Source: Allolobophora icterica (Eukaryota; Annelida; Clitellata; Crassiclitellata; Lumbricidae). Taken from it: DNA of 64,000 nt. The notes below the pieces were generated by a model. That model ran no database searches, was not told the DNA's origin, and saw only the letters and a list, made by a program, of their open reading frames with translations. Location: NCBI GenBank assembly GCA_963556255.1, contig OY744611.1, positions 4,499,730 to 4,563,729 on the forward strand, given 5' to 3'. This document shows positions 1-64,000 of this stretch, one piece after another (the first letter of the stretch is position 1; the number at the start of each line of letters is the position of its first letter). A program made the position numbers and the translations under genes.

Positions 1-1360
1 AGTTGAGGTCTGTTATCTAGGCCCTACTTAAGATTTCCGAACGTATAAGAGACCGTTAACGATCTGTCTCCGGAGCATAGCATTCGGCGGGAGACGTCAA
101 ATGGACATAATTATATGAATAGGCCCTATTACAAAGCTCTGCCTCACAAATTGGTGGTGACCCTTGCCCTCCTCACACCTCTAACCCTTCCCTCTCCCCT
201 TCCCTTCCCCTCAATTTCCCTCAAACCAGAATAATGCTTTCATGCCGCAAAAATATTTCAGCAAATGACCAAAACTCCTGAAGGAGTTATAAGCTCCGAT
301 AAGAAACATTGAACATCGAATTGTAGGCCTAATCTATAAATCTGTAGTGTAAAAAGAGATCTTACTATTGAAAAACGAGCGAAGTAAGTCTATCCGGTGT
401 ATACAGTGCAGTCGATGTTTCAAGAAAGTTCCTTCGAAATCTGTGCAATTTTTGTCGACAGCTAAACGTCGTCTCAATTCTCTCCTTGACAGAACTCAAC
501 TGTTTACTGGCACAACACTCGACCAACTTATTCCCATGCACTAACTACGTTGCGTTGATCATAGAATCAACATCTCATATTGTGCACTGCGCTCTGTATG
601 CTTACCTACATATTTACATACACGTTTGCGCAGGTCACGTAGAAACGCAAGCATATGCAATTATGCATAGGCCTAAAATTATATAAGCCAACGTATCGTA
701 AAACATGTTCGCATGCAGGTATATAGGCTATATGTATATATATCTGCTATATTTGAATGTATATATATATATATGCCATTATATGCATATATAGCTAAAA
801 GATTATTATTTTATGTAGACCATCGAAATATGCATGGTAGCCTAGGGTAAGCCTATAGATACAGTCTGCTGCATATGGGTGTATAAATATATATACACGA
901 GTAAAGGTCTATGTATTATTGTGTGCAACATATAATTGTATGTTTATTTAAATATCTACAAACACGGTGCTCATTGGAGAAAGTCAAGAAAGACGTTGCC
1001 TAGCAACCGACGTACACACAATCGCTTCGTGGAAGGAACATTCGACGCCTTTCTATAGACAGCGTATTGTTAACAGCGATGTGTGTAAACAGAAGGTAAG
1101 AATGCGGCCACGAAGCTGAAAGACTGAACTGTTTGATAATGAAGCACGGTCACTGTGGCCTGTGGACACGTGGCCTTTGATGTCATTGGACATAATTGTC
1201 TGATGTAAGACGAGCCTCAATATGCCATGATATCAGACAGTTTGAGTTCAGGAGCGTTCTAGCGACGCTGCGTTAGCTCTAAGCAACTGAGCACCCGGCA
1301 ATCGTATGCCGAGACCAAGTAAATTAGGTCGCTTAAATTATGCTTAAAGCAGTCTTGTTG
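1..1360. other. Intergenic stretch without a gene
   Basis: Only short ORFs without family resemblance are present. There are AT-rich runs around 720-800 and 880-960. No splice-flanked coding block, RNA gene or clear transposon end was seen. Confidence 0.5.
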
Positions 1361-1363
1361 TCC

Positions 1364-1536
1364 TCGATACCAAGGTCTTGGTCTCGAGTGCACTCGAGTT
1401 CGTTTTTAAAAGTCTTGGTCTTGAGACCAAAAGTCTTGGTCTTGTCTTGGTCTTGAGGTTCAAGGTCTTGGTCTTGAGGTTCAAAGTCTTGGTCTTGGTT
1501 TTGCAAGACCAAGACCAAGACTTTTAATAAAATGAA
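1364..1536. repeat. Short tandem repeat built on GTCTTGGTCTTGAGGTTCAA
   Basis: Imperfect tandem copies of an 18-20-bp unit read as GGTCTTGGTCTTGAGGTTCA. The same unit recurs at 2338-2476, so the two blocks flank the hAT remnants between them. They may be the subterminal repeats of that decayed element; this is inference from position. Confidence 0.6.
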
Positions 1537-1612
1537 CAGTCTTTTAACAAAACGCAAGAATTTTTAAAGTTTATCCAATAATTACTAATACAATTGTATT
1601 AATATTTAGGCT

Positions 1613-1875
1613 ACACGGTGTGAATAAGGCTTTAACTGTTTGTTTCGGACAATTATTTTTGACTTCCGGTCATTTACCATGGTATGATTTCAAAACAGAA
1701 TCACGATTTGTACATTTAGGCCTACATCAAGCGCTTGAAAGGCTGCTCAGTGTGCCAGTGATTTCAGCACCTGTAGAACGTATTTTTCACATGGCAGAAT
1801 TTTTATGAGGCCCCACAGGTCACGTCTTGGTCAGAAAATTCTGACCGAATTGTTTTTTTTAATAAAATGCAACAG
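1613..1875 (+). pseudogene. Decayed hAT transposase C-terminus, copy 1
   Basis: Plus-strand translation around 1735-1808 contains LLSVPVISAPVERIF, the conserved block of the hAT C-terminal dimerisation region (known form: ...SAP.ER.FS). A stop follows at 1808, and the next conserved stretch (MRPHR..LGQKILTELFFL, from about 1806) lies in another frame, so this copy cannot encode the intact end of a transposase. The upstream catalytic domain is absent. A second copy lies immediately downstream at 1901-2153. Confidence 0.6.
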
Positions 1876-1900
1876 TTAGGCCCTATTGCTTTAGTATTTA

Positions 1901-2153
1901 CACGGTGTGAATGAGGCTTCACTGTTGTTTTGGACAATTATTTTGACTTCCGGTTATTTACAATGGAATGATTTCAAAACAGACTCATGATTAATTTGTA
2001 CATTTGAATCCGGTTCTTGAAAAGCTGCTTTGTGTGCTAGCGATTTCAGCACTTGTAGACCGTGTTTTTTCACATGGTAGAATTTTTATGAGGCCCACAG
2101 GTCACGTCTTGGTCATAAAATTCTGAGCAAATTGGGTTTTATAAAATTCAACA
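1901..2153 (+). pseudogene. Decayed hAT transposase C-terminus, copy 2
   Basis: This segment repeats 1613-1875 nearly base for base, from CACGGTGTGAAT to AAAATTCAACAG, with scattered substitutions and indels. It keeps the pattern of the hAT dimerisation end but has no open frame through it. The pair is a direct duplication of about 285 bp spacing and is older than the young elements elsewhere in the window, judging by divergence. Confidence 0.55.
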
Positions 2154-2337
2154 GGCATTTGGAATAACATTTCGCATGAAGGACTTTTGTAAATACGAAT
2201 TCGGAATTCTCTGCAGTCTCCATTTAGAGTTGTTTTGCTTGAATACAAGAAAAAACTCATGTTTTCGTTAAAATAACGAGTAGTCCGACTGGACAATTTT
2301 TAGTAAGGAATAGAAGTCTGGATACGACTGCGATTTT

Positions 2338-2476
2338 TTTGGGTCTTGGTCTCAGTCTTGAGGTTCAAGGTCTTGGTCTTGAGGTTCAAGGTCTTGGTCT
2401 TGGTCTTGAGGTTCAAGGTCTTTATCTTGGTCTTGAGGTTCAAGGTCTTGGTCTTGAGGTTTAAGGTCTTGACAAC
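2338..2476. repeat. Second block of the GTCTTGGTCTTGAGGTTCAA repeat
   Basis: About seven imperfect copies of the unit seen at 1364-1536, in the same orientation. It produces long Lys/Thr/Leu-rich shadow ORFs on the minus strand that are not genes. Confidence 0.6.
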
Positions 2477-2483
2477 TAGACTG

Positions 2484-2605
2484 CCTGACACCAGCCATTT
2501 GACGGCGATGTGTACGAATAAATGATATCCGATGTCGTAGGTCATTTGTCAAGTCTACAGCCCCCTTGTTTTGGTCCAAGTGATTGTTGTGTCCACATAG
2601 GACCT
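2484..2605 (+). repeat. Dispersed repeat family R1, copy A
   Basis: Contains CCTGACACCAGCCATTTGAC, then TACGAATAAATGATATCC, GTCATTTGTCAAGTCTACAG and a TTGGTCCAAGTG box. The same ordered blocks appear at 3804-3912 and 4402-4500, with a fragment near 25235-25265. It is a short interspersed repeat of unknown class. Confidence 0.6.
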
Positions 2606-3175
2606 CATTCATATTATTCTGTCCAGTGTAGTCTTGGGGTCAGCATGAATTTTTGAAGGGAGGCAACATTTTTGTGGGAGGGAGTGCCATTTTTGCATAG
2701 CTTCACGAACACAGAACACGTGACAACAGTAACTATAAAAATAATGATCAAGGACTTTACGTAAATAATTTAGTGTTTGTTCACATTGAAAATCGTGTTA
2801 GGACTGTTGTAAAAATCACAATAATCAATATTTTATTTTTGTAAAATATTTTCAAAATCCGGGGAAACAAATGCCCCCGAACGCCCATGTATACATCTAT
2901 GTATACCAGACACTTAATCTAGAGCATTTTAGCACAGCAATAAAGCGCTGCCTATGTGATGATAAAAAGTTTATTGAGAGTAAAAGTTCTTCAGTAAGCA
3001 AAATTTCTCACATAATGGAAGTCACTACTGCAGGACTCCCGCAAACACGAATACCCCAGCCTACTGGGATTCCCATACGCATTACGAACTTGCTATTTAT
3101 AGGCCTACGTACTGCTCTAGTTTCGAAGCAACTGCAGGACACAGCAGCGCCTCTTGTTAGCACACTAAATGTATG

Positions 3176-3276
3176 TGTGTGCATGTCTGTATATGTACGT
3201 GCGAATGTATGTTTTCATGTGTGTGTGTGTGTATGCGTGTGTGTGTGTGTGCGTGTAGGTGTGTGTGTCTGTGTGT
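3176..3276. repeat. (TG)n / (GTAT)n microsatellite
   Basis: Alternating TG with GTAT interruptions. It accounts for the Cys/Val-rich ORFs in this segment. Confidence 0.85.
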
Positions 3277-3515
3277 AACTCCAACTGGATAAATTGCGTC
3301 ACTGCATGGCTCACTAAACTCAGATTTGGTTCAGTATTTACAAAGCTGACTTCGACGTGAATAATGCCCACAGAAACGGCAGTTTCTCTGAGTTGTGTAG
3401 AACAATGGACAGGTACCATATCCATTGTTATATAAGTACACAACTCAGAAACAGATGACGTTATCAGAAGTCAACACAAAACAACTATTAATAAGTCCCT
3501 TTGAGAGACGCTCTA

Positions 3516-3803
3516 CATATATGCATACATGCACAAACGCACGTACATACTTCCATACATGTACGGTATATGTAGGGTTGACTCCTGTGGGGCCAATACA
3601 CTACATACACATACATACATACACACATACACAAACATACATGCACAGTCATAGAAACAGGCATACACACATTTATATACATTGATACATATATGCAGGG
3701 ATAAATACATACATGCATAAATATAGATGCATACATAGGCCTAATGTACATATATATCATCATCATCATATCATCATCATCATATCATCATCATCATCAT
3801 CAG
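3516..3803. repeat. CATACATA / (ATC)n simple-repeat block
   Basis: Long runs of ACATACATAC-type sequence (3516-3745) grade into (TCA)n at 3758-3803. It directly abuts R1 copy B, and R1 copy C is likewise preceded by (ATC)n. Confidence 0.8.
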
Positions 3804-3912
3804 TTCCTGACGCCAGCCATTTGGCAGCAATAGGTAGGAATAAATGATTTTCATCATCCTCAGTCAATTATCAAGTTCATTGCTGCCCTTAGTGTTAGTC
3901 CAAGTGGTGCTA
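3804..3912 (+). repeat. Dispersed repeat family R1, copy B
   Basis: Contains CCTGACGCCAGCCATTTGGC, TAGGAATAAATGATTTTC, CAGTCAATTATCAAGTTCAT and GTTAGTCCAAGTGGT, in the same order as copy A. It is preceded by an (ATC)n tract. Confidence 0.65.
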
Positions 3913-4401
3913 CATACACACACAAATACATACACACATACATGCATAAATACACAGAGACTTAGTTACAATTACTTTTAAACGGTAATGTCTGGATATG
4001 GTAGACCTTTGTAGCCTAATTCTTGAGAGCCTAAATGACGCTAGACTTATAAGAGACGACCATCTTTTGTAATAGTATATTACTTAGCTCTATTTAGATA
4101 TTTATATAGCACCTGTTTAAAAAGACTATTTAAGCCTGAACAATACCAAAATAGTTATTAATAGCTGAAAGTTCATCAGATAGCAGGCAATGCTCAGACT
4201 ACATGTAGAGCCCACACTGGTGAGCACCCACAGACATATAGAACCCAACCGATGGATCCCCCCTTCTGAGTTGACAGCTAACACCACGTACAAGCTTTGC
4301 AATGTAATTCGTAATTGGGATTTAATATAGACTCATTTCAAGAAACGTAACGAGACGCACTCTTCGCTACCTCATCATCATCATCATCATCATCACCATC
4401 A

Positions 4402-4500
4402 GTTCCTGACGCCAGTCATTTGACAGAGATGGGTACAAATAAATTATCTCCATTGTCCTCAGTCATTTGTCACGTCTGTGTTTGCTACCCTAAATGACGT
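4402..4500 (+). repeat. Dispersed repeat family R1, copy C
   Basis: Contains CCTGACGCCAGTCATTTGAC, TACAAATAAATTATCTCC and CAGTCATTTGTCACGTCTG. Preceded by (CAT)n like copy B; the 3' box is degenerate. Confidence 0.6.
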
Positions 4501-5204
4501 TAAATGCCATTATGCAGACAATGCATAGAAAACTACAAGAGTCGCCAACACATGCCTGCCGATCACAAACAGATTTCCATCCAGAGCGGACAGATAGCAT
4601 TATGTCGCAACAGGCGGTGGCGTCCGCAGTACATGCTAACACCACCACCCAAAGGTCCCTCATTGGTGGTTGTGATCTTTTGTTCTTCAATGAGGATGGT
4701 AAGTTACAGTAGTAGCCTTGTGGCACAATCAGTGATAACAGGGGCGCCGGCAGCGTGACACACGTGCATCCACCCACCAAATCAAATCCACACGAGGATT
4801 AGGCATTGCATCGATATATTTGACAATTTCACTGTGTAATTTTGGTTTACCATACAGTATTTATAAATAATATCATATATCATAAATATTATGCATGTGT
4901 TAGGCCCCTATAGTGTACTTTTATGAGTCACTCTGAGTCATTTTCAGTGTATGACTACGAGTGGCAGAGACGGGACGGGTATGGATGGGACGAGACGGGA
5001 GGGGCTGTGCGTCCAATTTTTTAAAGCCTGGCGGCGCCTCTGAGTGATAATACATGTACTTCGATTTAGTCTTAAGTGTTCAACAGCTACACGTATCTTT
5101 GACTTCTTAAACTCATGTACAGCGCCCTTTCCTTTGACCAAGGCTGTGCTGTGGCACAACACATATCGCCTTATTGTTATTATTATTATTTGTATCTGAC
5201 ATCA
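4501..5204. other. No gene seen
   Basis: Only short overlapping ORFs on both strands. I found no splice-flanked block or protein resemblance. Confidence 0.4.
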
Positions 5205-5665
5205 AAGTACATGCACTTGTGATGGACACCAATATAATCAGACTTAAAACAAAGTCTGTGCCCACAATTGACACCAAAACATGTACTTGCCCTTAACACC
5301 AAAGAATTTGTACTTATACTTAACAGTAACATACTTGTACTTAAACCCAAAGTATTTTTATTAGTACTTGACACCAAAGTATCCACAGTGCTCTTTGCAA
5401 GTTATTTAAAGGGCACTAAATTAAGTGTGATACATATCCTGATACATATCTGAACTGGAAACCAAAATACTTGTCTTCATACATGTGCATAACACCAAAG
5501 TACTTGGACTTGAAACCGCAGTACTTGGCCTCATACACATACATCACACCAAGAACTTAGACTTGAAACAAAAGTACTTGAACTTGAACCAAAGTACTTG
5601 GACTCATACACGTTCATCAAACCAAAGTATTTGGACTTGAAACCAAAGTCCTTGTGGCATCTACT
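5205..5665. repeat. Diverged minisatellite, ACCAAAGTACTTGNACTT type
   Basis: About 15 irregular copies of a unit read as GACACCAAAGTACTTGTACT or ACTTGAAACCAAAGTACTTG. A related block lies at 6585-6745. It produces low-complexity ORFs only. Confidence 0.65.
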
Positions 5666-6584
5666 ATTATTGACAGTAGTATTTTAAGAAATAAGTTCAA
5701 GCGACCAGCAGAAGGTTGGATATGTTAGCATTTATTCACAAAAAGGCTTTATTAGCAACTGAATACAAGTGTTTAATGACAAATGCAAAACTAGGTCAGG
5801 TTATAAATAAGTATAAATAGGTCGAAAGAGAACTGTCAAAGCAAGGCCGCCATTTTGTGCCGCCCTCCATAACGGACGTCCACAAAAACGACCTACTTTG
5901 GATTCCTCTCTTTTGTTCACACCTGGCATCACCCACCCAATCTCCCTGTGAATACCTCACTACAACATTCTCAAACAGTCTTAAAATGCATTTATTTTCA
6001 ACAAATCAGATAGCCATGTGTGCAGCGTTTTTGTTAGGTACTTTAAAAGGGGCTATATTAAGTGTCTTGATGATACACACATACATATATACATACAACC
6101 AAGTCCTGAAGCATGTTGACCTGCAGTGTCCACCAAAGGAATTCTAAACAGATCCAACTCAAAATGTATATACCAAATTTAGATGTGAAAGTGTGCATTG
6201 AACATAATCCCTTTTCCATATCCATATTATGGCTACAATTCCCTGCCAGCATATCGATGGGCATCAGATGAGACAGAATGACATGGGCTCTATACGGGTT
6301 CCATATGGGAATATGGGTCTAAATGGGCTCAATGTGGGCATGCTAGCAGAGCTCCTACCCCCGTCTTTGCAGATGTTGGACTGGCATGACTATGGTACAA
6401 TAAGACATCCATTTATGAGGTGCCCCTATGAACATCAGTCTTAGGGACATGAAGGATCTATTTGATGAAGCACACATATGACAACCTACATGACATTAAA
6501 TCGACAGACACACACACACCAGGACTCAATCCCCAGACACTGAGATTAAAAGCCAATGCATCGGCCATCAGTTGATCCAACACT
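5666..6584. other. No gene seen between two minisatellite blocks
   Basis: Unique-looking sequence with short ORFs, none with recognisable protein features. A short CA run is present near 6510. Confidence 0.35.
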
Positions 6585-6745
6585 CAAATTGACACCAATG
6601 TACTTATCACCAAAGTATTTATACTCGTCCTTGAAAGATACAAGTACTCGTACAAGTACTTCACATCAAAGTACTTGTCATCAAATTACTTTTCACCAAC
6701 ACACTTCTACTTCAACCCAATGTACATGTACTTCGGACATGAATT
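6585..6745. repeat. Second ACCAAAGTACTTGTACT minisatellite block
   Basis: Same unit as 5205-5665, with TCACCAAAGTATTTATACT and CATCAAAGTACTTGTCATC variants. Confidence 0.6.
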
Positions 6746-7019
6746 AGCACAGCTCCAGATTAAATTTTAAAATAATTCATCAGCAAATCTTCGCTTACAA
6801 AGCACCATTTAAAAGGCGCTAGACAATTTTCCTCACACACGTTACATTTACTGAAGCAGAAAAACAGTTTAAATGGTTAAATGCCTGTAGTTAGCATCGG
6901 GATAACATTTCAATACAAGTCTCACATCATGGCTAACAAACTGCCAAATGCATAACTGTTTGTTAATCCTAATTGTAAATAAACTGCATCAAATCATGAT
7001 ACAAATGGTTGAAAATTCT

Positions 7020-7435
7020 AAACATTCATTAAGAAATTCTAAAATTTCAGCAAGAAATTAAAAAATTTCAATAAGAGATTCTAACCTTCCAGTAAGAAAG
7101 TATTTTTTCTAAGAAGCATAAATTTTAAATTTCACTAAGAAATTCAAATAAAAACCACTAAGAATTCAAATATTTTGCTAAGATATTCTAAAATTTCACT
7201 AAGAAATTAAAAAATTTCACCATGAAATTCTAAAATATTGCTACAGAAATTCTACAATTTCACTAAGAAATTCTAAATTTTGCCAAAGAATTTCAAATTT
7301 CATTAAGAAATTCTAAAATTTCACTAAAAATTTATCTGATAAAATTTTCCTATAGAAATTTACAGTTTTACCAAAAATTCTAAATTTTGCCAAAGAATTT
7401 CATTAAGAAATTCTAAAGTTTCATTCAGAGACACA
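7020..7435. repeat. AT-rich minisatellite, AAGAAATTCTAAAATTTCACT type
   Basis: About 20 diverged copies of a unit of about 21 bp, with two half-units (AAATTCTAAA / ATTTCACTA). No coding potential. Confidence 0.7.
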
Positions 7436-8450
7436 ACAGCAGTGACAAATTTCCAAAAATTTTAATCACAAATTGTGACTCATATCTAAATACAATGCTG
7501 GTTAAAACTTTTCAATTGCATTAATTGTCTGGCTGAAGCTGTGACAAAATCTACAGAAAACGTTCACAAAAACACGAAATAAAAACTGAACAGCTGTTTA
7601 CAAGTAGCAAAACATTACAACATTTTACGTGTAAAACTGTCAAGCTGAATATGTAATTGATAAGCTGATCACCACCTTTGAAAGGAAAATATACTATCAG
7701 AATATTTGTGAACGGTTGTAGAATGGCTTTGACACTTGTTTAGACTGGTTCTGATTTTTCCCAACTGATTCTAACCATTGGGAAAATCCTTCAAAGTCCT
7801 TTTGATAATAGAGAAACACATCAGAATGATCCACAGTTACTTTGAACAGTCCCTTTGATAATTATAAAAACTTTGAAACAGTCTTATTGGAACAGATATA
7901 CAAACACTCAATATTTCCACAAATAACAAGGAATTTCCCATGCAGAGGAACTCCCAGAATCGAAGAAAAATCCCAAAATACAATGGAAATCCAAAATAAA
8001 ATGGAAATCCCAAATGCAACACATATCAAAATATGAAATGGAAATCCCAAATGAATGGAAATTCCAAAATGCAATGGAAATTCCCCAACTCCTTTCCTAG
8101 TAAAAAGTGCAGAATATATGAATCGTCTATGAAAGACAGCTCATCAGAATATTGAACATTAGAAAATTTAGAAACACTCAGAATACAGGAAATAACACAA
8201 AAACGACACTGTGCGAGTATGCGTATAGTATGCAGCTCGTTTTGATTACATCAGTACCATTCCTTACACTAACAGCAACGCAATGCAGTGTCCTGTAAAA
8301 AGAGCTTGTTTAAGGAAACCAACCCGAAACCAACTAGCTCCACCCACAAGGCATTGCCTGGAAACCATCTGGCTAAACCCACAGAGCTAAACCAATAAAG
8401 TTTTGACCCTCTAGCAAGCAACACCAGGAAACACAAACATTTCACACACA

Positions 8451-8485
<35 letters not shown>

Positions 8486-9200
8486 AAGACATCAGATTCT
8501 ATGCTATGTACACTTGCAGAAGAATTTCCAATCATAATAATAATAAGCACGATTTAAAAAGAAAACCACATTAATCATGGCAATTCGAGAAGGCAACTCT
8601 GCATTCGCCTAACACCGATAATCATTTTAAAGTTTATACAGCACATATTTTCATTGGAATATTTCCAAGTTATACAGTGCCACCATATAAGAGAAATCAA
8701 TCAGAGATGGAATATACGGAATTAGACAAATTCAACCGTTATTATTATTGCTATTAATATTATTATTTATTCCAAATCAGGTAATTTGCTAAATAATCTG
8801 GTTTAAAAATTAACCAAAAGATACCTGAAAAATCATAGCTCACCATCAGATCTGCATAAAGCGTCATAACTGGCAAATCATTAAAATCATTCTTCTTAAA
8901 CTCTTTACTATTTTCAACACAATTGCAATCATTACTTCACAGCTACTCAGGAATAACAAAATCTGTTAAATCTCGTGCATCAACTTTGGAATCTGCTGGA
9001 GTTTCATAGCGAAGATGTTTCCACATTTTCTGGAAAGTCTAGAATTTGTGGTTAACATGTTATCATATCTGCTGCACTGTTGCCTGGTTGGTTGCAATGT
9101 TGCGCACCAGGGAATTGGAATAATTGAAATTACTGGCAGGCAAACAGCTTTGCGTTCAACTGACCCAATCCTAATGCCTGTCCTGTTGACAAAACCAATC
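7436..9200. other. No gene seen; contains a (CA)n tract at 8448-8482
   Basis: A GGAAATTCCAAAATGCAAT-like simple motif repeats at 7970-8090, and a CA microsatellite sits at 8448-8482. The region could contain the 3' UTR or a terminal exon of the minus-strand cytohesin gene, but I could not find a coding block matching the usual cytohesin C-terminus. Confidence 0.4.
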
Positions 9201-9204
9201 AACA

Positions 9205-9385
9205 AATGAATCAATCAATTTATTAACCAAACAGTCAATCAATTATCAATCAAATATTAGTCACCAACTCGTTGGTAAGTCCATCATTCTGTCAATCAAC
9301 GGCTGACTGTTACCGGATCCATCCCATCCATTAATCAATCAATCAATCATGCATTCCATGAACCATTCTATCTGCTAATCAATCA
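9205..9385. repeat. (CAATCAAT)n-like simple repeat
   Basis: Irregular runs of ATCAATCAATC occur between 9205 and 9385, ending next to the SINE that follows. Confidence 0.6.
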
Positions 9386-9402
9386 AGGTAACACAACATT
9401 TG

Positions 9403-9575
9403 TGGGACACAGTAGTTGATTGGTCAGAGCATTTGTCTTGCAATGCAGAAAGTACAGGTTTCACTCTCTTCCCTTAGACGGTTACCATGTAGGGACCTTG
9501 AGCAAGTCCTTCACTCACAGTTGCTCAACACCATCGATTGATGCTCGGTCATTAGCCAGTGCTTAAAAAATGCAT
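9403..9575 (+). repeat. tRNA-derived SINE (family S1)
   Basis: The head resembles a tRNA: an A box-like segment TAGTTGATTGGTCAGAGC and a B box-like ACAGGTTTCACTC about 40 bases later. A body with GGGACCTTGAGCAAGTCCTT and ATCGATTGATGCTCGGTC follows. The same body recurs at 11600-11680. It lacks a clean cloverleaf, so it is a retroposon and not a tRNA gene. Confidence 0.6.
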
Positions 9576-9654
9576 AATAAGAAGAACGATAGTAGAATAA
9601 TAATAAAAATATAAATATAAAGTTCAATCATTTATTTCTTTTTTCTTTCTAAAT

Positions 9655-9905
9655 AAAAACAGTGTTTTTCTCTGCCAGAATGGCATTCTGGCACCATTTT
9701 TCAGCTATCAAGAAATAATTTAATTATTTTAAGAAAAGAATAATTTAGTTATTTTAATTTAATGCGACATCCCAAAAGTTTCTTGGGAAGGTCTCAGTGA
9801 GACCACTCCCCAAACCCACCCCTCGTTTTTTCTCAGGCTTCACCCTCGATTTAGCCCTTCCATAATTGTTCAGTTCCGGGACCTTTTTTCTAGAAAAAAG
9901 CTCTA
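9655..9905 (+). repeat. Dispersed repeat family R2, copy A
   Basis: Starts near GTGTTTTTCTCTGCCAGAAT, includes TCTGGCACCATTTTTCAGC and ends GACCTTTTTTCTAGAAAAAA. A second copy lies at 54773-55048 with the same order of blocks (CCGGCACC...TTCAGC, a TTTAGCCC box, a TTCTAGAAAAAA end). Probably a non-autonomous element; class unknown. Confidence 0.55.
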
Positions 9906-9979
9906 ATAACAATAACAATATAATCATATTTTGCTCATTTCTGCTTCTCTTTCATTCTTCATTCATTGCTACATAGTGG

Positions 9980-25404
<15,425 letters not shown>

Positions 25405-26202
25405 TCTCAGTTAAATAAACAAAAGGAAAATTTGTACGAAATCGATTGGAATACTTGTTTTGATCTTAAACCGTGCACCAATTAAGACTTTTACGAACCA
25501 GATTTAAATATTTTAACTGTTGTTTTGTTCACATTTTTCACAAATTTCTAAGAATTGTTTTCTCCATTTTTCCTAACACAACAATTTGACCCAGTTTAAG
25601 GTAGAACCTGTATGACATAGTCGGCCTCCTGTGTGAGCTCGGAGTTCTATCCGATCGCTCTCATACAATAACGGAACGCGGAGCGTTAAAATAAAAAAAA
25701 CGAGTCGAATATGAGGGATAATACAATGCCAATTATAATTAGATCACTGTAAACATTCACTTTATGTAACCATTGCTTCATGCAAAAGGCGTTAAAAATA
25801 CGCTTTTGCTTTTTAAGAATTTATCCCACTTTAACAAAAAGTTCCATCCAATCGCCATTGTGGCGTGACTCATAGATCCGATATCTTGGAATATTTCTTT
25901 AAAAGCGACCACAGTGTTGACGAACCTATGGTAAGCCTTTGAGGACTTGATAATTATGGTATACCATACGAGTCTTCTGCGGAAAAGAACACGAGCTCAT
26001 TTCACAAAAGTCACGTATTATATAATACTTAGATTACAGTCAAATTAGATTAAAATCCAAGTACTGCACGGTTTTATGGTTTTTTTTAAATGAAAACTTA
26101 AACACCTATGAAAGTCCACAATTAGGCTTTTATGGTTTATGTATAATTATAAAAATGAAGCAGTTGAATTTTTTTTATTAAAATACGAAAAAATATGATA
26201 AC
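25405..26202. other. Upstream region of the cytohesin gene
   Basis: No ORF of note. It should contain the 5' UTR and promoter, since the start codon is at 25404. No TATA box or CpG-rich core is obvious by eye. Confidence 0.4.
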
Positions 26203-26336
26203 AGTATAAATAATTACACAGTACGTCGACTGCAGCAGTCAAACTGTGTGATCGAGCGCCATTTTGAAAGATAACGTTTACACGCCGATACACCGGAAAC
26301 AATCACATAAAATATTTTTTAAACGTTACAACAACA
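26203..26336 (+). repeat. Truncated copy of the MITE found complete at 58664-59109
   Basis: Begins ACAGTATAAATAATTACACA followed by GTACGTCGACT, the same terminus as the complete MITE, and is also preceded by TGATA. Internal blocks CCGGAAACAATCACAT and AAATATTTTTTAAACGTTAC match the reverse complement of 58845-58950. The far terminus is missing. Confidence 0.65.
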
Positions 26337-26340
26337 TTGG

Positions 26341-26475
26341 GTTCATAGAGTAGTGATAACATCACTGGCGTGAAGAGCAAGAGGTAGCGGGATCGCTTCC
26401 CGCAACCCTCTCAAATTTAGGTCCACTCAGCCTTTCATTCACAAGATGGCGCGTTGTTAAAATGAGATGTAATAT
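26341..26475 (+). repeat. tRNA-derived SINE (family S3), copy 1
   Basis: Shares GTAGTGATAACATCACTGGC, CTGGCGTGAAGAGC, a B box-like GGGATCGCTTCCC and a CACTCAGCCTTTCATTC segment with the copy at 27046-27182. Promoter-like boxes are spaced as in tRNAs, but there is no clean cloverleaf. Confidence 0.65.
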
Positions 26476-27045
26476 CGTAAAGTCTAACGGAAGGCTTGAA
26501 CCGAACTCTCCATATTACTCTATCCCCCTCCCATGAAATAAACCATCGCAATTACTTCAGAGTCGTTATAATTCTTGCAACCACTAAACATAATATAGAT
26601 AATAGATATATATATATATATTTATTGTATTAGGCCTATATGTATTAGATTATTGTCCGTCCTAAAACAGTTTAAAGAGCTTTGAAAGGAAACACGGATT
26701 AGCACCTTTCTAACGCAGCAATTTTCTGGTACATAACAGCGTAACGGAAATGTGGCCAGTTACATTTCTAATCGGTTTAAAAAGATTAGGAAAGAAACCA
26801 CGGATACACTTTTATAACTCGGCATTATATTCAATGTTTGCCGTCCTAAGACGCTATTGCAATAGATTAGCGCAATATATATCCCCCTATAGGCCTAAAT
26901 CAAGTCGCGAATGATCGTTTATGCGGTGTTCAGTTCGTCAATTCGTTATATTTTTGGGCCGTTTCAACCCATTCTCCCAACACACATCGTCATTTCCATT
27001 TCCGAGACATATTCCTTCAGTTTGTTCGGTTTGGCGGGGGGGGGG

Positions 27046-27182
27046 CGGGCGTAGAGTAATGGATAATACACTGGCGTGAAGAGCTGAAGGTACCATGCAA
27101 GATCGAACCCGGTAGACCCCGTAAGGTTTATTCAGCCTTCCACTCGCTAGGTGGCAGTGGTTAAATGAATAGTAGTCCATAA
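27046..27182 (+). repeat. tRNA-derived SINE (family S3), copy 2
   Basis: Contains AATGGATAATACACTGGCGT, GAAGAGCTGAAGG, a B box-like AGATCGAACCCGG and TTCAGCCTTCCACTCGC. The alignment with copy 1 is clear in heads and tails, with a diverged middle. Confidence 0.65.
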
Positions 27183-27434
27183 TTGGCGCCGCGTGGCTGC
27201 CGTTTTAACAGTTATTCGACTCCTGTAAAACTGTTATCAAGTGCTTCTACTGTATACATGTGTGTAAGGCGCCCTGCGTGGCTGCCGTTTCTACTATATG
27301 TATGTTCACTGTACAGCGCAGTGCGTTTGCAGGCGCTTAATTAAAGAAAAGATTACTATTTTTTCCCGAGGTACATGTAATCCCTCAGGAGTATAAAAAA
27401 TTATGCTAGGAGCTGTTGTTGAATGTCTGAAAAA

Positions 27435-28400
27435 TCAGGCCTCGTCCTCCGCAACATTAGTGAAAGTGCCACGAAATGCGATGGCGTTGTAGCGCTGGAT
27501 GCAGATGGAAAAGCGTTGACATAGAAAAGTGACCTCCCGCGGATCTCCAGAAACGGACGAGAGACGCTGGCCAAGCTCACGGATGAAGCTAACCCCGGCG
27601 GAGTTGATGGGACCCAGTGTTTCAAGGGCAATAGGCAAAAAGAGGTGTGATGATGACAACCCCGAGTACTTCTCGATTTTACGTATTGCGGCTTGTTCAG
27701 CAGCGGCCCTCCCTCTGCGTTCGCTGTGTGGGCAATGCACAGGGCTGTAGTCGAGGGTATACGCTGGTATACAGCGTATACTTACCTCCAGAGAAATTTG
27801 AGAGCGTATACTCATGGCTGTAGAGGAGGGTATACGCGGGTATACAGCGTATACTTACCTCTGGGAACGAAAATTTTCAAAAAAGAGAGGTTTTAAAAGG
27901 TTTTTAGGGCGAATGACTAAAAAAAGGTCATCAACTTTTTCAGAGACGAAATCGTAAAAAGTCAGAAAATTTGAAGGGTATTTGTGAAATTCAGAAATTT
28001 TTCTGAGACGAATTCCTAAAAACAGGTCATAAAATTTTTTTTACGCCGCTGGTCACCGGTAGCGTATACTCACCTCAAATTTTACCACTACAGCCCTGGC
28101 AATGCAGGATGCCGCACAGGTGTGTACCACCGTGGCATCCCAGGCCAGATGTTTGCCTGCTGCCCAGGGTATCAGCGTAGCCCCGTCTGGTCTCCTACTG
28201 TCTACACGAAACAAACCAGAGGGCTCTTTCGTGCTTGGAACATCGGCTTTCTGCAGGGCCCGCCAGACTATATCGTTAATGGCGTGATGACGAAGGGATC
28301 GCCCAAAGCCAATCTACAGACGAGGCCGTGTTGGCCATCAGGACCTACCAGAACACCGCAGCTACACTGATGTGGGTGTAGCTGCTTAAACCAAGACCAA
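27435..28400 (-). pseudogene. LINE ORF2 C-terminal fragment, split by a hAT MITE
   Basis: Read right to left, the frame carries PDGATLIPWAAGKHLAWDAT before the MITE. After it comes AAEQAAIRKIEKYSG, FLPIALETLGPINSAGVSF and GQRLSSVSGDPRE, ending at a stop at 27435. These are characteristic of the region downstream of the RT domain in one widespread group of invertebrate non-LTR retrotransposons. Removing the MITE and one TSD copy leaves the frame continuous across 28107/27739, so the LINE was open when the MITE landed. No RT core was seen further upstream (genomic right). Confidence 0.6.
27740..28098. mobile_element. hAT-type MITE, 359 bp, with 8-bp TSD
   Basis: Termini CAGGGCTGTAGT and ACTACAGCCCTG are perfect 12-bp inverted repeats. 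The flanks carry the direct duplication GCAATGCA (27732-27739 and 28099-28106). Inside are repeated GTATACAGCGTATACTTACC palindromic words. There is no ORF. It interrupts the LINE fragment described above. Confidence 0.9.
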
Positions 28401-28519
28401 GACCAAGTCCAAAACGAAGACCAACTGCCACGCTCACTGCCTCATTGCTGAGGCAGAGGCCACATGGTGGAATTGGAAGGACCGTCAGCCAGTCGCCGGA
28501 GTGAGGGTAGCTCACTGCC

Positions 28520-29040
<521 letters not shown>

Positions 29041-31070
29041 GGCCCTATCTAGCGAACCAAACGCAACATTCTTGCATTTCAGACACTATAACTGTTTGTA
29101 TATAGGCCTACATAATCAATTCGTGGAATAAAACAGCTTCGTCTTTGTTGCATTCAGAAACAATTTCTGCTGTCATAAAATTATTGTGAAGCCATTTGAT
29201 AACCAACCGGGTCTGTTGCAAAGTTTTTTTGGATTTAAATTTCGAAGAAGCATGGCAATAACTCCGACTTTCAGCACCAAACTGGAAGCCAGAGGCCTCG
29301 TGAATATTCAGCGGCCAGCGGCGTCATGAAGCCTGCAGCCAGGGGCCTAATAAAGCCACTGGCATGCGGCCAGCAGGCTATATTGATTAGTTGGCCTGCC
29401 AATGAGAATGCGCAACTGGCGAAACATGCAAAGTTCACTGACATTTCTGTTTGCTTATTATTATAGTTATTACCATCATAATTATTATTAGTAGTAGGGA
29501 TAGAAGTATTAGTAGGCCTACTGGTGGTGGTAGTGGTAGTGGTGCCGGGGGAGCTTTAATGCCATCAATGCTCTCCTTGGTCGCTATAAGGTCCGCGCGA
29601 AGGTTCGCTCGCCTAGCCACAGGCGTCGCACAGTAGGTCGATGAATTTGAGTTAGACTCCAAGACGATAGACGAACCTGGAGCCAACCATTATTTTATTT
29701 ACCTAATTTACATTACTTTAATTTATCTACTTGCGGCAGCGGTGAATGCGTTCCGTGACCTAATGACTGATCTACTGATTCACTGGGTTTAACTTCTTTC
29801 TGGGAATACAGTAATAGTAGGCCTAATACTGTTACACAGTATACTCATTAATTATAGCCAATTAAGTAGCACGCTGAATTTTATTGCAACTATGAAGTGG
29901 GACGGATTACGGAACTGATTTGAGATAGGGTAGCTCACTGCCAGGCAGTGCCAGCAAGCGTGCTCGGTCAATACTAGATGAGTAAGCTTACTATAATTAT
30001 GCAGCTATAAGCCTATACGAATACGATAAACAAAATACGCTGTACACAAAAGCTCCAGAGGTCGGCCGTGCATCGCTCTTCTACTCAATCCAAACCGTCT
30101 ACTATTTTCATATTAGGAGAGTCGGGGGGGGCAGCCGAGGCACGTGCCCCCAATAATTGATATTTTGGACAAGTTTACGCCAGTGCATATGGGAAACTAC
30201 GATCGTAATCGTAACCTCGAGATGTCAAAAGAAAACAGACACACAAACAAAAGAAGACAGAGACACGGACACTATACATAGGATACACACATGGACAAAG
30301 CTTTAGACACGATACGATGCACACACAGACAAAAAGACAGACACACGAACAAAAGAGAATAGAAAAGGATACAGGCAGAAAGAAACACACAGTTAAAAGA
30401 ACACAGGCACACGGACGATACGCACAAAAACAAAAAGAAGACAGACACACGCAAACAAGGCGCTATACGCAGAGGAAAAGAAGACAGAGGCACAAAATGG
30501 TAGAGGTAAAAGAGGATAGACATAACAAACACAACAATGCAGACGGATAAATACAGACACGTATACAGGGACAGAGACCGAGAGAAGAATGAGAGAAGGA
30601 AGATAGGAGAGAAATTGAGTATATGAGAACCAGTAGAAGATGCTTTTGGGGAGGATATCGTTAAAGCCGCTATATAAATGTTAGTTACACGCAGACATAG
30701 GCATGCTACAATAAATGACAGTGGACAGAAAATGTGAGAGACATTCACGCAGACAGAGATATGGGCTGCTTGTGAGTCATTGTACTCAAACCTGCTTGAG
30801 TAATATAATTGAAATGATGACATATATAAGACAATCACTAGGTACACAAGCAATTAACTCTACTAGGAAGTCATTCAGCGAAGACTCCGATGGTTTGTAG
30901 AGAGAATGCCAGTTGATCAAATTATTCTAAACAATGCACTACACGTAATTCTAAAAGCATCGTTTGATAAAGCAAATAGTACCAAAATATAAAGACCTCA
31001 ATCATTTATTCTTCTGAAAGCGAGCAAAATGGCCGCCCATGTAGGAAATGCTAACGAAAGTAATCTTAAA
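29041..31070. other. Intergenic, no gene seen; ACAGACACAC-type repeat at 30204-30560
   Basis: Contains a low-complexity (ACAGACAC/AAAGAAGACAGA)n block at 30204-30560 that creates long Cys/Ser shadow frames on the minus strand. A GCCGCTATATAAATGTTAG segment near 30664 resembles a retroposon 3' end. The segment ends at the left target duplication of the Polinton. Confidence 0.5.
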
Positions 31071-31076
31071 CAGAAT
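31071..31076. other. Left target-site duplication of the Polinton (CAGAAT)
   Basis: CAGAAT here and at 49955-49960 flank the inverted repeats exactly. A 6-bp duplication is the known signature of Maverick/Polinton integrases. Confidence 0.95.
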
Positions 31077-31340
31077 AGTAGTACAATTGGTTCGATTCTA
31101 GGCCACTGTTCAGTAAACAGTGCAAATGCCCATCACAGGTGCAAATGCCAATCGCAGGTGCATCAAGGTCTAAGGTGGAATCTAACCCACGCGGCATGTA
31201 GCGAGATCGTAAAATAGCATGTATGTCATTATGGTTCAGGAACATTTATCATCTAATTAAAAATCAGTTAGGCCTATAGATATAAGGGATAGTTCGTTAA
31301 CGCGCCTTTGTCATTTTTGTGTGGTTATCGGAGCGAAAGT
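31077..31340 (+). repeat. Left terminal inverted repeat of the Polinton, 264 bp
   Basis: Starts AGTAGTACAATTGGTTCGAT and matches the reverse complement of 49691-49954 at every base I compared; identity ends after GGAGCGAAAGT. Within it are a hairpin CACTGTT-CAGTA-AACAGTG (31104-31122) and two direct repeats of GTGCAAATGCC (from 31121 and 31140). Both could be sites for the integrase or the replication machinery; that role is inference. Confidence 0.95.
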
Positions 31341-31391
31341 GCATGCACTGAATGCGTGCGTGTTGTTATCGGGTGAACTACGGTATTACTA

Positions 31392-32110
31392 TCACAATGT
31401 CATTAATGTTTTGTTATCGACCCAAGAATTAAATGATTCAGGATAACCGAGCCATTTAACGAGAGATTTCTTTCCTCTTTTTCTAATGATCTTTTCGATC
31501 CTATAGACTTCCTGAGTCGTCTTTTGTAACTCCTGTTCGTAAAAAGTGCCCTGAATTTCTTCTCCGTTATAATCTGTTATCTTATAAGTCGGAGGATCGG
31601 TGTATTGAATTTTTGTCACAGTAAAGACTTCTTCTGTCCATCTAGGCGTATAGCCCTTTTCGAAGAACTTCTTCTTCTTAGAAATTCTGACTTTATCGCC
31701 TATTGAAAATTTAGGTTTATCAGGTGGTTCTGGGTGTAAACCGCCATATAAATTCATCCACACAGCGCTTTCATTTGCTTTCATACTCGCTTTTATTGGA
31801 GTCATTTTTATAGAAGAATGTCTAGTGTTGTTATAACGAGCAACCATATTATCTAAAACATCGATATATTTTCTAGTCGAATTAGCAGTAAAATATTTGA
31901 ACATTTTCTCCTTCATGGTTCTATTCCATCGTTCGATAACGGATGACTTCTCTTCATTCTCAGTAGAATATAACTGGATTCCAATTGATTTCACGTCTTT
32001 ATTGTAAAACTCTTTTCCTTTATCGACCCAAAGTTTCTCTGGTTTTCGTTCACTACTGGAAAATATTTTGGTGAAAGCATCGAACACAGATTTTCCGCTC
32101 TTATCTTTAT
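31392..32110 (-). CDS. Polinton integrase, C-terminal part (DDE core end and chromodomain)
   Basis: This is the second half of the retroviral-type integrase that inserts the element. It carries the second Asp (KLWVDKGKEFYN) and the Glu (SSVIERWNRTMKEK) of the D,D-E triad. It then has an SH3-like basic region (FSIGDKVRISKKKKFFEKGY) and a terminal chromodomain (EKIIRKRGKKSLVKWLGYP), a known feature of Polinton integrases. It is in a different frame from the N-terminal part; the break is near 32103-32108. I count 29 residues between the last Asp and the Glu, against the usual 35, so a small in-frame deletion is likely. The first Met of this frame (32087) is not a real start. Confidence 0.85.
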
Positions 32111-32872
32111 CGGAACAAGCCAGCCATATTTTGAAAAAATATCGATTACACCTAATAAATATTTAACGCCATCGTTATATTTCGCGAAAGCCTGCATGTC
32201 TATGAGGTCTGCAGCCCAAATTTGATCGAAACCTTTAACGTAAACCTTCCTTTTAGTAAAATGTCGTATTATCGGTTTATGCAATTCTTCAGCGAGTTCG
32301 TCCGTCCATTTTGACGGAGATTTTGCACCCGGCTTTGAATCGGATGATGTTAAACCCAAGCCAAGATTCGCTTTAGTAGACAAAATAGGTTTAACTATAG
32401 CTCTTTCGACGCGCTCACGTAATGTAGGATTATTTATATTATTTAAATCGTTTACCATTACTCTGTCGGCGACATTTCTAGCAGCTGTATCCGAATACTG
32501 GTCATAAGCTAAATCGTGACGATAAGCTGCTTGGTCGATTCTGTCCACAGGCTTACTCCAGTCTTTAGGTGAACCGTCAGGATTCAATCTTAAATCTAAT
32601 CTTGTTCCAGGGCCCGTAAACGAATGTCCTGGAAGATGCAATTCTCCAGGAAATTTAGCCCATGGCAGCTTTATATTTTTCGTAGCTGAATTTAAAGACC
32701 CAACTAGATCGCCTCCTTTTTTGGCAGTGGAAACAAATCGAGTTTTAGTTTTTCCGCAGCCGGAACATACGGCTCTAATCATAGGTCTTTTATTTTTACT
32801 GATGAAATTTTGAATATCTGTCATTTCGGTTTCTCTCTTGCACTTTACGCAATACATCTGTTCCATATACAT
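31991..32872 (-). CDS. Zinc ribbon, phospholipase-A2-like and integrase N-terminal fusion
   Basis: The 293-residue frame has three parts. Residues 7-46 form a zinc ribbon (C8-x2-C11 ... C36-x2-C39) like DUF5679. Residues about 80-135 resemble the parvovirus-capsid type of phospholipase A2, with a glycine-rich calcium-loop-like stretch (GHSFTGPGTRLD) and the HD-x2-Y catalytic pattern (YRHDLAYDQY; H119, D120, Y123). Residues about 190-255 are the integrase entry with the first catalytic Asp (IWAADLIDM). After KYGWLVPIK (near 32105) the frame leaves the integrase, and the last 30 or so residues are out of frame. Its start lies 35 bp from the divergent ATPase start. A virion PLA2 would help endosome escape; being fused to an integrase is odd. 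Confidence 0.8.
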   Translation of the reverse strand: MYMEQMYCVKCKRETEMTDIQNFISKNKRPMIRAVCSGCGKTKTRFVSTAKKGGDLVGSLNSATKNIKLPWAKFPGELHLPGHSFTGPGTRLDLRLNPDGSPKDWSKPVDRIDQAAYRHDLAYDQYSDTAARNVADRVMVNDLNNINNPTLRERVERAIVKPILSTKANLGLGLTSSDSKPGAKSPSKWTDELAEELHKPIIRHFTKRKVYVKGFDQIWAADLIDMQAFAKYNDGVKYLLGVIDIFSKYGWLVPIKIRAENLCSMLSPKYFPVVNENQRNFGSIKEKSFTIKT

Positions 32873-32907
32873 TTTAATATAAAACTATTTTTATAATTAA
32901 AAAAGAA
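32873..32907. promoter_or_regulatory. 35-bp divergent promoter region between integrase and ATPase
   Basis: The only non-coding sequence between the two divergent starts is an A/T-only-like stretch including TTTTAATATAAAACTATTTT. Any promoter for both genes must sit here or inside the coding regions. Confidence 0.5.
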
Positions 32908-33687
32908 ATGGAAGTTAAAGATTTATCTTGGAACGATGAGACATCGAAAAGATTTAATAACCCATTATTACCTAGAAGTATAAGGGGTCTGATCGTTGGG
33001 AAGTCTGGATGCGGTAAGACTACGCTACTATTAAATTTACTTTTGAACCCAGGATGGTTAGACTACGACAACCTACAGGTATTTGGAAGATCTCTCTTTC
33101 AACCAGAATATAAAATACTGAAAAAAGCATTCGAAGAAAAATTGCCTAAAGAAGCAATCGTCAGGTTGTTTGGTTGTCAAGACGAGATAGCCAGGTTAAA
33201 TGTATCTCCAATATCAGTCGTTGAAGAAATGGCTAAAAGTATAGTTAAAAAATCTGATATGAACTGTCGATTCTTTGAAACTTCGGAAGAAGTGCCCGAT
33301 CCGAGAGACTTGAGTGCCAAGCAGAACCTGATGATTTTCGACGACTTACAATTGGAAAAACAAAACAAATGCGAATCGTATTATATCAGAGGGAGACATA
33401 GTAATGTTGACTGCTTTTACCTCGCACAGAATTATTTTAAGCTGCCTAGACAGACTATCAGAGAGAATGCAAACTTTATCTGTTTATTTAGTCAAGATCT
33501 TAAAAATATTAATAATATATACAACGATCACGTAGGCGTAGATGATATGCCTAAAGACGAATTTGTAAAACTGTGCAAAACTGCGTGGGAGCGTCCGCAC
33601 GGATTTGTAGTGATAGATTTAACCAGTAAAAAGAATAACGGCAAATATAGAAGTGGGTTAGATACATTTTATATGCCTTCAGCATAA
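32908..33687 (+). CDS. DNA packaging ATPase (A32/FtsK-HerA type)
   Basis: The 259-residue protein has a P-loop GLIVGKSGCGKTTLL (GKSGCGKTT at 31-39) and a Walker B stretch LMIFDDL (141-147). A downstream arginine-rich segment SYYIRGRHSNVDCFYLAQN is also present, as in genome-packaging ATPases of Polintons, adintoviruses and large DNA viruses. Its role is to pump DNA into the capsid. Length is usual for the family. The start follows an AATTAAAAAAGAA leader with no spacing. It is the first of the rightward genes, followed 55 bp later by the minor capsid gene. No breaks are seen. Confidence 0.92.
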   Translation: MEVKDLSWNDETSKRFNNPLLPRSIRGLIVGKSGCGKTTLLLNLLLNPGWLDYDNLQVFGRSLFQPEYKILKKAFEEKLPKEAIVRLFGCQDEIARLNVSPISVVEEMAKSIVKKSDMNCRFFETSEEVPDPRDLSAKQNLMIFDDLQLEKQNKCESYYIRGRHSNVDCFYLAQNYFKLPRQTIRENANFICLFSQDLKNINNIYNDHVGVDDMPKDEFVKLCKTAWERPHGFVVIDLTSKKNNGKYRSGLDTFYMPSA

Positions 33688-33699
33688 GCCTTCAGCTTC

Positions 33700-33742
33700 T
33701 TCATAAGTTATATATTATATATATTATATATATATATATAAA
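33700..33742 (+). promoter_or_regulatory. (TA)n box directly against the minor capsid start codon
   Basis: TATATATTATATATATTATA and further TA repeats end in ATAAAATGG, so the start codon is within a few bases of the TATA-like box. The same arrangement precedes most rightward genes of this element (34585, 35253, 36319, 39866, 43693, 44167, 44977). Confidence 0.6.
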
Positions 33743-34534
33743 ATGGAAGCGCGGTTAGAAAAGATAGTTCTGAACACAGAAAAGATCGCTCGTAACACGG
33801 AGCCTAAAGAGTCATTCAGCATTTTGGTGAGCGAAAGGAGCACGCAAATTCGAACAAAATTTAATCCTCTGATTCAACTTGACAAAAACAAAAAGTATGA
33901 AATGTGTCTTGTTAATCTTGAGACTTATAATTCCTTCCCGAATATATATTCTGGAAACAACAAGTTTGTGTATTCGCCGGATAATAGTAAAACGTGGTTT
34001 ACTATAGAAATCCCAGAAGGAAGTTACGAAATCGTAGATATAAACGAACACATTCAGAGAATCATGAAACAATCAGGACATTATGACGAAACGGGAGATG
34101 CGTACTGTATAACGTTACAAGCGAACAACAATACTTTGAAGTCGGTGTTAGATATCGGTGCTAACTATCAGGTTAATATGACAATCGAGAACTCGATTAG
34201 AACTGTTTTAGGATTTAATAGCCGAGTGTATTCAGAAGGATATAACGAATCCGAGAACATAGTAAATATAATGAACGTAAATAGTTTGAGAGTAACCAGC
34301 GACGTAATAGGATCTTCGTACTCTAACGGAACAACGGAAAACATTATATATTCCTTTTTCCCGAATGTAGGCCCCGGATACAAGATTATAGAAGTGCCCG
34401 TTAATTTAGTATATCTTCCTATTACGCTATTTACGATTTCAGCTATGGAAACAAAACTCACAGATCAAAATGGAAAACTAATCAACCTTCGAGGAGAGGA
34501 GTTGTCGATCAGGTTTAAAATTAGAGAAGTGTGA
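33743..34534 (+). CDS. Minor capsid (penton-like) protein candidate
   Basis: The 263-residue protein is mostly predicted beta by eye. Features seen often in Polinton/adintovirus penton-like proteins are present: a middle segment with FTIEIPEGSYEIVDINEHI, a conserved VLGFNSRVY, and a C-terminal INLRGEELSIRFKIREV. In this family a single jelly-roll protein of this size fills the capsid vertices. The N-terminal 25 residues (LEKIVLNTEKIARNTEPKES) look helical and may contact the interior or a fibre. Placement between ATPase and core-protein genes fits. No catalytic motif is seen. Identification rests on pattern and context. Confidence 0.75.
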   Translation: MEARLEKIVLNTEKIARNTEPKESFSILVSERSTQIRTKFNPLIQLDKNKKYEMCLVNLETYNSFPNIYSGNNKFVYSPDNSKTWFTIEIPEGSYEIVDINEHIQRIMKQSGHYDETGDAYCITLQANNNTLKSVLDIGANYQVNMTIENSIRTVLGFNSRVYSEGYNESENIVNIMNVNSLRVTSDVIGSSYSNGTTENIIYSFFPNVGPGYKIIEVPVNLVYLPITLFTISAMETKLTDQNGKLINLRGEELSIRFKIREV

Positions 34535-34584
34535 GAATTAATTATCGTGGTATTAAAGTTTTTAATTTCAATTATATATATAAA

Positions 34585-35214
34585 ATGAGTCGATATACCA
34601 ATACAAAAGTTAATGTTTCGGATGGACAAAAAGACAAAATTAAACGCGCAGTTGAGGCAGGGACAGGAACGAGTATAAGACTAACTCACGGAGATCTATC
34701 CGGGGAACACGTTTTAGCTCTTACACGAGCACAAATTAATAAAATGGCGAAAGCATATCAGAATGGAACTGGTACTACGCTCAAAATGAGTAAAACGCAA
34801 ATAGACCATAATAATATTATGAAAGTCGAAGGCGGTTTTCTTCCAGCGTTATTACCACTTCTAGCTACAGCTGGAAAATTTCTTCTTTCTAGGGTTCTGC
34901 CAAGTCTTGCAACTGGAGCTTTAAGCGGATTAGCGAGTACAGGTGTTAGCAAAATGATGGGATCGGGTGTTAATGGAGGTGCTTTATACATAAAGAAAGG
35001 AGGAAGAAGCTACAAGATGGTTCCGCACGCAGCAGGTCTTTACCTGAAACCATGGTCAGGATCTGGATTAGACGGTGTAGGAGAAGGACTGTACATGCGC
35101 AGAGGTTCTGGATTTGTCAATGGTTCAGGATTGATTCTTGGAAACGACAATCCCATTTCAAAAGTACTTTCTAGTATTCCAATCCTTGGACCCCTTCTTG
35201 GTATGATTCTGTAA
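34585..35214 (+). CDS. pX-like small core/membrane-active virion protein
   Basis: The start chosen is the ATG at 34585, right after ATTATATATATAAA; the frame is open upstream to 34531 but overlaps the previous stop. The 209-residue product has a Lys/Thr-rich N-terminus, a hydrophobic centre GGFLPALLPLLATAGKFLLS (around residue 75) with Gly/Ala/Leu repeats, and a glycine-rich C-terminus ending ILGPLLGMIL. This layout matches the proteins called pX-like in adintoviruses, thought to condense DNA or disturb membranes. No enzymatic motif. Function is inferred from composition and position. Confidence 0.65.
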   Translation: MSRYTNTKVNVSDGQKDKIKRAVEAGTGTSIRLTHGDLSGEHVLALTRAQINKMAKAYQNGTGTTLKMSKTQIDHNNIMKVEGGFLPALLPLLATAGKFLLSRVLPSLATGALSGLASTGVSKMMGSGVNGGALYIKKGGRSYKMVPHAAGLYLKPWSGSGLDGVGEGLYMRRGSGFVNGSGLILGNDNPISKVLSSIPILGPLLGMIL

Positions 35215-35252
35215 AGGTTTTAATATATATATAAATATATATAATATATATA

Positions 35253-35654
35253 ATGTCGCGATACGGTATGCCAATACACAAGTTTATAACAAAACGCAAT
35301 TCTCCGAGCAGAGTTAGAACTCGACCAGAATCAGTATTTTGGTTGCCTAAAGAAGTAACGAATCGGGCTATAAGACAACCGGGCTCACAGCGTTGGGAAA
35401 TTTTCGCACAACGAGCGATCACAATTCAACCCAGATCGTCGGTCTCGCAAGAGCTAGGATTTGGCGTTCGACTAACTAGGGGAGTCTGTCTAGTCTCGCT
35501 TAGACAGGCGATTAAAGAAAAGAAATGTAGCTTGCAAGACTCAACCATTTGTGAAGATGTAGCAGACATTGTAATTACAATTCAAAACAATTCCGATTCT
35601 GTAGTCATCATTAACGAAAAAGATTCGCTATGCTACATTAATTACCACGTTTAA
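35253..35654 (+). CDS. dUTPase-fold candidate protein, 133 aa
   Basis: A small protein with a basic N-terminus (KFITKRNSPSRVRTRPES) and a beta-rich second half. LGFGVRLTRGVCLVSLRQA and a C-terminal DIVITIQNNSDSVVIINEKD recall strands of trimeric dUTPase-like folds, where a similar strand-turn-strand precedes the basal loop. The canonical catalytic dUTPase motifs are not convincing, so it may be a structural relative (several viral capsid-decoration proteins use this fold). A TA-rich box ending ATATATAATG abuts the start. I cannot name a function. Confidence 0.5.
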   Translation: MSRYGMPIHKFITKRNSPSRVRTRPESVFWLPKEVTNRAIRQPGSQRWEIFAQRAITIQPRSSVSQELGFGVRLTRGVCLVSLRQAIKEKKCSLQDSTICEDVADIVITIQNNSDSVVIINEKDSLCYINYHV

Positions 35655-35684
35655 ATTTAAAAAATCTTAATAATAATAATAATA

Positions 35685-36221
35685 ATGGAATATAAACATA
35701 TGGAAAATTCAGCGCAATCGTATCGTTTTAAAAAAATTAACGAAATTCAAAAAGAAATCGAACAAGAACGCGATAAAAGGACCGCCTTAAGTACAAAGTA
35801 TCGTAGGAACATAAGAATGATTAGCATTATCGACAACGCTCTGATAGTAACTGTGATGGGGCTCAGCAGCTCGGGACTGGCCGCTCTGGCTACTGTTATT
35901 GCAACTCCGGCCATAGCGATAGCAACAGGTACGGCAGTAGGTGTAGGATTGTTAATTATTATCGGAGGACAGGTTAGTAAGAAGCTTGCACTGAAATTGA
36001 CAAAGCACGAAAAGATCAAAACGTTAGCGGAAGCAAAACTAAACACAATCAGTAGCCTTATTTCAAAAGCTCTTGTGGACGACAATATTTCAGACGTTGA
36101 ATATTCGCTAATTCTAAGCGAGTTTGTGAAATTCAACGATATGAAAGAAAAAATTAAAAATAAAACCAAAATTAGCACAGAAAAATTAACGTTTAACGAG
36201 AACGTTTTAACTGGAACGTAA
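35685..36221 (+). CDS. Membrane protein with coiled coil, unknown function
   Basis: The 178-residue protein has an N-terminal charged helix (NEIQKEIEQERDKRTALSTK), then two adjacent hydrophobic segments: about 48-70 (ALIVTVMGLSSSGLAALATV) and about 75-97 (AIAIATGTAVGVGLLIIIGG). A Lys/Glu-rich tail follows (IKTLAEAKLNTISSLISKAL). Two close membrane helices with a short loop suggest a hairpin in a bilayer. Proteins of this design are common in Polinton/adintovirus elements, but I know no assigned role. It starts after a (TAA)n run. A membrane-remodelling or internal-lipid function is speculation. Confidence 0.65.
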   Translation: MEYKHMENSAQSYRFKKINEIQKEIEQERDKRTALSTKYRRNIRMISIIDNALIVTVMGLSSSGLAALATVIATPAIAIATGTAVGVGLLIIIGGQVSKKLALKLTKHEKIKTLAEAKLNTISSLISKALVDDNISDVEYSLILSEFVKFNDMKEKIKNKTKISTEKLTFNENVLTGT

Positions 36222-36318
36222 ATTAAACGTTCGAAATCAACGTTCGTAATTACGTTCGAATTTACGTTCGAATTTACGTTTAAAAAATATAGCTATAAGC
36301 TTATATAAGTAAAATATA
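36222..36318 (+). promoter_or_regulatory. Repetitive TTACGTTCGAA spacer and TATA box before the DUF8207-like gene
   Basis: Contains ACGTTCGAAATCAACGTTCG and further AATTACGTTCGAATTTACG repeats, then TATAAGCTTATATAAGTAAA next to the ATG at 36319. The repeats form overlapping palindromes (TTCGAA) and could be an operator-like site. Confidence 0.45.
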
Positions 36319-37251
36319 ATGTCGTTTCTAAAGATAACCGATCCCGCAAAAAGAGATTTTATCGTTGAGGAGTTTCTGAAATCGAAGAAGAATATTCGAC
36401 AAAACTTTTTATCCGAGAGATTAGGAGACATCGGACTACAACGAGAATTAACGAGATTGTACAAACCAATAGTCGACTCGCAATCAACAATTTCAAAAGA
36501 ACAAAAGGCTTTGTTATCTACTAAAAAAGAAAACTCTGCAGAGACAGCTAACGCTTTAAAAGCGCTTCCCGCTTCTATTTCGACATCGTTAAAAGCCATT
36601 CAGCTTCCTCAATACCCTTCGATACAGGCTTACGGAGAAGACCCGGTAGGCCTAGAAGATATAAAAACCTTAGAACTAGGAGATATTGCGGTGAAGTACC
36701 TGCAACAATACGCGTCCGATAAAAAGACGGTAGACACAACGTTCGGTATAAACTCAAAAGCCGGCCAATTTTATATAGGCGACAGTCCTATATCGATCGA
36801 CGGCAATAACGTGACGGTAGGCGATAGGCCTAAGATATACGAAGGAACTCCAGGACTTTGGGAATTATTAACGATGGCCAAACCGGACGAGTCGATTTTC
36901 AATGCAAACGATCGGGAAGAATATGCCGAGATTCTGAAGATAACGAATGCTATGAGGCAGCCGAAAAATCCAAGTAAACCAAAATCCTCTAGGAGCTTAA
37001 AATATAAAAATATTATTAAACCGATATGGGACTCGATGATGTCAAAGGCGCAAGGTAAAGGAATAGGCCTACAGCGTATCGTTATTCCTCAAGATCCTAA
37101 TGCATTAATAGAAATGTTATCTCTGCGAATGGCCAGCTTCGAGGCGGGGAATACGGGTGTGAGAAATGAGATAGTTGGTATATGCGACGAGTTACTAAGA
37201 CAAGGAGCGATAAATAAAAATGAATATAAAAATATAATGCTATTAATATAA
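36319..37251 (+). CDS. DUF8207-like Polinton protein, 310 aa
   Basis: The protein has a helical N-terminal half (DPAKRDFIVEEFLKSKKNIR, long Lys/Glu/Leu stretches). A core follows reading FGINSKAGQFYIGDSPISID then IYEGTPGLWELLTM (about residues 150-190). The G-x-FYIG...I.I....YEGTPGLWELL pattern is the one I associate with DUF8207, found almost only in Polinton/adintovirus elements. A basic linker (KPKSSRSLKYKNIIKPIWDS) and a helical end follow. Its role is unknown; a virion-assembly or DNA-linked structural job is a guess. Only 3 bp separate it from the next gene, suggesting read-through transcription or a promoter inside it. Confidence 0.65.
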   Translation: MSFLKITDPAKRDFIVEEFLKSKKNIRQNFLSERLGDIGLQRELTRLYKPIVDSQSTISKEQKALLSTKKENSAETANALKALPASISTSLKAIQLPQYPSIQAYGEDPVGLEDIKTLELGDIAVKYLQQYASDKKTVDTTFGINSKAGQFYIGDSPISIDGNNVTVGDRPKIYEGTPGLWELLTMAKPDESIFNANDREEYAEILKITNAMRQPKNPSKPKSSRSLKYKNIIKPIWDSMMSKAQGKGIGLQRIVIPQDPNALIEMLSLRMASFEAGNTGVRNEIVGICDELLRQGAINKNEYKNIMLLI

Positions 37252-37254
37252 AAA

Positions 37255-37788
37255 ATGTTAGTAGTTGCTAAAAGAAGGTATAAGAAAAAATATGTTATCG
37301 GAGGGGCGGGAATATTCGATATTGTTGCGGGTTTTTTCAAGAAACTATTTACGTCGAATGCGGCTAAACAAATAGCGTCCACCGCTCTCAGCGTAGGAAA
37401 AGATGCGGCTAAAGACATCGGGCAGAAAGCGCTGGATGTTGGTAAAACTGTCGTTGCTGACGCCGGGAAACGATTAGTCGATAAAGCGGTTGCTAAAATT
37501 ATGAGTCCCAAAAATTTACCGACTACAAGGTCAGCTGCTACGGAACTCGCTTCACAAACGCTTCCAGCGCTTTTAGCGTTCCAACCGCAGCTGAATGAAG
37601 GCAAAGACTTGCTAACTCAAGAAAGTAAAGACGTCCTAAATAGACTTATTAACGACGGAACGCGTTCGAAGAGTACAAATATAAATAATTTAATGATGGG
37701 GCACGGTATGAATTCCAATGCAAAGAGCGCTATTAGAATTCAAGATCTCGTTAGACGTTTAAACGGAGGTGGATTGAAAGTTGCATAG
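37255..37788 (+). CDS. pVI-like amphipathic virion protein
   Basis: The 177-residue protein begins with a very basic stretch (AKRRYKKKYVIGGAG). It then has a hydrophobic/amphipathic helix (IFDIVAGFFKKLF) and long Ala/Lys/Asp repeats (GKDAAKDIGQKALDVGKTVV). This arrangement resembles adenovirus protein VI-like lytic factors and their Polinton counterparts, which line the capsid and disrupt membranes. The C-terminus ends IQDLVRRLNGGGLKVA; GG pairs such as NGGG could be adenain-like protease sites, given the protease gene downstream. That is inference. The gene directly precedes the major capsid gene. Confidence 0.65.
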   Translation: MLVVAKRRYKKKYVIGGAGIFDIVAGFFKKLFTSNAAKQIASTALSVGKDAAKDIGQKALDVGKTVVADAGKRLVDKAVAKIMSPKNLPTTRSAATELASQTLPALLAFQPQLNEGKDLLTQESKDVLNRLINDGTRSKSTNINNLMMGHGMNSNAKSAIRIQDLVRRLNGGGLKVA

Positions 37789-37835
37789 GTTATTTATATT
37801 TAAATAAAATAAAATCATATATTATTAATAAAAAA

Positions 37836-39131
37836 ATGCAATCAGATATACTAAGATTCACGGAACAACCTTTGACGGACGAGAGTATCGAACGATACGA
37901 ATTTCACGAGTACGAACCTACTGCGAGAACGAATCTAAACACAACGGGCGAGATTCGTATAAACATTGAACTCCAAGACTTGTTCAGCCACCCTTCAGAA
38001 TCGTATTTCCTATTCGAGGGAAGACTGACTAAAGCGGATAACACCGCATACGTTAATGCCGATGAAGTGGTTGTTACAAACAACGGGTTAATGCATCTAT
38101 TTAGTCAAATATCGTATTCTCTATCGAATCAAGAAATAGAAACTTTATTTCACCCGGGTCAAGCTACCACGATGCTTGGATTGCTTAAATACCCAAACGA
38201 TTTTCAAGTGGCACAAGGTTTAAATCAGCTGTGGTACAAAGACAATGCCGCAACCGTTAATGCTAATGTAGGGTTTGCGGTCAGACAACAGTATCTTATT
38301 CAAAAACCAACTGCTAAGGGAACGTTCAGCTTCATAGTTGCATTAAAGCATATCTTCGGTTTTTGCGATGATTACGACAAGATTGTTTACGGTTTGAAAC
38401 ATACGCTAACGTTAGTGCGTAAAGCCGACGACGATGCTATTTACAGAGGTACCGATGCAGCGGCTGGAAAAGTTGCAATAGAGAAGATATCGTGGTTTAT
38501 GCCGCACGTTATCCCATCTGATATGGAAAAAATGCAGTTGTATAAAACGATCGAATCGAAAGCATCGTTGGCTGTAGCCTATCGCGCACGTCAATGCGAC
38601 ACCATAACGGTTCCTCAGTCGACTACTTTCAGTTGGAGACTTAGCGTCAAGACATCTCCGGAAAAACCGAGGTATATAATCGTAGGATTTCAGACAAGTC
38701 GTGACGGAAATCAAGAAGTTAATCCGTCGATCTTCGACCATTGCAATCTTAAGAACATGTACGTAATGATGAATCAGGAAAGATACCCTGCTGTAGACTA
38801 CAACCTATCGTTTCCTAATCAACAAATCTCGAGAGCGTACCGAGCAGCGGCAACGTTTAGCGAAAAATTCTACGGAATGGATCAGTTGATAACGCAGAGT
38901 AATATAACACCGAGTGATTACAGAGATCTATATCCGCTAATGGTTTTTGACGTTAGCAAACAATCCGAGCGGTTAAAATCGTCGGTCGTCGATATTCAGA
39001 TCAAAGCAATATTTAATACGGCAGTGCCGGCCGAAACCGAAGCTTATGCTATCGTAATTTCGGACAAGTTGCTGGAGTTTCAATCGGACGGACAGAAGCT
39101 AAACGTCGTCTACGGTAGAAGCTCGTCTTAA
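37836..39131 (+). CDS. Major capsid protein candidate (double jelly roll, hexon-like)
   Basis: The 431-residue protein is beta-rich throughout and has the length of Polinton/adintovirus major capsid proteins. Recognisable stretches are YEFHEYEPTARTNLNTTGEI near the N-terminus, IVALKHIFGFCDDYDKIVYG mid-protein, and FSWRLSVKTSPEKPRYIIVG in the second half, with a C-terminal AYAIVISDKLLEFQSDG. In the family, trimers of two tandem jelly rolls build the shell. It lies between the pVI-like and SAP/NUMOD-like genes. The frame is intact. Its start follows TATTAATAAAAAA. Identification rests on family pattern and context, not a short signature motif. Confidence 0.85.
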   Translation: MQSDILRFTEQPLTDESIERYEFHEYEPTARTNLNTTGEIRINIELQDLFSHPSESYFLFEGRLTKADNTAYVNADEVVVTNNGLMHLFSQISYSLSNQEIETLFHPGQATTMLGLLKYPNDFQVAQGLNQLWYKDNAATVNANVGFAVRQQYLIQKPTAKGTFSFIVALKHIFGFCDDYDKIVYGLKHTLTLVRKADDDAIYRGTDAAAGKVAIEKISWFMPHVIPSDMEKMQLYKTIESKASLAVAYRARQCDTITVPQSTTFSWRLSVKTSPEKPRYIIVGFQTSRDGNQEVNPSIFDHCNLKNMYVMMNQERYPAVDYNLSFPNQQISRAYRAAATFSEKFYGMDQLITQSNITPSDYRDLYPLMVFDVSKQSERLKSSVVDIQIKAIFNTAVPAETEAYAIVISDKLLEFQSDGQKLNVVYGRSSS

Positions 39132-39212
39132 ATCGCCGCGATTTAAATGCTAAATGCTAAGGGTGAAGGCTATGAATAAAATTTCTTTTTTTTCTTAAAC
39201 ATACATAAAGAG

Positions 39213-39755
39213 ATGTTTACTTATATTAGTAATAAGAAGATGAAACTTCCAGAGCTGAGAAGCTTACTGGTCCAGCACAACGTTAAGGGTTGTGCTCATC
39301 TCAACAAGCCCGAGCTTATAGCTCTATTGAGCGCAATGGAGATTTGTGTTCAAGATAACTCAGAAAAAGAGAAACTAGAGAAACTAGAGAGACGACAAAG
39401 GCAAGAACTGCAGAAAGAGCAGCAGAAAGAATATCGGAAAGCATATCAGATAGAATATCAGAAAGGATACTGGAAAGAATATCGGAAAGAACGAATACTT
39501 AAAAGAAACTACCAGGAAGGCGCGTATGATAGAACGAGGTATATCAGAAATCAGCCGAGAAAAGTAGAAATCTTAGACCTAGAAACCGGTGATGTTGTCG
39601 TGTATCCGTCGATGTACAAAGCAGCTAAGGCGCACGGGCAAAATGCACCAATAATAGAATGGTATAATGGAAAAGTATGGCGAAATAGATACAAAATCAA
39701 GGTGTACGATCGCATTAACGACAAAACTATCGATTCCGTTGTGAATGAGCTGTGA
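39213..39755 (+). CDS. SAP domain plus NUMOD1-like DNA-binding protein
   Basis: The 180-residue product has three parts. Residues about 10-42 (MKLPELRSLLVQHNVKGCAH) match the SAP-type helix-extended loop-helix that binds AT-rich DNA. Residues about 50-115 are a Lys/Gln/Glu/Tyr coiled-coil repeat with a QKEYRKAYQIEYQKGYWKEY pattern. The C-terminal 55 residues (VEILDLETGDVVVYPSMYKA and IIEWYNGKVWRNRYKIKVYD) resemble the NUMOD1 helix-turn-helix usually attached to homing endonucleases. No nuclease motif (GIY-YIG, HNH) is seen, so it looks like a DNA-binding module without its nuclease. The polymerase that follows also starts with a SAP-like segment. Confidence 0.6.
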   Translation: MFTYISNKKMKLPELRSLLVQHNVKGCAHLNKPELIALLSAMEICVQDNSEKEKLEKLERRQRQELQKEQQKEYRKAYQIEYQKGYWKEYRKERILKRNYQEGAYDRTRYIRNQPRKVEILDLETGDVVVYPSMYKAAKAHGQNAPIIEWYNGKVWRNRYKIKVYDRINDKTIDSVVNEL

Positions 39756-39865
39756 GATTTTGGGAAAAAATAAAATAAATAAAAAATTAAACATAAATAA
39801 AATGTTTGTGTTTTTCTTAAACAACACTTAAAGAAATGAATATATATATATGTATATATAAAGGA

Positions 39866-41728
39866 ATGGACTACAAGTTGAAAACTGTAAAAGAATTGAG
39901 AGTCATGGCAAAACGGAGCGGCTTGGTCGGATATTGGAAACTGCGAAAAGCGGATCTGATTGCTGCTATGAGCAACGATTTTAATGGAGGAGGAAACTTG
40001 CTCGACTCTCCAGTTCCCGATATTCGAACCCCAATTCTTACTCCGACCAAGTATATTTCCCCGCCAAATAAAGTTCTCAGCGAGTTGAAAACTAATGTTA
40101 GGTCGAATATTAATTCTTTCGCAGATTGGTTAATTAGTTACATACCTCCTAAAGTAAAGAAACATGTGAACGAAAGATTGGAATCGTTAAAATCGAAAAT
40201 AAAGAGTCTCTTTACTAAAATCAATACAAAGAAGTTTGAAATTCGAAAGACTGCATCGGCTATTAAAGGATTTACTAAACAATACACGATCGATGGTTCT
40301 TCTGGAATCGATGCCGTGTCTTTTCTTAACGCCGTTAGACCGCAGGTGGTTAGTATGTTGTCAAGAAATCGTCAGGTTAAGGTTCAACTCGTTCTTACAT
40401 GTACCATGGAGCGCGTTGATATGAAATCTGGAGAAGAAGAATCCGCGAATGTTCCATTCGTCTCGAAGACTGAAGTTATTTTAGATGCTACCGATATCAA
40501 CGAAATATACGATAATGCAATAAATAAGATCCCAGAGACTATGGCCAGTTTCCAGATGCGTGGAAGTAATTGGAGATTCGTGAATGTTGTAAAGTTAGAT
40601 GTCAATACTGCTGTTTATAAACCATTGAAAGGCAGTTCTTACGTTCCGTTGCCTACAGAACTATCTAGCAAAAAGGCTATTATCAATATGAAGAATAATG
40701 ACGAGCAATGTTTCAAGTGGTGCATTACTAGAGCATTAAATCCAACTGACAATCATCCCGAAAGAATTACGAAAGAATTAATCAAACAATCGAAGCAACT
40801 CGATTGGAGCGGTATCGAATTTCCGGTTGCTGCCGATGCTAATATAATAGGCAAGTTTGAAAGAAATAATAATATCAGCGTTGACGTATTCGGTTATGAA
40901 AATAAGATAGTATTCCCAATTTATGTGTCGAATCAACGGGATGAGAGGCCCAAGGTTTCTATCGTTGAACTATTGCTTATTTCGGACGGAGATAAGAAAC
41001 ATTATTGTTGGATAAAGAATTTCAACAGATTGATGTCATCACGTACAGAGAAGTCAACTATATCAATGCACTATTGTAGAAGATGTTTAAACGGTTATAC
41101 AAGAATAGAAGCGCTCAATAAACATTCCGAGTACTGTTCGCAAAACGCCGCTCAAAAAATAGAAGTCCCAGAACCGGGAACTACGTTAAGTTTTAAAAAT
41201 TATAATAGGTCGATGAGAGTTCCCTTTATAGTTTATGCAGATTTCGAATCTTTCATCAAACCTATAGCCACTTGCCAGCCAGATCCTCGCGTGTCTTATA
41301 CCGATAAATACCAAAAACACACGCCTAGCTCGTTTTGTTATTATGTAAAATGCTTCGACGATATATTATATCAACAAGATCCTGTAACGTACACGGCCGA
41401 AAGCGAAGACGACGATATCGGTCAAATATTCGTAGATAGTCTCGAAGAGACTATAAAACGAATATACAATCAGTTTAAATTTCCGAAGAAGATGATATTT
41501 ACTCCAGATGACCGAAAAAAGTTTAAGGAAACTACTTTATGTCATATCTGTGGAGGGGCGTTGGGTGCAGATCGGGTTAGAGACCACTGTCATTTGAGCG
41601 GTAAATTCAGAGGGGCCGCTCATAATGGTTGTAATCTAGACTATAAAGTTCCGAGGTTCTTTCCAGTAGTATTCCATAATCTGTCCGGATACGATAGCCA
41701 TCTGTTCGTAAAAAAAATTGCGAGGTGA
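39866..41728 (+). CDS. polB: Protein-primed family B DNA polymerase, N-terminal part
   Basis: The start chosen is 39866, directly after TATATGTATATATAAAGGA; an upstream in-frame ATG at 39836 lies inside that box. Features in order: a SAP-like N-terminus (VKELRVMAKRSGLVGYWKLR); a long linker; a Cys/His zinc finger (YCRRCLNGYT ... HSEYC); the ExoI motif (VYADFESF) of the 3'-5' exonuclease; an inserted zinc/HNH-like module (LCHICGG ... RDHCHLSG ... NGCN); and the ExoII motif (FHNLSGYDSHLF). The frame stops just after an A8 run at 41710-41717, where the polymerase continues in another frame at 41718. The polymerase replicates the linear element using a terminal protein primer; which part supplies the primer here is not evident. 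Confidence 0.9.
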   Translation: MDYKLKTVKELRVMAKRSGLVGYWKLRKADLIAAMSNDFNGGGNLLDSPVPDIRTPILTPTKYISPPNKVLSELKTNVRSNINSFADWLISYIPPKVKKHVNERLESLKSKIKSLFTKINTKKFEIRKTASAIKGFTKQYTIDGSSGIDAVSFLNAVRPQVVSMLSRNRQVKVQLVLTCTMERVDMKSGEEESANVPFVSKTEVILDATDINEIYDNAINKIPETMASFQMRGSNWRFVNVVKLDVNTAVYKPLKGSSYVPLPTELSSKKAIINMKNNDEQCFKWCITRALNPTDNHPERITKELIKQSKQLDWSGIEFPVAADANIIGKFERNNNISVDVFGYENKIVFPIYVSNQRDERPKVSIVELLLISDGDKKHYCWIKNFNRLMSSRTEKSTISMHYCRRCLNGYTRIEALNKHSEYCSQNAAQKIEVPEPGTTLSFKNYNRSMRVPFIVYADFESFIKPIATCQPDPRVSYTDKYQKHTPSSFCYYVKCFDDILYQQDPVTYTAESEDDDIGQIFVDSLEETIKRIYNQFKFPKKMIFTPDDRKKFKETTLCHICGGALGADRVRDHCHLSGKFRGAAHNGCNLDYKVPRFFPVVFHNLSGYDSHLFVKKIAR

Positions 41729-43661
41729 TCAGAATGAGAAAATTAAATGCATTCCTAATAACGAAGAGAAGTACATATCGTTTAGCAGAGAAGTGATCGT
41801 TGATAAGTTTCTAAACAAAGAAGGGAAAGAAATTAACGTTAAACGTGAATTGCGATTCATCGACAGTTATAGATTCATGGCATCGAGTCTTGACGCTTTA
41901 TCGAAGAATCTGAAGAAAGAACAATGTAAAAATCTTGGTGCATTATATTCTGGGAAACAGCTCGATCTTTTACTTAAAAAAGGAATTTACCCGTACGATT
42001 ACGTTACTTCCGTCGCTATATTTAACGAAACCGAACTACCTCCGAAGTCCGCATTTTATTCGCGGCTGAACGACTCAGATATTAGCGACGAAGATTACGA
42101 TCACGCCAAAAATGTATGGAATGCATTCGGATGTAAAACGTTTAGAGAATACCACGACCTGTACAATGTTTCGGATGTTCTACTCTTAGCCGATGTTTTC
42201 GAAAACTTTAGAGACGTATGCATGAAGAATTACCGACTAGATCCCGCATGGTATTACACTTCTCCGGGACTGGCCTGGGATGCTGCTTTGAAGTTGACCG
42301 GTATAAAGTTGGAGTTGTTGAGCGATTACGATATGATTCTGATGATTAAGCAAGGAATAAGAGGAGGAATCAGCACAATTTCGAATCGTTATGGGAAAGC
42401 CAACAATAAGTATATGACGGCGGATAAATTCGATAGCAGCGAGCCTTCGGCATATATAACTTATCTAGACGCTAATAATTTATACGGTTGGGCGATGAGC
42501 AAGCCTTTACCGACTCGTGGATTTAAATGGATGAGTGAAGACGAGCTAAATAATTGGAATTTATTGGGATCGTGTATATTGGAAGTCGATTTAGACTATT
42601 CTGAAAAATTGCACGATCTCCACAACGACTACCCCCTGGCTCCCGAGAGCATCTCGTCGGAATTTACATATAAAATACCAAAACTAATTCCAAACTTGAA
42701 CGATAAAAAGAAATACGTTGTACATCACGAAAATTTAAAGTTGTACGAAAGTCTCGGGTTGAAAATCGCGAAAATTCACAGAGGGATACTATTCGAAGAA
42801 AGTCCTTGGTTGAAGTATTATGTAGATCTAAACACAAACTTGAGAACGAGTGCTACTAATAACTTTGAGAAAGACTTTTTCAAATTGATGAACAATAGCG
42901 TCTTTGGAAAAACCCTTGAAAGAATCGAAAATCATGTAGATATAAAATTGGTATGTCACGAGAAGGAAGCTATTAAGCTAGCAGCAAAAACGAATTATGA
43001 CCGCCTGACGATTTTCGACGAGAATCTAATCGCCGTTCACATGAAAAGAACGAAGTTGTTTTATAATAAACCGATATACCTAGGCATGTGCATATTAGAT
43101 TTAAGTAAAACTTTGATGTACGACTTTCATTACAATTTTATACGGCAAAAATACGGCGATAGAGCTAAATTGTTATTTACCGATACAGATTCGTTGGCAT
43201 ATGAAATACAAACAGAAGATTTTTACGACGATATCGCTCAAGACGTTGCGGTTCGATTCGATACGAGTGATTACCCTGAAGATCACCCATCGGGTTTAAA
43301 GACCGGACTGAACAAGAAAGTAATCGGTATGTTCAAAGACGAATCAGCAGGAAAACAGATTTACGAGTTTATAGGTTTAAGGGCCAAGTTGTACTCGTAT
43401 AGAATGGATGGTGAAGAACACAAGAAGTGTAAAGGCATTAAGCAAAATGTTGTTAAGAAAACGATAACTCATGATGATTATAAAAACTGTCTTTTTACCA
43501 AGAGAGAACGACTAAGAAAAATGAACGTTTTTAGATCGTATCATCACGATATTTATACCGAACAGGTAAATAAAGTCGCATTATCCGCGGATGATGACAA
43601 ACGAGTAATAATGGAAGACGGTATTCATACATTAGCTTACGGACATTACTCGTTACGCTGA
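41718..43661 (+). CDS. polB: Protein-primed family B DNA polymerase, C-terminal part
   Basis: This frame continues the polymerase after the break at the A8 run. It has the end of the exonuclease (FREYHDLYNVSDVLLLADVF, ExoIII-like), then palm motifs: A (TYLDANNLYGWAM), B (FKLMNNSVFGKTLE) and C (LLFTDTDSLAYE), all with their aspartates and lysine in place. A thumb region with the TPR-like insert typical of protein-primed enzymes follows, ending LAYGHYSLR. Together the two parts cover about 1,260 residues, normal for Polinton polymerases. The single one-base difference is the only lesion seen. The first ATG of this frame is not a natural start. Confidence 0.92.
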   Translation: MRGDQNEKIKCIPNNEEKYISFSREVIVDKFLNKEGKEINVKRELRFIDSYRFMASSLDALSKNLKKEQCKNLGALYSGKQLDLLLKKGIYPYDYVTSVAIFNETELPPKSAFYSRLNDSDISDEDYDHAKNVWNAFGCKTFREYHDLYNVSDVLLLADVFENFRDVCMKNYRLDPAWYYTSPGLAWDAALKLTGIKLELLSDYDMILMIKQGIRGGISTISNRYGKANNKYMTADKFDSSEPSAYITYLDANNLYGWAMSKPLPTRGFKWMSEDELNNWNLLGSCILEVDLDYSEKLHDLHNDYPLAPESISSEFTYKIPKLIPNLNDKKKYVVHHENLKLYESLGLKIAKIHRGILFEESPWLKYYVDLNTNLRTSATNNFEKDFFKLMNNSVFGKTLERIENHVDIKLVCHEKEAIKLAAKTNYDRLTIFDENLIAVHMKRTKLFYNKPIYLGMCILDLSKTLMYDFHYNFIRQKYGDRAKLLFTDTDSLAYEIQTEDFYDDIAQDVAVRFDTSDYPEDHPSGLKTGLNKKVIGMFKDESAGKQIYEFIGLRAKLYSYRMDGEEHKKCKGIKQNVVKKTITHDDYKNCLFTKRERLRKMNVFRSYHHDIYTEQVNKVALSADDDKRVIMEDGIHTLAYGHYSLR

Positions 43662-43692
43662 GCACATAAAGAATCTATTCGTTGATTATAAA

Positions 43693-44133
43693 ATGAGTTT
43701 TAGAAGTGTTACAGAAATCGACGTTTGCGGAGTCGTGTTACCGAATGTTCCTTTGTCGAATATACAACTGCTAGACGCCGCTAAGAAGAAACTAAATATC
43801 ACAAACTGTAGAGGCGTGTTCCTACGAGACGAGTTGCCCGAGAGACCGAGTACTAACGAAAGCGGCATTCTTAACCTAGATAAATCTAGTGGGAGCGGGA
43901 CTCATTGGGTGTGTTGGATCAAGAAGAAAGGCGAAATTTCGGCGAAATATTTCGATGGCTATGGTCTCCCTCCACCTACCGAGCTATTGGAATATTTACG
44001 CAGTCCGGTTTATTATAACAGCGAACGAATACAGCCCGATAACGAAGTGTTTTGCGGTCATCTGTGTCTGTACGTGTTGAAGATGATGGACGATGGCGCT
44101 AATTTTCAAGAAGTTATAAACGGTTTATTTTAA
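43693..44133 (+). CDS. Adenain-like cysteine protease (Ulp1/C5 fold)
   Basis: The 146-residue protein has the triad pattern of adenovirus-type and SUMO-type proteases in order: His71 in GTHWVCW, Asp88 in KYFDGYG, Cys121 in VFCGHLCLYVL, with Gln114 as a possible oxyanion residue. It would process virion precursors such as the pVI-like and pX-like proteins. The length is short, as expected for Polinton proteases. The start follows GATTATAAA directly. The 3' end (CGGTTTATTTTAATAT) is copied again upstream of the second fibre-like gene, marking the boundary of a duplication. Confidence 0.85.
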   Translation: MSFRSVTEIDVCGVVLPNVPLSNIQLLDAAKKKLNITNCRGVFLRDELPERPSTNESGILNLDKSSGSGTHWVCWIKKKGEISAKYFDGYGLPPPTELLEYLRSPVYYNSERIQPDNEVFCGHLCLYVLKMMDDGANFQEVINGLF

Positions 44134-44166
44134 TATATATATATATCTATATATATATATTATAAA

Positions 44167-44874
44167 ATGCCTGTGGATAAATTCGGACATACTGATGTTG
44201 GATATTCTGAAAGAGTAATTGCCGGAGGAGTTACACTGTCTCAAGCAAATGCTACTTTCCTTCGTATGGATGGAACAAACGCTGCAACTGGAAATATTAA
44301 TTTAGATTCTCATAAAATTGTCAACGTGTTAGAACCTACCAATCCCCAAGATGGTGCTACCAAATATTACGTAGATAATGCTCATAAAAAATGTTATCTC
44401 GGATATATACCTAATTTAGAAACCGACGACAGTAGTACCGGATTCGTCGCTAGTGCCAGTTCGCACAAAGACGGATATCGAGCGTACGGAGCGTTCAATA
44501 GTCTAAACGCGGATGGTTTGAACGGATCTTGGGTTTCTAATGATTCTTTAAATACCTGGATACAGATAAAATGTCCAGAGCCGGTTAAAATTTGGCGAAT
44601 CGCGTTGAAAGCCATCGATAATGTATATAAAATACACAGTGTCTTTTGGACCATATCAGGGCGTAACGACGGCGATTCGACATTTACGACGTTATTTACG
44701 ATGACGACTCCGTTATTGAGAACCGCAACTGCCCCGTCATTTTTCAATATTTCAACGAATACTGCGTATCAGTATTACAGATTTACGAAAACACATATTC
44801 CCGGTGGGACTATTATTATCGGTCAGATTAACGTAGGACTTCATAGCATACAATTATACATATACGATACTTAA
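44167..44874 (+). CDS. Fibre-like protein 1 (tail-fibre repeat plus discoidin-like head)
   Basis: The 235-residue product has an N-terminal stretch that reads like phage tail-fibre repeats: FLRMDGTNAATGNINLDSHK, then NVLEPTNPQDGATKYYVDNA. In phages this pattern forms trimeric shafts. The C-terminal about 130 residues (TGFVASASS ... WIQIKCPEPVKIWRIALKA ... FTTLFTMTTPLL ... YQYYRFTKT) resemble the F5/8 type C (discoidin) fold used for sugar or lipid binding. It is probably a receptor-binding spike at the capsid vertex. The N-terminal 50 residues (MPVDKFGHTDVGYSERVIAG) are nearly identical in gene 2 and may be the capsid anchor. Function is inferred. Confidence 0.7.
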   Translation: MPVDKFGHTDVGYSERVIAGGVTLSQANATFLRMDGTNAATGNINLDSHKIVNVLEPTNPQDGATKYYVDNAHKKCYLGYIPNLETDDSSTGFVASASSHKDGYRAYGAFNSLNADGLNGSWVSNDSLNTWIQIKCPEPVKIWRIALKAIDNVYKIHSVFWTISGRNDGDSTFTTLFTMTTPLLRTATAPSFFNISTNTAYQYYRFTKTHIPGGTIIIGQINVGLHSIQLYIYDT

Positions 44875-44976
44875 ATCGTGGTAGGCTATTCAGCCTCCTT
44901 TGAGCTCATGAGCTCACCAGACGGTTTATTTTAATATAAATAAAATATATATACATTGTATTAATATATACTAAAA
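44875..44976 (+). other. Spacer between fibre-like genes, with copied protease 3' end
   Basis: Contains GACGGTTTATTTTAATATAA, matching the end of the protease gene (AACGGTTTATTTTAATATAT at 44121-44140). It also has an AGCTCATGAGCT palindrome and a TA-rich box ending ATATATACTAAAA against the next ATG. This marks the repeat unit of the fibre duplication. Confidence 0.6.
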
Positions 44977-46068
44977 ATGCCTGTGGATAAATTCGGACAT
45001 ACTGATGTTGGATACTCGGAAAGAATAATTGCCGGAGGAGTTACATTGTCTCAAGCAAATGCTACTTTCCTTCGTATGGATGGAACAAACGCCGCGACCG
45101 AGAATATTAATTTAGATTCTCATAAACTGGTCAACGTGTTAGAACCTACTAATTCCCAAGATGGTGCTACCAAAAATTACGTAGATATTAATAGCGGTGT
45201 AAACAAAGTTTCTAAGACTGGTGACGTTATGACCGGCAATCTATTTTTAAGTGTGGGCTCGGATCGTCAACGTAATATGGGGTGTAAGGATCTACGCGGA
45301 AACAAACTGTTTGCTTTGATACTGGGTAATCTGTCAAACAAAATAGAAGGTTATTTAAACCAACCTATAACGTTGCAATCGATCGAAGGTTTCTTGTGCA
45401 AAGTGGGAACGGAAAATATAATTCGATTCGGTAAATCGTCCAGTGACCATAAAATCGATGTTTACCAAGATATCGTTATGAGACAAAAATCTATAACCGA
45501 TTTAAAAGACCCCGTTAACCTTCAAGATGCCTCCACCAAAAATTACGTCGATAACGCTCTTAGTAGAGCGGATAATATTGCTCTTAAAAAGTGTCATATC
45601 GGATACATACCTATTTTGGAGGCTGATGAAAGTGTTACCGGATTTATCGCTAGTGCTAGTTCAACTGTTACTGACAAGTATCAAGCGTATGGAGCTTTCA
45701 ATAGTCTAAATGCAGATGGTTCAAACGGAACATGGATCGCGGATAGTAGATCAATCCTAAATGTCTGGCTGCAGATAAAATGTCCTGAGCCTGTTAAAAT
45801 TTGGAGAATTGCGTTGAAAGCGATAAGACACAACAGAGGCACATACCAGATTACAAACTGGATTTTAAACGGAAGTAACGATGGATCAACGTTCACCCAA
45901 TTACTAAGATCGACGCAGGCATTATTAAACACCGAAGCTGCTCCGTCATTTTTTAATCTTACAACGACTCCGATTGCGTACCAGTATTACAGACTTACAG
46001 TAACAAGCAACCCCAGTCACACTGTGGTAGGAGTAGAAGTCCTACAATTATACGTGTACGACACATAA
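44977..46068 (+). CDS. Fibre-like protein 2 (longer paralogue)
   Basis: The 363-residue paralogue of the upstream gene has the same MPVDKFGHTDVGYSERIIAG start. It has two shaft blocks, PTNSQDGATKNYVD and DPVNLQDASTKNYVDNALSR. Between them is a KTGDVMTGNLFLSVG segment, the classic D-x-M-T-G-x-L motif of phage tail fibres, absent from copy 1. The C-terminal discoidin-like head is conserved in layout (ASASSTVTDKYQAYGAFNSL, WLQIKCPEPVKIWRIALKAI) but diverged in loops. This is what one expects of tandem receptor-binding genes changing specificity. The N-terminal DNA of the two copies is almost identical, so duplication or gene conversion was recent. Confidence 0.72.
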   Translation: MPVDKFGHTDVGYSERIIAGGVTLSQANATFLRMDGTNAATENINLDSHKLVNVLEPTNSQDGATKNYVDINSGVNKVSKTGDVMTGNLFLSVGSDRQRNMGCKDLRGNKLFALILGNLSNKIEGYLNQPITLQSIEGFLCKVGTENIIRFGKSSSDHKIDVYQDIVMRQKSITDLKDPVNLQDASTKNYVDNALSRADNIALKKCHIGYIPILEADESVTGFIASASSTVTDKYQAYGAFNSLNADGSNGTWIADSRSILNVWLQIKCPEPVKIWRIALKAIRHNRGTYQITNWILNGSNDGSTFTQLLRSTQALLNTEAAPSFFNLTTTPIAYQYYRLTVTSNPSHTVVGVEVLQLYVYDT

Positions 46069-46748
46069 TGAATACATAAGACAAATATACGAGGGGGCTG
46101 TCCGGACAATTCCTTCTCCGGGGCTGGTTCTAAAACTGAATCATTGCTGTAACGAACGACCAAAAGCAAGAGCAAAAAAAACCGAAAATATATACGGAAA
46201 CGGATACTAGATTAAATTAGAAGGCTGATATATTAGCTTAAACTTGTGGTCGTTAGATATATACAATTGTCTGAAAAATTTCGATTGGCAAGATCTGTGT
46301 GCTAGCACTAGCATATCATTCCATGCTAAGACTTAAATCAAGGCGACAGGCCTGCCATGGAAGGTCTCCTTAAAAGAGACCGTAGCAGAATCGACGATTT
46401 TTATACGACCCCGAAAGAACACACACAAAATGCCATCCATACTAAGACTTAAATCAAGGCGACAGGTCTGCCATCGAAGGTCTCCTTAAAGGAGACCGTA
46501 GCAGAATCGATGATTTTTATACGACCCCCTAATGAACTGGTAATATCCGCGCTGTGGTAATGTATTGGAATAATCCTTTCATTTCCAAAAGACAGCGAGA
46601 AGCATATATGCTTAATGTATTTGTCTATCATAGTCAAAATTATAATATTTCAGTAATTCAGTCTAATAACAATTATGTCTATCGTAATCGTAATCTTTAA
46701 GTTTTCTCATGCGTCCAAAAGCGAAGTTATGGAAACCAGCTTATTTTT
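46069..46748. repeat. Two 113-bp repeats with GGTCTCC/GGAGACC hairpins, 3' of the minus-strand gene
   Basis: Copies begin near 46322 and 46436: CTAAGACTTAAATCAAGGCG, ACAGGCCTGCCAT, then the hairpin GGTCTCCTTAAAAGAGACC, then GCAGAATCGACGATTTTTAT and ACGACCCC. The second copy has a compensated hairpin (CTTAAAGG), so both stems pair. A third copy is at 47676-47800 inside the intron. No gene is seen in 46069-46748. Confidence 0.75.
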
Positions 46749-49330
46749 TTACAGAATCATTCTACTGGTACCGGCGATGGGTGAACTCGGTTCCAGGTTA
46801 ATATCCATATCAAGCAGGTCGTCAGACAGATTTGTTCTTCCTACTTCCGCTTCAGCACAATGTTTATAGAACTCTGTAATAGCTTTATCGTCAAGGATAG
46901 GTCTCTCTGGGTTGACGTCTGTATCATCTTCGAAAACATGATCTGGATTTACAGCAAACGGCAATTTGGTTGCTGGAAAGGTGGGCACGTTCACCGGCGT
47001 AATGTCAAGACATTTGTTATGTACAGATATATTGAATTCCAATTTCAGCCTATTAGCAAGTTCATTGTCTGTGATGAGATGCTCCTTAATACGGTTATGA
47101 TGACTTGAGAACTGGGAAAACGTCAAACCACAAAATAGAAGGCGCGGATAGGTTTTGATAATAGTTGTGAATGCAATATATCGTTGAATGGTCGCATAGG
47201 CCACGTTGAATTCCTGAGGGAACCATTGTTTAACAATTGCATCTGTAGGCGAAAATTTACGTGCGGTCAAATAAATCAATCCACGGTGATAAGCCATTAC
47301 AAGATGCAGATTTGTTGTCATTCTTTCTTGTTCAGTGACCACCAAGTGTGTCTTTTTAATGGAATCCAAATCCAATAATTCAAACTTATTGATAAAATCA
47401 AGATTCAGAATCCATTCAGATTCATCAGCACTATTTTCCATCTGTTCATATTTTTCAATACGTTCTCGTATTTGTGGGAGAATTTTGGATTTGAAATTCT
47501 CTGTGTCAGATGGACCCGACGCTTTTGAAGAAATGAGACCACCAGTGGCGGAGCAGGGTTTTTGGGACCCCTTCAGCCCTCTTCGATCTGAAACAAAAAA
47601 AACGCTATTCCAAAACACTTGGCGATTTTGCGATATTTGCATCAATCGATCAATTTAAATAAATTTAGTTTATTCTTGAAAGCATCAAAGGTCTCGTTAA
47701 AAAGAGACCTTAGCAGAATCAACGATTTCTATACGGTCCCTAATGAACACAAAGTGCCATCCATGCTATGACTTAAATCAAGGCGACAGGCCTGCCATCG
47801 AACCTCTGCAGAATCGTTAACATTCAGACTACCCCTGGCGAACAACACTAAAGATACAGCGGTCTCGTTTTGCGAGACCTCTGCAGAATCGTTAATATTC
47901 AGACTACCCCTGGCGAACAACACTGAAGATACAGCGGTCTCGTTTTGCGAGACCTCTGCAGAATCGGTAATATTCAGACTACCCCTGGCGAACAACACTG
48001 AAGATACAGCGGTCTCGGTTTGCGAGACCTCTGCAGAATCGTTAATATTTAGACTACCCCTGGCGAACAACACTGAAGATACAGCGGTCTCGTTTTGCGA
48101 GACCTCTGCAGAATCGTTAATATTCAGACTACCCCTGGCGAACAACACTGAAGATACAGCGGTCTCGTTTTGCGAGACCTCTGCAGAATCGTTAACATTC
48201 AGACTACCCCTGGCGAACAACACTAAAGATACAGCGGTCTCGTTTTGCGAGACCTCTGCAGAATCGTTAATATTCAGACTACCCCTGGCGAACAACACTG
48301 AAGATACAGCGGTCTCGTTTTGCGAGACCTCTGCAGAATCGTTAATATTCAGACTACCCCTGGCGAACAACACTGAAGATACAGCGGTCTCGTTTTGCGA
48401 GACCTCTGCAGAATCGTTAATATTCAGACTACCCCTGGCGAACAACACTGAAGATACAGCGGTCTCGTTTTGCGAGACCTCTGCAGAATCGTTAATATTC
48501 AGACTACCCCTGGCGAACAACACTGAAGATACAGCGGTCTCGTTTTGCGAGACCTCTGCAGAATCGTTAATATTCAGACTAATACCCCTGGCGAACAACA
48601 CTGAAGATACAGCGGTCTCGTTTTGCGAGACCTCTGCAGAATCGTTAATATTCAGACTAATACCCCTGGCGAACAACACTGAAGATACAGCGGTCTCGTT
48701 TTGCGAGACTTCTGCAGAATCGTTAATATTCAGACTACCCCTGGCGAACAACACTGAAGATACAGCGGTCTCGTTTTGCGAGACCTCTGCAGAATCGTTA
48801 ATATTCAGACGAACTTGGGAAATGGGGTTTTTTCCTGGACACTTGGGTTTTTTGCTTGGGTTTTTCTTATTTTACCATCATCATCATCATCAAAGTCTGC
48901 AGAAAACCTACCTTGGGTTTTCTTGGGTTTTTTAGTGTCCCAACTTGGGTTTTTTCATTTTTCTACAGTGGTAACACTGCAACGCAATATGATTACAAGT
49001 CATAGTATGAACGGAGGTTCATAAGTTATTACAGGAGTCGAATTTAACTGTAGGCAGCCACTAAGTGCGCCCATCACGTCCTACTAAGCAATTGAGAGTG
49101 AAAGACTTGCTCAGTAAAAAGGAATTCGATACAACGATTCAGAAGCACTTACCTTTAGACCTAACAATCTTCCCTTTCGCTGATTTACGCAACAAATCGC
49201 GAATCGTCTGTAACTTCTTCTCAAAGCTGACTCTATCATTGCGGATTTAAAAAACGGTGTTAATAACTGAACGTATATCATCCTTTGATGATTTAGCGAT
49301 ATCCAATATGAAATCTGCACCGTCAGACAT
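46749..49330 (-). CDS. Spliced Polinton gene of unknown function (two exons)
   Basis: Exon 1 (49330-49153) starts MSDGADFILDIAKSSKDDIR and ends AAAG/GTAAGTG. Exon 2 (47587-46749) starts after TTTTTTTTGTTTCAG and reads DRRGLKGSQKP into an 838-nt open frame to the TAA at 46749. The junction is in frame, giving 1,017 nt (338 residues). Exon 2 contains YATIQRYIAFTTIIKTYPRL and LLFCGLTFSQFSSHHNRIKE, helical by eye, and an acidic C-terminus. I do not recognise the family. A TAA at 49247-49249 interrupts exon 1 in the same frame, after INTVF, while the frame beyond (NDRVSFEKKLQTIRDLL) looks coding. The copy is therefore probably broken, or the start is further in. The intron holds the hairpin array. 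Confidence 0.6.
47676..47800. repeat. Third copy of the 113-bp hairpin repeat, inside the intron
   Basis: Reads GGTCTCGTTAAAAAGAGACC, TTAGCAGAATCAACGATTTC, TATACGGTCCC, then CCATGCTATGACTTAAATCA and AGGCGACAGGCCTGCCATCG. It runs directly into the tandem array, so the array probably grew from this copy. Confidence 0.75.
47806..48810. repeat. Tandem array of 13 hairpin units (75-78 bp) in an intron
   Basis: Each unit holds GGTCTCGTTTTGCGAGACC (a 7-bp stem) followed by TCTGCAGAATCGTTAATATT, CAGACTACCCCTGGCGAACA and ACACTGAAGATACAGC. I count 13 hairpins. Most units are 75 bp; two (near 48580 and 48660) have an extra ATA, giving 78 bp. One hairpin has GGTTTGC in place of GTTTTGC. Because lengths are multiples of three there is a 341-residue frame on the minus strand, but it lies in the intron and has no independent support. 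Confidence 0.9.
48811..49152. other. Intron 5' part with CTTGGGTTTTTT repeats
   Basis: Contains ACTTGGGTTTTTT-type words at 48826, 48838, 48852, 48913, 48922 and 48943, and a short (ATC)n run at 48876-48892. No coding feature. Confidence 0.5.
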
Positions 49331-49539
49331 TTTGAAAAACAATGATGCAACCTGACCTGAATAAGCGCGCAGAATTTTGAACTGTGAACTGTGATTGGCC
49401 AGCGCCGTCGACTTGTAAGCATGACTGTGAACCCCGCGTTTATTTGCGAGTTGGTACCAATGCGCCATCCAGCAGCCACTCATCGATCCACACCTATCAT
49501 AAGTCCTGTTACTCATCTCTGCCTGTTTAAAAGAAATAA

Positions 49540-49640
49540 ATCTAAATTACACAGCTCGAGGGTAGAATCGAACTCACGACCCTTCGCTTGCCCGGCGGAA
49601 AGCTTAACGCTGCACCACCGATGCTCAGTTAAGCGAGGAA
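49540..49640 (-). repeat. tRNA-like SINE head inside the Polinton
   Basis: Read on the minus strand it has GGTGGTGCAGCGTTAAGC (A box-like) and GTGAGTTCGATTCTACCC (B box-like), about 35 bases apart. The stems do not close into a full tRNA. It lies between exon 1 of the spliced gene and the right terminal repeat, so it inserted into the element or was carried by it. Confidence 0.5.
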
Positions 49641-49690
49641 GGAAAGAAAGGTATTTGTACGCATTCACCTTCCGACACCTAGCGAGTATA

Positions 49691-49954
49691 ACTTTCGCTC
49701 CGATAACCACACAAAAATGACAAAGGCGCGTTAACGAACTATCCCTTATATCTATAGGCCTAACTGATTTTTAATTAGATGATAAATGTTCCTGAACCAT
49801 AATGACATACATGCTATTTTACGATCTCGCTACATGCCGCGTGGGTTAGATTCCACCTTAGACCTTGATGCACCTGCGATTGGCATTTGCACCTGTGATG
49901 GGCATTTGCACTGTTTACTGAACAGTGGCCTAGAATCGAACCAATTGTACTACT
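49691..49954 (-). repeat. Right terminal inverted repeat of the Polinton, 264 bp
   Basis: Reverse complement of 31077-31340, ending ATCGAACCAATTGTACTACT at 49954. No mismatch seen. Confidence 0.95.
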
Positions 49955-49960
49955 CAGAAT
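49955..49960. other. Right target-site duplication of the Polinton (CAGAAT)
   Basis: Matches 31071-31076 exactly and abuts the inverted repeat. Confidence 0.95.
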
Positions 49961-50830
49961 AAACGTAAATTCGGATTTAATACAATTCGCAGAAGAGGTA
50001 AGCGAAAACAAACTACTGTAGTGGTGTATAGGACACGCACAGGCATTTGATAGAGATAGCGAGACAGAGTGAAAGGGAGGCAGACAGACAGTCAGAGAGA
50101 CAGACACAGAGATGGAAAGACAGACAGGCAGAGAGAAATGAGCAGAGCGTATGCGTGGCTGGAATGCACTACATGCAGCGTTTAGACTAGATAGGGGAAT
50201 GGCACCTGTAGTCAAGCCACGTAGTGTGCTCGTATTCGAGCATGTGTAAAATATGTAGACCAAGCGACGCCGACCGGTAGAGCATTTAAGCGAAACGTTA
50301 AGGTTGTAAAGTCGCTCAGTCTGTCGGTCGTGCTCACTGCTCAGTCGGTCGGAGTCGCTTCTGGAAGCTCTTGCTGCTTTGCGAATGTTCATCGAATAAG
50401 TTACACTTCAACACCCGAATGTTCTTCGACTGCTGGTCGGCAACCTCGAATCTCGCGCGATCAACGCATACACTACACAACTTTATTACTAAGTAGGCCT
50501 AAGCCTATTAACACTGAAACTTTGAAACAGAAAAACATCGACGATGCAGGATTGATAAAGCAAAGTTGAAAAGCAACGCATAGACTGCGCAAGAATAGGT
50601 CAAAATGGAGCTGTTTAGAGCACCGACTGACACATTTTACAATCTCGGTATGAGGACAGAAGTTATTACAACCAATTGAAATGTAACAACAGTCAATTTA
50701 AAGTTCAAACAAATCAGGTGCGTAACTTTGGTCTAGAAAGAGGGATACCGGATTTTGCATTGTTTCAGCTTCGCGACTGTTAATAATAATAACGACATCG
50801 TTTGTATAACAAGCATAATAATAATTATAG
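49961..50830. other. No gene seen right of the Polinton
   Basis: Includes a CAGACAGACAG-like run at 50085-50130 and a region rich in GTCGGTC words at 50315-50355. Short ORFs have no family resemblance. Confidence 0.4.
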
Positions 50831-50836
50831 GCTTGA

Positions 50837-50895
50837 TGATGATGATGATGATGACGACGACGACGACGATGATGATGATGATGACGATGATGATG

Positions 50896-50994
<99 letters not shown>

Positions 50995-50996
50995 GT
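50837..50996. repeat. (GAT)n / (GAC)n / (AAT)n compound microsatellite
   Basis: GAT/GAC units to 50892, then about 34 AAT units. It creates Asp, Asn, Ile and Tyr homopolymer frames. Confidence 0.95.
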
Positions 50997-51060
50997 AATT
51001 GCGACAATTATGATGGTGAGCACACTGATGATAATGCTCGGTAATTGCTTTGAATCTTGA

Positions 51061-52426
51061 GGGCTTCCTCAGATAAAAGAATAATGGGCAGAAACAATGG
51101 GTATGAAAAGTGAGGGATACGGTACCATCCAATGCAAGAAGTGGGGTACGGATATCCCTCGCACCCTCGTAAATTACATATATGCAGCAAATGCGTCAAT
51201 CTGTCGCCATTAAACTCTTCGAAACCATTGGAAACCGCCTATTAGGCCTACTTATAATTCAACAGTTTTTGTTATTTTCCACACGATAGGAAGCATAATA
51301 TCAATTTGTCATTCGATAAAAGTAGCACTTAGATCATTCGGATCGCTTGCCAATTCCGACTTATAAGGTGGTTCTCTTAATCGTTATCAATCTATTTCCT
51401 GTGTAAATACTGGAAATACAAACGATGTAATACAAACGATGTAATACAAACGATGAAAGCAATTTAATATTTCGTTAATATTTCTATTTAAAGAACAGCT
51501 GCATGAAAAAGATGAACAGAACAAAGCTCCTTCTAGTACAACGGTAAGATTGTGCTCTATATTTCTAAATACTCGAGCAACAAGTTTAACAGTATATTGA
51601 ACTCCTTGGCGATCTCACTTGAAGCGACTTTCATCGTAATCTATCTTTATCTTTCTCTGTTTCTTTCTATCCTCTCTGTCTGTCATCCGTTGACAGAATA
51701 ATTGACTTGTTGCTCGAGTATGTCAACGGACATTAAAATTCTAAAGTGTTTTCTCCATTTCTGAATTGTTTTGTTTACGTGAATTTAATACACATGTTGG
51801 TGAGGCTACCAATTAATCAGTGAACATGCACAAGAATGCAGCACCTTCAGGAGAATATCCTGAAGCAGGGAAACATTTTGGTTAGCCTACATAAATCACT
51901 CACACAATGAGCAGGTAACAAAAAACTCTACCAATTGTACTAGATGGGATGAAATCCCAATACAATTCTAAGTGATAAATTTAAGAGAAAAGCGGGTGTT
52001 TCGTAAAAAATATGAAGAATAAGTAGAGTGTGAACATGACTGAAGTTCATGAGATTACCTCTGAGATGGGAGCATGAATATGGGAAAGCTTAGAATCGTC
52101 AGTTAGCACCAACCATGGCCATAGGGCCTAATGGAAAAACCGACAGTTAATAAATTATAAAGCCTGCACAAATTACCTTTGGACTATTATGAAATACATA
52201 TCATTTGTCAATGGATTCCACATATTTTAAAATGATACTTTGAAGATTTTAGCAACTAGATAACTCTTGTAATTTGCAGTGAATCTAGTCTTCTGAACCG
52301 GTTGAAATGCATGTTACGGTATACGCTAAAGTATACTTATTTGGTATTCTCATAGCACTCTATTATAAACTAATCGTGATATCCAATATTATCTTACACG
52401 TAAATTTGCATTTGTTTGCATTTTAG
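51061..52426. other. No gene seen; small tandem repeat and inverted repeat
   Basis: ACAAACGATGTAAT is repeated three times at 51418-51452. A 17-bp inverted repeat (ATACTCGAGCAACAAGT) has arms at 51569-51585 and 51705-51721. Otherwise unique sequence upstream of the F-box-like exon. Confidence 0.5.
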
Positions 52427-52613
52427 TTGTACGATCTTCCACTGGAGATATTGGACATTATCTTACAAAAGTCCTATCTGCATTGGATATTGAATTCATC
52501 AACAAAGCAGAGAGACGAAGAAGTTATCAGGTCTCTCATATCAGTCGACGTTTGCTTCAATCGAAGAATTACCGGACAACGGTTCAAGAGGGCAAGCTGG
52601 CGTTACCTGAAAG
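52427..52613 (+). CDS. F-box-like exon
   Basis: The exon is flanked by TTTGCATTTTAG and a GTTAGAT donor (CTGAAAG/GTTAGA). It encodes LYDLPLEILDIILQKSYLHW and later VIRSLISVDVCFNRRITGQR, an LP-x-E-I...I...L start with a later C/W-R-I-x-x..F pattern, as in F-box domains that recruit substrates to SCF ubiquitin ligases. It ends in phase 1, as needed by the following candidate exons (53178, 56333, 60152). No start codon is in this exon. It is a likely internal exon of a host gene. Confidence 0.45.
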
Positions 52614-53177
52614 GTTAGATATCTTCCAAGTATTACCGTATACTTTATTTACCTCAGCCACAAGCGATTACTTTGATGAAATATTATAATCTTAAAACTT
52701 TCAGAGTGTCAATATCGTCACGTATTATGGTTAACAAGTTATCCAGACATTTCAAGTACCTCACAAAAGCGCCACCAATGTAATAGGGGCGCATTAAAAG
52801 ATTTTTTGATTGCTTATAAATACATCATGTAATGAAACAACTGGAAGATAGTTCAATCAGGCACAATATAAATACCGGGTACAGAAAACTTTAAATTCGT
52901 ATCTTATAAACCACGGGACGCGAAAAATTAATAGGTCAGACAATAATTTTTGGAACTCTTAGGGCCAAAAACCGAAAGAGCGGATGTGACTTTGCACCTG
53001 GTTCATGATGTTTTAGAGATAGACATTATTGGCTTCAATTTAGTCTTTCAAGTTTAATAACCTTCATCACCTCCGTTTCTATTTACTTCAAACAAAAATG
53101 CGCCCCTATTGATGATGTGTTGTAATGTAACACAGCTGTAATATTATTCAAAACTAGAGATAGTTTTGTCTGTTCAG

Positions 53178-53466
53178 ACTTCTTTGGAAAATCCAAGAAA
53201 CGATCTACAATCATTAGAAACAGCAGAAATTATCTCTTAGAAAATATTGAACCAAATGACGAGTTAATTGCTTCACTGTTGTCTCTCAACTGCATAACGG
53301 AGGAACAAAGTCATTTAATTCAACGAAAACGTTTAAACCGAGATAAAAAACGCCGAAATTTTGTACGTCGTGAGATTCTTCGACGAGACAAAGTTTTCAA
53401 ATTTTGTCAAGTGTCTTCGACAAACCAACCAGAAGACAGTGGCAAAGATCATGGAAAACGGAGGAG
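53178..53466 (+). pseudogene. CARD-like exon with frameshift
   Basis: After a TGTCTGTTCAG acceptor the frame reads RNYLLENIEPNDELIASLLS then LNCITEEQSHLIQRKR, typical of the first helices of a caspase-recruitment or related death-fold domain. From about 53350 the expected pattern shifts frame: TNQKTVAKIMENGG, a plausible last helix, is in another frame before an AG/GTTAAC donor at 53466. The exon length does not fit the phase-1 joins of its neighbours, consistent with an indel. Either this copy is a pseudogene or the read has an error. Confidence 0.45.
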
Positions 53467-53499
53467 GTTAACAATTCAAACTTTACCCAAATAATGTGC

Positions 53500-54770
53500 T
53501 CTTGGAGGTCCATTGCTTATCATCATTCTCGTAATAGTTTCTGTAGGGTTGTCAGAGAGACAAAAAGGTGCGACAAGTCGATGCTGCAGTAAGATATGCA
53601 GGTATATATTAACGAGTAGGCTAATAGAAGTGTGCGCTTACGATAGAAAATGGAAAAGTAGGCCTATTGTGTATACGGTGAGCGAATGAAGAAAGGACAA
53701 ACTAACCAAACACGTAGCAATGACTTACTTCGTATGTGAATCATCATAGAAATATGATATAGCGCTAGATCACTCTCCAAATTATATCATGAACTGTCAT
53801 GAATTGGTCTTCCGAGCCAAATGCTCTTCCTGCTCCGACGGTGACGTCTTGGAATTCACACGCCGGCATTTTGGCATTAAGTTCAACCTGTCTGTCTGTA
53901 TTGTATGCATGTGTGTGTATATATATACATATGCATGCATGCATAAATGCATGCATAATACATACATACATACATATATTCATACATGCATACTGACAGA
54001 GAAACAGATAGACAGACAGACATACATACATAGGCCTACAAACATACAGACATAGACACATAAAATTATGTGTAATTATTCGCACTTACATGCATACATA
54101 CAGACAAGCACAGACAAGACAGACAAGCACAATTTTATACATATTACACGCAAAGAAGCATACAAAAGGGCATAGATAAATATATAGGCCTTCTGACGTC
54201 CACAAGTACGTAGGCTACATACCCAGACATGCATATCTCAATCGTCGGTCGATGTAATTGTGCATTGTTTTGACGACAGATGCCACATGACAAAGACCAC
54301 ATCCAGTGATTGTCAGTATCTGATTGGCGAGTATATATACCGAGTGATGTGCGTTCAGAGACATCCAGGAGGCGTTTGAAGCAGTTGATCGTTCTGGGTT
54401 GCACAGGTATCATTCCTATAGACACTTAGGTTTAACAAAGGCTTTTGATAACGTCGACCGCTCAGGTCTACTGCATGGTTTGTTAGAGACAGATTTAAGC
54501 AAGCTTTTGACACTGTCACCTGTTCGGGTTAATGTATATCTAGCTAGGTTTATAATCTAGCTGCATGCGTTTCCTAGGAAAGTTAGACACACTTGACCCT
54601 TCATATTTACGGACTTCGCAAGATTTCCGCCGTTCTGTTTTCTAGATGGAAGAAGGTTTTTGACTCCGTTACTAATTAAGAACCGAAATCAGTGACAAGG
54701 GCACATGACATTGCATTAATTAGCTACACACACAAACACACACACACACACATACAATTATACATTATAC
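53500..54770. other. No gene seen; CATACATA simple repeats
   Basis: ATGCATGCATAAATGCATGC and ACATACATACA runs occur at 53925-54050 and 54090-54130, with a (CA)n at 54728-54752. Likely intronic or intergenic. Confidence 0.45.
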
Positions 54771-54772
54771 AG

Positions 54773-55048
54773 GGTTTTTTCAGCCGGAACGAGCCGGAAC
54801 GGCGTTCCGGCACCTTTTTTCAGCAACTAAAAATAGTTTCTGTAGGGTTGTTTTTTTATTTTAATAATAAAAACAATAATTTTGTTATTTTAATTTAATT
54901 TCAGTGTTTTTTAAAACTGTTTTCAGTGTTTATTCAGACCCCTGCCAACACCCAATCCCGTTTTTCTCGTGATTTTAGCCCGCCCATAAATGTTGCGTTC
55001 CGGAACCTATTGTTCCGTTCCGGAACCTTTTTTTCTAGAAAAAAAGCA
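54773..55048 (+). repeat. Dispersed repeat family R2, copy B
   Basis: Begins GGGTTTTTTCAGCCGGAACG, contains CGGCACCTTTTTTCAGC, TTTAGCCCGCCCATAA and ends GGAACCTTTTTTTCTAGAAA. It matches copy A (9655-9905) in order and spacing. An inner TTCCGG palindrome set is more complete here. Confidence 0.6.
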
Positions 55049-55200
55049 GTATAATATATGTATATAAACTATATATATAATTTATATATATATATATATA
55101 TCCGTGCATCGCGTTGCATTAGCTATATATATGTATATATAAATGGGTTTGCATGCATGTAAATATATGTATATATGCACGTATGTTTGTATGTACGTTT
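55049..55200. repeat. (TA)n-rich block
   Basis: Alternating TATATA and TGTATATA words between R2 and the small secreted-protein gene. Confidence 0.7.
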
Positions 55201-55331
55201 AGATGTATTCACTTATGTTTTATGTAGGAGCTAAGTATCTATGTATCCATGAATGTAGACGTATAACTTTACAGAGTTGATCAATTGGCGCAAGGAGTTT
55301 GACATAGTCGACCATCATCTCATCTGAAACA

Positions 55332-55640
55332 ATGCGACGTGAGACTACTCTTGTTCTTCTTCTCTCGCTGGCCATATCTGGAACGCTGGCCGGAACTTTC
55401 GACGAAAACAAAGATGGCGTCGACGATCGTAGCGACCGGAACCGCGACGGAAAACCGGACCATGGATTTTTCGGCTACGGATACGGGCATGATGGGTACG
55501 CGTACCGGAACTACGCCGGGTCCAGATACCCGTATGGTTATGCGCATCCTATCTACAACGGACACGGTTACGGTGACCATGGTTACGGTCGTTTTGGTTA
55601 CGGCGTCCCTCATTATGACGGTGGTTATTATGGATACTGA
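55332..55640 (+). CDS. Small secreted Gly/Tyr/His-rich protein
   Basis: The 102-residue ORF begins MRRETTLVLLLSLAISGTLA, a convincing signal peptide with cleavage after TLA. A short acidic segment follows with calcium-loop-like spacing (DENKDGVDDRSDRNRDGKPD). The rest is Gly/Tyr/His-rich with GYG, YG and HGYG words up to GGYYGY and a stop. Such composition is known from extracellular-matrix, cuticle, adhesive and antimicrobial proteins of invertebrates. I cannot choose among these. The ATG follows CATCTGAAACA; the stop is followed by ACTAAG/GTAAGC, a possible donor in the 3' UTR. It is complete as a single exon, and the opposite strand frames are shadows. Confidence 0.65.
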   Translation: MRRETTLVLLLSLAISGTLAGTFDENKDGVDDRSDRNRDGKPDHGFFGYGYGHDGYAYRNYAGSRYPYGYAHPIYNGHGYGDHGYGRFGYGVPHYDGGYYGY

Positions 55641-56332
55641 AGCGCATTGTGGACTAAGGTAAGCAGGTCTGGAAGATCGGATGGATTTATATAAAGTCTC
55701 TATAATCTATATAAATGTCTCATTTCATTGCAATGCATTGAATTTCATCAGGTTACGTAGCGATACATTGCACTAAAACTTTCACAGTATTTCTGTTAAT
55801 GTTTTTTTCTCATGATTATTCAACGACCTTGATCAAATGATTATATGGCGGTGGCAATAGAAGCCACAACTCACAGCAGTAATTATAGCTATTGTTGTAG
55901 TAGTAGAAGTCGTAGAAGTACTAATACTTGTTGTTACTTTTAGTGTAGTCTCAGTATCTGATGTTTTGCTCATGATTGGTGTCACTTCATTTGCAGCTCA
56001 GGATATATAATCTTTATCGGCTGACTTATCAGACTTTGCGATAATCTCTGAAACTCATCTTAACATATTTAGCTTATTGTGCAGATTCACTTATTTTGGT
56101 ACTTGCGTTTTTAGCCGAAATCATGAATTGGAGAGTTGTAAATAACAGATCAATTATGACATTTAATTTGAAAAGTATGATGTTCGTTATGAAATTTAAT
56201 GGTTAGACATATTTTTCGCTTAAAATAGTTCGTAACTTGATTAACATTTATTTTTAATTCAACTGCAGTTAACTAAAATTAGGCTACGTCTGAGGAAGTA
56301 CTTCGACTTTTAAAATACGCTTTGGTTTTTAG
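55641..56332. other. No gene seen
   Basis: Sequence between the secreted-protein ORF and the next exon. Short ORFs only. Confidence 0.35.
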
Positions 56333-56680
56333 GTGTAATAAAAATTGAAGTGCAAAATCCTGGTACAAACTTTACAGCGTCAGTGGAAACACAGCTACTT
56401 CATCAAAAAATTGAAGACCTGCAAAACAGAACCAAACCGTGGTCGCATGAAACTGATAAACTCATCAGTCAACTGAGGGAAGAAGGCATAGAAATTCTGA
56501 ACTCTCAACAGGACAGACAGACTGTAATCGTTTGGATCTGGTGTTATTTACAAGCAGCCCTTGAACATATTCAGAGGCTCTACGAATCGAATCAGTTGAG
56601 AAAAGTAATGTTTGAAAATATTCAACCTTCTATTTCCAAGGTGATCAACATTGACAGGAATCAATTCAAGAAAACCGTTG
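56333..56680 (+). CDS. TRADD-N-like exon of the F-box/NHL-type gene
   Basis: After GGTTTTTAG the phase-1 frame reads VIKIEVQNPGTNF, then LHQKIEDLQNRTKPWSHETD and QTVIVWIWCYLQAALEHIQR. The last part (hydrophobic strand, then a helix ending LYESNQLRKVMFE) resembles the TRADD-like N-terminal domain seen in invertebrate innate-immunity proteins. A TGA lies at 56692-56694. A strong GC-type donor (GTTG/GCAAGT, 56681) just before it would end the exon in phase 1 and allow a join to the NHL exon at 60152. Assignment to one gene is inference from phase and order. Confidence 0.45.
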
Positions 56681-57473
56681 GCAAGTTCTCATGAACTTAT
56701 TCATCGTAAAGAAACTTTAAAAGATGTAATCAGCATATAGGGCTTCGATTAATGAAATAACCAGAGGACGGTTGTTAACAAAATCAGCAGGGTGTTGAAG
56801 CGGACAAGAAAAGGCCTTTAATTTATGTGAATACAGAGAAATGTGATACGGTACTGTGGCGGAAATTCACCTTTCACCGCCTTGGTGCGTTGAGTCGTTC
56901 TAACTTATCACCTCGCTTCGGATGGCAGTGTGGCGGTTCACTCGCGTTATCTCGTTCTCCAGGATTGGCCGTCCGCCTTGTCTTATTCTCTCTCTCTCTT
57001 GAGGTGATAGTCTAGACGCACCAAGTTTATTTATCTATGTCCGGGGTCCGGCCCTCGCGGTCAACGGGGGACTTACGGCCACCGATCAACTACTTCTCCG
57101 GAAAAGCAACGAACGCAGACGAAGGCCATTTAACGAATTCTTATTGAACAGATCATCCACAGAAATTCAGTGTACATACCCTTTTTAACAGAACGACGAG
57201 GCACTTTCTCGTAATATAAATCACAGTGTAATCCACGATATATTTCCAAATTGAACAGAATTAACAGAACACTCTTTCGCTTTACTCGATAGCTTCTCGC
57301 ATTAATCCAATGTGAAACCGACGACTTTATTCTACGAGCACGACTCTAACTACACTCGTACGCATCTTATGAGCAACGTAAAACAGAGAACTTTTCTCTA
57401 CACACACGTGCGTCTTCTCCAGACAACGAAAACCAAGAGAACTCTTACATGAAAAGCTTGGGGCCTTATATAC

Positions 57474-57592
57474 CCTTCGAAGGGTGCCCTAGTGAGGCAC
57501 GGGTGCCCTGGTGAGGCATGGGTGCCCTGGAGAGGCACGGGTGCCCAGGTGAGGCATGGGTGCCCTGGTGAGGCACGGGTGTCTAATGCACT
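57474..57592. repeat. Tandem repeat, GGGTGCCCTGGTGAGGCAC
   Basis: About seven copies of a 19-bp unit with small variations. It makes Pro/His-rich frames on the minus strand. Confidence 0.85.
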
Positions 57593-57864
57593 CAACGACC
57601 CAATCTATTCAAGGATTAAGCTTACAGCCGCTTAAGTCTGAACTATCATGACGTCATAATTGTAACCTGGCGAATTTCGCCACAGTACGAAAATAGAGAC
57701 CCAGAATGAGAGTTTGGACAAACATTTGCTATAGAGCAGGTGTGGGCAACCTTTTCTGTGCAGCGGGCCTCATGAGAATTTTAAAAAATTGGGAGGGCCG
57801 CGTGATAATTTTTAGCAATCGGGACTATATTTTAACACATTTATAACAAATTCAAATTAAATAA

Positions 57865-57915
57865 AGATCAGTTGCTACATAAGATTAAAATTTAATCTTA
57901 TGTAGCAACTGATCT
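57865..57915. repeat. 51-bp perfect palindrome at the transposase truncation point
   Basis: AGATCAGTTGCTACATAAGA plus TTAAA is followed by one A and then its exact reverse complement. The right arm is the 3' end of the transposase frame, so the left arm is a fold-back copy. Confidence 0.85.
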
Positions 57916-58424
57916 GAAAGATCCGCCGATATAGCATCAACGCGTCGAACCACTGTTCTCCGTGACAACGAAATATTTTCAAATTTTTTTAAACTTTCGG
58001 AGCAGATAGTATCGGCAATATCAAGTATGCATTCCTTTATGAATTCTCCCTCCACAAACGGTTTATTGTTCTTCACGATCTTATGCGCAATAACAAAACT
58101 GACCTTCGTTGTAGCTTCTTGAACAGACAACGGCTTGGTAAAAGTTGTTTGTTCCTGTTTTAAATTTCTCACCATGTCATCGGCTTTGCGCCTTAGTTCG
58201 GTTTCACTTAAATTTTTTCCGAAATTGCCATGCTTCGTCTGAAAATGTCGTTTGAGATTGTACTCTTTGAAAACGGCGACAGATTCCCGACATATTAAGC
58301 ACACAGCATTACTTTTAATATCAATGAAAAAATACTTCGTTGTCCAGTCTTTGTTAAATGTCCTACATTCGTCTTCAATTTTTCTCTTTTTTAAGTTTGG
58401 CGGTGCACTCATTTCTCTTTTCAA
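57885..58424 (-). pseudogene. hAT transposase N-terminal fragment (GTF2IRD2/ZBED-like)
   Basis: The 179-residue minus frame has KKRKIEDECRTFNKDWTTKY, then the zinc finger C-x2-C...H-x4-H (AVCLICRESVAVF ... LKRHFQTKH). After it come FVIAHKIVKNNKPFVEGEFI and LSRRTVVRRVDAISADLSDQ, the conserved start of the catalytic region in this hAT group. It stops at 57885 inside a palindrome; the remaining two thirds of a normal transposase (about 600 residues) are missing. Non-functional. Confidence 0.8.
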
Positions 58425-58663
58425 AATATTAATCTTAATATTTAAAATTATTTTCTTAATATTAACTAATTGTGAATAAACAACAAATTATCGAAACTTT
58501 TAAAATTTCGCAGCAGACGTTAGCCTAGGCCTACATTAATTTTTGTCAACAACGGTTTACTAAATTTTCAGGAACGTGACTTGAGAAGAAGTCGGGCTGG
58601 GGCGTTCGAAACTTCATTCTAATTTTGAGCATTACAGTGTAATTTTTAAAATATGCTGTGATA

Positions 58664-59109
58664 CCACAGTATAAATAATTACACAGTACGTCGACTCTCA
58701 TTGCTGGCTGTTGACAAGTTTTTCTGGTCACGTGATTACGTCACGTGATTACGACGCCACCTTGAAAAATAGCTTCTGAATTATAGATTTAAGCTGAAAA
58801 TAATATTGCTAATTCTAATGAAGTCCTAAATGTTGTTGTAACGTTTAAAAAATATTTTATTTGATGGATTGCGGTGTATCGACGTGTAGTCCTCAATGTT
58901 GTTTTTAACGTTTAAAAATATTTGATGTGATTGTTTCCGGTTTATCGCTATGGCAAAAGGTCTCTTTCAAGATGGTGGACGACAGTGGGCGGGGCTTAGG
59001 TATTTATAATGTCGTTACAGTGGGCGGGGCTTAGTTATTTATAATGTCACACATTCTGACTGCAGCAGCGGCGACGAGTCGATGTACTGTGTAATTATTT
59101 ATACTGTGG
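58664..59109. mobile_element. MITE nested in the hAT element, 446 bp
   Basis: Inverted ends CCACAGTATAAATAATTACA (plus CAGTACGTCGACT) and their complement are nearly perfect over 33 bp. It is flanked by the 5-bp duplication TGATA (58659-58663 and 59110-59114). Internally it has two related blocks around AACGTTTAAAAAATATTTTA and the GTGGGCGGGGCTTAG direct repeat (58988 and 59022). No ORF. A truncated relative is at 26203-26336. Confidence 0.85.
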
Positions 59110-59385
59110 TGATACTATTATTATTATTTCTTAATTATTACTTAATATTATGAAAAGTAATTAATAATTTATTAATTGATTAATCTTTAATTGATACTAT
59201 TATTAAAATATGACATATGTATACTGAGATTGTAAATTTTCAAAGAATTTACTAACAATTATGTAGCCTACATTTTACAAAAATATATATTGAACTAGCA
59301 GCTTAGTAGCAGAAGGTCTCACGGGCCGCATGAAACGTTTCGGCGGGCCGCATGCGGCCCGCGGGCCGTAGATTTCCCACCACTG

Positions 59386-60151
59386 CTATAGAGAGAAACT
59401 TTACCTACCAAAGAGAGGTTTTAGAAGGCGCTATATTATCGTAAATTGTGTTTATGTAGTCTACTTTGAATAAAATAAAGACATTAGGAGAAACCATAAG
59501 GTGGCATTTAAAGACAAATGTTCAAAAGGTGTAAGTGGAAAAAGCAGAGAGGCAACAAACGGTTTACAGTGAGACAAAAAAGGACTAAAGTGATATATTC
59601 AGACATTAATGACAGGGGCAGGTAATCCAACGGAAAGCGAGTAATTAAGGCATTGATAATGAGCATTAAAACTCAAGTAATTGGAAAGAGAATTATATTA
59701 AGTTCAAAAGGTCGGTAGCGAGATACGCAAGCAGCAAAATCCAGTAGCCGAAAAACTCAGAATGAGAGACAGAGAATGAAAGAGACTATGAGGAGGAAGT
59801 AAAGTATATAAAAATACACGCAATGAAACTTATAGGAATGGATTGGATGAGCATAGTTTGAACGTAGTTTGTTTTGTTTTAGTTCTGAGTAAGAGGCACA
59901 GAATAATCAAATGTACTTCAATTCTAACTATGTAATTAAAATTAAAATAACAAGTTATTGTTATTGTTATTTTAGTTTTAATATTGATCTATTTGTTGAT
60001 ATGTTATTGTCAATAACACATAAACAAATAGATCAATATATTAAAACTAAGTAAATATTAGCAGCTAATTATAATACAAATAATAAATAGATTTAAAAGA
60101 TATTTTTAGCAGTAAATTATTTGCAAAAGCATGATTTTTTACATATTTTAG
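59386..60151. other. No gene seen; inverted repeat at 59974-60048
   Basis: Region before the NHL exon. Arms AGTTTTAATATTGATCTATT / AACAAATAGATCAATATATT pair imperfectly. No coding block. Confidence 0.4.
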
Positions 60152-61032
60152 TCATGCGCCCGATTTCCGTTAGTTTCACTCAGAGAATCGACATAGGAAT
60201 AAATGTTGTGTTTGGAGTGACTAAACTGCGAAATGAAATCTACGTGTTATGTCAATCAAATTCTTTACATGTAATCCATGTATTTGAGGATCGAAATCCA
60301 TTTCCACCTAAGAAGAAAATCAAAATACAAAATATTAAATTTCGCACTGACATTGGATCCAGTGAGAAGGAAAATTGTCTCTACGTCTCGGACTCAGAAG
60401 AGAAATGCGTCTGGAAGATCATAGGGGAAGAAGATGACAAACACAAAATCATCAAATGGCTGACCACTGATTATCATCCACGTACTCTGTCAGTGTCCAC
60501 TGATGGTCAGTTGTTGATGGTCAATCATTCATCGTCCAATCTTATGATCTACGGACCAGACGCAGAACTTATTCGATCCATACAGTTACCAGGAGATATC
60601 GACACCCCATTTCATGCAGTGGAAACATCCATTGGGAACTTCATCATCATTCATAAATGGATGGAAGAGGAGAACGGAGAGAGTGGGTCAAGTGGGAGAG
60701 AGAGGGCAATGCAGTGGGGTATAGATGAATTGCCCAGAGATGGACAGATGATCATTCGTCGTTTCATTCCTTCAACTGAAACACAAGAACTGAATTATCC
60801 TAAATATCTCTCACTCGATTCAGACGATCGAGTGTTTGTGGCTGACACAAGGAATGACAGAGTGATTCTACTAGATTCCAACCTTAAATGGAATCGAATT
60901 CTTTGTCCAACAAATGAAACACAAGAAACGAAGATCCAAAAGCCATCTAGATTGTGCTACAACGAAGAGAATAAACAACTGATCGTCGGAGGATTTCTAC
61001 AAGTTAATGTTTATACTTTAAGTCGAAATTAA
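60152..61032 (+). CDS. NHL-type beta-propeller exon (3' end of a host gene)
   Basis: An open block of about 293 residues follows TTTTTTACATATTTTAG and runs to a TAA at 61032. It consists of propeller blades: RNEIYVLCQSNSLHVIHVFE, CLYVSDSEEKCVWKI, PRTLSVSTDGQLLMVNHSS, YPKYLSLDSDDRVFVADTRN and RLCYNEENKQLIVGGFLQVN. The DDRVFVADTRNDRVILLDSN block is a typical NHL repeat. Such propellers bind proteins or RNA in TRIM-NHL type proteins. The entry phase (1) matches the exons at 52427 and 56333. It is intact, unlike the CARD-like exon. Confidence 0.7.
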
Positions 61033-62840
61033 ACTCACTTTTCTCAAACATTTCTCACAAACAAATATCCCTTTAAGACTATTGCGATATATGAGATAAA
61101 TCTACAAATTCCACTAATATAATTTTTCAATGATAGTTAGTGATATTCAACAGAATAAAAGTATGACAAGGAACATACAGACTCTTCTGAAATTTAGTTG
61201 AACCTGCACCAAGGAATCTTTGTTTACTAGGTCGGTATCTACAAGGCAACGGTATAACAATCGCTACTCGTCTAAATTACAGTTCGTCTAGCCCGCCATA
61301 TTAAATTTTTTATGACGTCATAATCAGTTGCGATGGGTAGCGATTCGCGTCGCGTCTTCAAAGGCACGCCGCTGTTGCCGGTCGACTAGTACTTAAAAAG
61401 ATTCATTGACGACGAAATACTCAGATAGTTTTACGCACAAGGACAGTAGACGGACAGTCGGACTTCAAACGAAAGCCTCTGTCGCCGGCTGGGTAGAAGC
61501 TAAACACACGTTGGCACATACGCTCACATAGAGATAAAGGGACAGCAGACGGACTAGCTGACTTCAAAAGAAGCGAGGTTATAAGTCGCGTCCGCTAAAC
61601 GAGCTAAAAATAACTTCATGTCGACTAACTAAGGGAGGGAGTATTCGCGCCCTCAGAAATCGTCGCGGAAAACCATAACTATAATATAAGGGACCACAAC
61701 GTCGACCGCAAAAGTTATCGTAATCCGGTGGCCTAGAGATCATTCGTCGAGCGATAGTTGCGGCGCTATGTAGAGCACGATTTTTCGATAAGTTCGTTAG
61801 TCTTTGTGACCGAACTGGATCGTTATCATCGTTTACTCTGAAATTGGATTAAGACTAAGCTTATTCACTCTTTCAATCGGATATAAGTTCGTTCTCTTCG
61901 TGAGTGGAGTAAACATCGAAATATCTATGTTGTGGGTGGATAAATCATCATCTATACACTGGATTTATGTCGATTCATTGTTTTAATCGATGTTAAGCTT
62001 GTTCTCTTCGTAGGCGGAGTTAATTCGATATTTTTTACAAGACGGATATCTACCGATGCGTTGTTAAATTGCAAGTATAGTTCTGTGCTTCCTGCTCGTC
62101 CGAAGTCGATGATTTCACATACGCGGGCTGAGAATCTAAATCGGTCACTCAAATTCTGCACGCGAAAGGAAACCCATTTCCTTCGATAGACAACGTCAGT
62201 AAACGATCTTTAGGCCTACTTCTGTCGCAATAACGCGACATAAACATACACTATGTTTTCATGCACCAAAAACGCGATGCCTCTCCAGTGGAATTGAATT
62301 TTTTTTGAACGTTTAGTCTTTCTGCAAGCAAACCTGCATAACTTTCACTAAGGAGAATAATTACTACTTTCTTATTTAATGCCACCTAAAGAAACTCAGA
62401 ATTGAAGTCAATATGAAGTTCAACTTTAAAAGCGAGTTATATTTAAAAATATTAAATGCGTGTAGAGAGTTAGAATGAGAATTCGAGTGAGAGTTCGACG
62501 AACATTGCCTAAAGTGCTGGAGTTAGATTATCATTGAAGAGAGAAGTAGATGTGTAGTGTTTAATAGATTAGTGAAGTATCGGCAAAGATACTGTAATGG
62601 GGTTTTAAAGAGAATTGACAGTAACATTGTATAAGGGTCGAGGACCACTGAGGAAAAGCTGTTCTGAAGAGTTTAACGTTAAAATAAAGCATTTTTGTGC
62701 GACAATGTCTGCACTCGAAATGTTGAGACAGTGAGGTACGGCAGGGGCAACACGCTACAATAGGCCTATTTAAATATATCCTATAAATAATTTTCCAGCT
62801 CGGTGTGTCCATCGCAAGATAAACGCTAACGAAATGTGTT
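61033..62840. other. No gene seen
   Basis: Sequence after the NHL gene. A segment with repeated GACAGTAGACGGAC words is at 61440-61560, and a pair of related segments (TTGTTCTCTTCGTAGGCGGAG / TCGTTCTCTTCGTGAGTGGA) is near 61890 and 61995. No ORF of note. Confidence 0.4.
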
Positions 62841-62845
62841 AAAGA

Positions 62846-63020
62846 AAGAGATTGCTATGACAACAGTTTTATTCTATGAGATAATAATGCAATTGCTATT
62901 TACTAATAAAAGAGGTTGCCAAGCCAACAGTTTTATTCTACGAAATTACAACGTAATTATTAGTTTAATAATAAAAGAGGTTGCTATGCCGACAGTTTTA
63001 TTCATTGAGGTCATAATGCA
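62846..63020. repeat. Tandem repeat, three units of about 70 bp
   Basis: Each unit contains AAAGAGGTTGCTATGCCAAC and AGTTTTATTCTA followed by ATAATGCAAT (starts near 62846, 62910 and 62976). It probably lies inside the Helitron whose 3' end is at 63288. Confidence 0.7.
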
Positions 63021-63112
63021 ATATATTCTGATTGTCGCGTTCACGAAACAAAGACAACCCGTTATATACGATGGGAAAATATTCTTGTCAACTTACATAA
63101 TAACCGTTGTAC

Positions 63113-63135
63113 GTCTGTCTGTCTGTCTGTCTGTC
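63113..63135. repeat. (GTCT)n microsatellite
   Basis: Five GTCT units (ACGTCTGTCTGTCTGTCTGT). Common inside the Helitron type that ends nearby. Confidence 0.8.
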
Positions 63136-63261
63136 CCGTAAACAAACACTATTGTGACGTCACTATACTGCCGCCTTGGCGACGGTTGTCTTGACGACGG
63201 CTATAGGCCTATAATATGACGTTGTTATCACTGCAATAATAGGCTAATTGTTTTTTATATA

Positions 63262-63288
63262 CCGTGATTTTTCACGGGTTACAGCTAG
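63262..63288 (+). mobile_element. Helitron 3' terminus
   Basis: A hairpin CCGTGA-TTTT-TCACGG (63262-63277) is followed by GTTACAG and CTAG, then T. Helitrons end in CTRR with a short hairpin about ten bases upstream and insert before T; all three features fit. The 5' end (starting TC after an A) was not located. No Rep/helicase ORF is visible, so a non-autonomous copy is likely. Confidence 0.7.
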
Positions 63289-63299
63289 TATTTAAATAA

Positions 63300-63875
63300 T
63301 ACGTATTTAAATCACAGTTAATCTTAAAAGACTTCGTTAAATCCGGCGAACGCTGTTGAATCTTTAAAGACTTCGTTAAATGCTTCCATTATGAACACAG
63401 GTCGTAATCGTAATCTCAACATTTCTTAAGAGCTGCCTCAAAGCTAAGCACAGGACAACAGCTTAACCACGAGCACTGATCATGTTAGAGGGATTGTGAA
63501 CAGATGCCAAGTGAAGATCCGAGACCGATTGCTAGGCAGAACACGGAGAGAGTAGGAGGCAGATAATTTTCGACCAGTGACGGTCTGCCATCTAGGGAAT
63601 GCAAAAGATTGTTTCTTGCTAAGAAATAAAAACTGCTTATCGTTGCTTTACGAACTCATTCAAGGAGTTTGTTATTTTAACGTTGTTTTGGTACAAACAC
63701 TTTGTGTATCTTTATCTGTGACTGCCTCGCACTTAAAGATTTTTAGTTGTTTATCTGTTACTATTTATTTGTATAGTTAGCCATGCATTTATTTATTAAT
63801 TTCAGTATATTGTTTATAGTTGTAATAGTAAGCTTAATTACGACAATTTCTATAGCATCGTCAGTAGCAATAGTA
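63300..63875. other. No gene seen
   Basis: Short ORFs only; an AAAGACTTCGTTAAAT word is repeated at 63329 and 63367. Confidence 0.35.
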
Positions 63876-63879
63876 TCCG

Positions 63880-64000
63880 GAGTCAGTCGCTAAGGAGTTA
63901 GCGACTGACTTGATGGGGGGGTTAGCGACTGACATAGCGACTCAGTCGACTAAGTCGCATGCTTATCGACTGACTAAGTCGCTTAGACTTAGCGACTGAC
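63880..64000. repeat. AGCGACTGACT repeat, continuing past the window
   Basis: Direct and inverted copies of TTAGCGACTGAC and GTCAGTCGCTAA (63883, 63900, 63921, 63990). It may be the start of a palindromic element. Confidence 0.6.

What the first reader, a model, noticed from the sequence alone, without database searches (positions are those of the whole stretch)
31077..49954. Complete 18.9-kb Polinton/adintovirus-like element with identical 264-bp TIRs and perfect TSD
Seen: the terminal repeats agree at every base compared over 264 bp, the 6-bp duplication CAGAAT is exact, and the full set of integrase, polymerase, ATPase, protease and capsid-candidate genes is present. Known: this combination defines Maverick/Polinton elements and their adintovirus relatives. 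Inference: a recent insertion, possibly still able to make virions if the two frameshifts are errors.
Basis: partly seen in the sequence, partly recalled or inferred. Interest (0 to 1): 0.92.

Follow-up and report, generated by a model that had tools for sequence, protein, structure and literature searches.

The report
Young Polinton family, one damaged copy
This is one damaged copy of a young family of virus-like jumping elements (Polintons) in an animal-like genome; the family is of a known kind, but it joins a membrane-cutting domain to its integrase in one protein, which may tie entering a cell to inserting into its genome.

Summary
In detail: an 18,878-bp element (31077-49954), terminal repeats identical in 264/264 bases, exact duplication CAGAAT, ends AGTAGT...ACTACT as printed for vertebrate Mavericks. 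It carries RVE integrase with chromodomain, PolB, A32-type ATPase, adenain-like protease, double-jelly-roll capsid protein (E=1.9e-57) and a probable penton: a Polinton. Adintovirus membership stays open. Integrase and PolB are each cut by a frame change in this copy. The host genome holds at least 12 other copies with the same left end; in 12 of 12 the integrase frame, and in 10 of 10 a PolB stretch over the break, is uninterrupted, so the damage is this copy's own. In those 12 copies zinc-ribbon, phospholipase A2 and integrase form one 497-aa frame; pooled pN/pS is 0.11 in PLA2 and 0.09 in integrase. The fusion is therefore real and under selection; I found it in no paper. Two tandem fibres with phage-type stalks and discoidin heads are kept in most copies. 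Repeat identity is no safe clock: 5 of 8 other paired copies have right repeats only 90% like this copy's.

The parts
31071..31076 (.). left target-site duplication CAGAAT
31077..31340 (+). left terminal inverted repeat, begins AGTAGT
   Evidence: end motif from PMC8097293
31392..32162 (-). integrase, second part (stop-free frame): rest of catalytic core, chromodomain
   Evidence: 30% over 174 columns to the intact integrase of L001, E=2e-14; rve_3 E=0.0052, rve 0.07, Chromo 2.1e-4, all below Pfam cut-offs; HP1 chromodomain in PDB E=7.8e-4
31991..32872 (-). 293-aa frame: DUF5679 zinc-ribbon (7-46), phospholipase A2-like domain (77-150), start of integrase core (202-256); a frame change cuts it from the next part in this copy only
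   Evidence: PF18930 5e-12 and PF08398 2.4e-10, above cut-off; residues 202-256 match L002 integrase 59-114 (17/56, E=0.024, 3e-4); one uninterrupted 497-aa frame in 12 of 12 other copies
32908..33687 (+). genome-packaging ATPase (A32/FtsK type)
   Evidence: PF04665 1.4e-9; L002 ATPase 23%, E=4e-6
33743..34534 (+). probable penton / minor capsid protein
   Evidence: L002 ORF 1588-2430, 25% over 134 columns, E=1e-4 for the single comparison; model failed, pLDDT 28.9
34585..35214 (+). candidate core protein (weak adenovirus protein X match)
   Evidence: PF05829 E=0.0027, below cut-off
35253..37788 (+). four ORFs of unknown function (35253-35654, 35685-36221, 36319-37251, 37255-37788)
   Evidence: no family above cut-off
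37836..39131 (+). major capsid protein, double jelly-roll
   Evidence: PF21738 E=1.9e-57
39213..39755 (+). HeH/LEM-like plus NUMOD1-like protein
   Evidence: PF12949 2.7e-5, PF07453 0.0019, both below cut-off
39836..41728 (+). PolB, first part: Rho_N-like start, OTU-like region (Cys292, His389), later N-terminal half
   Evidence: 29% over 517 columns to residues 108-612 of L001 PolB, E=5e-68
41712..43661 (+). PolB, second part; frame change from the first part within 41712-41728, in this copy only
   Evidence: 44% over 688 columns to residues 623-1282 of L001 PolB, E=9e-165; a 1,001-base stretch over the break is open in 10 of 10 other copies
43693..44133 (+). cysteine protease, Ulp1/adenain-like
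   Evidence: African swine fever virus protease S273R in PDB, E=0.0013; no Pfam match
44167..44874 (+). fibre 1: phage-tail-type stalk, discoidin (F5/8 type C) head
   Evidence: PF00754 8.2e-5, below cut-off; PHROG tail families
44977..46068 (+). fibre 2: same N-terminal 70 aa, about 130 aa more stalk, discoidin head
   Evidence: PF00754 2.1e-8; phage tail fibre and carbohydrate-binding matches
46320..48810 (.). accessory repeats: 116-bp x 1.8 (46320-46528), 75-bp x 13.4 (47802-48810), interrupted by about 1.1 kb
46749..47642 (-). 297-aa ORF of unknown function in the interruption
49691..49954 (-). right terminal inverted repeat, ends ACTACT
49955..49960 (.). right target-site duplication CAGAAT

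Best explanation
It is a copy of a young, multi-copy Polinton/Maverick family: a virus-derived element inserted by its own RVE-type integrase, which leaves a 6-bp duplication, and copied by its own protein-primed-type PolB from the terminal repeats. The family's integrase is the C-terminal part of one protein that starts with a zinc-ribbon and a parvovirus-type phospholipase A2. The lineage is inferred to spread as particles: double-jelly-roll capsid, penton, packaging motor, maturation protease, two fibres attaching through discoidin heads, PLA2 opening the endosome as in parvoviruses. Shown: ends, duplications in nine copies, gene content, homology, the uninterrupted fused frame in 12 other copies and its purifying selection. 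Inferred: every activity, and whether the fused protein is cut. This copy is broken in integrase and PolB, alone among the copies examined.
For: Identical repeats and duplication; end motif; duplications in 8 of 8 other paired copies; MCP 1.9e-57 and ATPase; both PolB parts collinear with one intact 1,286-aa PolB and both integrase parts with one intact integrase; penton and protease matches; size and repeat length inside the printed ranges 12,723-24,620 bp and 46-1,447 bp. Fused 497-aa frame open in 12 of 12 other copies, no Met between PLA2 and core in 12 of 12, pooled pN/pS 0.22 over the frame: PLA2 0.11, linker 0.23, integrase 0.09, chromodomain 0.12. Fibre paralogues: head dS 1.03, dN 0.26.
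Against: Integrase and PolB are broken here. Pfam gave no PolB family for either part or for the intact relative. The relative's capsid protein has no similarity to this one (E=0.33). Penton match modest, its model failed. The zinc-ribbon stretch (residues 1-76) has pN/pS 0.62, far looser than the rest. The 66 copy pairs behind the pN/pS values are not independent. Copies were found by their left end, which favours young ones.
Confidence: 0.93

Rival explanations
1. It is an adintovirus in the strict sense rather than a Polinton of another clade.
For: Integrase with C-terminal chromodomain; Cys292 and His389 at the OTU-like place, kept in both sequences compared, as described in passages of PMC11071296 and PMC11071308.
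Against: OTU fold not confirmed: pLDDT 45.6, 0 of 175 Foldseek matches at E<=0.001 and no OTU protein by title among the 50 listed. No adintovirus hexon could be compared.
Confidence: 0.4
2. The zinc-ribbon-PLA2-integrase frame arose by a deletion in this copy and means nothing.
For: The IMG/VR relative has a stand-alone integrase whose first 58 residues have no match here; Spodoptera Mavericks carry PLA2 on a separate ORF (passages of PMC5803895).
Against: 12 of 12 other copies, at different insertion sites, have the same frame uninterrupted, under purifying selection.
Confidence: 0.03
3. The fused product is a polyprotein cut by the element's protease, so PLA2 and integrase act apart.
For: A protease gene is present; the linker is the fastest-changing stretch at silent sites and looser than both neighbours in residues (pS 0.148, pN 0.034).
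Against: No strict adenain-type site in the 293-aa frame; one relaxed site, no more than shuffles give (p=0.39; consensus recalled, specificity of this protease unknown).
Confidence: 0.45
4. The tail 46069-49690 is captured host repeats and a nested insertion, not part of the working set.
For: Repeat array with an about 1.1-kb interruption; no family above cut-off for the 297-aa ORF.
Against: Most vertebrate Mavericks have accessory regions with diverse ORFs; the repeats match nothing else in the window. Other copies' tails were not compared.
Confidence: 0.5
5. Assembly fold-back or contamination.
For: None found.
Against: Different host flanks with an exact duplication; further copies on other contigs with their own duplications.
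Confidence: 0.01

Closest known systems
Vertebrate Mavericks (PMC8097293; section on architecture read, else passages)
   Same: 6-bp duplication, (AGT)2//(ACT)2 ends, sizes, integrase, PolB, ATPase, capsid proteins, protease, accessory regions, several copies per genome
   Different: Gene order: here integrase alone on one strand and all other core genes on the other, against two facing modules there; the words phospholipase and fiber do not occur in that paper's main text
Spodoptera Maverick 1 and 2 (PMC5803895, passages)
   Same: ATPase, integrase with chromodomain, PolB, protease, PLA2 of parvovirus type
   Different: PLA2 lies on a separate ORF named CAP; here it heads the integrase frame behind a zinc-ribbon
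Protist polinton-like viruses with phage-like fibres (PMC12220804, passages)
   Same: Discoidin domains, singly or in pairs, and phage-tail-type repeats
   Different: PLVs of Rhizaria and glaucophytes; this element has PolB and RVE integrase and sits beside animal-like sequence
IMG/VR contig IMGVR_UViG_3300028392_002905 (L001/L002, host unknown)
   Same: PolB 29% and 44% over the two parts, integrase 30%, ATPase 23%, penton 25%
   Different: No similarity in MCP, stand-alone integrase, hydrolase-fold lipase instead of PLA2, fibre with endosialidase chaperone

Membership tests
Polinton/Maverick | terminal inverted repeats | tested here: met
   264/264
Polinton/Maverick | 6-bp target-site duplication | tested here: met
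   CAGAAT; 8 of 8 other paired copies
Polinton/Maverick | conserved end motif | tested here: met
   AGTAGT//ACTACT; motif from PMC8097293; one other copy has a changed last base
Polinton/Maverick | RVE-type integrase | tested here: met
   two frames here, one in 12 of 12 other copies; L001 integrase E=2e-14, itself rve 6.4e-8; direct Pfam rve only 0.07
[quoted passage not shown]
   L001 PolB; no Pfam PolB match; priming itself not tested
Polinton/Maverick | FtsK/A32 packaging ATPase | tested here: met
   PF04665 1.4e-9
Polinton/Maverick | Ulp1/adenain-like cysteine protease | tested here: met
   one PDB match, S273R, E=0.0013; weak
[quoted passage not shown]
   PF21738 1.9e-57
Polinton/Maverick | single-jelly-roll penton | tested here: inconclusive
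   25% over 134 columns to a candidate penton; fold not confirmed
Adintovirus (definition in PMC11071296) | integrase with C-terminal chromodomain | tested here: met
   Chromo 22.2 bits, cut-off 25.1; HP1 E=7.8e-4; sub-threshold but consistent
Adintovirus (definition in PMC11071296) | PolB with N-terminal OTU-like domain | tested here: inconclusive
   Cys and His aligned with L001; model and fold search gave nothing
Adintovirus (definition in PMC11071296) | hexon recognisable by BLASTP | not testable with these tools
   protein database off
Polinton-like viruses (PLV) | mostly lack PolB and RVE integrase (passage of PMC11071308) | tested here: not met
   both present

The most novel reading that the evidence does not exclude
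A young Polinton family has joined its entry enzyme to its integrase: zinc-ribbon and phospholipase A2 stand where the relative's integrase has its own N-terminal stretch, giving one particle-borne protein that opens the endosome and then inserts the genome, while two discoidin-headed, phage-type fibres give two receptor specificities. That would be sequence evidence for an infectious stage of a Polinton in an animal-like genome, with membrane breach and integration coupled in one molecule.
Probability: 0.35. Interest if true: 0.7.

Novelty: new variant of a known kind. Interest (0 to 1): 0.55.

Why it matters
The abstract of PMC8097293 (2021) says that Maverick particles have not been observed. 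PLA2 of parvovirus type and receptor-binding fibres make sense only if there is an entry step; both are kept under purifying selection here. A family with many near-identical copies makes the particle question testable in its host. The fused frame suggests a direct link of entry and integration.

Tried and rejected
Eight scans of IMG/VR (the cap): single proteins MCP, PolB, PLA2 frame, no relative; DNA patterns from the window's proteins, PolB 0 hits and 1 hit, L001, MCP 0, DUF5679 0; alignment search returned only the same contig. Misses may reflect the collection or my guesses of conserved positions. Phage records: no match for MCP or PLA2 frame. Structure prediction without alignments failed for penton candidate and OTU-like stretch; the fold search is not meaningful. 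PDB sequence searches with MCP, PLA2 frame and second PolB part gave no relevant match.

Rejected: a clear adenain-type site in the PLA2-integrase linker (none strict). Over 17 frames there were 12 strict sites against 6.5 in shuffles (p=0.024), 3 of the 12 in ORF 37255-37788 (p=0.004, not corrected for 17 tests). Rejected: both breaks at homopolymers (PolB is; the integrase break by homology is not). Rejected: programmed frameshifting in PolB, because 10 of 10 other copies are open over that stretch. Rejected: deletion artefact for the fusion. Not usable: fibre-1 statistics across copies, spoiled by an unrelated ORF of one copy (L033) that my length filter let in.

Literature: no paper holds DUF5679 or adintovirus + phospholipase A2 + integrase. 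Partial-term searches listed 20 of 21, 20 of 41, 1 of 1, 8 of 8 and 15 of 21 papers. I read passages on this point in PMC4642659, PMC3671162, PMC4061559, PMC5803895, PMC11071296, PMC11071308 and PMC12220804; none of those passages describes PLA2 on an integrase. The adintovirus founding paper is not held, so the absence is weak.

Full report
Ends. The arms 31077-31340 and 49691-49954 agree in 264 of 264 bases; CAGAAT flanks both ends. The element starts AGTAGT and ends ACTACT, which PMC8097293 gives as the commonest end motif of vertebrate Mavericks, with sizes of 12,723-24,620 bp and repeats of 46-1,447 bp (section read in full).

Genes. Integrase on the minus strand at the left; on the plus strand ATPase 32908-33687 (A32, 1.4e-9), penton candidate, a candidate core protein, four unknown ORFs, capsid protein 37836-39131 (PF21738, 1.9e-57), a HeH/NUMOD1-type protein, PolB in two frames, protease (S273R, E=0.0013) and two fibres.

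A distant relative. Eight scans of IMG/VR gave one relative, a contig of unknown host. Its intact PolB aligns with the first part of this PolB (residues 108-612, 29%) and the second (623-1282, 44%), so the frames are halves of one gene. Its integrase aligns collinearly: residues 59-114 with the end of the 293-aa frame (17 of 56 identical; E=0.024, 3e-4), 114-281 with the next frame (30%). ATPase 23%, penton candidate 25% over 134 columns. Its capsid protein shows no similarity, and Pfam has no PolB family for either polymerase.

The family in the genome. The genome search answered once: the genome has 1,117,693,669 bases in 328 contigs; 40 of 191 candidates were scored. Thirteen places match the left end through base 324 (12 at 98-100%, this copy included, one at 92%), 17 match only bases 89-324 at 100%, and 10 are right-end matches of 264 or 261 bases, five at 100% (this copy included) and five at 90%. 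Eight other copies could be paired end to end, about 17.9-21.9 kb; all eight have their own equal 6-bp duplication (7 directly; one with a changed last base). Five of these eight have right repeats only 90% like this copy's repeat, though their left ends are 98-100% like it. So repeats of one copy need not be identical and do not date it. A recombination of ends between copies is my guess.

The breaks. In this copy PolB changes frame in 41712-41728 at an A8 run and the integrase within 31991-32162, near 32,106 by homology. Of 12 other copies, 12 have the integrase frame uninterrupted. Of 11 PolB stretches fetched, one gave no match at the expected place and 10 of the other 10 are open over the break. 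So the breaks belong to this copy. I checked no other gene across copies except the fibres, and say nothing on which copy, if any, is whole.

The fused protein. The 293-aa frame carries DUF5679 at 7-46 and PLA2 at 77-150, both above Pfam's cut-offs, then the integrase core from about 202. No methionine lies in residues 151-225 here, nor between PLA2 and the core in 12 of 12 other copies. There the frame is 497 aa, stop to stop. Over 66 pairs (not independent) pooled pN/pS is 0.22: residues 1-76 0.62, PLA2 0.11, linker 0.23, integrase 0.09, chromodomain 0.12; 120 of 497 codons vary, 54 in residue; pairwise divergence 0.07-7.2%, median 1.7%. PLA2 is thus kept almost as strictly as the integrase. 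The zinc-ribbon stretch is loose. PLA2 in Polintons is known (passage of PMC4642659), on a separate ORF in Spodoptera (passages of PMC5803895). By analogy with parvoviruses it should act in entry; why it is on the integrase is inference: a polyprotein cut later, or a two-task protein carried in the particle.

Fibres. The two genes of this copy share 93% of the first 70 residues and 63% of 156 head codons; head dS 1.03, dN 0.264 (0.26), N-part dS 0.20, dN 0.035 (0.17, from 14 changes); head changes by codon position 44, 31, 64 (p=0.0026), synonymous against non-synonymous Fisher p=1.5e-10. An old duplication, both heads under constraint. Eight of 11 other copies have both fibre frames, by length and N-terminus or, in two of the eight, by a longer second frame that aligns to fibre 2; one copy shows a shortened fibre 1 (165 aa), one has no fibre-1 frame of that start, one gave none in the stretch fetched. 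Fibre 2 is 96-100% identical in its head among 11 copies, this one included, so its heads differ little between copies; pN/pS there is 0.62 on few changes. The stalk matches cyanophage tail fibres (27%, E=5e-8), the head an Erwinia phage carbohydrate-binding protein (31%, E=9e-9); 7 of 50,697 phage records match, some of them duplicate records; PHROG tail families and factor VIII (E=0.00044) agree. Discoidin domains are reported in protist PLVs (passage of PMC12220804).

Tail. 46069-49690 holds two 116-bp-type repeats, a 1.1-kb interruption with a 297-aa minus-strand ORF, and 13.4 copies of a 75-bp unit. The element has 16 GGTCTC hairpins; the pair next to the common stem is G-C in the array, C-G in one of the three longer-repeat hairpins and unpaired in the other two. 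Rfam found nothing in the window.

Adintovirus question. PMC11071296 (passages) asks for an OTU-like PolB domain, a recognisable hexon and a chromodomain on the integrase. The last is supported below Pfam's cut-off; the first is suggested by two kept residues but its model failed; the hexon test was impossible.

Host. Not named.

Noticed in passing
G000, 8 paired copies: In 5 of 8 other paired copies the right terminal repeat is only 90% like this copy's repeat while the left end is 98-100% like it: two kinds of repeat at the ends of one copy.
   Followed up: partly
G000: 17 places match only bases 89-324 of the left end, at 100%, without the outer 88 bases: perhaps a sister family with other tips.
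   Followed up: no
window 46320-48810: Two kinds of repeat share a GGTCTC...GAGACC hairpin; 16 in the element, the next stem pair turned from G-C to C-G in one of them.
   Followed up: partly
window 46541-47684: About 1.1 kb interrupts the array and holds a 297-aa minus-strand ORF; CAGTGGCGGAGC near 47545 resembles hAT transposon ends (recalled).
   Followed up: no
window 49550-49640: Looks tRNA-derived (SINE-like, recalled); ARAGORN finds no tRNA.
   Followed up: no
window 39213-39940: The HeH/NUMOD1 protein and PolB, neighbours, both begin with a SAP/HeH-like domain (PF12949 and PF07498, both below cut-off).
   Followed up: no
window 37255-37788: Three strict adenain-type sites against 0.45 in shuffles (p=0.004, 17 frames tested; consensus recalled), as a core protein cut in maturation might have.
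   Followed up: partly
window 57885-58487, 60097-61032, 12873-13454: BED/Spin-doc zinc-finger ORF, NHL-repeat ORF, and a frame like the tail of a LINE reverse transcriptase (the last by recall, no Pfam match).
   Followed up: no
L002: A Polinton-type contig that also pairs a lipase (hydrolase fold, weak Pfam matches) with a phage-type fibre, from other parts.
   Followed up: partly
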